Shown: positions 1-64,000 of the stretch, piece after piece
Layout of the letters: every line of letters begins with the position of its first letter
Position numbering within the stretch: position 1 is the stretch's first letter
Assembly: GCF_003268635.1 (NCBI RefSeq)
Contig: NZ_CP029639.1
Location: 1,685,501-1,749,500 of the forward strand
Origin: Paenibacillus sp. DCT19
GTDB taxonomy: Bacteria; Bacillota; Bacilli; Paenibacillales; Paenibacillaceae
Direction: 5' to 3'
Length of the DNA stretch: 64,000 bases
Translations under genes and position numbers: made by a program
Notes under the pieces: generated by a model
Databases searched by the model: none
What the model was told of the DNA's origin: nothing
Seen by the model: only the letters and a program-made list of their open reading frames with translations

Positions 1-198
1 ACTGTGCCAGCAGGGCGCTTTATACGATTTATACACGCAGGGTCAGAAGCTGAGATTGATGATACGTATCAGGCTGTCAATGATTGGCTTGCCGATAACG
101 GGTATGATGAGCCTCGTGTGTTTGATATGGAACACTGGACAGAAGCCATGCTGTCTGGGGACACAGATACTCAGATCCACATTTATGTTCCTATTTAG
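1..198 (+). CDS. GyrI-like/AraC effector-binding domain protein, C-terminal part
   Basis: The reading frame is open from the first base of the window, so only the last 65 codons are visible. The start PAGRFIRFIHAG, the later DDTYQAV..W and the end DTQIHIYVPI match the last strands of GyrI-like small-molecule binding domains, which occur alone or behind an AraC or MerR DNA-binding domain. Whether a DNA-binding domain precedes it cannot be seen. A strong terminator follows 28 bp after the stop. Confidence 0.6.
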   Translation, partial: TVPAGRFIRFIHAGSEAEIDDTYQAVNDWLADNGYDEPRVFDMEHWTEAMLSGDTDTQIHIYVPI

Positions 199-225
199 AG
201 GTTGTGGGAAACTATATGACATGAA

Positions 226-264
226 AACTCCGATACGCCCAAATAGCGTGTCGGAGTTTTTTTG
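226..264 (+). terminator. Rho-independent terminator
   Basis: A 13-bp stem (AACTCCGATACGC with GCGTGTCGGAGTT, one G-T pair) has a 7-base loop and is followed by a run of T. It closes the gene ending at 198. Confidence 0.9.
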
Positions 265-344
265 TTAAGAAGGGCTCGTATGATGAGAACTTGTGTAGAA
301 GAGGGATGCCGTACTTATATTTGACCTAGAATATGGCTGTTAGA

Positions 345-557
345 GGTTGTTCAAAAAGTCCGCTTTTGATTACGAAGGATGCGCGAGCCGCATCTTAGCA
401 TCGAATATGGGATTCAGCCGAAATAAGTGGAGGCTTACGAAGTTTGTTTCCTTCGGAAACAATGTAGTTGCTCACGTAGCTTAATCTACGCTCCGCTACT
501 CCATTTCTAGCTTCATCCCATCTTCTGGGTACTGAAAACCAACCTTTTTTAACACGC
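345..557 (+). repeat. Dispersed repeat family, long copy
   Basis: The element starts GGTTGTTCAAAAAGTCCGC and ends near TTTTTTAACACGC, giving imperfect terminal inverted repeats. Shorter relatives lie at 3591-3647 (opposite orientation) and 22578-22661. CTGTTAGAGGT occurs on both sides (338-348 and 560-570), like a target duplication. Nothing in it looks coding. It fills most of the gene-free 199-711 stretch. Confidence 0.6.
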
Positions 558-581
558 ACTGTTAGAGGTATTTAATGATAC

Positions 582-611
582 AAAAAAAGCTCGTTGTCAT
601 CCAACGGGCTT
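582..611 (-). terminator. Minus-strand terminator-like hairpin
   Basis: Read on the minus strand, AGCCCGTTG-GATGA-CAACGAGCT is followed by seven T. No minus-strand gene is evident upstream, so it could be a relic or end an antisense transcript. Confidence 0.5.
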
Positions 612-641
612 CTCTCAATAATTACCATCACCAAAAAAGGA

Positions 642-670
642 TTGACGGTTAGACTATGGCATTCTATAAT
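642..670 (+). promoter_or_regulatory. Sigma-A promoter of the 712-2408 operon
   Basis: TTGACG (642-647) and a perfect TATAAT (665-670) are separated by 17 bp. Transcription would start near 677, 35 bp before the first gene. Confidence 0.8.
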
Positions 671-711
671 CGGTAGCAAGTAACTTGATATGTAAGGAGT
701 CCTGACATGAT

Positions 712-1131
712 ATGTTAGTAATTGACGAGGTGTATCACCATACAGCATTGCAAATATCATCGTCCGATTTATTGTACCTTATGGAGCAGCTTAAGGTCAA
801 AAAAGAAAATGAAATAGATACTCTCAAACATAAAATTGAACAATTCGAGCAAAAGAAACGTGCGGAAGAAGTGGCATACCAGTCATTATCCCCGGTGCGT
901 AAATGGTTCGCAGGACGTCCAGCTTCGCATCATCAGGCCGTAGAATATATGGTTCAGGTGAAGGAACGTTTTCGTAAAATGGAACAAATTAGAAGGCGCA
1001 TCCGAGATCTGGATCGCATGATAGAACGAATTCAACATCCTGACAGCATTGAGCGAGATGAGATCGAGCTTCCGCCCGATACCATCCGCGAGATTAGGCA
1101 GCTACGTGAAACGGAGGATGTACAAGCATGA
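712..1131 (+). CDS. Coiled-coil hypothetical protein cotranscribed with amt
   Basis: A 139-residue charged protein with no signal peptide or membrane segment. Residues about 20-60 and 80-110 are rich in K, E, Q and R with heptad-like spacing, so coiled coil is likely. I do not recognise the family. The stop overlaps the ammonium transporter start (ATGA), implying translational coupling and perhaps a role in controlling or localising the transporter. A GlnK-type T-loop is not seen. An ATG at 707 opens a three-codon frame (stop at 716-718) that overlaps this start and is better spaced from the AAGGAG at 694. Confidence 0.7.
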   Translation: MLVIDEVYHHTALQISSSDLLYLMEQLKVKKENEIDTLKHKIEQFEQKKRAEEVAYQSLSPVRKWFAGRPASHHQAVEYMVQVKERFRKMEQIRRRIRDLDRMIERIQHPDSIERDEIELPPDTIREIRQLRETEDVQA

Positions 1132-2408
1132 CGCTGGAGAGTTTAAGCACGGGAATTGATACGGTCTGGGTCGTACTGAGCGCGGCCATGATCTTGTTGA
1201 TGGAGGGCGGCTTCGCCCTGTTAGAGGCTGGTTTTGTACGTTACAAAAATAGTGTGAACATTATTATGAAAGTATTTGCTGACATTACGATTGGTACATT
1301 GTTGTTCTATGCGATTGGTTTTGGTTTGATGTACGGTTCAGATGTTGGTGGATTGGCTGGTGTTACCGGCTTCTTCTTAAATGGGGATCTATCTCATATC
1401 GACGTACCGGTCTCATTAGAGACGTTCTGGCTATTCCAGGCCGCATTCACAATCGCTGTCATTTCAATTGTATCTGGTGCTGTAGCTGAACGGATTAACT
1501 TCCGTGCCTACCTGCTCTATATCATCCTGATGACTGCGATTATTTATCCGATTGGTGGCCACTGGGCTTGGGGCGGTGGCTGGCTCAGCCAACTGGGTAT
1601 GCAGGATTTTGCGGGATCTGCAGTTATTCATGCCTTGGGTGGATTCTCTGCCTTGGCCGCTGCAATTATCATTGGCCCACGTAAAGGGAAGTACACACCA
1701 CTTGGTGTGAGTGCAATTGCGCTACCAAGTAACTTGCCGTTAGCCTCGGTAGGAGCTTTTCTGCTGTGGTTTGGTTGGTTTGGTTTCAATGCGGGAAGTA
1801 CACTGAGTGCAACAGATGTAAGGATCGGGCACATTGCTATTGTGACCATGTTATCGGCCGCTTCTGGCGGAGCAGCAACTTTGCTGTATACGTTATTCCG
1901 TTTCAATCGTTCAGACGCGCCTTCGGTCATTAATGGATCGCTTGCCGGGCTCGTCGGCATTACGGCAGGTTGTGCTTTTGTAGGCGATATGGCTGCGATC
2001 TTTATTGGAGCGGTGTCCGGTCTGCTCATGATGGCTGCAACGAACTGGCTTGATCGCCGGCAGATTGATGATCCTGTAGGTGCTTTCCCTGTGCATGCTG
2101 TATCCGGCATGTGGGGCACGATTGCGGTAGGGCTATTTGCAACTGATGGAGGTTTGTTCACCGGTGGAGGCTGGAGACTACTTGGTGTTCAAACACTCGG
2201 CCTGGTTGCTCTCGTTGTCTGGGGGTTTGTCATGACCTGGTTCGGACTGAAACTTATTGGCAAGATTGTACCTGTTCGTTCGACAGAAGAAGAGGAGGAT
2301 CTGGGTCTGGACATCAGTTACCACGGGGTGATGGCAGCTCATCAATCTCATGAATTTCTGGATGGAGAAGAGCACATGCGTGCTTTTCGAGATAATAATA
2401 GAGACTAA
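1128..2408 (+). CDS. amt: Ammonium transporter, Amt/MEP/Rh family
   Basis: A 426-residue membrane protein with about 11 hydrophobic segments. It carries the Amt signatures: the early AMILLMEGGFALLEAG, the HWAWGGGW block, the first pore histidine in IHALGG, and DPVGAFPVHAVSGMWGT with the second histidine. It conducts ammonium/ammonia across the cytoplasmic membrane. The C-terminal tail of about 45 residues is acidic (EEEED). In relatives this tail faces the cytoplasm and meets PII proteins; here the partner gene upstream is a coiled-coil protein rather than glnK. It starts within the stop of the upstream gene. Confidence 0.95.
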   Translation: MTLESLSTGIDTVWVVLSAAMILLMEGGFALLEAGFVRYKNSVNIIMKVFADITIGTLLFYAIGFGLMYGSDVGGLAGVTGFFLNGDLSHIDVPVSLETFWLFQAAFTIAVISIVSGAVAERINFRAYLLYIILMTAIIYPIGGHWAWGGGWLSQLGMQDFAGSAVIHALGGFSALAAAIIIGPRKGKYTPLGVSAIALPSNLPLASVGAFLLWFGWFGFNAGSTLSATDVRIGHIAIVTMLSAASGGAATLLYTLFRFNRSDAPSVINGSLAGLVGITAGCAFVGDMAAIFIGAVSGLLMMAATNWLDRRQIDDPVGAFPVHAVSGMWGTIAVGLFATDGGLFTGGGWRLLGVQTLGLVALVVWGFVMTWFGLKLIGKIVPVRSTEEEEDLGLDISYHGVMAAHQSHEFLDGEEHMRAFRDNNRD

Positions 2409-2432
2409 CGGCTATGCCGCTGGTCTTTTTTT
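2402..2432 (+). terminator. Terminator after amt
   Basis: AGACTAACGGC pairs imperfectly with GCCGCTGGTCT around a TAT loop, followed by seven T. It overlaps the last codons of amt. Confidence 0.8.
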
Positions 2433-2566
2433 ATAACTTCTATGTTTCAGTTCTATTGATTTTTACAATTAGGCAGGGAAAGATGTCGTGGCGGAAGAAT
2501 ATACAGGTGTGAACCTGAATATGTCTCACCATAGATGTATTGTAATGTCTGAAGGGGAGGATCTTG

Positions 2567-3511
2567 ATGATTAAGCCTGAACAATGTGAACGCTTGACAA
2601 ACAAAGCTCGCAAAACACTAGAAGAGTATGGATTGGGTGAAGTTTCCGACATGCTCCTAGCATCTGGCCGCTGGGGCATTCGCCTCGATGTGTCCACGAT
2701 TGATGAGTATCGTAGAACGGGCAATTCGCGAGTTGGTGGGAATCCTGATCTGCCTGAGAAACTGGAATGGCCTGTGACGCAGGAAGGTGTACCGATGACT
2801 TTTTTGGCACAGTTGAACCTTGTGGATCTGTCGCCTTATACACCAAATGATGGGCGTGGAAGTTTGCCGGAGCGAGGGATGCTGTACTTCTTCGTTGGTG
2901 TGGATGAACCCGCTTATAATATTGAACATCGTGTGATATTTGAGCCAGATGCTCGTCACTTGGTAAAACGTGAACCGGAAGGCAGCACAGCTCTAGATGA
3001 AGCTGATTTTGTAGGTCATGCCGTAACTGTACTGCCGAACCTTGAGTTTCCTACATATGCATATGTTGACTCTAATGCGCTGAGTGCAGCGGTTGTTACA
3101 CAACCTGCAGACCAGCAAGAAGGTGAAGCGAATATTGACCTGTATGACCGATATCTGGACTTTGAATCGCATTGGAATCATCCGAGTTCGAAGAACTGGG
3201 GCGGTATGTTCGGTTATCCAGATGGTCAGCATCCGGATGCCGAACATCAAGCGCTGCTCCAGATTGCGACTGGTGAAGAGTATGGTTATGACGAAAAGGC
3301 ATGTGAGGATAAGCTAACCGCACATTACGGTGGTGATCATAGCCGAGCTCTGCAAGAACTTGAGGATACACTGCTACTGTTGAAGATTGATACACATGAC
3401 GAAATTGGTTTCCAGTGGTGGGATTGCGGAGAATTGCAATTTTTCATTCGCAAGTCTGATCTGTTGGCAGGTCGTTTCGATCAAACGTATTGCTCTTTAT
3501 ATTCTAGCTGA
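2567..3511 (+). CDS. DUF1963 (YwqG-like) family protein
   Basis: A soluble protein of 314 residues of the YwqG/DUF1963 family. Typical blocks are SRVGGNPDLPEKLEWP near residue 55, MTFLAQLNL, GMLYFFVG, the NWGGMFGYPDGQ block and the ending IGFQWWDCGELQFFI. The family resembles a cytosolic beta-rich fold and has no firmly assigned reaction. Start chosen at ATG 2567, six bases after GGGGAGG; a TTG directly before it is too close. Confidence 0.85.
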   Translation: MIKPEQCERLTNKARKTLEEYGLGEVSDMLLASGRWGIRLDVSTIDEYRRTGNSRVGGNPDLPEKLEWPVTQEGVPMTFLAQLNLVDLSPYTPNDGRGSLPERGMLYFFVGVDEPAYNIEHRVIFEPDARHLVKREPEGSTALDEADFVGHAVTVLPNLEFPTYAYVDSNALSAAVVTQPADQQEGEANIDLYDRYLDFESHWNHPSSKNWGGMFGYPDGQHPDAEHQALLQIATGEEYGYDEKACEDKLTAHYGGDHSRALQELEDTLLLLKIDTHDEIGFQWWDCGELQFFIRKSDLLAGRFDQTYCSLYSS

Positions 3512-3590
3512 GGCAGAATCGTATTTATTCTTAATTAATAAGCGTGCAATTCAAATAGGAAATTCTCTGAAAGAAACGAAATATAATTGT

Positions 3591-3647
3591 GTGTTCAAAA
3601 GGTCGGTATTTTCAATACTGAATTAAAAGCGGACTTTTTAAACAACC
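3591..3647 (-). repeat. Dispersed repeat family, short inverted copy
   Basis: Read on the minus strand it starts GGTTGTTTAAAAAGTCCGC and ends near CTTTTGAACAC, the two ends of the 345-557 element with most of the middle missing. The rest of 3512-3765 shows only a weak hairpin and T run near 3667-3707. Confidence 0.5.
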
Positions 3648-3765
3648 TTTATAAGCAACAAAATGTCCCGAAACCCGTCTATTAGAGGGTAGAGGGGCTT
3701 TTTTTTATTTGTGATTGTTAGATTTCCTCTAACAGTGGTTTATATATGAAGGAGGAATATGTTGG

Positions 3766-3794
3766 TTGTAAACCGATCATATGTTCTGTATAAT
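3766..3794 (+). promoter_or_regulatory. Sigma-A-like promoter for the DinB gene
   Basis: TTGTAA (3766-3771) and TATAAT (3789-3794) are 17 bp apart. A 20-codon frame with a strong AAGGAGG site starts at 3759 and ends over the TTG start at 3818; it would be transcribed in full only from a promoter further upstream. Confidence 0.55.
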
Positions 3795-3817
3795 GGAACG
3801 AAAAGGAAGTGTAGCTG

Positions 3818-4276
3818 TTGATTCAATCTGCATTTAAACATATCGACGTGGCAGTGACTTCACTTATTGATATATGTGACCAGCTGTCTGAGCAAGATTT
3901 AAAGTTAACTCCCATTGAAGGCAAGAGACCTGTTGGAGAGTTGCTATCCCATCTATCGGTCATTTGCCGAGCGGATGTATACATATCAGAAGGCGCGTCC
4001 GAAGAGGATATGGCTGCCTTTTACGAACAGAACAATCCACTTACTTTATGTCAGATCAAGCAAGCTCTCGTGGACAATCAGATGTACCTGTATCAGCGGT
4101 ATAGGCAGTTTAATACAGAGGAACTGTTGCAAGTGACTGATTCGTATTGGGGTGCTTCGTATAGCCGGCTGGAATGGTTGCTAGAAATTATGGGGCATGT
4201 ATACCATCACAGGGGGCAGTTGTATACGATGCTCAACATGACGGGAAAAGACCTCAAGGTGAAGTTATTTGAATAG
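3818..4276 (+). CDS. DinB/YfiT-type protein
   Basis: A 152-residue four-helix DinB-fold protein. The metal-binding histidines are visible as LLSHLSVICRADVY near residue 45 and as GHVYHHRGQL near residue 130. Members of the fold include thiol-dependent transferases, but the substrate is unknown. The start is TTG 3818, 11 bases after an AAAGGAAG site. A second DinB-fold gene lies at 60366. Confidence 0.8.
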   Translation: MIQSAFKHIDVAVTSLIDICDQLSEQDLKLTPIEGKRPVGELLSHLSVICRADVYISEGASEEDMAAFYEQNNPLTLCQIKQALVDNQMYLYQRYRQFNTEELLQVTDSYWGASYSRLEWLLEIMGHVYHHRGQLYTMLNMTGKDLKVKLFE

Positions 4277-4483
4277 ATTAAAGGTTAGTGCGATCCAATG
4301 CATGACAAATGAAGGATACATTTTGTGAATCATCGAATACATAGAAGGTAAGGTCGAATACGGAAGATAAGCTTCTTCAAGGGAAACGTAGACACTCACC
4401 GGCGAGGTATCTCTCAGGCACACATGAAGTTTATTTGGTGTGCGGGAAGAAATGCAAATCGTTAACCAACGGAGGGTTGCAAG

Positions 4484-5423
4484 ATGGATAAGCAGGATAC
4501 ATATGATATTTTGCAAGAGATGATGGCGAAGATTCCTGAACTACAGGGGGCTTCGATGATTGAACCAATCCACAAAGGCTATTCGACTGATTCGAAATTT
4601 AAAGTCCAACGGTCTGGAGGAGAAAGCTGCTTGTTGCGGACTTATGGATGGTCTCAGCATCCTGCGAAGCAGACAGAGTACCGGATCATTGCTGAATTAC
4701 ACCGGAGGGAGTTCGTTGCCCACAAGCGATTGGTATAGGTCAACTGAACGAGCAACAAGGGTATATGCTTCTGAGCTACATCGAGGGGAAGATGCGGAAG
4801 AGGTTCTGCCTCGAATGGATGAACAGAAGCAGTGGAGCATTGGGATTGAAGCAGGAGAACAACTGCAACGTATGCATGAATTGCAGATCGAAGAGCCTGC
4901 AGAATCCTGGTATGCACGTAAGAGTAAGAAGCATCAGCGCTACGTAGATAAATATCATCATTGCCCTGTTCGTATGCAGCATGATCAGGCTATATTTGCA
5001 TTTATTGAAGAGAATATGAAGTACATGAAGAACCGTCCTGATCGATTTCAGCATGATGACTTTCATCCAGGGAATCTGATCGTGAAGGACGAAAGGTTCG
5101 CGGGAGTTATTGATTTTAATCGTTATGATCAGGGTGATCCAGTTCATGAGTTTCTTAAGCTGGGTCTATTTGCTTCGGAGACAAGTACGCCATATTCGAT
5201 TGGACAGATTCAGGGGTACTTCAACGGGGGAGATCCGGATGAACTCTTCTGGCGAATGTATTCTCTGTATATGGCAATGGCACTTATATCTTCTGTGGTC
5301 TGGATTCAACAAGTGAAGCCAGAAGAAACGGAGGATATGATGGCTAAGGTTGAGCGAGTTCGGGAGGACCATGATGATTTTCGCAGATTGATTCCTAGAT
5401 GGTATAATGTGAAGAATTACTGA
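4484..5423 (+). pseudogene. APH-family phosphotransferase gene with two frameshifts
   Basis: The protein runs through three frames: MDKQDTYDILQEM to EFVAHK (4484 to about 4726), IGIGQLNEQQGYMLLSYIEG (to about 4788), then EDAEEVLPRMDE to the stop at 5423. Joined, they give about 315 residues of an aminoglycoside-phosphotransferase-like kinase, with the catalytic loop QHDDFHPGNLIV and the metal-binding GVIDFNRYDQGDP. Adding one G near 4726 and one in the G run at 4785-4788 restores the frame. It may be a pseudogene or a sequence error. A good GGAGGG ribosome site precedes ATG 4484. Confidence 0.85.
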
Positions 5424-5452
5424 TTCGGGACAGAATGGAAAGGAACAATGCC

Positions 5453-6154
5453 GTGGCACATCCAGCAACTATTCTGCTTGTGGATGATGAGCAGGAGATT
5501 ATTAAACTCATGGAGATTTATTTTGGCAATGAAGGTTATCGCGTGCTTACAGCACATGATGGTATTGAAGCCCTTGCACAATTGAAGAATGAGCGGGTTG
5601 ACCTCATTATCCTCGATGTCATGATGCCGAATATGGACGGCATTGAAGCGTGCATGAAGATCAGGGAAGAACAGAAGATGCCAATCATTATGCTGTCTGC
5701 CAAAAGCATGGATATGGACAAAATAACAGGGCTTAGCATCGGAGCTGACGATTATGTGACCAAGCCGTTTAACCCACTTGAACTTGTCGCTAGGGCGAAA
5801 TCTCAGCTTCGTAGGTACCATACGTTTAATGAAGGTCGGGAGAAAACGGAGCATGAGCTAGTCATTGATGATCTTGTCATTAATACAGATACACATGAAG
5901 TGTGGGTGGATGAGCAGTCGGTTCGGCTAACTCCCCGCGAATTCGCGATTCTGGAGCTGTTGGCTCGTCATCAGGGTTCCGTGCTGAGTATGGAGCAGAT
6001 CTACCAACAGGTCTGGAAGGAAGAGTTCATGGAGTCGAACAACACCGTTATGGTGCATATACGCAAGATTCGTGAGAAGATCGAGATGGACAGCAAACAT
6101 CCGAAGTTCATACAGACCGTGTGGGGTGTAGGCTACAAGATGGTTAAGCCGTAA
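5453..6154 (+). CDS. Response regulator, OmpR/VanR-like
   Basis: A receiver domain (ILLVDDE, phospho-acceptor Asp in LIILDVMMPN, switch lysine in DDYVTKPF) is followed by an OmpR-type winged helix (LTPREFAILELLARHQG, NTVMVHIRKIREKIE, WGVGYKM). It should regulate transcription on signal from the sensor kinase 60 bp downstream. The start was set at GTG 5453, six bases after AAAGGAAC. ATG 5435 in the same frame has no ribosome site. The VanRS-like pair sits before a penicillin-binding protein, suggesting a cell-wall stress response. Confidence 0.92.
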   Translation: MAHPATILLVDDEQEIIKLMEIYFGNEGYRVLTAHDGIEALAQLKNERVDLIILDVMMPNMDGIEACMKIREEQKMPIIMLSAKSMDMDKITGLSIGADDYVTKPFNPLELVARAKSQLRRYHTFNEGREKTEHELVIDDLVINTDTHEVWVDEQSVRLTPREFAILELLARHQGSVLSMEQIYQQVWKEEFMESNNTVMVHIRKIREKIEMDSKHPKFIQTVWGVGYKMVKP

Positions 6155-6214
6155 TGAGCAATTGCATGAGCAGTATTAAACCACTGCCAAAGACCTGAAC
6201 AGGGAGTACCTGAG

Positions 6215-7365
6215 ATGAATTCAACATTGATTAATACAGTTCGTTGGAAATTTATCTATGCATTTCTGCTGAGCGGCATACTGACAGCGGCTATTTTGTA
6301 TGGGGGCAGCAAGGTTGTTCAATCGATCCTGGCAGCACAGACCTATCCCAATTATTCAATTCCTGCACGGGCAGTGCGATGGCTAATCAACAACATTGGA
6401 TCTATACCTTTGATGATGGTGATTGGCATTTTGGGGTTTGTACTGTTCTTTTTCTTGTTCACACGCAGGACGATCATGGTTTTGAATGAAATCACAGCGG
6501 GAATACAAGAGGTTGCCAAGGGGAGCTATCGCATCGAATTGAAGTGAAGTCATCTGACGAATTCGGCGTAGTTGCGGCCAGCATCAATCAGATGGCAGAG
6601 CAATTGCAAATATCGCTGGAAGAGGAACGGAATGCAGTTGCCGCCAAAAATGATCTGATTACAGGTGTATCTCATGATCTAAGAACGCCATTAACTTCGA
6701 TTCTTGGGTTTCTGGAATACATCGAGAAGGATCGTTACCAGGATGAGATTGAAATGCGTTATTACGTTAGTATTGCTTATGAGAAGTCCCTGACGTTAAG
6801 GAAGCTCATTGATGATTTATTTGAATATACCCGGGTAAGTGGTGGGAATCTGCCTTTATCTATGACCACACTGAATCTAAACTCGTTTCTGATGCAGCTT
6901 GCCGAGGAATTCACACCTATGTTAGAAGAGGCAGGCATGACGTATACGTTTGTCGGTGGACAGGAACCATTATGGATTGAGGCTGCACCGGGAGAATTAG
7001 TGCGTGCATATGAGAACCTATTTAGTAATGCCGTTCGTTATGGCTCCAAAGGAAAGGTTATGGAGATTGGACTTGGTCTCGAAGGACAAGAAGCTGTCGT
7101 GCGAATTAGCAATTACGGTGACCCGATCCCAGCACAGGATTTGCCTTATTTATTTGACCGATTCTATCGGGTGGACAAGTCTCGCTCCCGCGAAACAGGA
7201 GGTACTGGTCTTGGGCTGGCCATTGCCAAATCCATGATAGAGCTACATCACGGCACGATCGCGGCATATAGCGATAACGGTAGAACCGATTTTGTGACTC
7301 GCTTTCCAATAGCCTCGCCACTTGCAAGTGCTCAGTCAGCAGACATTCATGCTCCCCGTTCTTAG
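6215..7365 (+). pseudogene. VanS-like sensor histidine kinase, one frameshift in HAMP
   Basis: Residues 1-110 contain two membrane segments and the start of a HAMP domain, ending ...GSYRIELK at a premature TGA (6545). The rest resumes in another frame at 6544 as KSSDEFGVVAASINQMAEQL. It then shows the H box SHDLRTPLTSILGF, the N box ENLFSNAVRYG, DLPYLFDRFYR and the G box GGTGLGLAIAKSM. One extra G after 6540 (ATTGGAAGTG) gives a continuous kinase of about 383 residues. It pairs with the response regulator upstream. The break is likely a sequence error, otherwise two separate polypeptides. Confidence 0.88.
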
Positions 7366-7408
7366 ATGAACTGTACAATTTTAGCTATGTTAAATGTGCT
7401 TGTAGCTT

Positions 7409-7603
7409 CTATATAAATTGAACTAAACATATACACGAGAACGGAGAGGACAGAAATAACATGGAGAAGCGGAGCGTTCGCCTTTATCCCTGGATTTTAC
7501 CTTTGGAAAAGGAAATCAAAAAAATCTGGGGATAACAGCGATCGGAAGGTTATTCTGTCATCGAAGTGGCAAGTGTAACCATTCTTTAATTCAATTTATA
7601 TAG
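7409..7603. repeat. MITE-like element with perfect 14-bp terminal inverted repeats
   Basis: CTATATAAATTGAA at 7409-7422 is the exact reverse complement of TTCAATTTATATAG at 7590-7603. The 195-bp interior has no convincing gene. It occupies most of the gene-free stretch 7366-7684 between the kinase and its paralogue. Confidence 0.6.
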
Positions 7604-7684
7604 CACAATCGTATGAGGGTGATTAGTTTAACGCATGTTAAGGAAATGATAAGAAGTTAATTACATTTTTATTAAGAAGTACAC

Positions 7685-7736
7685 GGTATCCTAAACTCAA
7701 TGATCGAAGTTAGATATCTACATTGAGGAGGATACC
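7685..7736 (+). promoter_or_regulatory. Hairpin that buries the ribosome binding site of 7740
   Basis: GGTATCCT (7685-7692) pairs with AGGATACC (7729-7736), and CTCAATG (7696-7702) pairs with CATTGAG (7721-7727). The Shine-Dalgarno GAGGAGG lies inside the stem, four bases before the ATG. Folding of the leader RNA should block translation unless it is opened. Confidence 0.65.
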
Positions 7737-7739
7737 GAT

Positions 7740-8426
7740 ATGAATTCATTACTACGTACGGTTAGATCGCGATACATATACATCTGTGGAGCAAGTGCGC
7801 TGCTTAGCGCGGTGCTCCTTTTTGTCGTTTATCAAATGTTACGATTCGTGCTTAATCACCTATCTGCCGGGGGCACGTCATGGTTACCTCAGCTCATTCG
7901 CTGGGGAATTCATCATATTGGGACTCGTCCCATCGTGATCGTCGTCGGAGCAGCTTTATTCTTAACATTCTTCTGGATTCGATCACAGAAAATGTCGGAT
8001 GACCTTCAGCGTATTTCCCAAATGACCCATGCTTTAGCGAATGGGGAGACGGGGGCACGCGTTGAGGTTCTGAGTGGTGGAGAACTGCGCCAGATTGCTG
8101 CTCAGCTGAACGAGATTGCCTTTCAGAGGGAACAGGAGCGAATGAATGGATCAGGGCGTGAAAGCGAGGATGACTGGAATCAGAAACAGATAACCAGCAA
8201 TGAGCATATCGCAAACGTCCAAACTAACGCCGTAGTAGAGGTAGACTTACCTGTGAAACTTACCATCTATAGCATTCTCGCTTCTCTTGAAACCATTATC
8301 GAAGGACGGTACCGGGATGAAGCTGAGCTCCAACATTGGGTTCGATTGACGTATCAGAAAACATTAAACCTTCAACAAGCCCTCGATATTGCAGCGTTGC
8401 AACAGCGGGTGAGCAAGGGGGATTAA
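7740..8426 (+). CDS. Membrane sensor paralogue lacking a kinase domain
   Basis: The first 110 residues parallel the sensor kinase at 6215: same start MNS..TVR, two membrane segments, RWGIHHIGTRP versus RWLINNIGSIP, then a HAMP-like stretch. The rest (to 228 residues) retains a short segment like the helix after the H box (IEGRYRDEAELQHWVRLTYQKTLNL versus its kinase counterpart) but has no phospho-histidine and no ATPase domain. It may modulate the VanS-like kinase by heterodimer formation, or feed information to the adjacent penicillin-binding protein. That role is inference. Confidence 0.75.
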   Translation: MNSLLRTVRSRYIYICGASALLSAVLLFVVYQMLRFVLNHLSAGGTSWLPQLIRWGIHHIGTRPIVIVVGAALFLTFFWIRSQKMSDDLQRISQMTHALANGETGARVEVLSGGELRQIAAQLNEIAFQREQERMNGSGRESEDDWNQKQITSNEHIANVQTNAVVEVDLPVKLTIYSILASLETIIEGRYRDEAELQHWVRLTYQKTLNLQQALDIAALQQRVSKGD

Positions 8427-8428
8427 CA

Positions 8429-10446
8429 TTGAAATTTGAGATGATACCCAAGGCGAGTTCTAATCGACATGCAGAAAAAAATTCCGAAATGAGTACGCGA
8501 GAGCATGCACCGATCATGCGAGAGAAATTATCTAGACTAGAAGACTCCACTGCAAAGGGAGTACTCGGATTACGGCGAAGACTGAAGCTCAATTATAAAG
8601 TGAAACGGGGCATATATGTTGCTTTTGATGCATCTGTCGTTATCGTGATGATGTTATTCATTGGATACATGTACATGGTGATCTATGGTGAACGTATGAT
8701 CCGAAGTCATCCTGTCATAACTTCCAAAATATCCTCAACGACCATTCTGAATTCAGAGGGAGCAGAAATAACCCGGCTACAAGCTGGTAAAAATGGCTAT
8801 GCAGTTCATGCCGACCTAAGCGAAATGCCGGATATTTTGAAGCAAGCTTTTCTAGCTACTGAGGATCGACGCTTCTATAAGCACGATGGATTGGACTACA
8901 TCGGTATTGGGAGAGCGGTGGTACAGGATGTGATTAACCTTGATCTGAGTCAGGGAGGAAGCTCTATTACGCAGCAGCTAGCCAGAAACCTATATCTGAA
9001 TGGAGACAAAACATGGGTGCGCAAATTGAATGAAATGTCCATCGCCATGGCGATAGAGAAAAAATATGCAAAGGATGACATTCTGGAGTCGTATCTGAAT
9101 CAGATTTACATGGGACAGGGGCAACATGGCGTAAAGGCAGCGGCTTGGCGTTATTTTGGCATTAAGGATCTGCGTCAATTAGAGCTTTGGCAGGTCGCCA
9201 CGCTAGCAGGGATTCCTAAAGGACCGTCCATCTATAATCCTATAGATGACGCAGGTTTATCCAAGGATCGCCGTGCGGTAGTGCTCACACTTATGCATGA
9301 ACAAGGAATAATTACGAGAAAACAAATGAAGGAAGCCCGCAAAGTGGATTATGTGCCTCCGGCTACTACAGCTTCAATGAATTCGTCTGCACCCCAGCCT
9401 GCTTACGCTTCTGCTATAGATGCGGTCATACAGGAGGCCTCGCAGTTAACTGGAAAAAGTGTAGCGGATATTCAATCTTCAGGCTGGGTCATTCATACTG
9501 GATTGAACAGTCGTGCCCAAGCAGCGATGGAAGAGGAGTTTCGCCAATCTACTCACTTCACAGATGACCGTGCCGATGAACGTGTTCAGGCAAGCATGGT
9601 CATTATCGATCAACGAAATGGAGAAGTGAAAGCGATGATGGGTGGACGCAGCCCTCAACGAGGTGACATGAATCGCGCCACTAGAGACGCCCGGCAGCCT
9701 GGCTCGGCATTTAAACCTATTATTGCGTATGGGCCAGCGCTGGAATCGGGGAAATTCAATGCAAACAGCATCTTACAGGACAAACGAGTGCGATATGGTA
9801 GCTATCAACCGAGTAATCTGGGAGGACGTTATCAAGGTTCAATCACGATGATTGAAGCACTCCGCAAGTCAGTGAATGCACCGGCAGTATGGTTGCTAAA
9901 CGAGACTGGGATGCAGCGTGCTCGCCAGTTTGCTGCGCATTTGGGAATTGAGCTGGGTCAAGAAGATCTTCATTTGTCGAGTGCTCTTGGGGGATTGCAT
10001 CAGGGGTATCTCCTTTGAAGATGGCTCAGGCTTACACCGTATTTGCGAACCAAGGAAGATTCAATACCGCACACCTTATTCGAGAAATTACCGATGCACA
10101 GGGACGGATCATATATGTACGTAAGGCTGAGAATAAGCAGGTCATTTCTCCCAATACAGCCAGCGTAATGACCACCATGCTACAGAATGTAGTTAGTCAG
10201 GGCACCGGAAGCAAGGCGCAATTACATGGATACCAGGTAGCGGGGAAAACAGGCACAACACAGGCTGCACTATCTGGCGTGAAGAAAGCAGCGAATAGGG
10301 ATCTATGGTTTGTAGGTTATACGAATAAGTGGACTGCAGCGGTGTGGATGGGGTTTGATCATACGGATGTAGAACATTATATGCAAGCGAGTAGTGGAGC
10401 AGCGGCGAATTTGTTTGCATCGGTCATGAAGCGTGCGTTGCCATAG
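8429..10446 (+). pseudogene. Class A penicillin-binding protein (PBP1A type), one frameshift
   Basis: After an N-terminal cytoplasmic region and one membrane anchor come the GT51 glycosyltransferase motifs EDRRFYKHDG, GGSSITQQLARN, KLNEMSIAMAIEKKY and ESYLNQIYMGQG. The transpeptidase motifs are SAFK (in RQPGSAFKPI), SVN (in RKSVNAPAVW) and KTGTT. The frame breaks at GGGG 10003-10006: the first part ends HQGYLL, and the second resumes at 10015 as KMAQAYTVFANQG. One more G gives HQGVSPLKMAQAY and about 672 residues. The TTG start at 8429 follows AAGGGGG and lies three bases after the previous stop. Confidence 0.9.
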
Positions 10447-10659
10447 AGAAATGCGAAGAGGTGAAGAGCTTTCTGGAAGAAAGCGAACTTTCGAGAATTG
10501 GTTTCTCCTGAAAGTACTCGAGCAGAAAGTTACATCAGGAGCATAAGCTTCGCCTGTATCCCTGAATTTTATCTGTTCAAACTAAAAGTGCGAGTTCAGC
10601 TGAAGACTTATTTGAACGACCTTTAAATCAATAATTTAGGGGGAACAGGCGACCTCTAA

Positions 10660-10713
10660 GAGGAGAACAATTTATCAACGGAGTGTTGAGCAGTAATGTT
10701 CCTGGTTTTTTTA
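10660..10713 (+). terminator. Possible terminator after the PBP gene
   Basis: AGGAGAACA can pair with TGTTCCT across a 33-base interior and is followed by seven T. The stem is short, so this is tentative. The rest of 10447-10761 shows only small hairpins. Confidence 0.35.
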
Positions 10714-10761
10714 TTGTAACAAATCTAACCTAACTAGGTTGTTGCTACAACATTGGTGCTT

Positions 10762-11219
10762 TTAGGATTTAGTTCGGAATAACTGTGGTGTACGTCGAAT
10801 CATCTGATTCAGCACCTCGGACAATACCAGTCCAACGGCGATGGCGCCGGATAACATGAGTGCTTTGGCGGCAAGCTCTACGGCGGCATTATAATCATTC
10901 TGCACAAAGCTACGCATCGCATTGTAGGCCAGTCCACCTGGTACGAGGGGATAATACCGGCTACACTGAAAATAATGACAGGTGAACGGAACATCCGGGA
11001 GAATAACTGACTGATCACACCAACTGCAATCGTGGCAGCAAGTGTAGCAGGAACTGCATCGGCTGCATACTCCAGCACCACATAAATGATCCAACCAATC
11101 ATACCGACAAAGCCACCGTGTAACAACATTCGCCGCGGGGCGTTGAAGATAATTCCAAACGCTGCCGAAGCAACAAAGCTGGTCAAGGCTTGCTCTATAA
11201 AATGAAGCATCATCTGCAC
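10762..11219 (-). pseudogene. ThrE-like threonine/serine exporter, small subunit (ThrE_2 type), one frameshift
   Basis: The minus-strand protein starts MQMMLHFIEQALTSFVASAAFGIIFNAPRR and is hydrophobic throughout. The frame breaks at the run 10947-10950. Adding one G on the + strand joins SVAGIIP to LVPGGLAYNAMRSF and the C-terminal membrane segment. The joined protein is about 150 residues, usual for the ThrE_2 half. It lies just after the larger half, matching the two-gene arrangement common in Firmicutes. Confidence 0.8.
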
Positions 11220-11228
11220 TCCTTCGTC

Positions 11229-12055
11229 TTACATAAAAAGTGAAAATACAACGGCTATACCGGTGCCGATGGCAAACGCGGTTAGAAATGCCTCGGCTCC
11301 CTTAGATAACCCAGACACGAGATGACCCGCCATTAAATCCCGGACAGCGTTGGTGATAAGTAATCCAGGTACGAGCGGCATGACAGAGCCGATAATGATT
11401 TTGTCCAACTCGTGGCCTAAGCCAAGATAGACCAGCAACAGTGCCAGTATACCGATCAAAAATGAAGCCGTTAGCTCGGCAAAGAATTTGACCAGCACCA
11501 GTCGGTGAAAGGCAATCACTGCTGCATAACCGGTGCCGCCGCAGATCAGTGCGGGATAAAATCACTCCAGCCTCCGCCAAACATAATCGTAAAACAGCCG
11601 CTAGATAATGCAGCAGCCGTAAGCTGCACGGCAAAGGAGTACGAGGAGGGCTGTCCTTCGATTTGTTGTAACAATCCGTAGGCATCGATGGCAGATAACT
11701 CACCTTGCCCAATTCGCCGTGATATGGCATTCACCTCGGATACCTTGTGCAGATCCGTTGTTCGTTCGGAAATGCGAATGAGTTTGGCCGGTTCAGTTGC
11801 ATCCACTGAGAAAAAAATGCCTGTAGGCACAACATAACTATGCGAATGGGGTAATCCAAGCGCAGCAGCCATACGTTTCATCGTATCTTCTACACGGTAA
11901 GTTTCCCCACCGCTCTGTAGCATGATTTTTCCTGCGAGCAGACAAGTGGCAATCACGCGCGATTGTTCTGATGCTGCTGTACTATTCCCCGCCAATTCCG
12001 TCTCAGGCTGAGGGATGGGGGGAGGGTCATGCGGTATGTATTTCAACCGGATCAT
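11229..12055 (-). pseudogene. ThrE-like threonine/serine exporter, large subunit, one frameshift
   Basis: Residues 1-165 hold the conserved cytoplasmic region (CLLAGKIMLQSGGETYRVEDTM, HSYVVPTGIFFS) and the first membrane helices, ending FGGGWSDFIPH. The remainder, in another frame from 11519, is membrane-spanning (PLVPGLLITNAVRDLMAGH). One additional G at 11553-11555 (+ strand) joins them as DFIPALICGGTGYAAVIAFHRL. It works with the small subunit to export amino acids through the cytoplasmic membrane. Confidence 0.82.
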
Positions 12056-12189
12056 ACTCCGTTTCTTATAAGATAGGGCTTAAGCCGACACCATTGTATC
12101 ATATTTCACACGAGAGGACGGAAACATACTGCACGAATGGGTGAACACCTTTATAAGCAGCACGAATTTACACGATAAACTAATGGAAA

Positions 12190-12226
12190 GGCTCCGCTTC
12201 AATACCCGTAGGGCCGAAACGGAGCC
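12190..12226 (-). terminator. Terminator-like hairpin after the 12283 gene
   Basis: GGCTCCG and CGGAGCC form the arms around a 22-base interior. On the minus strand it is followed by a short T stretch (TTTCC). Confidence 0.5.
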
Positions 12227-12282
12227 ATGTTAAACTTTGAACATGAATTCAAATTACAGATGAAACTTCAAAAGTTGAACTG

Positions 12283-12588
12283 TTACATCAACAAAGTAAT
12301 GACTAACAGCTCATACAGCACTAATGGCAAAATCGTTGGGCCAAACAAAGCTCGTGGCTCAGGATAGCCATGCATCGGCGTAACTTGAAGATATAATATC
12401 CCCCGGTCTGCGCTAATGACAACACCTTCCCATACTTGACCGTCGATATTCTGAACTTGAACCTTCTTACCAATATGTTGCCGAGCTGTATGATGAATCA
12501 TATTCCGCACGCTGTGTACGGATTGAAGCATAGGTGTATTCGCCTGATAGACGACGCGTGTCGACGGTGTAGATGTAGACTCAGACAT
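12283..12588 (-). CDS. Conserved-looking hypothetical protein
   Basis: A 101-residue protein. The middle (HIGKKVQVQNIDGQVWEGVVISADRG) reads like a small beta-barrel or SH3-like segment, and the last 20 residues are hydrophobic. It has no signal peptide. I do not recognise a family. ATG 12588 is chosen because it sits nine bases after AAGGAAGGG; an upstream TTG abuts that site. Confidence 0.65.
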   Translation of the reverse strand: MSESTSTPSTRVVYQANTPMLQSVHSVRNMIHHTARQHIGKKVQVQNIDGQVWEGVVISADRGILYLQVTPMHGYPEPRALFGPTILPLVLYELLVITLLM

Positions 12589-12778
12589 GATGCACAACCC
12601 TTCCTTCGAGTAAACTTCTTACTTCAAGGTATGCACCTGCCTATAAAAGGTGACTACACCAGCATTATTCCATAAATACGCCAACGGAGAGGTCAAGATA
12701 GGTGCTCCCATCTTCACAGATCATCAATGCAATGACTTCCGATGAAGTAGCTAAGTTTCTAGATCAGTATCAATGAAC

Positions 12779-14098
12779 CTATGGATTCACCGGAATATCA
12801 ACTGAGAACGGTGATGGGCTTAGTACCGGGTATGAGAATAACTCCATATCCAGAGCGCCTTGGGCAGAAGCACCATTCTCGATGGTAATAGATGCTTCAG
12901 CATCGGACGGATACCAGCTAACTCCTTTAATCTCAAACGCCTTTCCTTTGTTATCCTTAATATTGGTAAATGACAAACCTGAGTTGGCATTCTCAGAATC
13001 TGTAATATTGAAGTGCAGTATCATATCATTACCTTTAATTTCTTTCTTAAGGAATTTCAAATTCTGTGGACCACCCTCGATCTTACCCGATGTTGGATCA
13101 ATTTGAATGTGCAGTTTATCTTTGTCCACGGCTCTAATCCCAGACGCATGTAAGGTCAGTTTTTTTGGAATAGAGAAATACATACTTTCGAAGAAAGCAG
13201 ACATCCCATCCTCGGGAAGCGATGCTTCTTTTGTTGTCCATACTCTACCTTGCTCATCCACGAGCTGTAGATCATCAATGCCAAATATCTTTTTGGTATT
13301 CTTCGGATCATAGGTCATGTCCAGCACAAGCCGAGTTGGATATAACGTAGCTTGGTTTACATTAATTTGCTGACCATCTACAACTAAGGTTTCGTTAACA
13401 GGGATAACCCTTTTCATGCCTTGGGTTAAGCTGTGATCGACGGGAAATGTAATTCTCCACTCGTTTGCGTCAGCTTCTTTTCTTTCTTTAAACACTACGG
13501 TTAACTCTCGTGGAGGTAGAGATTCGGTAAAGGAAACATTGATCATATTCTCATAGATATCCTCGTCTGATGTTGGATTAGGGTACGAATAACTAAATCC
13601 AACGGGAAGATCCTCACCGTTTTTATCTAATAATTTGATATCGTACATATGGTTATCTGGGCTTTGAATGCCTTTCATCGTATAGAAAATAACCATGCGT
13701 GACTCATCCGTAATAATCCCTTCAATAGTCACAGAAGAACCATTATGCTCGTCAGTGATACCCACCTTCTGTAATAGGGATTGATCGATTGCCATCATCA
13801 GTCCTTTGTCCTGACGAATAAGACTCACAATTCCATCCATACCGGGCAATTGCTCTACGAACGAAGCAAAAGCAGGGGACACCCGGATACACCCGGTAAA
13901 AATAAGAATGATCACAGCGGCTGACACGGAGCTCATTTTCCAGCGAAGCCGGGATTTACGCTGGCGCGTAGCTTTACGAATGCCAGCTTGCACAGCCTGC
14001 TGCGTGGCGGCTTCGGGTACGGACAGGGCATCATATTCTAATTTGCGACGATGAAGTCGTTCTTCAAGGTCTTCTACAGGGTTCATTTCATCAGACAT
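12779..14098 (-). CDS. DUF4179 anti-sigma-type membrane protein
   Basis: A 439-residue protein with a cytoplasmic N-terminus of about 52 residues, one membrane segment (VSAAVIILIFTGCIRVSPAFA) and a large extracellular beta-rich region. The order matches DUF4179 proteins encoded beside ECF sigma factors, where the short N-terminal part is thought to bind sigma. It starts one base after the sigma gene stop, so they form an operon. Confidence 0.82.
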   Translation of the reverse strand: MSDEMNPVEDLEERLHRRKLEYDALSVPEAATQQAVQAGIRKATRQRKSRLRWKMSSVSAAVIILIFTGCIRVSPAFASFVEQLPGMDGIVSLIRQDKGLMMAIDQSLLQKVGITDEHNGSSVTIEGIITDESRMVIFYTMKGIQSPDNHMYDIKLLDKNGEDLPVGFSYSYPNPTSDEDIYENMINVSFTESLPPRELTVVFKERKEADANEWRITFPVDHSLTQGMKRVIPVNETLVVDGQQINVNQATLYPTRLVLDMTYDPKNTKKIFGIDDLQLVDEQGRVWTTKEASLPEDGMSAFFESMYFSIPKKLTLHASGIRAVDKDKLHIQIDPTSGKIEGGPQNLKFLKKEIKGNDMILHFNITDSENANSGLSFTNIKDNKGKAFEIKGVSWYPSDAEASITIENGASAQGALDMELFSYPVLSPSPFSVDIPVNP

Positions 14099-14099
14099 A

Positions 14100-14546
14100 T
14101 TATGTATCTCCTTTCGTTCCTAGTTGGTCACGGAGCTGCCCGAGTGCTCGATGCAGTCGTGATTTTACGGTGCCAGTCGGAATTTCAAGAATTTCTGCAA
14201 CTTCTGTTAACGAGAAACCTTCAAAATAACTCAGGATAATAATCTGTTTGCAATCTCGATCCAATGAAGATACGGCAGCAGCCAAGTCAGGGTCTTCGGG
14301 TTGATCCCAGCTACTGGATTCCTGAATATCGGTAATCTGGCTGAATCGGCTTTTGCGTTTGCGTTCATCGGCACAATAATTGAGGAGAATGCGGATTAAC
14401 CAGGTGCCGAAGTAGGACGGCTCTTTTAACTTTTTGACCTTGCGAAAGGCTCTATAGGTGGATTCCTGTATCGCTTCCAGTGCATCGGCTTCGTTATGCA
14501 GATACGCATAGGCGATTCGATATAATCGGCTCTGATGCATTTCCAT
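14100..14546 (-). CDS. ECF-type RNA polymerase sigma factor
   Basis: Region 2 is visible as YRIAYAYLHNEADALEAIQES and FGTWLIRILLNYC; region 4 as IIILSYFEGFSLTEVAEIL and GTVKSRLHRALGQLR. Clear homology continues upstream of the first ATG in the same frame (DPAELTVAAQQGDAEAFAVL, back to 14606). The properly spaced ATG at 14610, after AAAGGAGGAG, is out of frame with it. Two extra G on the + strand near 14606 would give MSDPAELTV. The true start is therefore probably 14610 with a local sequence defect. Confidence 0.88.
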   Translation of the reverse strand: MEMHQSRLYRIAYAYLHNEADALEAIQESTYRAFRKVKKLKEPSYFGTWLIRILLNYCADERKRKSRFSQITDIQESSSWDQPEDPDLAAAVSSLDRDCKQIIILSYFEGFSLTEVAEILEIPTGTVKSRLHRALGQLRDQLGTKGDT

Positions 14547-14724
14547 TAAGACTGCAAAAGCTTCGGCATCCCCTTGTTGTGCGGCAACGGTAAGCTCGGC
14601 AGGGTCACATGGCTCCTCCTTTCGTGGGTGTATTGCGTATTAGACGGCGCAGATCGCCAAACGGTTCTTGAATTTTCCAAAAAAATATTAATTCGTTTGA
14701 TTGAGCCGTTCGCTCAAAATAAAT

Positions 14725-14767
14725 AACCGCTAAACTCCATGACACAGCTAAGGAGCCTAGCGGTTAA
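14725..14767 (-). terminator. Terminator after the ankyrin gene
   Basis: TAACCGCTA and TAGCGGTTA form the outer stem, with CTCC/GGAG pairing inside. On the minus strand a T-rich stretch (TTTATTTT) follows. Confidence 0.7.
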
Positions 14768-14794
14768 ACGGGTTTCGACATATGTGAGTAACAA

Positions 14795-15319
14795 TTAGGA
14801 CTTTGCTGCAAGGGCATCTCTCAGACATTTAGCTGTTGAAGGATTGCCTTTGTTCAGTGCAATATCCAGCGCGGTCTGTCCTGCATCGGAGAGGGCTGAT
14901 GGATCAGCTCCATGCTGTAGGAGAAGCTGAATCAGTTCTGCTTGATCGGTATGGAACGCAGCAGAGTGAAGAGCATTCTGACCGTCACTATCAAGGATAT
15001 TCGTCGATGCACCGTGTTCTAGTAATAAACGGACAACCTCCACCGACCGTTCCCCTGCAAGTGCGGCGTGCAGGGCAGTATTGGACGGGATAAATGAGAT
15101 TTTTGAATGAGAAACAACGTTAACATCTGCTCCATGCGCTAGAAGAATACGCACCGCTTCGGCTTGTCCATAATGCGCGGCGTACCCAAGCGGGGTGAGC
15201 CCATCATTGTTTTCCGTATTGGCGAGATCAGGCAGAGAGGCGAGTAATGTTTTTATTTTGACAACATCCCCGTTCTGACTAGCTTTAAATAGTTCGTTAA
15301 TCTGTTCTTCATGTTCCAA
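14795..15319 (-). CDS. Ankyrin-repeat protein
   Basis: About 174 residues with four to five ankyrin repeats: DGLTPLGYAAHYGQAEAVRILLAHGADVN, the TALHAALAGERSVEVVRLLLEHGA block, QNALHSAAFHTDQAELIQLLLQHGAD and QTALDIALNKG. It is soluble and likely binds a protein partner. TTG 15319 lies eight bases after GGAGG. An upstream TTG at 15334 abuts the stop of the preceding gene. No ATG is available in frame. Confidence 0.85.
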   Translation of the reverse strand: MEHEEQINELFKASQNGDVVKIKTLLASLPDLANTENNDGLTPLGYAAHYGQAEAVRILLAHGADVNVVSHSKISFIPSNTALHAALAGERSVEVVRLLLEHGASTNILDSDGQNALHSAAFHTDQAELIQLLLQHGADPSALSDAGQTALDIALNKGNPSTAKCLRDALAAKS

Positions 15320-15334
15320 GTGGCAGGCCTCCAA

Positions 15335-16447
15335 TCATTCTCCGAAATACATTTTCTTCACAGCATCAAGACCAGGAACAGCGAAGCAAGCGAGTGGAGA
15401 TGGTAGATCATCCAGCGGGAACCATCCGATCTCACCGATGGCTCCGCCTTCTTCAAGATTCCGAGCGATACCTCCAATAATCCGTGTGGAGTAGAGAAGA
15501 GAAATCCAATGCTCCTGCTGGTCAGGCTGAATCGTCTCTGCTGTGCAGAGCAATCGGTCGATGGCGATATCTAGATTGACTTCTTCCTTAATCTCCCGAA
15601 TAACTGCTGTTTCAGCAGACTCGTAAGGGTCGATTTTACCTCCGGGTATGCTCCAGGTGAATTGCTCTGGTTCACGGTTGCGCCAGACAAGTAGTACTTC
15701 TCTACGATCATTAACAATGACCGCACCTACGCCAATGCGAGGTTGAACAGTGGCGTTTTCACTCGTAGTGGACAGGGAGGGCTCGGATGCATCACCAGAA
15801 CCAGAAGTAGAGACGGAGGCAGCGCGTTGAAATTGATCTATGTTAACTGACGTTTCGTTTGAGACATTCGCACGAGTAGACTGAAAAGATAGGGGCAGTT
15901 CCGTCTGTCTTGACCATTCCTCTGCAAGGATACTCATAGAGATGAGGTCATAGTGCCTTCCATCTCGTAATACGGCTGAACACTGACGTCCTTCTACCTG
16001 AAATCCAGCTTTTAGATATGCCTGCATGGCAGACTCGTTATACTCAATCACTTCCAGTGCAATCCGGTTCAGATTCAATTCATGGAAGCCATAACGCATG
16101 ATCAGGGCAAGCGCATCACTACCGTAGCCTTTGCCACGATCCTTCGCATCGCCGATAGCAATGGCCAGACGCGCGGAGCGATTATTCCATTCGATTCGGT
16201 AGAGAGCGGTGAAGCCAATATATCGATTATCCTCTAGCGTACGCAAGGAAAACTCAAATCCATTATCTCTGCGGACAGAAGAAGAACCTGTTTCATCCGG
16301 CGTTAGCGGTACTGCAATGTCTGTATCTAGATTACGTAGATAGCCATAATCGTCTGTGAAACGGGATAACCGCATACAATCTTCCGGGCAGGGTGCTGCC
16401 AGTCGAACCTTGGAGCCTTGAAAATGATTAAAATGAAGTGGAGCCAT
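15335..16447 (-). CDS. GNAT acetyltransferase fused to a Nudix hydrolase
   Basis: Residues about 10-180 are a GNAT domain of the RimJ type (RLAIAIGDAKDRGKGYGSDALAL, NLNRIALEVIEYNESAMQAYLKAGF). A serine-rich linker of about 50 residues follows. Residues about 235-370 are a Nudix domain with the box GGKIDPYESAETAVIREIKEEVNLD, matching the pattern GX5EX7REUXEEXGU except that the final G is replaced. Substrates are unknown. The ankyrin gene follows directly, so they are probably cotranscribed. Confidence 0.9.
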   Translation of the reverse strand: MAPLHFNHFQGSKVRLAAPCPEDCMRLSRFTDDYGYLRNLDTDIAVPLTPDETGSSSVRRDNGFEFSLRTLEDNRYIGFTALYRIEWNNRSARLAIAIGDAKDRGKGYGSDALALIMRYGFHELNLNRIALEVIEYNESAMQAYLKAGFQVEGRQCSAVLRDGRHYDLISMSILAEEWSRQTELPLSFQSTRANVSNETSVNIDQFQRAASVSTSGSGDASEPSLSTTSENATVQPRIGVGAVIVNDRREVLLVWRNREPEQFTWSIPGGKIDPYESAETAVIREIKEEVNLDIAIDRLLCTAETIQPDQQEHWISLLYSTRIIGGIARNLEEGGAIGEIGWFPLDDLPSPLACFAVPGLDAVKKMYFGE

Positions 16448-16613
16448 GTTGCACCTCTTTTATCGATATGAAATCGTTCATTAGTTATCATTATACTACG
16501 AATGAGCCCAGATCCGAAAAATGGAATACCTGATTCACAATTCAATTCAATAATCCGTTCGTTTTGCGAGTATGTGCTTATTCGCGGTTATGTACTTGCT
16601 ATGCCAAATAAAA

Positions 16614-16636
16614 AAAAGCAGCCTACGGGCTGCGGA
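16614..16636 (-). terminator. Terminator after flgB
   Basis: On the minus strand GCAGCCC-GTA-GGCTGC is followed by eight T, just beyond the flgB stop. Confidence 0.85.
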
Positions 16637-16644
16637 GTCTTGCG

Positions 16645-17052
16645 TTATTTCAGATCATTTAGAAGGTTCTTTATCTTTTTATAGTGTCCACTTACTCGAT
16701 CGACCATGTAATTGTACATCAATTGATTCTCCGCAAGATTCGACATTTCCTTGTCAATGTCAACGTTATTGCCGTTGTTGTTCATCGTTGTGTTGTTGTC
16801 CTCTACAATGCGGTAGGGTACGACAGGACCAGGAGTGCTAACTGGAAAATGTTTCGGATGAGTCCGGTGTAAATCCAAATTATCTGTGTTGCCTTGCTCA
16901 ACGATGCGTCTGAGTTCTTCTTGGAACTCTACCGACTTCTTCTTATAATTCGGTGTGTCCGCATTGGCAATGTTGTTAGCAGTTACATTATGCCGGGTGG
17001 TTAATACTTGTAACAGCGATTCGTTACGCTTGGAAGTGTTCGTTTCGATCAC
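16645..17052 (-). CDS. flgB: Flagellar basal-body rod protein FlgB
   Basis: A 135-residue rod protein with the N-terminal signature RHNVTANNIANADTPNYKKKSVEFQEEL and a C-terminal region DKEMSNLAENQLMYNYMVDRVSGHYK typical of FlgB. It forms part of the proximal rod of the flagellum. It starts with GTG after AAGGAG. No other flagellar gene is adjacent, whereas flgB normally leads the fla/che operon, so this is a detached or second copy. Confidence 0.9.
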   Translation of the reverse strand: MIETNTSKRNESLLQVLTTRHNVTANNIANADTPNYKKKSVEFQEELRRIVEQGNTDNLDLHRTHPKHFPVSTPGPVVPYRIVEDNNTTMNNNGNNVDIDKEMSNLAENQLMYNYMVDRVSGHYKKIKNLLNDLK

Positions 17053-17134
17053 GGCTCATTCTCCTTCACTGCAAAGTAATACCGTTACTCCTATAATAAG
17101 AAAATATGTTGCGTCATGTCAACAAATGACGAAA

Positions 17135-17196
17135 AGACAAGCGTATGCCAAAGGCTCTCACGAAGTGAAGAACCTTACTGGCATGACTGCTTGTCT
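17135..17196. other. Intergenic inverted repeat
   Basis: AGACAAGC (17135-17142) pairs with GCTTGTCT (17189-17196), and TATGCCA pairs with TGGCAT further in. No T run follows. It lies in the flgB upstream region and its function is unknown. Confidence 0.5.
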
Positions 17197-17314
17197 GTAA
17201 ATAGTACTTTTAACGTTGATTAATGGGTTACATAGATTGTTACCGCAACGACGCTAGGAATGTTGTATTTTCGCACCGTATGCAGTCCCAGCACGCATTG
17301 TCCCACCTTATGAC

Positions 17315-17335
17315 AAAGGTGTCAGTCACCTTTGA
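17315..17335 (-). terminator. Possible terminator after speD
   Basis: AAAGGTG-TCAGT-CACCTTT is a compact hairpin eight bases beyond the speD stop. The following T run is poor. Confidence 0.45.
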
Positions 17336-17342
17336 AGTTCAG

Positions 17343-18161
17343 TCATGGAGTAGGACGGTTAATGTTTTTGCCATAATAGATCTCGTCCATTTCCAGCTTC
17401 AGCCACTCCGTAATTTCATGTTGTTCTGCCTTGCTCAGCTTATCCTTGGTGTACCCAAAGAGATAGTTATCCAGATCGAATTCCCGGAGCTTACACTTGG
17501 TGTGGAAAATGTTCTCCTGATAGACGTTCACATCAATCATATCAAAGCTGCTCTTAATCTCATCCGGAATGTAATTCTGGATGGAACCAATCTCATGATC
17601 GATGAACAGCTTGCGTCCACTTGTATCACGAGTAAATCCACGCACACGGTAATCCATCGTCATAATGTCTGTGTCGAAGGAATGAATGAGATAGTTCAGC
17701 GCTTTGAGGGGCGAGATTTCCCCGCAAGTGGACACGTCTATATCGGCACGGAACGTACTAATTCCTTCGCTTGGATGAAATTCCGGGTACGTATGAACCG
17801 TAATATGGCTTTTATCCAGCTGCATCACGACGTTATCGGGCAACGGCCCGGGGGATTCATCGAACGATTCCTCCGGAATTTCCACGATCGGCCCTTCGGA
17901 TACGAGCATGGTTACACTAGCGCCTTGTGGAACGTAATCTTGCTGCGCCACATTCAGAACGTGTGCACCAATAATGTCGGATACATTTCTGAGAATTTTG
18001 CTTAATCGAGCCGCATTATACTGTTCATCAATATATTCAATATAAGCCTCACGTTCATCTTTGGTTTTGGTGTAACAGATATCGTACATGTTAAAGCTCA
18101 GCGATTTGGTCAGGTTGTTGAATCCGTGCAGTTGAATGCGCTGCTCGGGAGTTAATGTCAT
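17343..18161 (-). CDS. speD: S-adenosylmethionine decarboxylase proenzyme
   Basis: A 272-residue proenzyme of the long bacterial SpeD type. The self-cleavage region is [15 protein letters not shown], whose Ser becomes the pyruvoyl group; the [19 protein letters not shown] block contains the catalytic Cys. It makes decarboxylated AdoMet, the aminopropyl donor for spermidine. It stands alone rather than beside speE. A good AAAGGGGA site precedes the ATG. Confidence 0.95.
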
Positions 18162-18442
18162 GGCTGCAGTTCCCCTTTATCCATACGACATAGTAATCGC
18201 AGTTTTAATACTACTTATACCCATATTGCTGCCAAAAAAACATGAGTAAGCCATTCAAGGCTTTTACAGCCTGGCATGACTACGACAGATACCCTAGTAA
18301 CCCGGTTCGTTGCTTCACAGTATCTAATTCTCTTTTTTTACATTCATCCATTCCTTTGGTAATATTAACCTTTTGATTGTGAAACGTGATTCTTGATGGA
18401 GATGTACGAGGCGATTACTGATGAAGAGGAGGGCTATGCCAC

Positions 18443-18781
18443 ATGGAATTCAGCTTAGGGAGCGTTACTATTGTTCTCCCACCATTACTCATTTCAATGA
18501 TCATGGTCATTATTATATTCCTGTTAGTAAGATGGAGCAGACAATTAGAAACAAGACGTTTTACCATTTTCTTTTACTTTTGGATCAGTACGTTTACTAC
18601 ACCAATCTATTCTCATGCTACAACCGAAGGCTTCTTTCAGTTATCGCTACCTATGGGATTTCTATTGATCTTATTATATTTGTCTGGGGGTAACAGCAGA
18701 TACCATCCGTCTAAAATGAAAGCGAGTCTATTAGGACTCTCTGTAGCGCTATACCAGTTAATTCTTCAATATTTCGGATAG
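18443..18781 (+). CDS. Small membrane protein
   Basis: 112 residues with about four hydrophobic segments (residues 8-30, 41-55, 68-83 and 95-110). No family is recognised. A GGAGGG site lies upstream. It is followed 34 bp later by a second small membrane protein, probably in one operon. Confidence 0.6.
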   Translation: MEFSLGSVTIVLPPLLISMIMVIIIFLLVRWSRQLETRRFTIFFYFWISTFTTPIYSHATTEGFFQLSLPMGFLLILLYLSGGNSRYHPSKMKASLLGLSVALYQLILQYFG

Positions 18782-18815
18782 ATAGATGAATCAGGATAAA
18801 TAGGAGATGAGGGGA

Positions 18816-19133
18816 ATGTCCATTTGGAAAAAGCAAATGATAATCTATATGGAATTCATAGGATTTTTGGTTATTGGCTTCATTGTTACAGAAAATGTTT
18901 TGAGAAATATTTATGAGCGTTTCAATATTCCTTTTATGGGGAACGTATGGGTTAACTGGTTTGGGGTCTCATATTTTTTGTTTTTCCTTTATACACTCAT
19001 TTGTGCGCTATGTATAAAAAAGAATGCTGATTTCTTCAGGAAACGCTTCAAATCGTTGATTTTCTGGGCTTTTCTAATGGGCTCTTTGTATGTTATTTTT
19101 GTTCCATTTGTTAAAGGAGAGAATCCCTTTTAA
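18816..19133 (+). CDS. Small membrane protein
   Basis: 105 residues with three hydrophobic segments (residues 10-28, 44-66 and 82-98) separated by lysine-rich loops. The family is not recognised. Start ATG 18816 is nine bases from AGGAG; ATG 18807 abuts it. A strong terminator follows. Confidence 0.6.
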   Translation: MSIWKKQMIIYMEFIGFLVIGFIVTENVLRNIYERFNIPFMGNVWVNWFGVSYFLFFLYTLICALCIKKNADFFRKRFKSLIFWAFLMGSLYVIFVPFVKGENPF

Positions 19134-19142
19134 TAAAACACA

Positions 19143-19192
19143 AAAAGGGCCATCCCCAGTCATTTATATGACTCATGGGATAGCCCTTTTTA
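19143..19192. terminator. Bidirectional terminator
   Basis: AAAAGGGC..ATCCC pairs with GGGAT..AGCCCTTTTT, with a second stem CAGTCAT/ATGACT at the top. A-rich and T-rich flanks let it serve both the + gene ending at 19133 and the - gene ending at 19211. Confidence 0.85.
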
Positions 19193-19210
19193 CATCCATA
19201 CAACAATGAT

Positions 19211-19792
19211 TCAGAAGGAAGTATCTTCGTAATGCTGCACATCATTCATCCGTTCATCCTCAGCGATGGATTGAATATCCTCCGACGTTACGCTGATGAT
19301 GGTATAGTCTTCATTCTGCTGTTTCTTAATCGCCTTTTCCTTCACAAAGCGTGGACTGCCTTCGCCGGCATCCTCATCATACACAAGCAATAAACCGTCG
19401 CTTTTGCGTAGCAGAAGATCATCCCGGGCTGTGAACTGCCAAGGGCCAACATACGGTTGCCGACTAATAGCAGCATAGTAATCAACCCCTTGCAGAATGG
19501 AGCGATAATACTCTTGCTTATCTTCCTTCCATTGTTCCTCTGGGTTCTGAAAGGCAGTGATGATCGACAATTTCAGATCAGGGAATGTCTCCTTCAACTC
19601 CAGCACAACTTCACAGGCCCACAGATCCACCCCATATTGCCCTGGAGTTAGCACCCATTCCAGCCCATCCTCGACAAGCGGCGTGAGGCGGGAGGCAATG
19701 GCTTTTTTGATATAAGGAATGCCCTCATGCTTCTGTCCAAAAATCTGCAGTTCATGTGCCCGATAACCGGTAATCAGCAAGTTTTTCAGCAT
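19211..19792 (-). CDS. YpsA-like SLOG-family protein (DUF1273)
   Basis: A 193-residue single-domain protein of the YpsA type in the SLOG nucleotide-binding superfamily. Signatures are LLITGYRAHELQIFG at the start, WVLTPGQYGVDLWACEVVLEL and SDGLLLVYDEDAGEGSPRFV. YpsA is linked to cell division in Bacillus; the ligand here is unknown. Its start lies 42 bp from the rluA-type gene on the same strand. Confidence 0.85.
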   Translation of the reverse strand: MLKNLLITGYRAHELQIFGQKHEGIPYIKKAIASRLTPLVEDGLEWVLTPGQYGVDLWACEVVLELKETFPDLKLSIITAFQNPEEQWKEDKQEYYRSILQGVDYYAAISRQPYVGPWQFTARDDLLLRKSDGLLLVYDEDAGEGSPRFVKEKAIKKQQNEDYTIISVTSEDIQSIAEDERMNDVQHYEDTSF

Positions 19793-19834
19793 CGGTTGCT
19801 CCTTTCAGCGCGACTCCGTACCCGAGAGCTTCGG

Positions 19835-20983
19835 TTACTCCGCGGTTGCGTTATCTGCACGGAAAGGATGCAGGAATTGCTTCGGAATATCCGTCTCGAA
19901 TGTCATTAGCTTATCGGTTGTTGGGTGGATAAACGAGAGCACGCGTGCATGAAGTCCAAGGCGTCCGAGGTCTCTCGTGCGCGCACCGTACTTTTTGTCC
20001 CCTGCAATTGGATGTCCGAGGTCTTCCATGTGCACACGAATCTGATTTTTGCGTCCTGTTTCCAATCGAACTTCAAGCAGAGAAAACTCACGATTGGATT
20101 TAAGACGCTTGTAGTGTGTTATAGCGTGTTGTCCATCGTTCGGACGTGGACTTGAGTACATTTTCAGCGTTTTGGTTTCCTTCAGCCAGGAAGAGATCGT
20201 ACCTTCCTCTTTGCTCACAGCACCTTCAACTAGAGCAACATAGACGCGATCCTGTACATTATCTTTCCAGTTGTTTTGCAGCTTCTGCTGTACCTCTTCA
20301 CTTTTGGCAAACATCATCACGCCAGATGTATCCCGATCCAGACGATGCACGACAAATATCCGATTGTTTGGATTCGTACGGCGCACATGCTCCATCAACT
20401 GGCGGTAAGCTGTAAGGTCGTTGCTTCGGTCAGCGGCGATGGATAATAGACCAGCTTCCTTACGAATGACGATGATGTCATTATCCTCATGCAAAATAAT
20501 CACACCCGTCATGGAAGGGGCAGCTACAGCGCCTTCTTTGCTAATGGATACAGTCTGACCCGGCGTGAGCGCCAGGTTGAACTTCGTCACGACCTTCTGA
20601 TCCACAGATACCTGACCACGACCCAAAATGGACTTCACGGCATTCCGACCATCTTTCAAATGCTTAAGCAGGAACGGCAGCAATTCTTCTGACTCTGTCA
20701 CTTGATACTGGCGAGGCGGCTCTTGTTTACGATAATAGGAATTGCCAGAGCGTTTCGATGCGCCTGATGATTTGGCTTTCGTAGATCTTGCTTGGTTGCC
20801 TGTTGTTGAAGACTTGGCAGCTAGTGGCTTGTTCGTAGCCGCTGTATTACGAGATGTAGATGCAGAGGATCTTGATGAATCGGCAGATGCAGCACCTGAT
20901 CTCTGGGAACGTGCCGCTGAGGGGCGGTTCGATGACTTTCCTTTGGATGATGAATTGCCTGTGGAACGTTTACGTGTATTCAT
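19835..20983 (-). CDS. RluA-family RNA pseudouridine synthase with a long Ser/Lys/Arg N-terminus
   Basis: Residues about 95-380 are an S4-like plus RluA catalytic unit. The motif HRLDRDTSGVMMFAKS contains the catalytic Asp; RKNQIRVHMEDLGHPIAGDKKYG is also typical. It would convert uridine to pseudouridine in rRNA or tRNA. The first 90 residues are a low-complexity S/A/K/R/T tail, probably disordered and RNA binding, which family members usually lack. Confidence 0.9.
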   Translation of the reverse strand: MNTRKRSTGNSSSKGKSSNRPSAARSQRSGAASADSSRSSASTSRNTAATNKPLAAKSSTTGNQARSTKAKSSGASKRSGNSYYRKQEPPRQYQVTESEELLPFLLKHLKDGRNAVKSILGRGQVSVDQKVVTKFNLALTPGQTVSISKEGAVAAPSMTGVIILHEDNDIIVIRKEAGLLSIAADRSNDLTAYRQLMEHVRRTNPNNRIFVVHRLDRDTSGVMMFAKSEEVQQKLQNNWKDNVQDRVYVALVEGAVSKEEGTISSWLKETKTLKMYSSPRPNDGQHAITHYKRLKSNREFSLLEVRLETGRKNQIRVHMEDLGHPIAGDKKYGARTRDLGRLGLHARVLSFIHPTTDKLMTFETDIPKQFLHPFRADNATAE

Positions 20984-21173
20984 AAATTAATAATCTCCTT
21001 CTGAACAGCCTGTACCGCTTGCGTGCATACGATCCGTTCATTTCGTTATGCAGTTCAATATACCATTAACCGGGTGCAAATAAAAATAGGTGTATAGAAA
21101 CTGTTATTTATCCAATCGAACGAGAGTTGAGATTCATAGAATAGGATATCTCATTGCATTGGAGGTGTTACTC

Positions 21174-21581
21174 TTGGGTGTATTTCTCGATATGAGAACC
21201 TCAATGAATTCAGGAAGCGTAGGATCGCCTAACACGTCTTTATCCGTATCACCAGAAGTGTTCGGGTCGATTGGGCTGCAAACCTTAGGTATTGCGAATC
21301 CCATTATCACCCTGAATGGCACGGTTGGTGTAACGGGAGAAGAGGGAGATACCTTCGTTGTTGAACTGGTACGAGGTACTGTATATGATCCGTTCTTTGT
21401 TATCTATCGTGCCGAAGGTACGGTGGGACAGACAGGCGGCGCTGAATTTCATTCTTTTACCGCACAGGATTTGGCTGCACCACCCGCGCTGGAAAGTGTA
21501 TACACATCGTTTATATCAGGGGTGTCTACCGTAGCAAGAACAGGGCCTGAGATGTTCTATGGCATCGCCGCTACCAACTAG
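21174..21581 (+). CDS. Hypothetical surface- or spore-type beta protein
   Basis: About 135 residues, start TTG 21174 seven bases after GGAGGT. The body is rich in G, T, V and S with alternating hydrophobic strands (TLNGTVGVTGEEGDTFVVELVRG, DPFFVIYRAEGTVGQTG). No signal peptide is seen. It resembles small spore-coat or exosporium proteins in composition, but this is a weak inference. Confidence 0.6.
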   Translation: MGVFLDMRTSMNSGSVGSPNTSLSVSPEVFGSIGLQTLGIANPIITLNGTVGVTGEEGDTFVVELVRGTVYDPFFVIYRAEGTVGQTGGAEFHSFTAQDLAAPPALESVYTSFISGVSTVARTGPEMFYGIAATN

Positions 21582-21671
21582 TTTTCTGCAAGGTTACCAA
21601 GAGAGAAGTTGCCGATTCATTCAGAAATACTGAACTATGACGTACCGAAATTCCTCTGTGATACTCGTAGA

Positions 21672-21715
21672 AGAAAATCCCGGCTCCAGTATTGTAGGAG
21701 TCCGGGATTTTCTTT
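21672..21715 (+). terminator. Rho-independent terminator
   Basis: AAAATCCCGG..CTCC pairs with GGAG..CCGGGATTTT, followed by CTTT. The stem is long and GC-rich at its centre. Confidence 0.85.
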
Positions 21716-21783
21716 GAGTTATATCTAGTCTGTGTGTGAAGCAACATTAGAGGAATTGAAATAAATTGAAGCCAAAAGAAAGC

Positions 21784-22494
21784 TCAGTTAGCACGTCCTT
21801 TCAGAATGATGTTGCCTGCTTTGCCAAAATCAATAGCAACTTTGCCTGCCAGAGCGGCTGTGCGCTCAGCGAGAACAACCGCATTAACGCCACAGGAGAA
21901 CAGGGCGACATCGAACGTATGCTGGTTCGTTACGATCCATTGCAGCGTTTCATCCGTCTGACCCCAGTTATCGAAAGGAAGGGCTGCTGCGATCTGCAGA
22001 TGATACGGTTCTTGAACAAGCCGATCGCGAAGGGCATCGATCTCGCGAGTCACGAGCAGCACCCGTTTACCAGCAAGCATGGACCAGAACCGAGGCATCT
22101 GTACAAGCTCACGGTTGACACAAGCATGGCAGGTCATTGCTGGAGAGATACCGTAGTGAGCAAATACCATATCGGTGAGCGGCCGTTTGAGATAATCCGG
22201 TGCTTTAATCGTCATGTCCCCTGGAGGCAACACCCCAACAAGATTAGCTCTCTGTATAGAAGCAGCGACGTGATCTCTGAGCTGAAAATCGGGGAGACGA
22301 AGTCCCTTTTGACCTAAATTGGCCTTGATCGCCCAACGCTCTTGAAGCACCTGCTCCACAGTCCAGACCGTTTCCTGAGACATGACAATATTCTCGCCAT
22401 CGCCCACGCGAACGAGAGAAAAAGGACGCTGCTCTACAAGTGCTGCTTCGAGCTGATCAAGCACACCATCCGTCTCAAGATAAATAGCATTCAT
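21784..22494 (-). CDS. GT-D fold glycosyltransferase-like protein
   Basis: A 236-residue protein. FSLVRVGDGENIVM near residue 25 is the hallmark of GT-D fold domains found in glycan clusters; DVALFSCGVNAVVLAERTA lies toward the end. The presumed role is sugar transfer in surface glycan or flagellin modification. It points away from the + strand glycan genes, with a repeat element between them. Confidence 0.7.
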   Translation of the reverse strand: MNAIYLETDGVLDQLEAALVEQRPFSLVRVGDGENIVMSQETVWTVEQVLQERWAIKANLGQKGLRLPDFQLRDHVAASIQRANLVGVLPPGDMTIKAPDYLKRPLTDMVFAHYGISPAMTCHACVNRELVQMPRFWSMLAGKRVLLVTREIDALRDRLVQEPYHLQIAAALPFDNWGQTDETLQWIVTNQHTFDVALFSCGVNAVVLAERTAALAGKVAIDFGKAGNIILKGRAN

Positions 22495-22577
22495 CGTAGA
22501 TTTGAACCTCCTTCGTATTCTATTGACCTATTCTATGTAGCCGCTACGCTAACGTTTTGTACGTTCGACCTGTAAAA

Positions 22578-22661
22578 GGCTATTCCATAAGTCCACTTTT
22601 GATGAGGGGATTACCTTCATCCCATCTTTTTGGTACTTAAAACCGCTCTTTTTGAACACGC
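22578..22661 (+). repeat. Dispersed repeat family, short copy
   Basis: It starts GGCTATTCCATAAGTCCACTTTTGAT and ends CCGCTCTTTTTGAACACGC, matching both ends and the CATCCCATCTT interior of the 345-557 element. A solitary left end is at 22868-22889. Nothing else is seen in 22495-22911. Confidence 0.55.
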
Positions 22662-22911
22662 AATATAAGGCGAATCTGCGGTGTATATCAATCTATTTTG
22701 TGAAAAGTAGTTCAAGTGTACTGACCGATTCTACCTCTATTTCATACGTTGTAGAGATGGCGGATAAGAGAATTACGCTATGAAAGATAGATGGAATGCA
22801 GCAACGCAAACCATTTATTTCTGCAAGGCATAGGCTGCAAAACTATGAAAATGGTTCAAAGGCAACCAGAAGAGGTTGTTCCAGAAGTCCGCATAAACAA
22901 GGAGGGATGTT

Positions 22912-23601
22912 ATGTCTAGGAAAGTCGTTATTGAGATCAACTTCAACAATTATGGCATGGATCCGCAGCGGTTAACGAGAGAATGGCTAGAGCGACGGAT
23001 GAGCATCTTTCGTACTTTTACCTTGCATTGCCTCAAGGCGCAGACGAATCAGGATTTCCTTACCGTAGTGAAGCTGTCGAAGGAATCAGGAGAGTTGATG
23101 CAAGAGATTCTTGCGGAACAGGAGCCGTTGCCTTCTAATATTCGCTTTGGAACCAACATCGAGAGTGTACGTGCCATTCTATCTTATGCACAAGGGGCAG
23201 AACACATCTATATTGCACGTCTGGATTCGGATGATCTGTACCACCGTACCTTCGTTCAACAGTTGTACGATATTCAGCCACAGCCGGAGACGATGGCATT
23301 GATTAATCAGAACGGCTACCTGTGGGATAGTGTGAATCATGAGATGGCACCAGCGTTTCATCGTTCCCCGCAGTTCTATGTCTACCTGTACCGGACGGAG
23401 GAATACGCTGCAGGTTATCGGGTGAAGCTGCCAGGCCGCGGAACGCACGGAAATGTAATTGATCTGCCACACGAACTGCTTGCACCTCGCAATTATATCA
23501 ATATCGTGCATAGCAGCAACACATCAGTCAAAAAGGTACCACCCAAAGATCGTTTAAGCCGAGAAGAAATGGCTCAGGTATTACGTGAATTCATGATCTA
23601 A
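22912..23601 (+). CDS. Putative rhamnosyltransferase-type glycosyltransferase
   Basis: A 229-residue protein. ERRMSIFRTFTLHCLKAQTNQDF near the start and IYIARLDSDDLYHRTFVQQL around residue 100 match the rhamnosyltransferase-like GT family, with DSDD as the metal/nucleotide-sugar motif. It begins the + strand glycan operon; the dehydratase follows 26 bp later. Confidence 0.7.
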   Translation: MSRKVVIEINFNNYGMDPQRLTREWLERRMSIFRTFTLHCLKAQTNQDFLTVVKLSKESGELMQEILAEQEPLPSNIRFGTNIESVRAILSYAQGAEHIYIARLDSDDLYHRTFVQQLYDIQPQPETMALINQNGYLWDSVNHEMAPAFHRSPQFYVYLYRTEEYAAGYRVKLPGRGTHGNVIDLPHELLAPRNYINIVHSSNTSVKKVPPKDRLSREEMAQVLREFMI

Positions 23602-23627
23602 CGATCTAATGAAGGAGGCATTCTTGC

Positions 23628-24617
23628 ATGATTAAAGGACAGATTATTTTGATCACTGGAGGAACAGGCTCCTGGGGACAGAAGCTGACCGAGGTACTGC
23701 TGGAACAGGATCCAGCTGAGATTCGCATCATGTCGCGTAACGAGTATGCTCAGATCGCGATGCAACGTGATTTTGGTCATGATGCAAGGCTACGTTTTGT
23801 CATCGGAGATATTCGGGATTATGGGGCAGTAGAGGAAGCGTGCCGGAATGTGAATGTTCTCTTTCATTTGGCCGCATTGAAGCATGTACCCGTGTGTGAA
23901 GACCAGCCAGATGAAGCCTTCAAGACCAATGTCATTGGCACGCAGAATATCATTAAAGCGGCCATTCGTATGAAGATTCCTAAGGTGATTGATGTTTCTA
24001 CCGATAAGGCGGTCGATCCAATCAACGTATATGGCATGACCAAGGCACTCGGTGAAAAGATGATGATCCGTGCGAATGGGCTGAGTGAGCATACTCGATT
24101 TGTCTGCATCCGCGGTGGCAATGTGTTAGGAACAAGCGGCAGTGTTGTGCCATTGTTCCGGCGGCAGATTGATGAGGGCAAGTCGCTTACCATTACGGAC
24201 AAAGGTATGACTCGCTTTTTTCTGACTCGCACAGAAGCGATACATCTACTGCTTAAGGCGGCTGAGGCGGCGGTAGGCGGAGAGACATTTGTGATGAAAA
24301 TGAAAGCTTGCAAGATGACCGATCTGGCCTCGGTGATGTTAGAGCAGGCGGGTCGCCCGTCCTTTGACTATAAGGTTACAGGCATTCGCCCTGGCGAGAA
24401 GCTGCATGAAGTGCTCATCTCACCATTTGAATCACCGCGTACCTATAAGTATGATGAGCAATATTATGTCATATTGCCGCAGGAACCGGACAAGCGCCTG
24501 CAAGATCAGTACAGTAGCCTGCCTCGTGTCACACTTTCCGAATATCGTTCAGACACTGCCATGATGAACAAACAAGCGATAGCTCAGTTTTTGCGTGCCG
24601 GCGGATTTATCGATTAA
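23628..24617 (+). CDS. UDP-sugar 4,6-dehydratase (CapD/PseB type)
   Basis: A 329-residue SDR enzyme. The Rossmann glycine motif is ITGGTGSWGQ, the region HLAALKHVPVCEDQP follows, and the catalytic YGMTKALGEK carries Tyr-x3-Lys. The C-terminal GIRPGEKLHEVLI is typical of CapD/FlaA1-like dehydratases acting on UDP-GlcNAc. It would supply a deoxy-amino sugar for glycan or flagellin glycosylation. Confidence 0.85.
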   Translation: MIKGQIILITGGTGSWGQKLTEVLLEQDPAEIRIMSRNEYAQIAMQRDFGHDARLRFVIGDIRDYGAVEEACRNVNVLFHLAALKHVPVCEDQPDEAFKTNVIGTQNIIKAAIRMKIPKVIDVSTDKAVDPINVYGMTKALGEKMMIRANGLSEHTRFVCIRGGNVLGTSGSVVPLFRRQIDEGKSLTITDKGMTRFFLTRTEAIHLLLKAAEAAVGGETFVMKMKACKMTDLASVMLEQAGRPSFDYKVTGIRPGEKLHEVLISPFESPRTYKYDEQYYVILPQEPDKRLQDQYSSLPRVTLSEYRSDTAMMNKQAIAQFLRAGGFID

Positions 24618-24636
24618 TAGAAGGGAGGCGGAGCGC

Positions 24637-26037
24637 TTGGAGATGGAAGGATTGCAAGACAGCATACACAACCGCTCCCTTCTTGCTGCTGTTATTGGGC
24701 TGGGTTATGTCGGGCTTCCGATGGCAGTGGAGATGGCGCAGGCTGGTTATCGAGTACATGGTATTGATATTGATACACTCAAGGTTGCGAGACTTCGAGC
24801 GGGAGATTCCTATGTGATCGGTATTGAGGATCAAGTGGTGCAGTCGTTAACTGCAAACGGATTATTCACGGCAACAACGGATTATGCAGCAGTCGCCAAG
24901 GCGGATATCATTGTCATCTGTGTACCAACACCACTAACGCCAGGTCATCAACCGGATATTTCATATATCGCCGCAGCAGTGGAAGGCATTACCCCTCATC
25001 TGAAGCAGGGAAGCCTCATCATCTTGGAGAGCACCACGTATCCGGGAACGACGGAGGAGCATGTGAAGCAACCGATTGAAGAAGCCACAGGCTGGACAGT
25101 GGGCAAACAGTTCCATGTCTGCTATTCTCCTGAGCGGGTTGATCCAGGTAGTGTGAATTATGGGGTGAAAAATACACCGAAGATCATTGGAGGTACTACG
25201 TCCTCCTGTTTAGCCTATGGCACAGCGTTCTACGGCTCGTTCTTGAACGAAATTGTGCCTGTGAGCTCGACCACTGTGGCTGAGACCGCGAAGCTGTTCG
25301 AAAATACGTTTCGCAGCGTAAACATTGCCCTTGTGAATGAGCTTACGCCTGCATGCGAGCAGATGGGAGTGAACATCTGGGAGGTGCTGGACGCTGCTGC
25401 GACGAAGCCGTTTGGATATATGCCTTTCTACCCCGGGCCGGGGATTGGTGGACACTGTATTCCGATTGATCCGATCTATCTGTCCTGGGCGGCAGAGCGA
25501 CAGGGGTCGGAGCTGCAATTCATCAAACTAGCCGATGCAATGAACCGGGAGATGCCGGAGCGTGTGGTGGCGAGGGCAGTGGAACTCCTGATGCAGAATG
25601 GGATTTTCGTAAAGGATGCACGGATTGTGCTGGCAGGTATGGCGTACAAAAAAGATATTGATGATTTGCGTGAATCCCCCGCACTGGATGTCTTCAGACT
25701 GCTAAGCGCAGCGGGAGCAGAGGTCGTCTTCACCGACCCGATGGTACCGGTCTTCCGCAAGGATGACGGCACGATTATTCAATCTCAACCAGCCTCGCCG
25801 GAGCTATGGGCATGGGCGGATCTTGTGATTATTACAACGGATCATACCGGCTTTGATTATCAAGAGATGGCGGACCACGCGAAACAAATTTTCGATACCC
25901 GTAATGCTACCCAAGGTGTCCATGGGGGCAACATTGTGGTGCTCGGGCATCCAGCTCATCATCCTATCGTTACTGATCCAGAGGAAATGGCAAACCATTC
26001 ACCTCAAAAAGCAGGAGGTAGCGATGGCGAATCATGA
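24637..26037 (+). CDS. UDP-N-acetylhexosamine 6-dehydrogenase (WecC/WbpA type)
   Basis: About 466 residues with an N-terminal NAD motif (VIGLGYVGLPMAVEMA), the substrate region PERVDPGSVNYGV, a central dimerisation helix (ETAKLFENTFRSVNIALVNEL) and the catalytic Cys in PGPGIGGHCIPIDP. It oxidises a UDP-N-acetylhexosamine to the uronate. TTG 24637 is eight bases after AAGGGAGG; ATG 24643 is the alternative. It overlaps the next gene by 14 bp. Confidence 0.88.
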   Translation: MEMEGLQDSIHNRSLLAAVIGLGYVGLPMAVEMAQAGYRVHGIDIDTLKVARLRAGDSYVIGIEDQVVQSLTANGLFTATTDYAAVAKADIIVICVPTPLTPGHQPDISYIAAAVEGITPHLKQGSLIILESTTYPGTTEEHVKQPIEEATGWTVGKQFHVCYSPERVDPGSVNYGVKNTPKIIGGTTSSCLAYGTAFYGSFLNEIVPVSSTTVAETAKLFENTFRSVNIALVNELTPACEQMGVNIWEVLDAAATKPFGYMPFYPGPGIGGHCIPIDPIYLSWAAERQGSELQFIKLADAMNREMPERVVARAVELLMQNGIFVKDARIVLAGMAYKKDIDDLRESPALDVFRLLSAAGAEVVFTDPMVPVFRKDDGTIIQSQPASPELWAWADLVIITTDHTGFDYQEMADHAKQIFDTRNATQGVHGGNIVVLGHPAHHPIVTDPEEMANHSPQKAGGSDGES

Positions 26038-26782
26038 CCGGGTGAATGAGCGATATTATGGCGAGATTAATTCGGAAGAGTCTCATGAAGCAACGAGGAC
26101 ACGTATTCACTGGATGTGCCGGGAAGCGACAGGTGAGCGAATGCTGGATATCGGATGCAGTCAGGGGATTACCTCCATACTGCTTGCGCGTGAAGGTTTT
26201 CGGGTAACCGGCATTGATCTGGAGGAAGAGAGCATCAGGTATGCGAAGGAAGAGCTAGCGAAAGAATCGAAGCCTGTGCGAAGCAAAGTGGATTTTCGGC
26301 TGATGGACATTACGCAGTGGAAGGAAAGGGCTGTCTTCGACACGATACTGCTTGGTGAAGTGTTGGAGCATTTTGCCCATCCCGAGAAGTTATTAGTTCA
26401 GATCCATCGGTTATTGCATGAAAAAGGGACACTGGTCGTGACGGTTCCCTATGGATATCATCCGTTTCACGATCATAAACAGACTTTCTATGCAGGCAAG
26501 CTTGCGATGTGTCTGCTGCCGTATTTCGAAGTGATGAAGCTGGAGGTTCATCATAAATATCTATGCTGCGCTGCACGTAGACGATGGGAAGTCAATCCAT
26601 ATATCTCGCCTACGCCAAGTGAAATGAAAACATGGATGGAACTGGACTATGCCCATTTTGCCGAAATCGAACGTAGCCACCTGCGACTGATGAATCAACG
26701 GAAGAAGGCGCTCGACAATGCGGTTGAACAGGTAAAGCGTCTACGTAAACAAGAAGCGGAGAAACAGTCGTCAGAACAGTAA
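26024..26782 (+). CDS. Class I SAM-dependent methyltransferase
   Basis: 252 residues. Motif I is MLDIGCSQGITSILLA, the acidic residue after strand 2 is in VTGIDLEE, and later come ILLGEVLEHF and LVVTVPYGYHPFHDHKQTF. The C-terminal 30 residues are a basic coiled coil. In this cluster it probably methylates a sugar or lipid-linked glycan. ATG 26024 follows GCAGGAGG and overlaps the dehydrogenase stop. Confidence 0.85.
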   Translation: MANHDRVNERYYGEINSEESHEATRTRIHWMCREATGERMLDIGCSQGITSILLAREGFRVTGIDLEEESIRYAKEELAKESKPVRSKVDFRLMDITQWKERAVFDTILLGEVLEHFAHPEKLLVQIHRLLHEKGTLVVTVPYGYHPFHDHKQTFYAGKLAMCLLPYFEVMKLEVHHKYLCCAARRRWEVNPYISPTPSEMKTWMELDYAHFAEIERSHLRLMNQRKKALDNAVEQVKRLRKQEAEKQSSEQ

Positions 26783-27028
26783 AAGTAGTAAGGATAGTCA
26801 GAACGGTTAGAGAAGTAAGATAAGGCGGACACAACAAGTATAGAGGGAGAGTACGATATATCAAGCTAAGCTGCACCAAGGAGACTTATAAAATGGATGT
26901 ACAACCGGAGGCTATGTTGAAAAATAGGGCGCGTCTCCGTATTAGCAAGTCGGAATATGAAAGTTATCACGAACGTCGAATAAGATGCTTCATCGCATAA
27001 GGTGTAGGGGCAAGGAAGGGGTTTATCC

Positions 27029-28137
27029 GTGATCACTATCAGTCTATGTATGATCGTGAAGAACGAAGAACGCACGTTGGCACGTTGTCTCGATTCGGTG
27101 AGTGGAATCGTGGATGAGATCATCATTGTCGATACAGGCTCATCTGACCGAACAATGGATGTGGCTGCGCAGTATACCGACCAAGTCTACACATATGAAT
27201 GGCAGGATGATTTTGCTGCTGCTCGTAATTACTCATTCGAGCAGGCCACGCAGGAGTATATCCTCTGGTTGGATGCAGATGATGTGTTGTTGCCGGGCGA
27301 TCAGGCGAAGCTTCGGACGCTAAAAGAGCAGCTTCCGTCAGATGGTGAGACGGAAGCTGTGGTCTTGAACTACACGCTGGCCGAGGGGAGAAGGCAAGTC
27401 CGCTCGTGACGGACCGCCGGAACCGCCTGGTCAAGCGCAGCGCAGGGTGCCGCTGGCATGGCCGGCTGCACGAGCAGCTAAGCTTTCCGCGGAGCGGAGT
27501 GATGACGGCAGACATTGCCGTCACGCACCGCCGCGAAGCGAGCCATCATTCGGCGCGTAACGTGCGCATCCTGCGCAAATGGATCGCCGAAGAGGGCGTA
27601 GCCCAGGGTCGCCTGCTGTTCTATTATGCAGGCGAATGTTATGACCGCAAGCGCTACGGGGCTGCGGTGCAAGGCTACGAGAAGCTGTTGCAGGAGCCGC
27701 AGGGTTATCGCGAGGATCGTCTAATTGCCTGCGCGCGGCTTGCGGAATGTTATGAACGACTTGGCAAGCCGAGCTATAAGCTTCGCGCCTTATTTCAGTC
27801 GTTCCAGTTTGACCTACCCCATGCGGACTTCTGCTGCGCAATTGCGTCTTGCTTTCAAGAACGTGGGGAGCATATGACTGCGATATATTGGTATATGCAG
27901 GCTCTTGATGTAGGCACCCGTGATCCGGGGTTCCGCCCCGTACCTGCGGCATGTCGATCCTGGCTTCCTCATGCCCGGCTCTCCTTGTCCTATGCTCAAT
28001 TGGGACATTGGGAACAGGCGCTTAAGCATAATGTTCAAGCGCTGGCATATATGCCGACTGATGCCGGATTGCTCAGTAATCGGGAGAAGTTGGAAACGAT
28101 GGTGCGTCAGACAACATTTGAACCTCGCCAGGATTGA
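27029..28137 (+). pseudogene. Family 2 glycosyltransferase with TPR-like C-terminus, one frameshift
   Basis: The start ISLCMIVKNEERTLARCLDSV, IIIVDTGSSDRT and LWLDADDVL define a GT2 domain. The frame ends early after LAEGRRQVRS and resumes at 27406 with TDRRNRLVKRSAGCRWHGRLHEQL. One extra G in GGGG 27385-27388 joins them as LAEGEKASPLVTDRRN. The C-terminal part (AGECYDRKRYGAAVQGYEKLL, HNVQALAYMPTDAGLL) looks like TPR repeats. The joined length is about 370 residues. Confidence 0.85.
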
Positions 28138-28330
28138 CAGTGGGCAGAGTGAAGGAAGCGTAGAGAAGAGCAAAGAACAAGCGAAGAACAAGCGAAGATA
28201 AGCAAAGAGTATGCAAAGTAACCAGCACAGAGCCGTGATTAATGAGTAAGCTACGTGCTAGAATGTCTGCTCTAATCGTTTGATTTTGGTGTACTGCAAA
28301 AGCAAATAACTTATTTAAACATCACTGTTA

Positions 28331-28876
28331 CTACTGCTTCTCAGGAGAGAGGCAACGCACGTATTCACCTTTCATGCGCAGGCTCTTACATGCAAAGTTC
28401 CATCCATCATAGATGTCCTCTTCAATATTCAGCGTTACGGTGTCATCATTATATTCGTTCCGGTTTTCAATCCGGAGCGTTTTTTCATTTTCCCATTCAA
28501 GGTGGTTAGCTCCGCGATGTTTAGCGCGATAGATGGTTTTCACAAAACTGGCGTCTGCACCAGCAGATCCGTTTCCGGTTGATCGAACATCGACCCAGAT
28601 GGTTACTCCTCCTGCGCCCGCACCACCGTAAGGAACACCATAGATTTCGGCTACATATTCACCATGTCGTGAAGGCATCGAATAAGCAAGATATCCTTGT
28701 TCAGAACGATCGAATGTCGAGAAGTAGATACGAAGTATGTAGTAGAGAACGCCAACAACGATAAGTGCGATTACAAACAATAGAAACCCAGCAAACATTG
28801 GATGGCGCCTAATCCAGGGTTTGGTTAGTTTAGTTTCTGTAGTTGCTGCTTCGTTAGTACGATTGTTGTGCTCCAA
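28331..28876 (-). CDS. Membrane-anchored protein, DUF5412-like
   Basis: 181 residues: cytoplasmic N-terminus, one membrane segment (FAGFLLFVIALIVVGVLYYIL), then an external domain with GGAGAGGVTIWVDVRS, KTIYRAKHRGANHLEWEN and a late Cys pair. The pattern resembles DUF5412, of unknown function. TTG start after AAAGGAGG. Confidence 0.6.
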   Translation of the reverse strand: MEHNNRTNEAATTETKLTKPWIRRHPMFAGFLLFVIALIVVGVLYYILRIYFSTFDRSEQGYLAYSMPSRHGEYVAEIYGVPYGGAGAGGVTIWVDVRSTGNGSAGADASFVKTIYRAKHRGANHLEWENEKTLRIENRNEYNDDTVTLNIEEDIYDGWNFACKSLRMKGEYVRCLSPEKQ

Positions 28877-28891
28877 TAAGGTAAGCCTCCT

Positions 28892-29785
28892 TTAATCTAA
28901 TATCTGCTGTGCCGGAATGTAGATATCCAATTCTCCGTAGTTCTCCTCCGCCAGATGACCATCCACCCATTCAAAGTAATACGAATCACGCTTCGCATAC
29001 CCTGAACGACCCTGCCAATATTCATCAATAAAGGTCCAGACACTGTCTAGATGATCAATGTTGATTCGGCTGGAATGAAAGTCACAGATGAATTTGAAAA
29101 CTGCATATTGACTGGCAGGTACCTCGATCTGATCCAGACCCGCAGGAGCATGATCAAACGTGTGCACTTCGACAGAAGGCTGATAGATACTATGATTGTT
29201 ATCCATTTCACGGGTGAAACCAATGTAAACGCCGGGATGCACCGCATCGGGTATCGTTGCAAAATGCTCTTCCATAAAGTTGTTGCCTGCTGTCGTAGCC
29301 TCATAATAGGTCTCGTTGTCAATGTACCGTATGCTGCGTTGCTGACCGACAAGCTTCATGGCGGGTTTTCGCACATAAGTTGGACTCAGTACGTAGCCGT
29401 GTGGAAGGGTGGTGATCATAGCTGTCGTTAGGCGAGCTGTAATCCGGAGATCATGAGCCCCTTGTTTGCGATATTGTAATGGCGTGATGCCAAAAGCTTG
29501 CTTGAATCCCCGTATGTATGACTGTTCATATTCAAATGCATAGTGTGCACTGATATCGATAATCTTCCAGTTCCAATCAACGAGTTGCTCCAAGCTGCGA
29601 GCGAGTTTGCGAGCACGGATATATTCCCCGGGAAGTTGACCGCTAAGATGTTTGAACATTCGGTGCAGATGGAATTTGGATATATGAGCAATTGCAGCGA
29701 GATGGTCGAGGGACAGTTTTTCTTGAATATGAGTCTCAATATAGTCAAATAACATATCAAAAGTTTCTAGTAGATCGTGTTGCAT
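28892..29785 (-). CDS. AraC-family regulator with GyrI-like effector domain
   Basis: Two AraC helix-turn-helix units fill residues 1-105 (LSLDHLAAIAHISKFHLHRMFK, DISAHYAFEYEQSYIRGFKQAFGITPLQYRK). A GyrI-like ligand domain fills residues 120-297 (PASQYAVFKFIC, GELDIYIPAQ). Start ATG 29785 follows GGGAG. It is divergent from the ABC exporter across 114 bp and probably regulates it. Confidence 0.9.
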   Translation of the reverse strand: MQHDLLETFDMLFDYIETHIQEKLSLDHLAAIAHISKFHLHRMFKHLSGQLPGEYIRARKLARSLEQLVDWNWKIIDISAHYAFEYEQSYIRGFKQAFGITPLQYRKQGAHDLRITARLTTAMITTLPHGYVLSPTYVRKPAMKLVGQQRSIRYIDNETYYEATTAGNNFMEEHFATIPDAVHPGVYIGFTREMDNNHSIYQPSVEVHTFDHAPAGLDQIEVPASQYAVFKFICDFHSSRINIDHLDSVWTFIDEYWQGRSGYAKRDSYYFEWVDGHLAEENYGELDIYIPAQQILD

Positions 29786-29899
29786 AGGAATCTCCCTCAT
29801 AGGTTCAAGTAGTTATAGCAATAAATGTTCATTTTTTCCTTATCTTCAATGATATCATAGCGAAGAGCTTAATTAACAACAAGATCGGAGAAACGTTCT

Positions 29900-31699
29900 A
29901 TGATTACCCAAAAAAGAACTTATACCACACGAAGTATGATGATTCGTCTGTGGAAATTGACAGGTCGATATCGCATGTTCATCATCCTGTTGCTATTTGC
30001 GGCCTTTGCGGCTTCCTTAATTGAGGTCGGTTATCTGGAATCTATCCGAAGATTGGTCAAGGGAGCGACAGAATCACAGGTTTCCTTGATCTACTCAGGT
30101 CTAATCATAGGTGCAGTCATTGTGGTATCACGCATACTTGTAACCGCATTCATGACATGGATTGAGACATTGTTCCAGCAAAAATCACTCTTATCTGTGC
30201 AGACTCTATTACTCTCATCTCTTGGCAACACCGAGACACGAGATCTGACACCTTATCACACAGGTGATCTTACGGCTAGAATCTGGACGTCTGCTAAAGA
30301 GGCTCAGAAGGGGATCAACCAACATGGTATTGAACTGGCCAAAAATATCATTCAACTCATCCTCGCTTTTGCTTATTTCAGTTGGGTGAACCTGCCGTTG
30401 TCATTGGCTGTTATTGCCTTTACGCTAATCTATCCACTTGTAACGGTGGGGTTAGGCAGACGTTTACAACGTCAACATGACCAATTGAATGCTAGTGCGG
30501 CAGCAAGGGATGAAATGTTGACTGAGATTATACAAGCTCCTGTTGAGATTCGCAGCTACGGACTTGCGGGATCTGTGCAGCATCATTATAAGGAACGAAT
30601 GAATCGAGTGTTCAGACAGACGATGTCAGTATCTGTGTTGCAACGCCTCTCGGAGGCGGCTGGACGGATCTCCACGTATGGGGGAATGATCCTGATCCTT
30701 TATCTGGGTGGCATACAGGTATTGAATGGACATATGGATGTGGGAGGGCTGGCGGCTTTTCTGGTAGCAAGCAGTCAGTTAACACGCCCGATCGAATCAC
30801 TCTCAGGGTTATGGAATGACTTTATCAGCTCAGCCTCTCATGCGTCACGAATCTTTGAAGTGTTAGATTTGGAGAAAAAGAAAGCTGGATCAGATGAGCC
30901 AATGGCATCCACTCCTGAAACCAATACATATGTACACTTTGAATCAGGTTCAGATCAATTGGCTAAGCAAGATAAATCACATGCGATAGATATACAGCAT
31001 GTCTCCTTCAGATATGGGGAGCAGGAAGAAGTGTTATCGAATATTTCGTTTACAGCTATGAAAGGCAAACTCACTGTCATTACAGGGTCAAGTGGGTGTG
31101 GCAAAACGACGTTATTGAAATTGTTAGCCGGGTTGTATGCTCCTAATGAAGGTGCAATACAAGTTACTGGTTCTACACAGACAGAGCAGATGCATCAGGT
31201 GTATGTTCCGCAACAAGCCTTTATTTTCACAGGCTCGGTGGAAGAAAATATCGTTTTTGGACTAGAAGGAATATCGGTTGATCAAGTAGAGGCTGCGGCG
31301 CAAATGACTCATGCACATGATGCTATTATGCGTCAGTCACTCGGTTATAAGACTGAGCTTCAGCCACAAGGTGGATCGATGTCTGGCGGGGAGCTCCAAC
31401 GAATTAGTTTAGCGAGAGCTGTGCTTAGAAACCCGTATATTTTATTGCTGGATGAACCAACATCTTCTCAAGATCCTTGGCATGAGCAGCAATTGAATCG
31501 TCTAATGACCCGAATGACAACAGAGCAAGACATGACGATTATTGCGGTCACCCACCGATTGTCATTGATTGAAAGGGCAGATCAGGTCATCTATATCCAG
31601 AAGGGGCGCATCCAAGATGTGGGCACACATCATGACCTCCTGAATCGTCCGAATGGATATCGAAGCTATATTACGGAGCAGAGTGCAGCAGGCAATTGA
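29900..31699 (+). CDS. ABC exporter subunit (TMD-NBD)
   Basis: A 599-residue half-transporter with six membrane helices (residues about 20-320) and an ATPase domain. The ATPase has Walker A GSSGCGKTT, Q loop YVPQQAFIF, signature MSGGELQRISLARA, Walker B ILLLDEPTSSQDP and H loop AVTHRLS. It is followed 38 bp later by a second half-transporter, so a heterodimer is likely. The divergent AraC/GyrI regulator suggests drug-responsive export. Confidence 0.9.
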   Translation: MITQKRTYTTRSMMIRLWKLTGRYRMFIILLLFAAFAASLIEVGYLESIRRLVKGATESQVSLIYSGLIIGAVIVVSRILVTAFMTWIETLFQQKSLLSVQTLLLSSLGNTETRDLTPYHTGDLTARIWTSAKEAQKGINQHGIELAKNIIQLILAFAYFSWVNLPLSLAVIAFTLIYPLVTVGLGRRLQRQHDQLNASAAARDEMLTEIIQAPVEIRSYGLAGSVQHHYKERMNRVFRQTMSVSVLQRLSEAAGRISTYGGMILILYLGGIQVLNGHMDVGGLAAFLVASSQLTRPIESLSGLWNDFISSASHASRIFEVLDLEKKKAGSDEPMASTPETNTYVHFESGSDQLAKQDKSHAIDIQHVSFRYGEQEEVLSNISFTAMKGKLTVITGSSGCGKTTLLKLLAGLYAPNEGAIQVTGSTQTEQMHQVYVPQQAFIFTGSVEENIVFGLEGISVDQVEAAAQMTHAHDAIMRQSLGYKTELQPQGGSMSGGELQRISLARAVLRNPYILLLDEPTSSQDPWHEQQLNRLMTRMTTEQDMTIIAVTHRLSLIERADQVIYIQKGRIQDVGTHHDLLNRPNGYRSYITEQSAAGN

Positions 31700-31737
31700 A
31701 TCACATTTGGGTGTGGAAGTGAGATTGGAGGAACACC

Positions 31738-33968
31738 ATGAGTAGCGAGAATAACAAACCTATCAAGAACGAAGATCCGGTAGATCCGGTATATGACGAT
31801 GGCACCAAGGGGACGGAGATCAATCGTGAGATGATTACAGCGGATGAAATGAAAGTAAATGATACGAACGAAGAGGATACACGCAAAAATGATACACACG
31901 AAAAGGATACGATAAATGAAGGTGATGTGAAGAACGATATATATATCCCACATGAGCGAGAGGATAAGCAAGCTGAAGAGCAAGGTGTGAAGCAAGAGCG
32001 AGATCAGGAAAAAGAGAAAGATGAAGTGAAAGACCAAGTTCAAGATAAAGGTCAAGAAGAAAATGAAGAGCAGGATGAGAAGAAATTGGCTTCGCTTACT
32101 CAGGTTTGGCCTGTTATTTACCGCTGGATGAAGCCTTACGGATTAGCTGTGGCAATTTTACTTATATTTATCGCAGCAGATGCTGTCTTTGATTGGGGAC
32201 TTGCCTTTGTGCAGGGATTCTTCATAGATACGATCCAAGATGGTGGACAGCAGCGTCTGAACAATACAGCGATAATTTTCGTTGCCATTCTGGCTGGATT
32301 TATCGTATTGCTGGCGATGCATCGTTATGTGCTGGTATGGCTCAAGGAGTCGATGCACCGAGACATGTCTATGTCTCTGCTGAAGCTGTTGAATCGCATG
32401 CCCTATGCATGGGTTCGCAGGCAGAAGTCTGGGGATGTGATGCTTCGTATTAAGGAGGACACCAAGCATGGGGCAGAAGTGGTGGAGGCCATTGCGGAGG
32501 GTGTTACTGTTGTGTTCATTATTGCACTATCGTTAGGATACTTGTACCGTGCAGATGCATGGGTTGCAGTTATCGCTCTCATTAGTGCAGCTGCAATCTG
32601 GTTTACGGCGAGGTTGTACGATGGGCGGATTATACGTTTGTCCGATGAGGTTGAATCACGAGAAGGTGAGTCCCAGCAACAGATTCAACAATATGTGGAG
32701 GGCATACCGGTGATTCAGGCGTATCATGCTGCGCCATGGTTTCTGACTCGTTTTCGAACCCAACAGCAATCGCTGAACAAGGTTCAGGCGAAGCTGCAGA
32801 TGACGTTGAGCATGTCGGATAATGTGGCGATGGCAGTGTTTGGTTTGGCTCAGTTGGCGGCATTGTTCCTTATCGCGTTATCAGCAGCGAGGGGACATTG
32901 TCTCCCGGTATGGTAGTGGCAAGTAGTTTACTGTTCGAACTCGTTGTGTGGCCTGTACTTGGTCTATCCAGCCAGTGGAGTCAGATGCAGTCCAGTGTGG
33001 GTGCATTTGGGCGTATCTCAGCATGGCTGGAACGAGCGGGCAAAATGGCGAAGATGGATAGATTCGAGGGCATGCAAGAAACCAATGTACATGGACGGGA
33101 GATTTCCCATAACAGAAAATCTAATGAAGAACTAGATAGAGCTACGGAGGAAGTGCCGAATCAAGCATTAGATAGAACACTGGAGAAAACCTCAAATAAA
33201 ACGTTAGAGCAAACAGCACATCAAACAAAAAATCAAGAAAACGAACGTGCTATGCTTCGGCTCAGGCAGGTTATGGTATCGGATGAAGAAAGTGGACGGA
33301 TCATTCTGGATCAGATTACGCTCAACCTGGTTCCTGGTGAACTGGTTGCTGTTGTTGGTGCCAGTGGTGCAGGCAAATCTACATTATGTCAGGTATGTGC
33401 TGGGTTACTTGAGCCTACAAATGGGAACGTAATGTTGCATGATAAGGAAGTTACGCAATATTTGGCTATGGATAGCCAATCCACTCTGACGTATATGCCG
33501 CAGACACCGACTTTTTTTACAGGAACAATGGCAGAGAATATTCGGCTGGGAAGAGACGTTGCATTTGATAAGGTAAAGCTTGCAGCAGAGCAAGCAGGTT
33601 TACATGAATTTATTGAGGCGCAGGAAGGACAGTATGAAGCACCCCTGCAAGAAAAAGGTGCCAATCTATCTGGAGGTCAGCAGCAACGACTATCTCTAGC
33701 CAGACTGTTCTTAAGAACATCTGATGTGTATATTCTAGACGAGCCAACATCATCACTTGATGTGCAGACAGAGCATCATGTAATGAAGCATCTGTTAACC
33801 TTTATGAAAGACCAAATAGGATTACTTGTTACCCATCGAATGGAGGTTGCCCAGCAGTGTCCCCGTATTCTCGTGATGGATCAAGGGCGAATTGTTGAAG
33901 ATGGAACGCATGAGCAGCTGATGTTAAGCAAAGGGTTGTATTATCACATGAATGGTAAGAATTCGTAA
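31738..33968 (+). pseudogene. ABC exporter subunit with acidic N-terminal extension, one frameshift
   Basis: Residues 1-118 are a highly charged D/E/K/N/Q stretch, then a six-helix membrane domain. The frame breaks at GGGG 32891-32894, where ALSAARG is followed by HCLPVW and stop. It resumes at 32898 as LSPGMVVASSLLFELVVWP, a charged linker, and an ATPase (GASGAGKST, LSGGQQQRLSLARLF, VYILDEPTSSLD). One added G gives AARGTLSPGMVV and a full half-transporter of about 743 residues. Confidence 0.85.
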
Positions 33969-33985
33969 CTGATGATGAATTAGAG

Positions 33986-34027
33986 AACAATCGTTTTGTC
34001 TAATGAGGACAGGACGGTTGTTTTGTT
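33986..34027 (+). terminator. Terminator after the ABC operon
   Basis: AACAATCGTTTTGTC pairs imperfectly with GACAGGACGGTTGTT, followed by TTGTTTG. It ends the transporter transcript. Confidence 0.6.
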
Positions 34028-34189
34028 TGTTGCAAAAGATTAACTGGGCATGGACGTTCACTGCGCCTGAACTGAATTGCTGCTTGGAATGGAGCTTGAG
34101 CCGTAGTTGTGCCTAACATAAATCAGCATTAAAAGACGGTTCCTATTCCTAATTAACAGTCTTTATATACCAAAGTACGTTTGACATGA

Positions 34190-34345
34190 AAACGCGGTTG
34201 CTCATTCGGGTCTGTCCCGTTAAACTAAAGGGAGCGGCGTTTTGCTTGACGGACAAGTCATGAGAACGCCATTTTGTTGTCAAGGATACGGCAATGGTGC
34301 CGTGTTCGGATGTCAGAATCGGATCGGACCAAGCTGGTGGAGGAA
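34190..34345 (+). promoter_or_regulatory. Structured region upstream of recQ
   Basis: AAAACGC can pair with GGCGTTTT about 45 bases later, while the same GGCGTT can instead pair with GAACGCC further on. A compact ACGGCA/TGCCGT hairpin follows. These mutually exclusive stems could be a cis-regulatory leader. No convincing gene occupies 33969-34372. Confidence 0.35.
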
Positions 34346-34372
34346 CACCGGTGACAAGTAAGGAGTCTTTAC

Positions 34373-36253
34373 ATGAGTGTGCAAGCACCTACTTTAGAAG
34401 AAGCGCAGGGTCTCCTGCAAAAATATTATGGTTACCCCGACTTCCGCGAGGGTCAGAAAAAAATCGTATCCAGCCTGCTCGAATATGAGGATACGCTGGG
34501 CATTATGCCAACCGGGGGCGGTAAGTCGATCTGTTACCAGATTCCCGCTCTGTTATATCCGGGGCTAACGCTTGTCGTTTCCCCGCTCATCTCACTGATG
34601 AAAGATCAGGTCGATGCGCTGACGACCGCGGGCATTGCCGCCGCTTATATCAATAGTACGTTAAGCGGCAAAGAAGTGAATGATCGCATCCGCGCAGCGC
34701 AGCGCGGTGATCTGAAGTTGCTCTACGTCGCGCCGGAGCGACTGGAGCTGGATTGGTTCCGCGATGAGATGGCGCAGTTGCCCATCTCGTGCGTGGCTGT
34801 GGATGAGGCGCACTGTGTGTCACAGTGGGGCCATGATTTTCGGACAAGCTACCTGGCGGTAGCGCCGTTTGTGGATAGTTTGCCGGAGCGGCCGGTGGTT
34901 GCGGCCTTTACGGCGACGGCAACGCCCGAGGTCATGGGCGATATTCTGCGGCTGCTGCGTTTGCAGGATCCGCAGACTTACGTGACCGGACTTGGGCGGG
35001 ATAATCTGGCGTTTAGCGTGCTGCGCGGTGAGAGCAAGAAGGATTTTGTGTTGAACTACGCGCGCGAGCATGAGAGTGAGCCAGGTATTATATATGCCGC
35101 GACCCGTAAGGACGTGGACGATCTGCATCAACGTTTATTGCATGCAGGCTTGCCCGCAGGACGTTATCATGCAGGTATGACAGACGATGAACGTGCTCAG
35201 AGTCAGGAGCAGTTTTTGTACGATGATATCCGCGTGATGGTGGCAACGAATGCCTTCGGGATGGGGATCGATAAGTCCAACGTGCGTTACGTGCTGCATT
35301 ACAGCATGCCGAAGAATATGGAGGCATATGTGCAGGAAGCCGGACGCGCAGGACGGGATGGAGAGCCGAGTCAGTGCATATTGTTATTCGGGGCACAGGA
35401 TATTATCACCCAGAAGTTCCTGATTGAACAGAATCCGATGGAGGGCGACCGGAAACAGAATGATTACCGGAAGCTGCAACAGATGGTGGATTACTGTTAT
35501 ACAACACGTTGTCTGCGCAGTGCACAGTTGGACTACTTTGGTGAGGTGCATGAGGACAAGCCTTGCGGCATCTGCAGTTCCTGTACGGATGATCGCGAGC
35601 TGGTAGATATGACGATTGATGCGCAGAAAATATTCAGCTGCATTCATCGTATGCGTGAACGCTATGGTGTATCTCTGGTTGCTTCGGTGCTCAAGGGCTC
35701 CCGTGCCAAAAAGGTTCTGGATTACGGCTTCGATTCCTTGCCGACATATGGTGTAATGGGCAATCGCACAGAGCGTGAAATTGCAGAGATCATCAACGTT
35801 ATGGTATCCGAAGGTTATCTGATGCTGTCCGAGGGACAGTATCCGGTAGTGCGTTTGCAGCCTTTGGCGGTGGAAGTGCTCAAAGGTCAGCGTGAAGTTA
35901 TGCAGCGGGTGGTGCGCAAGACGGCTGCAACAGCCTCGGGTACCAACTATGGTGGACGTCGTGGTCGTGATGCAATGCCATCTGCGGTTAACGAAACGGT
36001 ATTTGAGCAACTGCGCTTAATCCGGCGTGATCTGGCGGCGAAGGAACATGTGCCGTCCTACATCATCTTCAATGATGCAACGCTTCGCGAGATGAGTGTG
36101 GTATGTCCCAAGACGGAACGTGACATGCTGACTATTAAAGGGGTCGGTGAGGTTAAGTATCGTAAGTATGGATTACCGTTCCTAGAATTCTTCCAGAAAC
36201 AATCGGGCGAAGAGGTTGATACGGATGATGATGCCTTTTACGAGTATGAGTAA
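34373..36253 (+). CDS. recQ: ATP-dependent DNA helicase RecQ
   Basis: 626 residues. Helicase motifs: [14 protein letters not shown] (I), [17 protein letters not shown] (II plus aromatic loop), [11 protein letters not shown] (III) and [10 protein letters not shown] (VI). The RQC zinc cysteines are in [13 protein letters not shown] and CGICSSC, and an HRDC domain near residues 535-610 contains [16 protein letters not shown]. It unwinds recombination and repair intermediates. The RAD region codon use is GC-richer than the flanks. An AAGGAG site precedes the ATG. Confidence 0.95.
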
Positions 36254-36360
36254 GGTGCTGGGTTGGTAATGAACACTGCTTGAGTTGCTGGAGCGATAAA
36301 TGAATACTCTTTGTATTGCTCCGGTGGATAAATGAGTAATCAAGAGAATGCAACAGTTCT

Positions 36361-36420
36361 AAGTAAGAGTAAGAGTAAGAGTATGGGTATGGGTATGAGT
36401 ATGAGTATGATCTATGAGTA
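36361..36420. repeat. Degenerate hexanucleotide repeat
   Basis: About ten units of (A/G)AGTA(A/T)G-type hexamers: first AGTAAG units, then GTATGG and GAGTAT units. It sits in the 794-bp gene-free stretch 36254-37047. Confidence 0.7.
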
Positions 36421-36790
36421 CCTGATGAAGTAATCGAGCGTATGAGTGTATGATATTGGTATTTTAGTATTTGAGTTTGGTAATCAGGTTGGGTATTTGG
36501 ATTTTGTATTTAAGTTGGTTATTTTTTGATTCTAGTCTCTCGGTGATGGACAAATGGTGGAAAATTGTCTTTCATAAGGTGGACATTGTCGATCGAGAGC
36601 ATGAACCCAAGGGTGTACAATATGTAGGTTGACTCATTGTTGTGTGGTCTATATGTTGTAGTTGGATGACGGCTGAGAGAAGGGTGTCTTTTTAAAAAGT
36701 GTGTCCACTCTTTGAAAGACAAAATCCAGATATGTCCATGAGGTGTGGAATATTTGCCTATGGAAGCTGGGGTATATGTACAATTAGTCG

Positions 36791-36890
36791 TGCAAGTGCA
36801 AGTGCAAGTGCAAGTGCAAGTGCAAGTGCAAGTGCAAGTGCAAGTGCAAGTGCAAGTGCAAGTGCAAGTGCAAGTGCAAGTGCAAGTGCA
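36791..36890. repeat. (TGCAAG)n microsatellite
   Basis: Sixteen perfect tandem copies of the hexamer TGCAAG plus TGCA, 100 bp without a mismatch. It lies about 160 bp upstream of the radical SAM gene. One frame reads (Ser-Ala)n but has no ribosome site or flanking protein-like sequence. Apart from this and the repeat at 36361 I see nothing in 36254-37047. Confidence 0.95.
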
Positions 36891-37047
36891 ACGCAGGTGT
36901 TGATAGCGGGATAAGCTTATTATAGGAGCTTACATGGCTCGGAGCTTGAGCTAGAGTGTGCCTGAACAGCATCCGGGATCGGCTGGCTGTGGAGCTTTAC
37001 TTTTCCCAAAAAATATGGTCTGGGTGTCCAGGCAAAGGTTGTGAACC

Positions 37048-39093
37048 ATGAAGGTTATTCTTTCTACATTAAATGCAAAGTATATCCATACCTCGCTGGC
37101 TTTGCGGTGTCTGAAGTCTTACAGTGAGAAGGATTTTGATATTGATATCGCCGAGTATACGATTAAAGACCCAGTCATGAATATTGTGTCTGATCTGTAC
37201 CAGCGTGGTGCGGACGTGATTGGGTTCTCGTGTTATATCTGGAACATTGAAGAGACGATTAAGGTTATTGATAATCTGAAAAAGGTTATGCCTGAGGTGA
37301 AAATTTTGCTGGGCGGGCCGGAAGTATCCTATGACACGGAATATTGGATGAACCGGATTCCCAATGTGGATTTCATTGTCATGGGTGAAGGCGAAGAGAC
37401 GCTGCATCAGCTGTTGACGGAGCTTACGAGCAGCAAGAAGTTCCACTTTGTATACGGACTGGCTTATCGCAAAGGGGAAGAGGTCATTCTCATGCCAGGA
37501 CGCCCGAAGGCGGATCTGAACGATCTGCCGTCACCGCATCGATTTGAAGAGGATATCCCGGATCTCGGGAAGCGGGTTGTTTATTTTGAAACGAGTCGTG
37601 GTTGCCCATTCAGCTGTCAGTTCTGTCTGTCCAGTATTGAGGTCGGCGTGCGGTATTACGATATCGAACGGACGAAGTCGGACATTCTGTACCTGATTGA
37701 GAAGGGTGCGAAGCTGATCAAGTTTGTAGACCGGACGTTCAACATTAAGCGGGATTACGCGCTGGAGATGTTCAAATTCCTGATTGAGAATCATCAGGGG
37801 ACGGTGTTTCAGTTTGAAATTACCGCTGACATCATGCGCCCTGAGGTACTCGATTATCTTGCAGAGAATGCGCCGCCGGGTACGTTCCGATTCGAAATTG
37901 GGGTACAGTCCACGAATGATCCAACGAATGAACTGGTGAAACGCCGCCAGAACTTTACCAAGCTGAGTCGTACGGTGAACAAGGTCAAAGCTAGTGGGAA
38001 AATTGATCAGCATCTGGATCTCATCGCAGGACTACCGGAGGAAGATTACAATACGTTCCGTAAGACGTTTAATGATGTATTTGCTCTGGGGCCAGAAGAG
38101 CTTCAGCTCGGATTCCTCAAAATGCTGCGCGGTACGGGTCTGCGTCTCGATGCAGAGAAGTACAACTATACGTACATGGATCACGCGCCGTATGAGATTC
38201 TGGGTAGTGATGTGTTGCCGTTCAGCGACATCGTGCGCTTGAAGCGTCTGGAGGATGTGCTGGAGAAGTACTGGAACGCACACCGGATGGATCATACGCT
38301 GAAGTATCTGATGGAGCAGGAGTTCAACTCGCCGTTTGATTTCTTCCAGGCGTTCGGGGATTACTGGGAAGGGCAAGGCTGGCAGAAGATTGGTCACCAA
38401 TTGGAGGATCTATTCACCCGCCTGCACAGCTTCCTAGAGTCGCGGAATACGCCGCATATGGATATTGTGCTTGGTCTGATGAAGCTGGACTACTTCCTCG
38501 GTCACAAGTACAAGCCACGCAAAATCTGGTGGGATGATGTACTCCAGAAAGACCAGTGGGCGGGTTATATGAAAACGCTGGCTGAGCGTCCAGAAGACGT
38601 TCGTCTGCCGCGTGTTGCCGGTGCCGCAGGCTCGGCATGGCTGGAAAGCAGCGGCACAGGTGCAACTGCCGCTGTGGGAAGCTCGGCTGCTGCCGGGGAA
38701 GACTCTGCCGCAGATGCGGCGGGTATGATCGGCAGTGATGGCGAGGATGTTGCGGCGCTTGCAGCGCAGGGCGCAGGAGTTATGTCCGCCGCGGATGGAG
38801 CGGCGGACAGTGGGGACGGCAACGCTTCGCGTGCGTTGCCGATGACCTCGGCCATGACCGCACAGACGGTCATGGGTGCCCGTGATTTCGCCGACCTTGG
38901 TCTCGGCGAAAAGGAACTGCAGAAGCACGCCGTATTGGACGTGCTTCCGTTCCGGCTTGAGCGGGTGCTTGCTGGCGCTAGCCCGCTTGCCGCGAAAGGC
39001 CGGACGCTGCTGGTCGTTGTGTACCAGCAGCATGAAGGGCAGCAGGCGCAGTATTACACGCTGCCGCTGGGAGAAGAAGCCGCTGCTATGTAG
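37048..39093 (+). CDS. B12-binding radical SAM protein, DUF4080-like C-terminus
   Basis: 681 residues. An N-terminal cobalamin-binding-like domain (GADVIGFSCYIWNIEE, ILLGGPEVSYD, MGEGEETLHQLL) precedes a radical SAM core with the 4Fe-4S motif GCPFSCQFC near residue 190 and later the LIAGLPEEDY strand. The C-terminal part resembles DUF4080. Residues about 535-615 are an Ala/Gly/Ser-rich low-complexity insertion encoded by GC-rich DNA. The substrate is unknown. Confidence 0.88.
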   Translation: MKVILSTLNAKYIHTSLALRCLKSYSEKDFDIDIAEYTIKDPVMNIVSDLYQRGADVIGFSCYIWNIEETIKVIDNLKKVMPEVKILLGGPEVSYDTEYWMNRIPNVDFIVMGEGEETLHQLLTELTSSKKFHFVYGLAYRKGEEVILMPGRPKADLNDLPSPHRFEEDIPDLGKRVVYFETSRGCPFSCQFCLSSIEVGVRYYDIERTKSDILYLIEKGAKLIKFVDRTFNIKRDYALEMFKFLIENHQGTVFQFEITADIMRPEVLDYLAENAPPGTFRFEIGVQSTNDPTNELVKRRQNFTKLSRTVNKVKASGKIDQHLDLIAGLPEEDYNTFRKTFNDVFALGPEELQLGFLKMLRGTGLRLDAEKYNYTYMDHAPYEILGSDVLPFSDIVRLKRLEDVLEKYWNAHRMDHTLKYLMEQEFNSPFDFFQAFGDYWEGQGWQKIGHQLEDLFTRLHSFLESRNTPHMDIVLGLMKLDYFLGHKYKPRKIWWDDVLQKDQWAGYMKTLAERPEDVRLPRVAGAAGSAWLESSGTGATAAVGSSAAAGEDSAADAAGMIGSDGEDVAALAAQGAGVMSAADGAADSGDGNASRALPMTSAMTAQTVMGARDFADLGLGEKELQKHAVLDVLPFRLERVLAGASPLAAKGRTLLVVVYQQHEGQQAQYYTLPLGEEAAAM

Positions 39094-39112
39094 GTTGCAG
39101 CGGCGTGGATGA

Positions 39113-39206
39113 GCACCGCGATCATTGACGCGGTGCATCTCCATGAGGTGCTGCCCATTTGGGCGCAGCACCTCACCCTTACGCGGCTTGCCATTGCACA
39201 AGCCGC
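39113..39206. other. Three consecutive perfect hairpins
   Basis: GCACCGCG/CGCGGTGC (39113-39136), TGAGGTGCTGC/GCAGCACCTCA (39144-39175) and GCGGCTTG/CAAGCCGC (39183-39206) follow each other with gaps of seven bases. None has its own T run. They lie between the radical SAM gene and the recombinase. Confidence 0.7.
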
Positions 39207-39248
39207 GCTCCGTTCTACCTTCAACAGCATATATGTTCCGAAAGCATC

Positions 39249-39300
39249 GGAAGGTCGTCTGACTCCCTAGGGGAGGAAGAAGGGCCTTCCTTTTTGTTTT
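39249..39300 (+). terminator. Terminator before the recombinase gene
   Basis: GGAAGG pairs with CCTTCC, with inner CTCCC/GGGAG pairing, and is followed by TTTTTG. It insulates the recombinase from upstream transcription. Confidence 0.65.
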
Positions 39301-39348
39301 TCAGAATGATAGCAAAAGCAGAATCCACCCAATCTAAGGAGGTTTCCT

Positions 39349-40464
39349 ATGAATGAACATGTTACGACCAAAGAGACGATTACGATATCAAAAGGTTCTG
39401 CTGAGGTACTGCACATTTATATCCCGTATAACATTGCACATATTGAGCGGATTCGTCGGATCACAGGCAGAACGTGGCAAGCGAAAGAAAAAGTGTGGGT
39501 CATCCCCTACACCACATCAGCTATACAGGAGCTCATGAATCAATTTGATCCAGTAGATGTTCAGATTGCCCCAGAGTTGTGGGTGGAGAGTGAGGATTTA
39601 CAGCAATGGAAAGCTAGCAAAGAGAGCGGTGTATGGAGCAAAGAGCCATTACAGAAGGCATTAACATTACGAGGATACAGTCGCAAAACGATCAAAGCAT
39701 ATTGTAATCAGATCGAACGCTTTCTGAGTAGCTGCCAAATTGAAAGTGCAACCGTGACTACTTCAGTAGTTCAGACGTACTGTTTAGATTTGCTTGAGCG
39801 AGGAATCTCCCATTCCAGTGTAAACCAGACGATCAGCGCGATTCGCTTCTATTGCAAACATGTACTCCATCATCCTACAGAGATCCAGTATATTCGTCCC
39901 AAGAAGCAGACCAAGTTGCCACAAGTATTGTCTGAAAAAGAAGTGGCTCAATTACTCACTTCCGTAACCAATCTCAAGCATAAAACGATTTTGTTTCTCA
40001 CGTATTCGTCTGGTCTTCGTGTAGGTGAAGTCGTTCGTCTACGTTGTAGCGATCTGGATATTGAGCGCCAGACCCTTATTGTAAGGCAGGGAAAAGGTCA
40101 GAAGGATCGAAGAACGTTACTCTCCAATATTGCTTGGGAAATTGTGCAGGAATACATAAGCGAGTATAAACCCCATCGATGGTTGTTTCCGGGACAATCT
40201 CCGGATCGGCATCTGACCGAGCGTAGTGCGCAAAAGGTTTTTGAAGAAGCTAGACAACGCGCAGGCATTGTGAAAAAGGTTAGTATTCATGTCTTACGAC
40301 ACTCTTTCGCCACGCATTTACTGGAAAACGGAACAGACCTGCGCTATATCCAAGAGCTGCTTGGTCACACGAGTGCACGAACAACCCAGCGATATACGCA
40401 TGTGAGTACCAAGAATATTCAGCGTATTCAGAGCCCGCTGGATCGTCTGGATCTGGGAGATTGA
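39349..40464 (+). CDS. Tyrosine recombinase of the cassette array
   Basis: 371 residues. Catalytic residues by the family pattern: R224 (SSGLRVGE), K249 (GKGQKDR), H314 and R317 (HVLRHSF), H340 (LLGHTS) and nucleophile Y349 (TQRYTHV). Residues about 95-180 are a SAM-like core-binding domain. Residues about 10-66 (IYIPYNIAHIERIRRI, TWQAKEKVWVIPY) look like a HARP-type domain, unusual for integrases. The end IQSPLDRLDL resembles the IntI C-terminus. However, between patch II and HxxR there is no IntI-specific insertion of about 35 residues, so it is closer to Xer-like recombinases. It has a strong AAGGAGG site and is codirectional with the cassettes. Confidence 0.92.
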   Translation: MNEHVTTKETITISKGSAEVLHIYIPYNIAHIERIRRITGRTWQAKEKVWVIPYTTSAIQELMNQFDPVDVQIAPELWVESEDLQQWKASKESGVWSKEPLQKALTLRGYSRKTIKAYCNQIERFLSSCQIESATVTTSVVQTYCLDLLERGISHSSVNQTISAIRFYCKHVLHHPTEIQYIRPKKQTKLPQVLSEKEVAQLLTSVTNLKHKTILFLTYSSGLRVGEVVRLRCSDLDIERQTLIVRQGKGQKDRRTLLSNIAWEIVQEYISEYKPHRWLFPGQSPDRHLTERSAQKVFEEARQRAGIVKKVSIHVLRHSFATHLLENGTDLRYIQELLGHTSARTTQRYTHVSTKNIQRIQSPLDRLDLGD

Positions 40465-40500
40465 GTGTTGCTATAAATCTACCTTTTTCGCCAAATTCTT

Positions 40501-40592
40501 CTTCGCAAATACCACTGCTTGGGGTATCATATACGTAGTCAGATATCAGCCAGGACAAGTGGTATTTACGAAGTGCATAAATTAGATGTTAG
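40501..40592 (+). other. Candidate attI-like primary insertion site
   Basis: CTTCGCAAATACCACTGCTT (40501-40520) pairs imperfectly with the segment ending GTGGTATTTACGAAG (40559-40573). Fifteen bases later GTTAG (40588-40592) marks the junction where the first cassette begins. The dyad does not match the attC consensus. It sits between the recombinase stop and the first cassette, where an attI is expected. Confidence 0.6.
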
Positions 40593-41149
40593 CCGAAATT
40601 ATTGCGATAGTAAAAAGAAAGAAGGATTATTATGGGGAAATATGGTGAAGCAGCAGTGAAAGCTGTCAATTATCTTAAAGAACATAAACATGGTGATCCA
40701 ATTAAAGCATGGAATGAAGTGACAATGGAAATATTTGGTGAAGGTAGCTCTTCACAGAAAAAGGGATGCGCGAAAAACACTTTTTTAGGTCTATGCGAAG
40801 CAGGTCTACTTGAAAGCATTCCAAGAGGAGTTTACACAAATTCAAAAAAGAATAAAGCATACGGGCTAAAGGCAGTAAAAATATTAGGTGAGATTGATAA
40901 GGATAAGGATAAGGATATACATCAAAGAGTATTATGGAAAGAAGTAATTGGAGATCAAGACGTTAAGTACAATTCACAAATGGATGTCGTTCTAGGACTA
41001 TGGAAAGAAGGGATGATCAGGCTTTGAGTGGCTAACTCGAAGAAGACAATAACTCCGGCTAACATAATATTCACGCTGCGGACATTCGTCCTTGGTCTGG
41101 CATTCGCCAGACACCCGACATGCGTCGAGTCGTGAATACAGGAACGTTA
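40588..41149 (+). repeat. Cassette 1, identical to 42177-42738
   Basis: Every base from GTTAGCCG to the final AACGTTA matches the copy 1589 bp downstream. Outside the GTTA at each end the flanks differ (TAGAT versus GGAAC on the left, GATG versus TACG on the right). The repeating unit is 558 bp. Confidence 0.95.
40632..41027 (+). CDS. Cassette protein, DUF6979-like
   Basis: 131 residues, soluble and basic. The pattern YGEAAVKAVNYLKE, SSQKKGCAKNTFLGLCEAGL, RGVYTNSKKNKAYGLKAV and NSQMDVVLGLWKEGMI resembles what I recall of DUF6979, a family of unknown function. A short KDKDKD stretch precedes the last third. It has its own ribosome site (AAGAAAGAAGG) 44 bp from the cassette boundary. Confidence 0.75.
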   Translation: MGKYGEAAVKAVNYLKEHKHGDPIKAWNEVTMEIFGEGSSSQKKGCAKNTFLGLCEAGLLESIPRGVYTNSKKNKAYGLKAVKILGEIDKDKDKDIHQRVLWKEVIGDQDVKYNSQMDVVLGLWKEGMIRL

Positions 41150-41150
41150 G
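41057..41150 (+). repeat. attC-like site 1 (short class)
   Basis: R'' GGCTAAC, L'' ATTCACG, inner hairpin GTCTGGC/GCCAGAC and small CGAC/GTCG hairpin, L' CGTGAAT, then GTTAG. 94 bp. Spacers between core and L boxes differ (ATAAT versus ACAGGAAC). Confidence 0.85.
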
Positions 41151-41247
41151 ATGAAATCGGCTAAATCAAATAACAATACTGCTTATAAGTGATCGAAATC
41201 CTGTATTGATTTTCTTTATTAAACTTAGCGAACGGAGAATGATTTCA

Positions 41248-42027
41248 ATGAGTATATACCAGAATAAATTAGTTGCTTTTATTGATATCTTGGGATTTTC
41301 AAACTTAGTAAGTGAGAGTGCGACTAATGTTAATAAAGCACAGATGTTACTAAATTCACTTAAAGATATTGAAGCCTTTATTGCAAAAGAAGAAAACCTC
41401 TATCGAATTTCGGAAAGCGTAGGTAATAATACTGTTTCAAAATTAAAGATAAACTATACCCAATTTTCCGATAGCATTATTTTGAGCACAGATATTGATG
41501 TGCCTGAAATGGAAGGTCGTAAGTTTCATAATATTAACAATTTAATGAATATTTGTATCCTGATTTCCTATTTGCAAGCTAGATTTTTAAACGAAGGGGT
41601 GCTGTTAAGGGGAGGGTTGACGTGGGGGCCGATATTCCATGAAAAGAATATATGCTTTGGACCAGCATTTATTAGAGCATATCGCTTGGAGAGTAATTTT
41701 GCAATTAACCCTAGAATATTAATTGATCCGGATATTACAAGTTTGAAGTTGATACCAGCAGAATATCATGATTATGATCTCTATCCTTACCTAATGGAAA
41801 ATAATTTTAAAGGCCATATATTTTTAAAGGACGAAGTAGACGAAAATTATTTTGTGAATTTTATGTTATTGAAAACCTTCAAGGATAACGCTAGTTCTAT
41901 ACTTAGCAAAATCAATGAAAATATAAGTGGTATGAACGATCAAATTGAAGATGAGAAGAAAGTAATAAACAAACATCAATGGGTAACTACAGAAATAAAT
42001 AAATTTATAGAAAGACATAGTGATTAA
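41248..42027 (+). CDS. Cassette protein, nucleotide cyclase-like
   Basis: 259 residues; start ATG 41248, ten bases after CGGAG. AFIDILGF at residues 10-17 with D13, FSDSIILS with D75, and LLRGGLTWGPIF near 119-130 followed by FGPAFIRAYRLES echo the order of class III cyclase-like domains, with two acidic metal-ligand positions. Similar proteins exist as stand-alone hypotheticals. An immune signalling role (Pycsar-like) is possible but no effector gene lies next to it. The C-terminal 40 residues form a charged helix. Confidence 0.55.
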   Translation: MSIYQNKLVAFIDILGFSNLVSESATNVNKAQMLLNSLKDIEAFIAKEENLYRISESVGNNTVSKLKINYTQFSDSIILSTDIDVPEMEGRKFHNINNLMNICILISYLQARFLNEGVLLRGGLTWGPIFHEKNICFGPAFIRAYRLESNFAINPRILIDPDITSLKLIPAEYHDYDLYPYLMENNFKGHIFLKDEVDENYFVNFMLLKTFKDNASSILSKINENISGMNDQIEDEKKVINKHQWVTTEINKFIERHSD

Positions 42028-42068
42028 GTTCAAAAGAATTTAGAGTTAATTCAGGAAGTTCCGACATC

Positions 42069-42181
42069 ATCTAACATAATATTCACGCTGCGGCTCCGAT
42101 GGAGCCTTGGTCTGTGGGTGGATTTCAAAGAGGGATTTCAGCAGACAACCCCTTCGGGGTTCATGAATACAGGAACGTTAG
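42069..42181 (+). repeat. attC-like site 2 (medium class)
   Basis: TCTAAC..ATTCACG on the left, ATGAAT..AACGTTAG on the right. GGCTCC/GGAGCC and CCCCTTCGGGG hairpins and the CTTGGTCTG..CAGACA pair are inside. 113 bp. Confidence 0.85.
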
Positions 42182-42738
42182 CCGAAATTATTGCGATAGT
42201 AAAAAGAAAGAAGGATTATTATGGGGAAATATGGTGAAGCAGCAGTGAAAGCTGTCAATTATCTTAAAGAACATAAACATGGTGATCCAATTAAAGCATG
42301 GAATGAAGTGACAATGGAAATATTTGGTGAAGGTAGCTCTTCACAGAAAAAGGGATGCGCGAAAAACACTTTTTTAGGTCTATGCGAAGCAGGTCTACTT
42401 GAAAGCATTCCAAGAGGAGTTTACACAAATTCAAAAAAGAATAAAGCATACGGGCTAAAGGCAGTAAAAATATTAGGTGAGATTGATAAGGATAAGGATA
42501 AGGATATACATCAAAGAGTATTATGGAAAGAAGTAATTGGAGATCAAGACGTTAAGTACAATTCACAAATGGATGTCGTTCTAGGACTATGGAAAGAAGG
42601 GATGATCAGGCTTTGAGTGGCTAACTCGAAGAAGACAATAACTCCGGCTAACATAATATTCACGCTGCGGACATTCGTCCTTGGTCTGGCATTCGCCAGA
42701 CACCCGACATGCGTCGAGTCGTGAATACAGGAACGTTA
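42177..42738 (+). repeat. Cassette 3, duplicate of cassette 1
   Basis: Identical to 40588-41149 over its full length, including the coding frame and attC-like site. Separated from it by the cyclase-like cassette. Confidence 0.95.
42221..42616 (+). CDS. Cassette protein, DUF6979-like (second copy)
   Basis: Encodes the same 131 residues as 40632-41027, base for base. The absence of any difference implies a recent duplication or re-insertion. Confidence 0.75.
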   Translation: MGKYGEAAVKAVNYLKEHKHGDPIKAWNEVTMEIFGEGSSSQKKGCAKNTFLGLCEAGLLESIPRGVYTNSKKNKAYGLKAVKILGEIDKDKDKDIHQRVLWKEVIGDQDVKYNSQMDVVLGLWKEGMIRL

Positions 42739-42739
42739 T
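42646..42739 (+). repeat. attC-like site 3 (short class)
   Basis: Identical to site 1 except that the last base reads GTTAT instead of GTTAG, which belongs to the next cassette. Confidence 0.85.
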
Positions 42740-42755
42740 ACGACAGAATCAAATG

Positions 42756-42778
42756 AAAAGAGAGCCGTTTGGCTCTCA
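42756..42778 (-). terminator. Terminator of the reversed cassette gene
   Basis: Minus strand GAGAGCC-AAAC-GGCTCTC followed by TTTTC. It ends the gene at 42776, right at the cassette boundary. Confidence 0.75.
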
Positions 42779-43063
42779 ATTAGAAGTTATATTTAATTCA
42801 TTATGTAATTGAAGAGCATCCTTAAAACCTTGCAAGTAGATTTCACGTTCTAGGATTGTTTGAACTGAAAGGTCTGCATCATCGTAAAGAAATAGAGTTT
42901 TATGCATATCCTGGGGTAGAAGTTCATGTAACTGTTTGAAGTAATGATTTCGATCAGATGAGAATTGATTATAGATAGAGTTGTTTTTGAGAAGATCGCT
43001 ATATAAGGCTTCAATTCGATTACGTATCAACGAATCAAGTAAGACTTCTAAAGAATTGTACAT
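42776..43063 (-). CDS. Cassette protein in reverse orientation, DUF6809-like
   Basis: 95 residues, acidic and helical (MYNSLEVLLDSLIRNRIEALY start, LEREIYLQGFKDALQLHNEL end). The E..YLQGF..AL..HNEL ending recalls DUF6809 of Firmicutes, a family of unknown function. It is the only clear gene of the array on the minus strand, divergent from an XRE regulator in the same cassette, with its own terminator. Confidence 0.65.
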   Translation of the reverse strand: MYNSLEVLLDSLIRNRIEALYSDLLKNNSIYNQFSSDRNHYFKQLHELLPQDMHKTLFLYDDADLSVQTILEREIYLQGFKDALQLHNELNITSN

Positions 43064-43234
43064 AAATGATCACCGTCCGTTATGTTTTATTTTACGAATA
43101 AAAGTTTAACTTATTGAATATTATTTTATCATAACGAAAATTATAGTCAAGACATATCAAAGATATTTTTGATTAAGAAAATATATTTTCATATAATTAA
43201 AGAAAAATTCAAATCCGATACGAAGGGATACCAT

Positions 43235-43438
43235 ATGATAAGTTATAAACCATTTCAAAAATTATTGATCGACAGGGAGATTAAGAAGCAGGATTTATTG
43301 AAAATGACGGGGATTTCATCGGCTACGATGGCAAAGCTCAATACGAATGAATATGTATCGTTAGAAGTCATTGATAAATTATGTACGGCATTGGGATGCC
43401 AGCCTGGAGATCTTTTGGAACATCTAGCAGACCAATGA
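43235..43438 (+). CDS. Cassette XRE-family transcriptional regulator
   Basis: 67 residues, almost entirely one Cro/C1-type helix-turn-helix: LLIDREIKKQDLLKMTGISSATMAKLNTNEYVSLEVIDKLCTALGCQPGDLLE. ATG 43235 follows AAGGGA. The 171-bp AT-rich region between it and the divergent gene should hold both promoters and the operator. Confidence 0.85.
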   Translation: MISYKPFQKLLIDREIKKQDLLKMTGISSATMAKLNTNEYVSLEVIDKLCTALGCQPGDLLEHLADQ

Positions 43439-43488
43439 AAGAATAGAATATAAGAGGATGTTGGTTAACTCGAAGACGTGATTCCGTC

Positions 43489-43608
43489 GTATAACATAAT
43501 ATTCAAGCTGCGGCTCCTTTGGAGCCTTGGTCTGCTGGATGAATTTTGTGGAAGCGTTTCAGCAGACACATCCGACTTCGTCGGACGTCTTGAATACGGG
43601 AACGTTAT
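43489..43608 (+). repeat. attC-like site 4 (medium class)
   Basis: GTATAAC..ATTCAAG on the left and CTTGAAT..AACGTTAT on the right, so the L boxes covary with the changed base. Inner GGCTCC/GGAGCC and TCCGAC/GTCGGA hairpins. Confidence 0.85.
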
Positions 43609-43654
43609 GTGAAATACCCAAGGTCAAGAACATGAAGTAAAGGACGTAAAAACT

Positions 43655-44038
43655 ATGACCATTGATGATTTTGATTACTACACGGACAAAGATTTTGAAT
43701 GGACTGGAATCATAAATTTATATACTCATGCAGAATTTCGAAATAAGAAAGGCACTGTTTTTAGAATAGATTTATTAGTTGCAGATGAAATTGAAGAATC
43801 AGAATTGCTTATTTTAAAGTTTTTAGGACAGTCATGGACATGGGGAGAAGATCGTAGAATAAAAGCTTTCGAACTCTTGGATTTTCAATACATAAATAAA
43901 AGGCTTATTTTTGATTTTAGAACGATTAGAAAGAGCCCAAGATATGATGAGATTAAATACTTCTTGTTTGATTTAGGTGCAGGAATTGAAATCGGAGGAA
44001 ACAAGATTGAAGAAATTCAAGTAAGAGAGCTGAAGTGA
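43655..44038 (+). CDS. Cassette protein of unknown function
   Basis: 127 residues, acidic. No known motif recognised. Predicted beta-rich (GTVFRIDLLVADEIEESELLILKF, KRLIFDFRTI). The single-domain size and acidity would suit an immunity or inhibitor protein, but that is a guess. Confidence 0.65.
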   Translation: MTIDDFDYYTDKDFEWTGIINLYTHAEFRNKKGTVFRIDLLVADEIEESELLILKFLGQSWTWGEDRRIKAFELLDFQYINKRLIFDFRTIRKSPRYDEIKYFLFDLGAGIEIGGNKIEEIQVRELK

Positions 44039-44060
44039 TTATTTTACAGAAGGGTAGATC

Positions 44061-44154
44061 ACATAACATAATATTCACGCTGCGGGCATACGCCCTTGGT
44101 CTGGCAGTCGCCAGACACTCGACATGCGTCGAGTCGTGAATACAGGAACGTTAG
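44061..44154 (+). repeat. attC-like site 5 (short class)
   Basis: ACATAAC..ATTCACG to CGTGAAT..AACGTTAG, 94 bp, near-identical to site 1 (GGGCATACGCCC at the first arm). Confidence 0.85.
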
Positions 44155-44199
44155 ACGAAATCGAAATACCAGAAACCATATATTTAAGAGGGAGAAATC

Positions 44200-44595
44200 A
44201 TGCAACAAGTGGATAGAACCAAAACGCTTGAAGAGCTTGAAGGCGAAAGTTGGGGAGAACCGAGTTTTAATTCGAGATTAGTTATCCGAGTACATGAATT
44301 AAGAAAGCAACCTCTAAATGAATTTAGTCATGAAGATTTAAGGCTGTTGATACTCCAGCAAATTAGCTTGGAATTCCTTTTACCCTTAGCATTCGAGAGG
44401 TTAATAATGAATCCATTAGCATCAGGAGATTTATACATTGGAGATTTATTTTGTTCCGTGCTTCAAGTAGATCAAGAATATTGGGAAGACCATATCGAAT
44501 TAAAAAACGAATTAAATGAAGTGATCAGAATATATAATGAGGCTAGAAAGACAGTAGAAGATCAAATAAGCAAATATAGAAATAATGACATGTAA
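44200..44595 (+). CDS. Cassette CdiI-type contact-dependent inhibition immunity protein
   Basis: 131 residues. The core HEDLRLLILQQISLEFLLPLAFERLIMNPLASGDLYIGDLFCSVL matches the CdiI_3-like immunity family, where DLR..I.Q, LVPLA and NP..GDLY.GDLL are conserved. It would neutralise a toxin delivered by neighbouring cells. No cognate toxin is present, so it would be an orphan immunity gene. GGGAG lies eight bases before the ATG. Confidence 0.8.
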   Translation: MQQVDRTKTLEELEGESWGEPSFNSRLVIRVHELRKQPLNEFSHEDLRLLILQQISLEFLLPLAFERLIMNPLASGDLYIGDLFCSVLQVDQEYWEDHIELKNELNEVIRIYNEARKTVEDQISKYRNNDM

Positions 44596-44620
44596 GTAGA
44601 GTCAAGAAGCCTGGTACATC

Positions 44621-44734
44621 ACATAACATAATATTCAAGAAGCGGCTCCGATGGAGCCTTGGTCTGTAAGGTGGATTTCGAGGAGGCATTTCGGCAGACA
44701 ACCTCTTTGGGGTTCATGAATACAGGAACGTTAG
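44621..44734 (+). repeat. attC-like site 6 (medium class)
   Basis: ACATAAC..ATTCAAG on the left, ATGAAT..AACGTTAG on the right; GGCTCC/GGAGCC hairpin and GGTCTG..CAGACA pair inside. Confidence 0.85.
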
Positions 44735-44775
44735 ATGAAATTCCGAATAATCATCTGTTTAGGGAGGAATCAGTG

Positions 44776-45312
44776 ATGATAAAAATGTTAAAAGAACAAA
44801 ATAACCAATTGAATTATTGGGAAGTCTGGTATGACGAGGATTCAAAAGAATATAATATTCACTTTGGATTACTAGGAGACATCGGAAACCATCAAATAGA
44901 AGAGAAGAAAAAAGGAATCAATGTACCTAAATATATGGATCAGCTTGCTAAAGGGAAATTAGAAGAAGGATATATGTATCTTGAAGACGGTTTACTACAA
45001 GAATTAATGATTCAATATAAAACAGAAGAAAATAAAATAGTAGAAGAAGAATTAGAAAAACGTCATTTTGTTGAATCATTAATGAATGAGTGTCTAGGAT
45101 GGACTGGAAATGGTCACTGTGATGGAGGAGATTATGGAAGTGGTACAATGAATATTTTTTGTTATGTAATCAATTCAAAAATTGCAATAGAAACAATAAT
45201 CAATGAATTGAGAAAAAATGACTTGCTTGATAATTGCACTTTAGCAATCTCAAATGGAGAAGATTATATTTCATATTATCCAACTCAAGGTGAAAAAGTA
45301 GGAATATTCTAA
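44776..45312 (+). CDS. Cassette protein with WGR-like start
   Basis: 178 residues; ATG 44776 is about ten bases after AGGGAGG. Residues 12-45 (YWEVWYDEDSKEYNIHFGLLGDIGNHQIEEKK) resemble a WGR strand pattern. The C-terminal part has CLGWTGNGHCDGGDYGSGTMNIFCYV. Function unknown. The open frame extends upstream into site 6 but without a ribosome site. Confidence 0.65.
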   Translation: MIKMLKEQNNQLNYWEVWYDEDSKEYNIHFGLLGDIGNHQIEEKKKGINVPKYMDQLAKGKLEEGYMYLEDGLLQELMIQYKTEENKIVEEELEKRHFVESLMNECLGWTGNGHCDGGDYGSGTMNIFCYVINSKIAIETIINELRKNDLLDNCTLAISNGEDYISYYPTQGEKVGIF

Positions 45313-45326
45313 GAAGTCGGAACTTC

Positions 45327-45494
45327 ATCTAACATTATATCCACGCATCGGAGCCTGGCAGCTCCTCGGTCCGCCCGAAAGAGAATGACAGGGAAGTGGA
45401 TTCAGGCGGACACATCTGCACCGACTAACCGCATCGCGGCTGGCTCCTGTCGGAGCCTTAAGTCGGTGAGACCTCGTGGATACAGGAACGTTAT
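45327..45494 (+). repeat. attC-like site 7 (long class)
   Basis: ATCTAAC..ATCCACG pairs with CGTGGAT..AACGTTAT, a compensatory change from ATTCACG/CGTGAAT. The long interior contains ACCGACTAACCG..TTAAGTCGGT and GGCTCC/GGAGCC hairpins. Confidence 0.85.
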
Positions 45495-45672
45495 AAGACA
45501 TAATTGCAAATCGTTTAAAGAAGTTTTGTGTTAGTATTTCGATGGAACAAATAGATAACGGCGTAGTGAATATGTAATACGGAGAAGTCGGAGTGAATTT
45601 AAGGAATATCATCTATAAGTCCCCGACTTGAAGCATGTACTCTAATAAATTATATATAAGTGAGGCGAGAAC

Positions 45673-46167
45673 ATGGCATGGAATATTGGATTGCTTTGTA
45701 TAAAAGCAGGCATAGATGAAGTAGATAGCATTCTCGATATTTTCTATAAATCGAAAGAGGAACTACATTTTGAAGAAGTTACTTCTGTATCAATGGGGTC
45801 TGCTCTTGGAGTTGGACAAACTCAATCATGGATATTAATAGTAGATACAGAAGGTCGATTTATCGAAGATTTAAGTTTTCCATTGAAATTATCAAAAAAG
45901 TATAAAGTAAAAACATTTTGGATTTCAGAATCTCTAATTTATAGAGATTATTTTTTCAGTATCTTTAAAAAAGGTGGACTAAAAACGGAATTGAAAGGAT
46001 TAAATAAAGGACTGAAATATTTAAATTCGAAAGGAATTAGAGCACTAGATGAGTGGGGCGAAACAATAATATTTCAGATTATTGAAAAAGAGATATTTGG
46101 TAATAAAAAGTGGGGTACTGGTACAAGTTTAATGGAATTACAATTCTCAAAATATGAACTGGACTGA
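45673..46167 (+). CDS. Cassette protein of unknown function
   Basis: 164 residues, soluble. The GQTQSWILIVDTEGRFIEDLSFPLKLS segment suggests a beta sheet, followed by a lysine-rich helical half. No family recognised. A hairpin AAGTCGG/CCGACTT (about 45586-45632) lies upstream in the 178-bp leader of this cassette. A GAGGCGAG ribosome site precedes the ATG. Confidence 0.65.
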   Translation: MAWNIGLLCIKAGIDEVDSILDIFYKSKEELHFEEVTSVSMGSALGVGQTQSWILIVDTEGRFIEDLSFPLKLSKKYKVKTFWISESLIYRDYFFSIFKKGGLKTELKGLNKGLKYLNSKGIRALDEWGETIIFQIIEKEIFGNKKWGTGTSLMELQFSKYELD

Positions 46168-46225
46168 TTCCTCTATGTGTTAGTAGCTGATATGGAGAAA
46201 ACATTTCGAAGATGGCAATTACATC

Positions 46226-46383
46226 ATATAACAACATGTTCCCACTGCGGAAACTACGGAGCTTTGGTCTGCGAGGAGAGTTTTCAGGAAGACGAATCAG
46301 CAGACACACCTACATCGACTAACTGCGTCGCGACCACCCTTTGGGCTTAAGTCGGTAAGGCGTCGGGAACATAACAACGTTAG
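46226..46383 (+). repeat. attC-like site 8 (long class)
   Basis: ATATAAC..GTTCCCA pairs with GGGAAC..AACGTTAG. GGTCTG..CAGACA and a TCGACTAACTGCGTCGCG..CTTAAGTCGG interior are shared with sites 7, 9 and 10. Confidence 0.8.
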
Positions 46384-46426
46384 GTGAGTTTCGAGAGTAC
46401 TATTTCATTATCATAGAGGGGTAAGA

Positions 46427-46894
46427 ATGAAGGATAAAAACTTTCTTGAATTATATCAACAACTTTTCGATCAACTTCCTTTTTTTGATCTTTTTACTAT
46501 TCAAGAATTTACACGCCCAGAAACTGAAGAAGCAAGTTATTTATTATCAATAAATAAAAATCTAGTTAGTTCAGAACAGGAAGCGTTCTTATTGCTGCTT
46601 GAAAAATTAGAGTATCTTGAAGATGGATTGGAATGGGAAGAAACATTAGTTAAAGAAAATAGACAAGAAGTAATTCAGAAAATCCTTTACTACATAAATA
46701 AGAATGGAAAAGTAGAGGGAATTAATAGTAATGAAATAATCAAAAAAATTGAAAATTATGGTGGAGATATCAACCATGAAAGTGAGTTTACTAATTCAAC
46801 AAATACACTAATTTATGATGAGTGGAATCTGTTCCAAGTACTTGGTAGTAATGAAACTAACTATTTTCTTTTCATTTGGTATACAACAGCTTAA
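46427..46894 (+). CDS. Cassette protein of unknown function
   Basis: 155 residues, strongly acidic. The N-terminal half is helical (YQQLFDQLPFFDLFTIQEF), and the end DEWNLFQVLGSNETNYFLFIWYTTA is beta-like. No family recognised. Ribosome site GAGGGGT. Confidence 0.65.
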   Translation: MKDKNFLELYQQLFDQLPFFDLFTIQEFTRPETEEASYLLSINKNLVSSEQEAFLLLLEKLEYLEDGLEWEETLVKENRQEVIQKILYYINKNGKVEGINSNEIIKKIENYGGDINHESEFTNSTNTLIYDEWNLFQVLGSNETNYFLFIWYTTA

Positions 46895-46935
46895 GATTCA
46901 GTGATTGTTAGTAATACAAAGATGCCCCGAACTTT

Positions 46936-47123
46936 ACCTAACACCATATTCACGCTTGGGCAGACAAGCCGCCTCGGTCCGGATCGGAGTTAGAAGTAGA
47001 TTCGAAGATGCAATTGGCAGTAGCGAGGAAGTGAATTCAGCTGGACACACCCGCACCACCCAACCGCGTCGCGGCCAGTCGCTACGCTCCTTTAGGGGGG
47101 CGACGTGAATACAAGTACGTTAG
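46936..47123 (+). repeat. attC-like site 9 (long class)
   Basis: ACCTAAC..ATTCACG to CGTGAAT..TACGTTAG, 188 bp, the longest site. Contains CAACCGCGTCGCGG and an inner ACACCC..GGGGGG region. Confidence 0.8.
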
Positions 47124-47177
47124 AAGAAATCAGCTCAAAAAACGAAAAATAAATATAAGAGGATAAGCAAGCTTATT

Positions 47178-47690
47178 GTGAAATATTTAGAGGAGAAGGG
47201 GAATACCACCTATGGAGAAAAATTGCCTTTATTTATCGTAACAGGTGCAAGTGGGTCAGGAAAAACATACGTCATTAAAGAAGTACGGAGAATGATGCCA
47301 GATTTTGATGTTTTTGACCCACATAATCTTGTAGAGTTTATTGGACACGATTGGGAAAAAATAAGGAATATTTGGCTTCGGGTTGCACGTAATACCGCTC
47401 AAAGTGGGCGAATGACAATAATATGCGGGACAATGATGTCTTGGGATATTGAAAAGTGTGCAGACTTTTCTTTTTTTAACCATGTATATTATATAAACTT
47501 ACATTGTGATGAAGAAAGTCGCGAGAAACGTTTAAGGGAAAGAAATTGGTCCGATGAAGAAATTGAAAACCACAAGAACTTTGCAAAACGATTGCTTGAG
47601 ATTGCCGACGAGGCGTATATCCCACCTATGCCTACAATTGATACCTCGAATACGGATGTAACTGAGGTCGCCTCCCAGATAAAAGAATAG
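47178..47690 (+). CDS. Cassette P-loop kinase-like protein
   Basis: 170 residues. Walker A GASGSGKT at residues 23-30; later EESREKRLRERNWSDEEIENH resembles the lid of small nucleoside or shikimate-type kinases. The substrate is unknown. Start GTG 47178; an AGAGGA site lies about 15 bases upstream, so the start is uncertain. A second P-loop kinase is at 55950. Confidence 0.75.
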   Translation: MKYLEEKGNTTYGEKLPLFIVTGASGSGKTYVIKEVRRMMPDFDVFDPHNLVEFIGHDWEKIRNIWLRVARNTAQSGRMTIICGTMMSWDIEKCADFSFFNHVYYINLHCDEESREKRLRERNWSDEEIENHKNFAKRLLEIADEAYIPPMPTIDTSNTDVTEVASQIKE

Positions 47691-47712
47691 GTTCTAAAAT
47701 ACGCTTAACTGA

Positions 47713-47924
47713 ATATTGAACGTATCCCTACGGGGCTTGGAATAAAGATACTCACTATCCTTATTAAACGGGCTTGCCAGCCACAAAATATCCACCCAAT
47801 TGAAATAGCGAGGAAAAAGATTAAAACAATTCCTTCTAATTGGCTAATAGAACATCTTCCTAATGTAGCTGAAACAGCAATTTGTCTTGACGATGAATGG
47901 GAGTATCGTAGATTGCTGCAATGA
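47713..47924 (+). pseudogene. Remnant of a second gene in cassette 10
   Basis: The + frame reads ERIPTGLGIKILTILIKRACQ, then IHPIEIARKKIKTIPSNWLIEHLPNVAETA and DDEWEYRRLLQ before TGA at 47922. It looks like the C-terminal part of a real protein but has no start codon or ribosome site. Probably the tail of a truncated gene. Confidence 0.5.
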
Positions 47925-47966
47925 AATGAGAATTTAGGTGTGGATCGATCGAAGAAGTCGGGACAG

Positions 47967-48127
47967 TTATAACAACATATCACTTATGGGGTCATTCGGC
48001 CCTTATTTCGCCCAAGGGATTTCAGAGAAAGTGGGGTTCAGACGAACAACACTGCGAACCTAACCGCGTCGCTGTTGGCAGCTGAAGCTACCTTAAGGTT
48101 CTCGGACTCGTGAATACAGAACGTTAT
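47967..48127 (+). repeat. attC-like site 10 (long class)
   Basis: TTATAAC..ATCACTTATGGGG on the left, CTCGTGAATACAGAACGTTAT on the right (the usual ACAGGAAC is one G short). AACCTAACCGCGTCGC..CTTAAGGTT interior. Confidence 0.75.
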
Positions 48128-48153
48128 CAGAAAGACTATAAAGGAGGGAGAAG

Positions 48154-48840
48154 ATGAAGCTTTTTTCTGGAGTAGAGCCCTTAATTCAAGAAGCTGATCT
48201 TGTACAACCCTCAATATATACGCCTCTTGGAATCATTGAGTTTTCGCTTTCTGTCTCCAACAAATGTTATCTTCCAACTCAATGTTTTCGACTCAAACAA
48301 GGTGGTTCATTATACCAGTATAGCTATGACTTGTTTGATTGCGAATTGGTGGTCTGCAAACCTAAGCTCAATCTTGCTTCGCATCTGACAATCGAGGAAT
48401 GTTGGGGAGCCGTATTTAGAATCCAACCGAACAAAAACCGTCAGATTGATACGTGTAGTTTTTCTGCTTATTGGCAGGAGGGATACAGCTGGAAAGATTA
48501 CGGCTCTAATACCGGGGAACATCTTGAAGCTTTTGAGTATGAGAACGAGAAATACCGATTACATGTAGGAACTCAGGATGGAGACCTATTAATGGCAAGA
48601 CGAGATCGAGGTGATAGGATTCCTAAATCGCTAAATTTGAATTCTGATTTTGAGAAATTTGGTTTTATTATAAGTTCAGATAAAGGCATTGAAGTACCTA
48701 TGACACGAATTGAATCTCAAGAGACATGCCAAGTACATTTTTTAACAGCTTGGAATCGAAAGATAGAAGAAGATGTTTCCACATGGCTAGCGGTAGATTT
48801 ACTTTCGAAACAAATACTAGAAGGGGAAGAACTTTTGTGA
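48154..48840 (+). CDS. Cassette protein of unknown function
   Basis: 228 residues, soluble, mixed alpha/beta. No signature recognised; ECWGAVFRIQPNKN, YGSNTGEHLEAFEYENEKYRLHVGTQDGDLL and VSTWLAVDLLSKQIL are the most distinctive stretches. Ribosome site AAGGAGGGAG eight bases before ATG. Confidence 0.65.
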   Translation: MKLFSGVEPLIQEADLVQPSIYTPLGIIEFSLSVSNKCYLPTQCFRLKQGGSLYQYSYDLFDCELVVCKPKLNLASHLTIEECWGAVFRIQPNKNRQIDTCSFSAYWQEGYSWKDYGSNTGEHLEAFEYENEKYRLHVGTQDGDLLMARRDRGDRIPKSLNLNSDFEKFGFIISSDKGIEVPMTRIESQETCQVHFLTAWNRKIEEDVSTWLAVDLLSKQILEGEELL

Positions 48841-48898
48841 AAATTTTCAAAAGAAGTTTCTAGTCCATCCGATAACATGTTGGCTTAGCTTATACATC

Positions 48899-49040
48899 AC
48901 CTAACACGTTGTTCATGTTGTGGACTTTCGTCCCTTGGTTGTGAGGTGTATAATAATGGAAGATAATCAGACAACAAACGCCCCAGCCCAAGATAAGAGC
49001 CATCTAAGGCTGGGGCGTTTCATGAATACAGGAACGTTAG
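48899..49040 (+). repeat. attC-like site 11 with very strong inner hairpin
   Basis: ACCTAAC..GTTCATG to CATGAAT..AACGTTAG. The inner AACGCCCCAGCC/GGCTGGGGCGTT arms enclose AAGATAAGAGCCATCTAAG. A stray GATAACATG (48871-48879) just upstream may be an older left core. Confidence 0.8.
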
Positions 49041-49108
49041 CAGAAATCATGGGAATGCCTAATTATTATAAAGATTAGATAAACTATTATCTAAGGGTGG
49101 GGATTTCG

Positions 49109-49669
49109 ATGAGTAGCTTGTTACTAACTTCGTGTGGTTTTAATACTGAAGATATTAAGAATCAATTTCTGAGTTTTATTGAAAGAGATATTTCTCAATT
49201 AAAGGTATCTATTATTACAACAGCATCCCCTATGAAAGAAAATAATAGATATGCACAAAGGGCGGTGCAGGACTTCAAAGGCATGGGGTTTCAGCATATT
49301 GATTTTGTAGATATAGAATTTGATGGCCCGCAACTTCTCATACATAGCGATGTTATATATATCAATGGTGGAAATCCATTTACATTATTGTATTACGCTA
49401 AGAAAAGTGGTGCTGGAACGTTATTACTGGGGCCGAATATTAATATTGTCGATTTCTTTACTCCACAGATGAACACAATGGATTTAACAGATTTTAAGGC
49501 ATTAGGTGTAACCGACAAGCTTATTTTTCCTCACTATGATCGAGAGGACAAATTTAAAGATAATACTAATAAAACAATAGAAGAGAGAATAGTAGCATTT
49601 GAATTCAATGAGAACTGTAAGGTGACAAGACTTAAAGATGAAGAATATATCTCAATCTTAATGGACTAA
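49109..49669 (+). CDS. Peptidase S51-like protein lacking the nucleophile segment
   Basis: 186 residues related to dipeptidase E-like S51 peptidases: LLLTSCGFNTEDIKNQFLSF, ITTASPMKENNRYA, VIYINGGNPFTLLYY, then FTPQMNTMDLTDFKALGVTDKLIFPHYDRED. Between YYAKKSGA and GTLLLGPNIN the family normally has about 22 more residues with the GxSAG serine nucleophile. Here the frame stays open but the segment is gone, so the protein is probably catalytically dead. Start ATG 49109 after AAGGGTGGGG. Confidence 0.75.
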   Translation: MSSLLLTSCGFNTEDIKNQFLSFIERDISQLKVSIITTASPMKENNRYAQRAVQDFKGMGFQHIDFVDIEFDGPQLLIHSDVIYINGGNPFTLLYYAKKSGAGTLLLGPNINIVDFFTPQMNTMDLTDFKALGVTDKLIFPHYDREDKFKDNTNKTIEERIVAFEFNENCKVTRLKDEEYISILMD

Positions 49670-49691
49670 GCACATTTTAGGAGGAGTCTAC

Positions 49692-50456
49692 ATGATATTA
49701 GAAAAAGTAATAAATAGAATTGAAATACAAAGTGAATATAAGGATTTGGTTGATAAGTATATAGATCATGTACGTACCGAACTCAAAGGTGAAATTCATA
49801 GCATTTATATGTGCGGCTCGATTCCCAAAGGAACTGCTACACCTTTTAAGTCAGATGCAGACTTTACGATTGTATGTGAAAATCCCAAAGATATCGATTA
49901 CGAAAGATTGTCGAATATTAAAGATAGGCTTTTGGAAGAATATCCATTCGTAACTAAGATTGATACGATAATTTGCTCAATAGACGATGTATTAAATAAA
50001 CCGAATGAGTGGGGTTTCTGGGTTAAGATTATTTGTGTTTGTATACATGGGGATGACATTGGTGAAAAAGTACCCCCGATCATTATTTCTCCAGAATTCA
50101 TTTTAGACTTAAATACAGAGACTAAGGAGGAAGTAGATCGTATACATCGTTCACTTTCTAATACTAGTGATAACGCATTAAAAACCAGATATATTAAAGG
50201 TTACTCTAAGAGATTAATTCGTGCATTATACTCTTTGGTTATAGTAGATACAGGTGTATGGCAAGATGACATGCTTAAGATGAAGAATGCCATAGTAGAC
50301 TATTGTGATATTGACTCCGCTCTAGTTGATTATCTGTATGCTTGTTACTTGGATTGTAGTAGTGTGCTTGTTGAAGAGTTCCTGGAAATTGCAGATGAAG
50401 TATATAGCTATTTTGAGAATGCCTTAAAGGCAATGGCTGCTTCCAGAAAACCCTAG
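49692..50456 (+). CDS. Nucleotidyltransferase-fold protein
   Basis: 254 residues. The NTase motif is complete: CGSIPKGTATPFKSDADFTIV (GS, then DxD), with a further acidic residue in TKIDTIICS. The C-terminal half is helical. This fold includes aminoglycoside adenylyltransferases and minimal NTases; the substrate is unknown. It sits 22 bp after the S51-like gene in the same cassette. Ribosome site AGGAGGAG. Confidence 0.8.
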   Translation: MILEKVINRIEIQSEYKDLVDKYIDHVRTELKGEIHSIYMCGSIPKGTATPFKSDADFTIVCENPKDIDYERLSNIKDRLLEEYPFVTKIDTIICSIDDVLNKPNEWGFWVKIICVCIHGDDIGEKVPPIIISPEFILDLNTETKEEVDRIHRSLSNTSDNALKTRYIKGYSKRLIRALYSLVIVDTGVWQDDMLKMKNAIVDYCDIDSALVDYLYACYLDCSSVLVEEFLEIADEVYSYFENALKAMAASRKP

Positions 50457-50629
50457 AGTAAAACATATTATTCTATCTTGCAACGAGTACTTGGATATAC
50501 CTCTTCAAGATCAGGAGTAATCGAGTGTTGACGAGGCACCGGTATGCTGGTGGATCTGTTACGAGATGGGAATAGAAGTGCGAGAAGATCTTATTTATTG
50601 AGGGCTTGGTTACAAAGCCGGGGGACATC

Positions 50630-50655
50630 GTGTAACATTATATCCATGTTTCGAG
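50630..50655 (+). repeat. Half attC-like site 12
   Basis: GTGTAACATTATATCCATG is a left core plus L'' box (compare site 7 TCTAACATTATATCCACG), but no right half follows. It marks a decayed boundary between two cassettes. Confidence 0.55.
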
Positions 50656-50685
50656 TAAACTTAATAATACTTTAGGGGGTTAATG

Positions 50686-51090
50686 ATGGGAGCATGGGGA
50701 ACTGGAATTTTTGAAAACGATGATGTATTAGATTGGAAGGCAGATTTACTTGATTCTGATGACATTGAATTAATTGAAGAAACGATTGAAGAAGTTTTAG
50801 AAGAAGAATATATTGAGTCAGATGTAGCTTCCAATGCTCTAGGCGCAATCGAAATCCTTGCAGCTTTACAAGGCAAACCTGGCCAAGAGATATTAAATAG
50901 TCAAAGTAATACTGAAGATCTATATGAATGGATCGATGCACATAAAGGTAAAGGGAAAAATCTCATTTCCAAAGCTAAACGAGCAATGAAAAAAATTAAG
51001 AAGGACTCAGAACTACAAGAGTTATGGGAAGAATCAGGAGAATATTCGAGCTGGTTGAATACACTAAATGACCTAGAAAGTCGATTGTAA
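50686..51090 (+). CDS. Cassette protein, DUF4259
   Basis: 134 residues. The start MGAWGTGIFENDDVLDWKADLL is the hallmark of DUF4259 proteins; YSSWLNTLNDLESRL matches their end. Function unknown. ATG 50686 preferred over 50683 because of spacing from TAGGGGG. Confidence 0.85.
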   Translation: MGAWGTGIFENDDVLDWKADLLDSDDIELIEETIEEVLEEEYIESDVASNALGAIEILAALQGKPGQEILNSQSNTEDLYEWIDAHKGKGKNLISKAKRAMKKIKKDSELQELWEESGEYSSWLNTLNDLESRL

Positions 51091-51123
51091 AGAAATTTAT
51101 TGCTTTCCGAGAAGGAGAGCCTT

Positions 51124-51199
51124 ACATAACAAAATATTCACGATGTGTGCATGCGCCATTAGTCCGGCATACGTTGGGGTGTGAATACAGGAACGTTAG
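51124..51199 (+). repeat. attC-like site 13 (shortest)
   Basis: ACATAAC..ATTCACG to TGTGAAT..AACGTTAG in 76 bp, with only a small inner hairpin region. Confidence 0.85.
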
Positions 51200-51237
51200 G
51201 CGAAACTTCTTGAATTAATAATATTTTGGAGGAATAC

Positions 51238-51720
51238 ATGAGGATTTCTAAAATTGAAACTAGTAATCGTCAAAGAGAAGGTTATCCTGGACTTATTAAT
51301 TACGCTGATATAATTATTGATGGTAAATCTTTATTTGAGATGATTGCACATAAATATGATTTTGTGTCTTGTATAGGATGGGGCAGCATTGAATTCCAAG
51401 AACAGCAGATTGCTCGATTACTTTTAAGAGTTGATTCCGATCTACCCAATAATCGAAATTCCATTTATATTTGTCCTGCGTGCGCTGATTTAGGCTGTGG
51501 GGCTATAACTGTGGAAATTGAAATAAATGATGATACAGTTATTTGGTCTAAGTTCGGGACACAAAATAATTTGAATGATGGTATAGAAGAAGATACAGAT
51601 AATGTGCATTATTTTGAGGAAATAGAAAAGTACATATTTAATAAAAGTGAGTATGAAGATGTAATAATGAATTCAAGAGGATCTGGGATGATTAGGTGGC
51701 CATGGGACACAGAAGAATGA
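51238..51720 (+). CDS. Cassette protein with CPxCxDxGCG motif
   Basis: 160 residues. YICPACADLGCGAITVEIEI near residue 80 suggests a metal-binding or disulfide knuckle; SCIGWGSIEFQEQQIARLLL precedes it. Proteins with this layout occur as hypotheticals in Bacilli and Actinobacteria. Function unknown. ATG 51238 follows GGAGG by four bases. Confidence 0.65.
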   Translation: MRISKIETSNRQREGYPGLINYADIIIDGKSLFEMIAHKYDFVSCIGWGSIEFQEQQIARLLLRVDSDLPNNRNSIYICPACADLGCGAITVEIEINDDTVIWSKFGTQNNLNDGIEEDTDNVHYFEEIEKYIFNKSEYEDVIMNSRGSGMIRWPWDTEE

Positions 51721-51744
51721 TTATATTCGAGGAAAACCATCATC

Positions 51745-51830
51745 GCTAAACAATATATTCACGTTACGGAAATGGCTCGGCGTCCGCCTAACATCCATGA
51801 CACGTTAGGTGGTGAATAAAGGAACGTTAT
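51745..51830 (+). repeat. attC-like site 14 with nested mini-palindrome
   Basis: GCTAAAC..ATTCACG to GGTGAAT..AACGTTAT. Inside, CCTAAC-ATCCATGACAC-GTTAGG (51787-51809) is itself a perfect pair of core-like ends. Confidence 0.75.
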
Positions 51831-51847
51831 AAAAAGGAGAAGCCTAA

Positions 51848-52594
51848 ATGAAGATTGCAATCCTAACTGATATTCATGGTAATTATCCTGCATTAAGTGC
51901 CGTATTCTCTGATATTGATTCTCGTGGGGACATCGAACATACATATTGTCTGGGTGATATGATTGGCATTGGCCCTAACTCTAACGAAGTGCTTGAAGAG
52001 ATAATGTATCGAAAGGATGTAACGGCGGTTTCAGGTAATCATGAAGAGGCAGTTTTGAAACTACTGCAAGGTGATGATACCTTACCGGGTCATGAAATGA
52101 TCGCTGAACATCATAAGTGGATCGGCAAACAGCTAAAAAAAGAAAATATCAAGTTTATAGAAAATCTCCCTCAGACATTAGAAGTTGAAATAGAAGGGCA
52201 AAAAATATTAATAACGCATTACCATATGAAGAAAGGAGAAAGAGAAATAATAGATGAAACCCCTTCGGGACTGAAATTAGACGCAAAATATGAAGGTTCA
52301 CCTTATAGTCTCGTTTGTTTTGGTCATCATCATCCGATCCATTACTTCAAGACAACTCAAAGGGTTTATTTGAATCCCGGAGCATTAGGTTGTAATGAAC
52401 ATGCGATTGCAAGATACGCGGTAGTAGAACTCCAAAAAGGAACAATAAGTGTTCAACTTATAGGAACCACATATGATAATAAAGCATTTTTAGAGTCTTT
52501 TGAGCAGTTAAACGTTCCAGACAGAGAGTTTATATTAAAAGCTTTTCATGGAAACCAACTAGAGAGAGATTTCAAAGATGGTAACAACATCTGA
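51848..52594 (+). CDS. Cassette metallophosphoesterase (YfcE/MJ0936-like)
   Basis: 248 residues. Metal-binding motifs are ILTDIHGNYPAL (DxH), CLGDMIGIGPN (GD), SGNHEEAV (GNHE), ITHYHM and CFGHHHPIHY (GHxH), all present. It belongs to the calcineurin-like phosphodiesterases. The substrate is unknown. AAAAGGAGA lies nine bases before the ATG. Confidence 0.88.
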   Translation: MKIAILTDIHGNYPALSAVFSDIDSRGDIEHTYCLGDMIGIGPNSNEVLEEIMYRKDVTAVSGNHEEAVLKLLQGDDTLPGHEMIAEHHKWIGKQLKKENIKFIENLPQTLEVEIEGQKILITHYHMKKGEREIIDETPSGLKLDAKYEGSPYSLVCFGHHHPIHYFKTTQRVYLNPGALGCNEHAIARYAVVELQKGTISVQLIGTTYDNKAFLESFEQLNVPDREFILKAFHGNQLERDFKDGNNI

Positions 52595-52690
52595 TAACAC
52601 AACATTCACGTTGCGGGTCTTCGCCCTCGCTCTGGTCTTCGCCAGACTGGCAGCTTAATCTAAATAGTCACAGTGGTGAAGGAAACAGTT
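52590..52690 (+). repeat. Degenerate attC-like site 15
   Basis: TGATAAC..ATTCACGTTGCGG on the left is normal, but the right half is GTGGTGAAGGAAACAGTTAA. GTCTGG/CCAGAC hairpin retained. Confidence 0.6.
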
Positions 52691-52774
52691 AAATATTATC
52701 GAAGTATATGTATATACACAGATTATTTTGAAAGTGAGGTAATAGATTATGCGTAAGCGTCCGATCTGCTCCGT

Positions 52775-52880
52775 GCAAAGTCTTGATCTATAAACAACGG
52801 CGGTTGTTTGTATGGAGCTAGCATTTATTTCACCGCCTTCATATTCGTTTTGCGTTTGTTGTTTATAGAATAGACTTTGC
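52775..52880. other. Long inverted repeat before the CD3324-like gene
   Basis: GCAAAGTCT..CTATAAACAAC (52775-52797) pairs with GTTGTTTATAG..AGACTTTGC (52858-52880). GGCGG/CCGCC pairing is possible inside. It is not an attC by sequence; it may be a regulator site or small mobile repeat. Confidence 0.6.
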
Positions 52881-52918
52881 GACCTTAATTTAAATTAAAT
52901 TTAAGGAGCAGAGCTATT

Positions 52919-53185
52919 ATGAAATATGTAAACGCCGATATGATTTTCCCGAAGGAACTATTAAAGGAAATACAAAAATATACACACAGTAGCATGGTAT
53001 ACATCCCAACACCTGATGGACAACGAAAAAAGTGGGGGGAAAACTCGGGAAGTCGCAAGTATTTGAGCCAAAGAAACGAAACAATACGTCAACAATATAC
53101 GGATGGTTCATCGATAGATGAGCTATCTGATCAGTTCGGTCTTTCTAACGATAGTATTAAAAAGATTATTTATACAAAAATATAA
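52919..53185 (+). CDS. CD3324-family small protein
   Basis: 88 residues: MKYVNADMIFPKELLKEIQKYTH, YIPTPDGQRKKWGENSGSRKYL, then a helix-turn-helix-like SSIDELSDQFGLSNDSIKKIIY. The layout is that of the CD3324 family, related to Mor-type DNA-binding proteins. Probably a small transcription regulator. Followed by a strong terminator. Confidence 0.8.
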   Translation: MKYVNADMIFPKELLKEIQKYTHSSMVYIPTPDGQRKKWGENSGSRKYLSQRNETIRQQYTDGSSIDELSDQFGLSNDSIKKIIYTKI

Positions 53186-53192
53186 GTTATAG

Positions 53193-53228
53193 AAATCACA
53201 TCAGCGATCTTATGATGTGATTTTTTTA
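53193..53228 (+). terminator. Rho-independent terminator
   Basis: AAATCACATCA-GCGATCTTA-TGATGTGATTT with seven T. Confidence 0.9.
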
Positions 53229-53367
53229 GTGTAATAAATGATTTGAATTATTTTATATATATTTTTTCAAGGTTTACACCGCTAAAATGGAAAATACCAG
53301 CATTCCTTATTGAACTGGTAGCTAAATGATACATAGAATTCCAGATGACAAAGAAAGGTGTCTTGAT

Positions 53368-54171
53368 ATGAATACCCAAGCATTATTAGATAAAATCGTT
53401 GCACTTTTTAGAGAAGAGCTTAAAGGGAACTTGATAGGTATTTATTTGCATGGTTCACTAGCCATGGGGGGCTTTAATCCCACAAAAAGTGATATTGATT
53501 TTTTAGTTGTTGTAAGAGAAAAGCTTACACCAGTAAATAACTCCAGAATTGCAAAAATAGCTTTATCTTTGCATGATGAAATGTCTGTGATGTTTAATGA
53601 GCGTGGAATAGAATTTACCATTATCTTAGAAATGTATTTAAAACCGTTTGTCTATCCTACACCTTTTGAATTCCATTATTCCGATTATCATAGGGAAAAA
53701 TATCGTACAGATGAGAACTATCTTTGCGGGGGATTGGAAGATAAGGATTTGGCTTCTCAACTTGTTGTTGCCTATGAGCGAGGAAGAACGCTGTATGGAA
53801 AACCATTAAGTGAACTTTATGAACCGATTAATAGTCAATATTACCTCGATTCCATATTAAACGATGTGGAAGGATGTGCTAATGAGATCATTGACAATCC
53901 TCCTACGAACCTTACTTCTATGTACCTAACCTTAAATTTTTGTCGAGTTCTCTATTACGTAACAGAAGGTAAGATATCTTCAAAGCGAGAGGGTGGAGAG
54001 TGGGGAATAACATATCTACCTCAACACTTTCAGCCCTTGGTTTATCTAGCTATATACACGGACGAATCATCCGACAGAGAGAACGACAATAGCAATTTTG
54101 ATTTACAAAGTTTATTAGCATTTGTTGAATATATGACAAACGAAATAAAGCAAAATATATCTAATCATTAA
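53368..54171 (+). CDS. Aminoglycoside adenylyltransferase-like enzyme (AadA/ANT(9) family)
   Basis: 267 residues; ATG 53368, nine bases after AAGAAAGG. The NTase motif is GIYLHGSLAMGGFNPTKSDIDFLVVV, with the helical DUF4111-type C-terminal domain (LTLNFCRVLYYVTEGKISSKREGGEWG). Members transfer AMP to streptomycin or spectinomycin. Spacing and the KREGGEW motif fit, so resistance is plausible but not proven. It shares a cassette interval with the CD3324-like gene, sites 15 to 17. Confidence 0.85.
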   Translation: MNTQALLDKIVALFREELKGNLIGIYLHGSLAMGGFNPTKSDIDFLVVVREKLTPVNNSRIAKIALSLHDEMSVMFNERGIEFTIILEMYLKPFVYPTPFEFHYSDYHREKYRTDENYLCGGLEDKDLASQLVVAYERGRTLYGKPLSELYEPINSQYYLDSILNDVEGCANEIIDNPPTNLTSMYLTLNFCRVLYYVTEGKISSKREGGEWGITYLPQHFQPLVYLAIYTDESSDRENDNSNFDLQSLLAFVEYMTNEIKQNISNH

Positions 54172-54179
54172 GCGACATC

Positions 54180-54287
54180 TTATAACGGGACATTCATACG
54201 GCGGCGCTCGTCTTAGTCTGTAGAAGGATGTCAGAGAAGCATTTTAGCAGACAACCCCTTTGCGGTTCTTGAATTCAGGAACGTTAC
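54180..54287 (+). repeat. attC-like site 17
   Basis: TTATAAC..ATTCATACGGCGG to TTGAATTCAGGAACGTTAC. GTCTG..CAGACA and CCCCTTTGCGG inside. The L boxes pair less well. Confidence 0.75.
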
Positions 54288-54317
54288 CTGAAATCACGAG
54301 AGAAAGGAACAAACGTT

Positions 54318-55313
54318 ATGGAAAAGCACATTAAAGAGCTGTTTACCCAGAAAGTCCTTAATGAAGCAGCTCAAAAGTTCAATATTAATCAATCCAGTCT
54401 TAAAGATTTAGAAGGATTCCAGAACTTTGTTTATTTTGGGAAATCAGATGATAGAAGTGTCGTCCTCCGAGTAACACACCAATCACATCGAACTGAAGAA
54501 GAAATTTTATCCGAAATTGAATTTATGAATTATTTATTGAATAACAGTGTATCTGTTTCGAAAGCCTTACCTTCTATTCATGGGAAATTGGTTGAGAGAA
54601 TAAGTGATGGAGAATTTTATGCAACTTCTTTTGAGTTTTCTAGTGGGAGAAATGCTAGAATCGCCGAAGAAAGCAATGTGTTCTATCAAAGAGTTGGTAG
54701 TTATACAGGCAGAACACATAACCTTTCCAAGCAGTTGAATTTAACAAAGGAATTAAAAAGGAGACAATGGTATAACAAAGAGTTACTTATCAATATGAAA
54801 GAGCATTTACCTGCCGAACTATCTTATGTAATTGACAAATATGACATTCTAAAAAAAGAGCTCAGTAATCTGCCAAAGAATACGGATTCGTACGGTATTA
54901 TCCATGAAGATTTAAATCATGGGAACTATCTGAACGTAGACGATGATGTAGTGCTGATTGATTTTGACGAAGCCGAATACAGTTGGTTTGTTAGTGATAT
55001 TGCTATTCCGTTATTCTACGAGATTCCGATCCCTTGGGTCGTAGATGGACAACGAAGGATAGAGATAGCTAAGAGGTATTATTACAATTTCATGGATGGG
55101 TATGTAAAAGAAAATACAATGGATAATGCATGGTTAAAACGAATATCTGAGTTTATTAATCTTAGACAGTTTGGAGTAGTGTCAGCGATTTATAGGAGTT
55201 ATAATTTCGATAATTATAACAACTGGAGTGATTGGGACAAAGAAGCATTGAAATTTTATTTGAATAATATCGAGCATGATATTCCTTATATTGATATGGA
55301 TTTTTGTAGGTAG
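54318..55313 (+). CDS. Phosphotransferase (APH-like) enzyme
   Basis: 331 residues of the APH/choline kinase fold. A nucleotide-binding N-lobe (FGKSDDRSVVLRVTHQSHR) is followed by the catalytic loop GIIHEDLNHGNYLN and metal-binding VLIDFDEAEYSWFVSDIA. Substrate class uncertain (aminoglycoside, macrolide or homoserine/choline type). A fragment of its close relative is at 57680-57802. AAAGGA precedes the ATG. Confidence 0.82.
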   Translation: MEKHIKELFTQKVLNEAAQKFNINQSSLKDLEGFQNFVYFGKSDDRSVVLRVTHQSHRTEEEILSEIEFMNYLLNNSVSVSKALPSIHGKLVERISDGEFYATSFEFSSGRNARIAEESNVFYQRVGSYTGRTHNLSKQLNLTKELKRRQWYNKELLINMKEHLPAELSYVIDKYDILKKELSNLPKNTDSYGIIHEDLNHGNYLNVDDDVVLIDFDEAEYSWFVSDIAIPLFYEIPIPWVVDGQRRIEIAKRYYYNFMDGYVKENTMDNAWLKRISEFINLRQFGVVSAIYRSYNFDNYNNWSDWDKEALKFYLNNIEHDIPYIDMDFCR

Positions 55314-55332
55314 TGCAGCGCAATGCGGCATA

Positions 55333-55475
55333 TCCTAACATTATATTCACGCTTTGGGCTTACTCCTATGGTCGTCCAGATGTATAATTATAGGAGATAA
55401 CTCGGACGGTACGCGAGCCGACCTAAGATAAGAGCTATCTAAGGTCGGCTCGCGTCGTGAATACAGGAACGTTAT
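55333..55475 (+). repeat. attC-like site 18 with strong inner hairpin
   Basis: TCCTAAC..ATTCACG to CGTGAAT..AACGTTAT. The inner GCGAGCCGACC/GGTCGGCTCGC arms carry TAAGATAAGAGCTATCTAA, the same cap as site 11. Confidence 0.85.
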
Positions 55476-55557
55476 GTAAAAATAACGAAAGTTCAACCTG
55501 AAAAGATTGTTGAAATTATTGTGATCTTTTTAAACTAATAATTTTGAGGTGAGAGAC

Positions 55558-55881
55558 ATGAAGTACTTTTATGGGGTGTTAACACTGTTAGGAATAACAT
55601 TGCCCTACATGGAGTTTATTCCTTGGATTAGTGAGCACGGATTTAATATGACAATATTATTAAATGAAGCAACACAGAATCGAATTAGTGCATTTGCTTG
55701 GTTGGATGTAATAATTGCAGCAATTGTTTTGATTGGATTCATTTTATATGAAGGAAAGCGAATTGGCATAAAGCATAAGTGGATTCCGATCATTGGAACA
55801 TTAACAGTTGGGGTTTCATTTGGATTGCCATTATTTTTATTATTGCGTGAAATTCGAATGGATAAACTGAAAGAAAAGTAA
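55558..55881 (+). CDS. DUF2834 membrane protein
   Basis: 107 residues with three membrane segments (4-22, 48-66 and 78-98). The pattern YGVLTLLGITLPYMEFIPW and FAWLDVIIAAIVLIGFI is that of DUF2834. Function unknown. TTGAGGTGAGA precedes the ATG. Last cassette with an intact upstream site. Confidence 0.8.
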   Translation: MKYFYGVLTLLGITLPYMEFIPWISEHGFNMTILLNEATQNRISAFAWLDVIIAAIVLIGFILYEGKRIGIKHKWIPIIGTLTVGVSFGLPLFLLLREIRMDKLKEK

Positions 55882-55949
55882 ACTTAAATAGATATTCAGG
55901 TAACGAATTTAGTTGAAATCCCTCTAACAAAGTAATGGAGGTGTATAGA

Positions 55950-56438
55950 ATGAAAAAACTAATTGTAGTAAACGGAAGTATGGGCATAGGCAAGACAAGT
56001 ACTTGTAAATATCTTTACAAATCTTTAGATCGATCTGTATGGTTAGACGGAGATTGGTGTTGGATGATGAATCCCTGGACGGTAAACAAAGATACAATAG
56101 AAATGGTTGAGAACAATATTACCTATTTACTTAATAGTTATTTGGAAAATCCTTTATTTAATTATGTTATATTCAGTTGGGTTCTCCATAGGGAAGACAT
56201 TTTAAATGATTTACTTGAAAGGTTACATACTTCGGAGTACAAGCTATACAAGATAACTTTAACCTGTTCTGAGGAATCATTGAGAGATCGAATGCATTCC
56301 GACATGAGAAGCTTAGAACAAATAAATAATAGTATTAATAGATTACAGTTATATCAAAGGATGCAGTCAAATAAGATTGATACAAGCGATCTTGGAATTG
56401 AAGAGACGGTTGAAAAGATTATAAGAATAATAAGTTAA
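55950..56438 (+). CDS. P-loop nucleotide kinase-like protein
   Basis: 162 residues. Walker A GSMGIGKTS at residues 9-17; WLDGDWCWMMNPW, then TCSEESLRDRMHSD like the lid of AAA_33-type kinases. Substrate unknown; related chloramphenicol or shikimate-like kinases share the layout. ATG 55950, ten bases after GGAGG. Confidence 0.75.
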   Translation: MKKLIVVNGSMGIGKTSTCKYLYKSLDRSVWLDGDWCWMMNPWTVNKDTIEMVENNITYLLNSYLENPLFNYVIFSWVLHREDILNDLLERLHTSEYKLYKITLTCSEESLRDRMHSDMRSLEQINNSINRLQLYQRMQSNKIDTSDLGIEETVEKIIRIIS

Positions 56439-56475
56439 TTTTGAAATATAGCTGCCAAGAAAAAATGTGAAATAT

Positions 56476-56495
56476 ATCTAACATAATAATCAATC
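56476..56495 (+). repeat. Half attC-like site 19
   Basis: ATCTAACATAATAATCAATC matches the left core and spacer of complete sites, but no right half follows. Confidence 0.45.
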
Positions 56496-56519
56496 TACAA
56501 GAAGGTGGGGATTAACTAG

Positions 56520-57149
56520 ATGTCTATTCAACAATTTATAAATGAACATCTCTCTAACATAATCTTTGAACCACCATTCTATTACAATAATGATTTTAGT
56601 ATTCGGTTTGAACTGGGACCACCAAACAGCAATATTGATAATGACACATACTATAGTGTAGTTCAGGAGAGAATCCTGGCCTTATTTCTAGCAATATTTA
56701 AAGAGAAGCATCCGGTGTATATCGTCGGAATATCATATGAACCTATTGGAGATTTAGATGCTTATATTGAAGGGGAAATTGACCTTCTTCAATATTTTGC
56801 AGACCACACAATGAATAATTTTCTTAACAAAGAAGATTATGACGCTGAAACACTAGAGTTGACTGGACATTATAAATTTTACTCTCTTGAATGCAAACTG
56901 TCCGAGATAGACTATATTGATTTGTTAGGACTTATTGGAGGATTTACTCAGAAGAATAGTTACCTTAATTCAAGAATTTACTTCATAGATCCTCAATCCC
57001 AATTGGTTTTACACATTTATGATGATCGTGGTTTAGACATCGTCTCACCGACTAAGGAAGCCTTGCTTTACTTGTACAAGGAATTTAACGATTGGATTCT
57101 TGATTACGATCGAAAAGAGATAGATAAGATATTTAAGACTATTTCATAG
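56520..57149 (+). CDS. DUF3885-type protein
   Basis: 209 residues. The C-terminal QLVLHIYDDRGLDIVSPTKEALLYLYKEFNDWILDYDR is the DUF3885 signature. N-terminal half with YSVVQERILALFLAIF. Function unknown. GAAGGTGGGG precedes the ATG. Confidence 0.75.
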   Translation: MSIQQFINEHLSNIIFEPPFYYNNDFSIRFELGPPNSNIDNDTYYSVVQERILALFLAIFKEKHPVYIVGISYEPIGDLDAYIEGEIDLLQYFADHTMNNFLNKEDYDAETLELTGHYKFYSLECKLSEIDYIDLLGLIGGFTQKNSYLNSRIYFIDPQSQLVLHIYDDRGLDIVSPTKEALLYLYKEFNDWILDYDRKEIDKIFKTIS

Positions 57150-57209
57150 AAATCAATTGTCCCGAACGTAGACAAAAGCACGGGGATTTTGAGGAGAGGA
57201 GGCGGAAAT

Positions 57210-57680
57210 GTGATTGGTCCGATATTCTTAAGAGGTGAATTAATTCATCAGTTTAAAGAGCACCTCACCAACACTGAATACCATCGTGTAATACATAACG
57301 GTGTAGCCGATACAAATAGTACAACTGAAAGATTCGAATTGGAAAAACTAAATGATACATTCGATACATTTATTAACTCAGACTATCCTATTATTTGTAA
57401 GTCAGGCAGCAAGAGTACAATTCCATTCTGGGATTACCACTTTGCAATCAACCGTTCCAAATACGACAAAGAGGTTATTGTAACTGAACTTTTGGTTCGA
57501 GAACCTAATGATCAGAACGTAACAAATGCAGTTTTAATGGCTTTCTATATGTTAATTAATGAGAAGTACAAGTATGAAAGATTAGTAGTGCCAATAAGAA
57601 TGAATGACATCGTTGGATATGAAGAAATAGGGATACAATCTCACAAAGATGGAAGCGTTCTATTTAGAAAATACGCGTGA
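57210..57680 (+). CDS. Hypothetical protein
   Basis: 156 residues, no recognised family. GTG 57210 is seven bases after GAGGAGAGGAGG. The segment DKEVIVTELLVREPNDQNVTNAVLMAFY is predicted beta-alpha. No attC-like site separates it from its neighbours. Confidence 0.6.
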   Translation: MIGPIFLRGELIHQFKEHLTNTEYHRVIHNGVADTNSTTERFELEKLNDTFDTFINSDYPIICKSGSKSTIPFWDYHFAINRSKYDKEVIVTELLVREPNDQNVTNAVLMAFYMLINEKYKYERLVVPIRMNDIVGYEEIGIQSHKDGSVLFRKYA

Positions 57681-57802
57681 GTCATTGCTATTCCGTTATT
57701 CTATAAAATTCCAAGTTATAATTTTAATAATTATAACAACTGGAGTGATTGGGACAAAGAAGCATTGAAATTTTATTTGAATAATATTGAGCATGATATT
57801 CC
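57680..57802 (+). pseudogene. APH gene remnant with internal deletion
   Basis: GTCATTGCTATTCCGTTATTCTA.AAATTCC matches 55001-55028, and AGTTATAATTTTAATAATTATAAC to GAGCATGATATTCC matches 55196-55284 almost exactly. The 165 bp between are missing. It is a leftover of a second APH copy. Confidence 0.85.
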
Positions 57803-57832
57803 GAAGAAAAACGTTGTTGGGGGTTGAATCCA

Positions 57833-58612
57833 TTGAAGTATTCAACTGTAGTTCTTGACTTGGACGGAACATTATTGAATTCAAATAAAGAAGTATCCAA
57901 GAGAAATTTAGATGCTGTCTTATCTTGTTATCTGAAAGGAATGAGAATAATATTCGCAACAGCTCGACCGCCCAGAGCTGTTAATTGGTTTCTTCCTCAA
58001 GAATTATTGGATATCGGGGCTTTTGTATATTACAACGGAGCTCAAGTGATTTGTAAAGAAACTAAGATAGAAATTAATGAATCAATCCCTGCTAATGTAA
58101 CCACAGAAATTCTTGATTACTGTTTGAAGTGTAACCCCGAGATTGAGCTGACGATGGAAGTGAAAGATGAGTGGTTTAGTTTAAGAGAGCTTGATTATAT
58201 TACCTCAATGAACACACGATCTAACCCTATAGTAAAACCCTTAAATGAATTAAAGCAATATGATGCTACGAAAATACTCCTTTCCGGCAATAATGACACT
58301 TCTGGATTATTAAAAAAATTCGAAGGTAAAGTGAATATACTAATTACGGATAATAATCAATTAATACAAATCATGCCTCTTCTGGCTTCTAAGGAGCTGG
58401 CGATTACTAAACTCTGTGAATTGTATCATGTAGAATTGGATTCCGTTATTGTATTTGGCGATGACCATAATGACGTAGGCCTCTTTAAAAAGGCTGGATA
58501 CGCTATTGCTATGGGGAATGCAATAAGGGAATTGAAGGAAATTGCTGATGAAATAACCGCTGATAATGATGAGAACGGTGTAGCTATAGGTTTAGAAAGA
58601 TTTTGTGGGTAA
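57833..58612 (+). CDS. HAD-superfamily Cof-type phosphatase
   Basis: About 259 residues. Motif I VVLDLDGTLLNSNKEVS, motif II IFATARPP, and motif III/IV VIVFGDDHNDVGLFKKAGYAIAMGNA are intact, with the large C2b cap between. It dephosphorylates sugar phosphates or cofactors. Start TTG 57833, nine bases after GTTGGGGG; TTG 57824 is too close. Confidence 0.88.
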   Translation: MKYSTVVLDLDGTLLNSNKEVSKRNLDAVLSCYLKGMRIIFATARPPRAVNWFLPQELLDIGAFVYYNGAQVICKETKIEINESIPANVTTEILDYCLKCNPEIELTMEVKDEWFSLRELDYITSMNTRSNPIVKPLNELKQYDATKILLSGNNDTSGLLKKFEGKVNILITDNNQLIQIMPLLASKELAITKLCELYHVELDSVIVFGDDHNDVGLFKKAGYAIAMGNAIRELKEIADEITADNDENGVAIGLERFCG

Positions 58613-58695
58613 CTTAGGCTGTTTGAACGTCAGGATGGCGCGAAGAGTTTTGGATAATCTTCATAAACACTTATTTTTTGGGGGGCATCTCAAGC

Positions 58696-59220
58696 ATGAG
58701 TAAAAAAACAATAATTATTGAAGATTACAACAATGCATGGCCTGAGATGTTTTCTAATCTGAAATCCATTATAGAACATAGACTCGGGGATCTCCTACTT
58801 CAAATCGAGCACGTGGGTAGTACCGCAGTACCAGGATTAGCGGCAAAACCTATTATAGATATTGATGTAGTGATTGATTCAATGGACTTACTTCCAGACG
58901 TCATTCAGGGATTAGAAAGTTTAGGTTACCATCATGAAGGGAATCTGGGTGTTGAGAGCAGAGAAGCTTTTGCAAGAAAAGATGCAAGTGTTCCCTATAG
59001 TATATTGAAAGTACAGAAACCTGAACATCACTTATATGTTTGTAATAAAGAGAGCAAAGAGTTATTAAGACATATATCCTTCAGAGAAGCATTAATTAAC
59101 AATCCTGAATTTGTAGTCGAATATGCCAATCTAAAGAAAGATCTAGCTAATAGTTATAGTGAAAATCGACAGGCTTACACGGACGGGAAGACCGAATTTG
59201 TAAATAAAGTACTGATGTGA
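58696..59220 (+). CDS. GrpB family protein (UPF0157)
   Basis: 174 residues. IEHVGSTAVPGLAAKPIIDIDVVI is the family signature; HHLYVC and LRHISFREAL follow. It has a nucleotidyltransferase-like fold with unknown role. ATG 58696 follows GGGGGGC. Confidence 0.88.
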   Translation: MSKKTIIIEDYNNAWPEMFSNLKSIIEHRLGDLLLQIEHVGSTAVPGLAAKPIIDIDVVIDSMDLLPDVIQGLESLGYHHEGNLGVESREAFARKDASVPYSILKVQKPEHHLYVCNKESKELLRHISFREALINNPEFVVEYANLKKDLANSYSENRQAYTDGKTEFVNKVLM

Positions 59221-59264
59221 AATCACAGTAAATCTATATATCAGAGCGTCTCAAGGAGGTCTAT

Positions 59265-59825
59265 ATGAAAACGACAGTTTACATGGTTAGGCATGCGGAA
59301 TCACCATATGATGAAGGAAATGAAAGAACTAGAGGTCTTACTGCAAAGGGCAGAGCCGATGTTGAAAAAATAACGAAGTTACTTAGTGATGAAGGAATAG
59401 ATATCATACTTTCAAGTCCATATCGCCGGGCGGTATTGAGTGTTGAAGGATTAGCGCAGCACTTAAACTTAGAGATAGAAACATTTGAAGATCTAAGGGA
59501 ACGTCACTTTTCATCAGATGAAGTTATTGATTTAATGTCTAATATTAGAAACAACTTCTACAATGTTGAATATGCCTTACCAGGTGGCGAATCTAACGCG
59601 GATTGCCAGAATAGGTCAATCACAGTGCTCAAAACCATATTAACAGAACATAAGGGAAAGAAAATTGCGATTGGAACACATGGTCTTGTAATGACTTTGA
59701 TGATGAATCATTTTGATTCAGATTATGGCTTAGCTTTCTTAGATCAATTAAAGAAACCGGATATCTATAAAATGCAATTTGAAGACCTGGAATTGAAAGA
59801 AGTAACGAGACTGTGGAATGAATAG
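59265..59825 (+). CDS. Histidine phosphatase family protein
   Basis: 186 residues. The RHG motif reads VYMVRHAESPYDE with catalytic His; LSSPYRRAVLSVEGLA, LRERHF and IGTHGLVMTLMM hold the other active-site residues. Substrate unknown. AAGGAGG precedes the ATG. Confidence 0.88.
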   Translation: MKTTVYMVRHAESPYDEGNERTRGLTAKGRADVEKITKLLSDEGIDIILSSPYRRAVLSVEGLAQHLNLEIETFEDLRERHFSSDEVIDLMSNIRNNFYNVEYALPGGESNADCQNRSITVLKTILTEHKGKKIAIGTHGLVMTLMMNHFDSDYGLAFLDQLKKPDIYKMQFEDLELKEVTRLWNE

Positions 59826-59973
59826 ATATATTTAAGCTTATTTTGTTTTTATCAGGTCGCATTTCCGATGGAGAACTGATCAGTAGTAATGAAGAAAGAG
59901 TTAGAGTATCTAGATAAACGCAAAGAGCTCAGGATGAAGGCAATTCAAATTAAAGCGAAGATAGGTGCATTAC

Positions 59974-60339
59974 ATGGCGGTGAGTAGAAAACTACGACGA
60001 AAAATAGTTCGTCTTGATAGAGTGTTTTATTGGTATGTGGCTCCAGACTACGATGATGCTGGGGTTTACAAGCTTCACATTTTATCTGAAGATAAAAAAT
60101 TTATCGTTGCCTATGAACTAAAGCAAGCAGATAAACCGAATTGGAGACCTATGTTGGTCGTAATGAGTAAGGAATTTGAGGGGTTAAGTGGTGATTATAC
60201 GGGATATAGAAGGGTTTTGACACCGATTTGGCAAGATAATTTGATAACCCCAAAACTAGTAGGCGAGATTATTGATTGGTGTTATTCAAAAGAGAAAGAT
60301 CTAATCTTAGTAAATTGGATGGGAGAAATACTTACCTAA
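59974..60339 (+). CDS. Hypothetical protein
   Basis: 121 residues. KLRRKIVRLDRVFYWYVAPDYDDAG starts a basic then beta-rich fold; not recognised. A 32-codon frame from 59889 ends over this start (stop at 59985) and reads as a charged helix; it may be a small coupled gene. GTG 59965 is an alternative start. Confidence 0.6.
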   Translation: MAVSRKLRRKIVRLDRVFYWYVAPDYDDAGVYKLHILSEDKKFIVAYELKQADKPNWRPMLVVMSKEFEGLSGDYTGYRRVLTPIWQDNLITPKLVGEIIDWCYSKEKDLILVNWMGEILT

Positions 60340-60365
60340 ATTAATGAAGAGAAGAGGATTATTTG

Positions 60366-60866
60366 ATGAGCTATAAATCCATTTTGATAGATCAATTAAC
60401 GGCATGTTATAACGATAAGAGTTGGTTCATTCCTCTTGCGGAAATCCTGGATGATCTAGCAGCAGAAGAAGCAGTCATTAAGAATGACAATGAACAAAGC
60501 ATATGGTCGATAGTGAATCATCTTATTTTTTGGAATGAAAAATGGCTTGAGCGATTTAAGGCTGGAGAATTTAGATTAGAGCATAATATTGATAATGATG
60601 AGACATTTGCTGTGGTACAAGATCAATTGAATGAGATTGGCTGGACAGAAACATTGAATAGACTTGAGAATGTGTTTGTTAGTTGGAGAGTTGTCTTAGA
60701 AGAAACAGAAGAATCAAAGCTCACCAAACAACTTCCAGAATATTTCGATGCTCCTTGGTGGGGTGTGGTGTCTAATTTGAGTATTCATAATGCATATCAT
60801 GTCGGACAGATCATGTTGTTAAAGAAACAAATTCGAGTTGAGAGCATGCTAGGTTTAGATACTTAG
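60366..60866 (+). CDS. DinB family protein
   Basis: 166 residues of the DinB fold: IWSIVNHLIFWNEKWLERF carries the first metal histidine and SIHNAYHVGQIMLLKKQ the other two. Substrate unknown. Start ATG 60366, after GAGGATT. Confidence 0.85.
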   Translation: MSYKSILIDQLTACYNDKSWFIPLAEILDDLAAEEAVIKNDNEQSIWSIVNHLIFWNEKWLERFKAGEFRLEHNIDNDETFAVVQDQLNEIGWTETLNRLENVFVSWRVVLEETEESKLTKQLPEYFDAPWWGVVSNLSIHNAYHVGQIMLLKKQIRVESMLGLDT

Positions 60867-61694
60867 CATTTCAGTGGGAAGAGAAGGATCGCTTAAACAT
60901 GATTCATGTTTAGTTTGCTAAAGCATCGTATGAACTTACGGCATTTTCTTTGGCTACACGAAGTAATTCACGTTTAACTCTTAGAGGATAATCCCATAGA
61001 TTTTAAAACGGAATTGTTTAGCACTCACTTAAAGAACCATTGTACCTCATAGTAGAATGGTTCTTATTTGCGTTTAAATTGTTTTAATACTCGCTAGTAT
61101 TGTGGTTCTTTAGAGGGAACACCGGTGTTAATGATTTGTAAATAACATTGGGAGTTATATAGTTTCTTCTAGTAGTTAACAGATAAGAGCGGTTGCTAAT
61201 AAGGTAAATTCTCTTCTGTGGGTAACATAAATGCAGCATAATTGCCATAATAAATATCCCATTCAAACATAGTTGTTGTAAAAATGTCACATTTTATTAC
61301 AAATATTGTTTTAATACACTAAAAAATATTGCACAAATAAAATAATTGGTATATTATCGCATTAAGGAATTGAAATAAATGTCACAATTTGATTATTATT
61401 CAAAATTTAAGTGAATCAACACGAATGATTTTCATTTGGGTAAATAATAATTTATTTACTATTTCATCCTCAATCTACGCTTTTTATATTTGTATAACCG
61501 ATAATTTGGTTTTGATTTTGTATATGTCGTATCAGATATGGTGATCAACTTTTAATTTGATGTTAATGATTTAATATTTTTAGTAAGTTTTGTTTTGGGT
61601 GATAGAGTGATTAATTTCACCATTACCATATATAGCAACAAAGAAGTTATTTTACTTAAGTTTAAAAATCTAAATAAGAAGGGAGGGTAAATCT
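60867..61694. other. Long AT-rich intergenic region before the lanthipeptide gene
   Basis: 828 bp without a supportable gene. It holds a terminator-like AAGAACCATT/AATGGTTCTT hairpin (61033-61065). Several TGAT/TTGAT elements near 61385 and 61557 could be regulator sites, but no clear paired box was found. Confidence 0.6.
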
Positions 61695-61868
61695 ATGAAT
61701 AAAGATTTCGATTTGAATCTTAAGATTGCAAAGGGTAAAGACGATAGTGTCCAACCTCAAATTACAAGTGTTGCATACTGCACGCCAGGATGTAACACAG
61801 GTAGCACATGTGGATCCAGTGAATGTGGTTTGACAAGACAATGCACAAATACATGGTTATGCGCTTAA
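61695..61868 (+). CDS. Class I lanthipeptide precursor (LanA)
   Basis: 57 residues, too short for usual ORF cut-offs. The leader (1-22) has FDLNL, the class I LanB/LanC recognition box, and ends in PQ, a typical NisP/SpaP-type cleavage site. The core ITSVAYCTPGCNTGSTCGSS continues to 57 with Cys at 29, 33, 39, 44, 50 and 56. CTPGC forms the nisin/epidermin-like ring B. Eleven Ser/Thr can be dehydrated. AAGGGAGGG lies eight bases before ATG. The product is probably a secreted lipid II-binding antibiotic. Confidence 0.93.
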   Translation: MNKDFDLNLKIAKGKDDSVQPQITSVAYCTPGCNTGSTCGSSECGLTRQCTNTWLCA

Positions 61869-61875
61869 ATAATGT

Positions 61876-61917
61876 AAACGTTCATGCATTTAAGCAAACG
61901 CTTAAATGCATGGCGTT
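61876..61917 (+). terminator. Hairpin between lanA and lanB
   Basis: AAACGTTCATGCATTTAAGC pairs with GCTTAAATGCATGGCGTTT around an AAAC loop, one bulge, followed by a T-rich stretch. Such partial terminators keep precursor transcripts in excess of the enzymes. Confidence 0.75.
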
Positions 61918-62032
61918 TATGTTTTGAAGACAATCATTATTGTCATACGCTAACTTGTACCAGTTGTTTTGATAGTTTAATTAAAATAGCAGTATTGTTG
62001 ATGGTAGATATTTTTTTTCTATATTTTTGCGA

Positions 62033-62328
62033 ATGGACACAAAAAAATACCGGTCTTACATACGTGTTGACCAAGATGGAATCGTGACCCTAATGCATTA
62101 CCAGTATTGAAGGTAATCCTGATTCAAATCTTATGGTTTGAACGTTCGTTTTTTTCGGTGGTCGGGCGTATCCCGGCTTTTTTTGTAGGAGAACATTACA
62201 TTAAATTTACTTTTCGTCATCATATGTATGTGAATTTCGCAAAGCACGGGTGGCATGCACTAATCGAATCCAAGGCTGGAACAGATACTAAGCATCTATA
62301 TCAATTTAGAGCAGTAATATTTGACTGA
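62033..62328 (+). pseudogene. Decayed gene between lanA and lanB
   Basis: Three frames read as one protein: DTKKYRSYIRVDQDGIVTLMHYQY, then EGNPDSNLMV, then ERSFFSVVGRIPAFFVGEHYIKF through ALIESKAGTDTKHLYQFRAVIFD to the stop at 62328. Single-base shifts lie near 62110 and 62139. The family is not recognised. No intact gene occupies 61869-62539; a 33-codon frame at 62364-62465 is of unknown value. Confidence 0.55.
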
Positions 62329-62539
62329 GATCTTTCGCGGTCTCGAAGGCTTTGTTCTATTATATGGGGGACGCTTCAGAGAAACTTTCTCATTTTGGTG
62401 ATCTCTTGGAACCGTATATAAGAGCAAGTAGAATCACTCCGAGAACTACTAACGAGAATGTTTGAATAAGTTCATTTCACATTTTCAGGTGATAGATAAT
62501 TCACATGCAAAAGTAAATTGAGGAAGGTGTATGTAAATT

Positions 62540-64000
62540 ATGAAACATTTATTTGAAGATATAGGATCTTTTATGGTGAGGGTTCCAAGTCTACCGATTA
62601 ATTTGTTGGTAGATAACATTAACAATTTAGACAATAAAAAAAATACTTTACCATTGTCTGATTATCCATATTACAAAAAACAATTTGATGAAGCTATATT
62701 AGTAGCAAGTCATGATTTATATGAGTTTATGCAACAATATGAAAAAGGGGGTGAAGTGCGAGATACAAATTATTTACTGAATTCTTTATATAAATATTTC
62801 AGTAGAAACTGTTCCAGGTGTACTCCGTTTGGTTTGTTTTCTACTGTTGCATTCGGAAATATTAATTCTGAGGAAACTCGATTCCAACTAAGTGGAACAG
62901 AAATACAACGAGAACCTTTAGTAGATTCGAATTGGTTATATGAAGTGGTTTTTATGTATGAATCTAGATATTTAAAAGAACTTAGATATACGCCGAATGA
63001 AAGTGTTGCTATTCACAGAAACAAAGCAATTCTATTTGGTTGTACAAAAAACAAAGATGAGGAAAAAATCAATAAAAAAACTGTAAATTATACCAAAGCA
63101 CTTGATATTATTTTTAAAATATCAAATGACTACTTAAGTTATTTTGAAATTGTAGAAAAACTTGAAGAGGCATATCCTAGCATGGATAAGTCTATTTTAC
63201 ATGAATATGTTCAATCTTTAATAAACGAAGAATACTTAATTTCTGATCTTCGTCCACCGTTAACAGTAATAAACCAATTAGATTATTTTATTGCGAGGCT
63301 TAGGCAATATGACATAAACGTAGACACTTTAATTGCTATACAAGAGCAAATTGCAGATTATGCTGATGTAGAAAAAAGTGATAAGATAAGCTGCTTAACG
63401 AATATTTTTAATAGTATGAAAGAAGTGCACTATTCAAAAAACTATTTAACTGTTGATTCTTCTTTTGAATATAAAGAAAATAATTTAAGTAAAAATGATA
63501 TCAAGAAAATAAATGAGATTATTAATATATTTATACAGTTTAATATCAATGAATCCTTTGATAAATTAGACGAGTATAAAAATAAGTTTATAGAAAAGTA
63601 TGGTCTATCTATGTGCGTTCCGCTAACTGAACTGGTGGATCAGGATTTGGGATTAGGTTTTCCTTCTATTCACAATAAAAGTATGAATAACTTAGGAGAA
63701 TACACTAATCCATGGGTTAGATTCTTCGAAAGGAAGTATGTAGAATCTATCAGATTCAACCAAGAAATTGAGATAAAAGACGTAGAAATAAAGAAACTTA
63801 TGTCTGAAGATTTGGATGAAGAATTGTTGCCAAAATCTATGGAGATTTATTTTAATTATACTAAAGAAAATGGAAACGATGTATTTCATCTAAGTAATAT
63901 CTTTGGTTCTACTTTTGCAGGGAAATCATTCGGGAGATTTTCCCATTTAATGAAAAAACCAAATGAGTTTTATGAAAAAATCAATGCAGTATATGATTCC
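62540..64000 (+). CDS. LanB lanthipeptide dehydratase, N-terminal part
   Basis: The frame is open from ATG 62540 to the window end (487 codons). MVRVPSLPINLL, YKYFSRNCSRCTPFGLFSTVAFG (residues about 85-105), REPLVDSNWLYEV and SDLRPPLTV are LanB N-terminal glutamylation-domain features. The enzyme uses glutamyl-tRNA to dehydrate Ser/Thr in the LanA core. The remainder, and LanC, LanT and protease genes, should lie beyond the window. AAGGTG site precedes the start. Confidence 0.93.
   Translation, partial: MKHLFEDIGSFMVRVPSLPINLLVDNINNLDNKKNTLPLSDYPYYKKQFDEAILVASHDLYEFMQQYEKGGEVRDTNYLLNSLYKYFSRNCSRCTPFGLFSTVAFGNINSEETRFQLSGTEIQREPLVDSNWLYEVVFMYESRYLKELRYTPNESVAIHRNKAILFGCTKNKDEEKINKKTVNYTKALDIIFKISNDYLSYFEIVEKLEEAYPSMDKSILHEYVQSLINEEYLISDLRPPLTVINQLDYFIARLRQYDINVDTLIAIQEQIADYADVEKSDKISCLTNIFNSMKEVHYSKNYLTVDSSFEYKENNLSKNDIKKINEIINIFIQFNINESFDKLDEYKNKFIEKYGLSMCVPLTELVDQDLGLGFPSIHNKSMNNLGEYTNPWVRFFERKYVESIRFNQEIEIKDVEIKKLMSEDLDEELLPKSMEIYFNYTKENGNDVFHLSNIFGSTFAGKSFGRFSHLMKKPNEFYEKINAVYDS

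Follow-up and report, generated by a model that had tools for sequence, protein, structure and literature searches.

Can gene cassettes be captured and shuffled in a Firmicute by a tyrosine recombinase that is not IntI? This question is raised by a locus of Paenibacillus sp. DCT19, lying within a stretch of 64,000 nt that was analysed as a whole (the window). The initial annotation had described an integron-like array with a non-IntI recombinase, in which the recombinase gene is followed by at least 15 units of an ORF and a palindrome. Our analysis agrees: the ORF at 39349-40464 matches PF00589, 15 sites were found by scans and in one case by eye, and attI-like and attC-like sites, unit boundaries, signs of exchange and the missing I2 insert all fit this description. 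At a probability of roughly 80%, we consider the locus to be a chromosomal system that captures cassettes in the manner of an integron, in which folded attC sites would be recombined without I2. The features are listed in Table 1.

Table 1. Features of the recombinase locus and cassette array (positions in the window)
Feature	Position	Strand	Basis or remark
Tyrosine recombinase, 371 aa, XerA/IntI-like core without I2	39349-40464	+	ORF, PF00589, NF040815, TIGR02249, alignment, tree
HARP-like N-terminal domain (weak resemblance), residues about 10-66	39376-39546	+	
attI-like site	40500-40591	+	Inverted repeat, L box CATAAAT (40576-40582), 5-nt spacer, GTTA (40588-40591)
Putative promoter-like element within attI, directed into array	40502-40530	+	TTCGCA-17-TATCAT
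Cassette 1, DUF6979 ORF 40632-41027	40588-41149	+	Sequence comparison, Pfam
attC-like site 1	41060-41149	+	Strict and wider scan, R1
attC-like site 2	42072-42180	+	Strict and wider scan, R1
Cassette 3, second copy of cassette 1	42177-42738	+	Sequence comparison
attC-like site 3	42649-42738	+	Strict and wider scan, R1
attC-like site 4	43492-43607	+	Strict and wider scan, R1
Cassette 5	43604-44153	+	Sequence comparison
attC-like site 5	44064-44153	+	Strict and wider scan, R1
attC-like site 6	44624-44733	+	Strict and wider scan, R1
attC-like site 7	45330-45493	+	Strict and wider scan, R1
attC-like site 8	46229-46382	+	Strict and wider scan, R1
attC-like site 9	46939-47122	+	Strict and wider scan; no R1 match
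attC-like site 10, degenerate	47968-48127	+	By eye; missed by both scans and R1
attC-like site 11	48902-49039	+	Strict and wider scan, R1
Distal, older array part	49036-55474	+	Three units kept in genome G034, 93.5-95.3%
attC-like site 12	51127-51198	+	Strict and wider scan, R1
attC-like site 13	51747-51829	+	Wider scan; no R1 match
attC-like site 14	54183-54286	+	Wider scan, R1
attC-like site 15, last recognisable	55336-55474	+	Strict and wider scan, R1
Decayed half site 3' of array	56478-56490	+	By eye

The recombinase reaches an E-value of 7.8e-43 with PF00589 in Pfam. Its top NCBIfam model is NF040815 (XerA/'integron integrase'), where it scores 216.2 bits and stays under the cut-off of 220; among its relatives P0034 (220.3) and P0109 (237.8) pass and P0099 (214) fails. 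It also scores under the cut-offs of the XerC and XerD models. The upstream chromosomal neighbour is the same in 15 of 25 recombinase loci. According to fold comparison of the model, the N-terminal domain weakly resembles the N-terminal domains of branched-DNA binders, namely SMARCAL1 HARP, XPB and UvsW. These are helicases, unlike the recombinase, and such fold similarity alone is without significance; the matches are weak, and the unrelated CASTOR1 and eIF1 reach a similar Z. CASTOR1, GATOR2 and eIF1 were dismissed as kin of this model, as common folds. With the HARP model PF07443 the window recombinase gave no match at E<=1, and the best relative shown reached 20.7 bits at a cut-off of 25.

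Directly past the recombinase stop lies the attI-like site, present in one version in 20 of 26 loci and in a second version in five. In these 25 loci it is kept up to GTTA, beyond which the sequence varies, so that a putative attI adjoins the recombinase gene as it does in integrons. All 20 loci examined contain the promoter-like element. The genome has a second attI-like site away from this locus; it is kept to GTTA in 14 further genomes, and the first cassette behind it differs in each of the ten loci read.

The layout of the attC-like sites is R''-5 nt-L''-variable hairpins-L'-8 nt-R', and GTTA contains the exchange point. In a strict scan for TAAC-5nt-L''...L'-7 to 9 nt-GTTA, with no more than one L-box mismatch, the window showed 12 plus-strand sites in 41060-55474 and, in the rest of the 64 kb, one more plus and two minus matches. 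A wider scan gave 14 plus sites and one minus; shuffles (one mononucleotide shuffle each of 28 sequences, both strands) yielded three in total. The degenerate 15th site was read by eye, as were decayed half sites near 50631, 52591 and 56478. The last of these lies where the initial annotation had let the array end (56482), although the last recognisable site already ends at 55474. The L-box pairs named there were all recovered by the strict scan: ATTCACG/CGTGAAT, ATTCAAG/CTTGAAT (43492), ATCCACG/CGTGGAT (45330) and GTTCCC/GGGAAC (46229). Rfam gave no match at the gathering threshold in region 38000-62000. The R1 search of the own genome, which missed the site at 46939 and the two weakest array sites, placed 20 of 21 matches in two clusters, with none dispersed.

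Because the scan itself requires complementary L boxes, covariation was tested on the inner hairpins. Among 35 distinct 88-nt sites, 95.7, 93.1 and 96.7% of the cells were paired, compared with shuffle maxima of 92.1, 91.0 and 90.2%; the inner hairpins covary. Of the 94 attC-like sites tested, 71 fold better as bottom strand, and in 23 the top strand does equally well or better. No extrahelical base was seen in the R and L boxes of alignment A1; an asymmetric 5/8-nt spacer and an unpaired CTGC are present. By layout and covariation, the sites unite the R''-L''-L'-R' boxes of integrons with a conserved fold.

The cassette boundaries were compared with the R'' boxes. In 25 arrays (arrays with fewer than three sites left out), the cassette start is complementary to its own R'' box over at least 8 nt in 56% of 168 own pairs and in 5.4% of 1631 other pairs, where missed sites depress the own score because pairs are consecutive recognised sites. 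In the wider family (20 loci) this holds for 63.4% of 131 own and 6.3% of 1447 other pairs, and outside Paenibacillaceae for 19/35 own and 15/172 other pairs, with only two of seven own pairs in Fusibacter reaching 8 nt. Such complementarity is expected were each unit formerly a circle. It also bears on the possibility that the recombinase uses ordinary double-stranded sites in a Cre- or Xer-like manner, the hairpins being secondary and the cassettes moving, though not via folded single strands. The lack of I2, the XerA-like core and an attI that is a plain double-stranded site would suit this; however, complementarity between R'' and the cassette start arises only from a folded site, and neither inner-hairpin covariation nor the bottom-strand bias is needed by a double-stranded one. 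We therefore regard it as unlikely.

Under the preferred reading of an integron-like system, we infer that the linked recombinase recombines the cassettes. It would excise and insert them as circles by acting on folded bottom-strand attC and double-stranded attI, and replication would complete the junction, as in integrons. In IntI, I2 docks extrahelical bases. As the present enzyme is without I2, we propose, less surely, that long perfect R and L stems give the recognition of folded sites, with the HARP-like domain perhaps helping. A promoter in attI may drive the first cassettes.

A classical integron, with an IntI that was misjudged or lost I2 recently, would account for the likeness of the sites to classical attC and for the core's top fold match, IntI4 2a3v (E 5e-17). 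However, the region of the I2 insert comprises 49-52 residues in 68/68 rows of the recombinase family versus 90-91 in 15/15 IntI, about 40 residues less (57 of 82 loci kept in the alignment; those dropped had fewer than 300 aligned residues or stops). TIGR02249 gives the window recombinase 202.9 bits, split over two stretches, and its cut-off of 265 is reached by none of the four family proteins scanned. In the tree (76 of 88 sequences, after removal of 12 near-duplicates) the family forms its own clade with support 97/95, apart from the IntI clade with 100/100; the tree gives no clade order, which leaves room for an old loss of I2. By its missing insert and separate clade the recombinase is judged not to be an IntI, and a misjudged or recently altered one is improbable.

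The 15 same-strand sites partition unrelated cassettes. The diverse cargo noted earlier was confirmed with Pfam, where eight of the first 20 array-region proteins are without a match at E<=0.01 or of unrelated families. PADLOC returned only weak matches for ten cassette proteins, so no defence role is claimed. Cassette 1 (562 nt) recurs without a single difference as cassette 3 and at the head of the second array in the same genome, and a copy of cassette 5 (95.5% over 550/550 nt) opens the second locus in genome G035. Genomes whose recombinases clearly differ share a stretch of 1616/1617 nt at 99.4%. Entire cassettes are found again elsewhere in an array, in different species and at the second attI-like site of the same genome; shared cassettes end exactly at GTTA and their neighbours differ. 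Cassettes are variable near attI and conserved at the distal end. These comparisons point to mobile cassettes that are exchanged between genomes. G034 lacks the unit 51195-51829. Two sites are merged into a hybrid at the junction, suggesting that they underwent homologous recombination; a clean excision footprint (GTTA join) was sought in this genome and not found.

attC-like sites were detected in 129 of the 197 Paenibacillaceae genomes, comprising 67/67 recombinase-positive and 62/130 other genomes (p 1e-16). Repeats without the recombinase, which the initial annotation had counted against its own reading, do occur in part: sites persist in 18 of the 19 genomes of the genus that lack a recombinase match. 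Genomes were counted as negative, also those with broken or partial copies, when no match reached 1e-60 (family) or 1e-30 (genus). The median site number is 8 without and 17.5 with recombinase. Given these lower numbers and the family-wide association, we interpret the sites in negative genomes as CALIN-type orphan arrays. Such arrays and the hybrid site in G034 could also mean that the units owe their movement to host XerCD or to homologous recombination at similar repeats, and not to the linked recombinase. The exact GTTA ends beside different neighbours, the integration beside conserved attI-like sites, the association across Paenibacillaceae and the linkage in other phyla argue against this, and we give it slightly less credence still. 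That palindromic intergenic repeats (REP-like elements or terminators) stand beside a recombinase by chance is hardly conceivable, since the sites are indeed hairpins between genes but show own-box complementarity, an attI, cassette exchange, recombinase association and a clustered occurrence in the own genome.

A distinct system in Paenibacillus-like bacteria had been proposed; the array and recombinase type stand, but relatives with attC-like sites are found in other families and phyla, on contigs of Fusibacter, Flavobacterium, Nitrospirota and Spirochaetota. Among loci outside Paenibacillaceae, many on short contigs, 40/56 are without a strict downstream site, and in Bacteroidota, again with many short contigs, only 1/21 has one. 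For two plasmid relatives the scan does not support arrays: that of Rufibacter (L238) has three plus but also three minus site-like matches, although a TAACATTG-type repeat occurs six times there, and that of Chryseobacterium (L237) has two of each. TIGR02249 at 1e-40 matched in 0/200 Bacilli genomes, which shows little as control genomes were equally without match. Plasmids with IntI1 carry near-identical IntI1 only, among the matches listed.

With IntI integrons (class 1, Vibrio and other chromosomal ones) the system shares a recombinase gene with adjacent attI and a mostly same-strand cassette array, R''-L''-L'-R' sites with a GTT exchange point and a better folding bottom strand, as well as orphan clusters and an older distal end. 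It differs in the lack of I2, the HARP-like N-terminal domain, the position of the array 3' of the recombinase gene, an L'-R' spacer of mostly 8 nt, boxes without visible extrahelical base and R complementarity of up to 9-10 nt. The spacing of classical attC is unlike that of the Paenibacillus sites. Furthermore, no LexA-like box better than in shuffles was found upstream of the recombinase with the one box form tried. XerA, XerC and XerD share the catalytic core without I2, but not the extra N-terminal domain or the linked attI and cassette array. In the relevant passages of PMC7790495 and PMC4792948, I2 is the innovation that enables integron integrases to use folded single-stranded attC. 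The latter also describes that CTXphi integration by host XerCD, I2-less tyrosine recombinases, uses a folded single-stranded site; unlike the Paenibacillus system, the phage borrows host enzymes and has no cassette array of its own. For Gram-positive bacteria, the part of PMC9024848 used here (IntegronFinder 2.0) gives one complete integron (Limnochorda pilosa) and few orphan clusters. In the open-access PMC literature we found no description of such a system.

We lean, with less assurance than for the locus itself, towards a second, I2-free integron class whose enzymes join a HARP-like domain to a Xer/IntI-type core and which would occur in Bacillota, Bacteroidota, Nitrospirota, Spirochaetota and perhaps archaea. 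I2 would then be dispensable for folded attC, and part of the integrase-less attC clusters in integron-poor phyla would belong here, their integrase being overlooked because search programs require an I2 profile. An attC-like cassette system without I2 would make the role of I2 directly testable, and would be an ancestral stage or else a solution reached independently. Integrons would then be placed widely in Gram-positive bacteria, and a new source of cassettes and a gene-shuffling tool for Gram-positive hosts would become available.

Within the one single 6.67-Mb contig of which the window covers positions 1685501-1749500, a strict scan of the window returned 12 sites inside the array and three chance-like matches elsewhere. 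The array has a G+C content of 36.1%, versus 46.6% upstream of it. Since one cassette holds a divergent ORF pair, it may carry its own promoters. Near the relic of an APH-like gene, the related genome G034 has a further copy of the last site, which suggests that the far end of the array decays by deletion.

Features of the array, its surroundings and the second array (window positions unless stated)
Feature	Position	Remark
Tyrosine recombinase, 371 aa	39349-40464	
15 attC-like sites	41060 to 55474	Unrelated ORFs in between
Divergent cassette	42776-43438	DUF6809-like ORF (below cut-off, - strand) and Cro/C1-type HTH ORF (+ strand)
Adjacent ORFs	53326-55313	Resemble AadA-type nucleotidyltransferase and APH-type phosphotransferase (putative, by likeness)
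Gene remnant	57681-57802	3' end of APH-like gene
Short repetitive ORF	36750-36900	Long Ser-Ala repeat; upstream of conserved radical-SAM gene; outside array
Second array	L102 8700-16600 (own genome, 2.62 Mb)	Own attI-like site, recombinase not adjacent

If a unit was formerly a circle, its first bases (GTTA...) are expected to be complementary to its own R'' box. Complementarity of at least 8 nt was found in 56% of 168 own pairs versus 5.4% of 1631 other pairs from 25 arrays. At 20 loci of other Paenibacillaceae, 17 of them with at least two sites, the values were 63.4% of 131 own and 6.3% of 1447 other pairs, and shuffled sequence of these loci gave no site in 674,622 bases; outside the family, 19/35 own pairs compare with 15/172 others. 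RNAalifold predicted 20 pairs for 48 chosen attC-like sites, six with double changes, and the three inner hairpins of 35 distinct 88-nt sites keep their pairing above all 200 shuffles. For sites in circular form, the bottom strand was stabler in 71 of 94 tested (mean 1.5 kcal/mol).

Of 26 loci, 20 carry a common site after the stop codon of the recombinase gene, its end reading CATAAAT-TAGAT-GTTA with slight variation, and five have another version ending CGTAAAT-AAGAC-GTTA; the sequence 3' of this GTTA differs between loci. A promoter-like element lies inside the attI-like site at all 20 loci examined. The 21 site-model matches in the own genome (E of at most 0.01) all fall into two clusters, the window array (12) and the second array (9). 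At the second locus, the match to 14 other genomes stops at GTTA, and each of the 10 loci read starts with a different cassette. Another genome, G001, has two recombinase genes of the same family 37 kb apart (L043, L044), each with an attI-like site.

The first cassette of the second array is the DUF6979 cassette of the window, a 562-nt unit present in three identical copies, two in the window array and one in the second, the cargo of which also includes a Fic-family and a SUKH-like ORF. Among 192 cassettes compared, 81 pairs align across at least 85% of the shorter member, and some pairs from different species match at 99% end to end. Six of the 14 window cassettes have a counterpart when set against three near genomes, two of them only within the own genome. 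Those conserved with G034 are the distal three, as would follow from entry of new cassettes at attI. Where the window differs from G034 at one distal point, the junction carries a hybrid site, and recombination between sites explains this difference better.

Recombinase matches were obtained at 1e-30 in 56 of 75 Paenibacillus genomes, many copies being broken or partial, and at 1e-60 in 67 of 197 Paenibacillaceae genomes (12/19 genera). The attC-like sites occur in 74 and 129 of these genomes, respectively (16/19 genera in the family), and across the phylum in only 2/299, both Paenibacillus. In the family, sites are present in every one of the 67 genomes with a recombinase match and in 62 of the 130 others. 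Sites are retained in 18 of 19 Paenibacillus genomes without a recombinase match (1 to 21 matches), which we read as orphan arrays whose recombinase was lost or acts from elsewhere. The 80 loci surveyed are the best of those retained from 551 relatives. Of 56 loci outside the Paenibacillaceae, 16 have a strict downstream site. Strict sites at these 56 loci number 27 on the recombinase strand, two opposite, one upstream and none in shuffles. The site-bearing ones include Fusibacter, Flavobacterium, Nitrospirota, Nitrospinota and Spirochaetota, and three archaeal contigs have a single site each, downstream of a recombinase relative; most of these are metagenome bins, so that host assignment is unsure.

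The closest named recombinases belong to the Paenibacillus amylolyticus group. The alignment with IntI4 falls into two blocks, with 57 residues between them in IntI4 and 15 in the window recombinase; in a wider alignment, the 68 family rows have an interval of 49-52 residues, compared with 90-91 in 15 IntI rows and 53-57 in three Xer rows. NCBIfam favours XerA, the IntI score being split and sub-threshold. In the core tree, 58 recombinase-family rows form one clade (97/95) and 13 IntI rows another (100/100); two IS91-associated integrases are also on the tree, and any order of branching between them and these clades would be tentative. The predicted core model matches IntI4 best in Foldseek and XerA best by Z (22.6 vs 19.4). 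Core-only relatives (L239, L240) lie on alphaproteobacterial plasmids, directly before IS91-family transposases. The N-terminal 88 residues have a confident predicted fold (pLDDT 86.9), with SMARCAL1 HARP, XPB and UvsW domains as top matches, each weak singly, and a sub-threshold Pfam HARP match is found in 19 of 44 relatives. We infer that this HARP-like domain may read the folded attC.

According to passages of PMC9668308, archaeal IntI contain the IntI-specific domain and IntegronFinder needs it; the window recombinase would be missed by such a search. A section of PMC9024848 gives one complete integron as reported for Firmicutes. In an excerpt of PMC4792948, CTXphi is cited as folded single-stranded DNA recombined by the I2-less XerCD, a precedent for I2 not being chemically essential. 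Classical integrons have I2 in IntI, whereas the window recombinase is without it, and because of this absence the system is not an integron by the classical definition. By its mode of working, it is most likely an integron.
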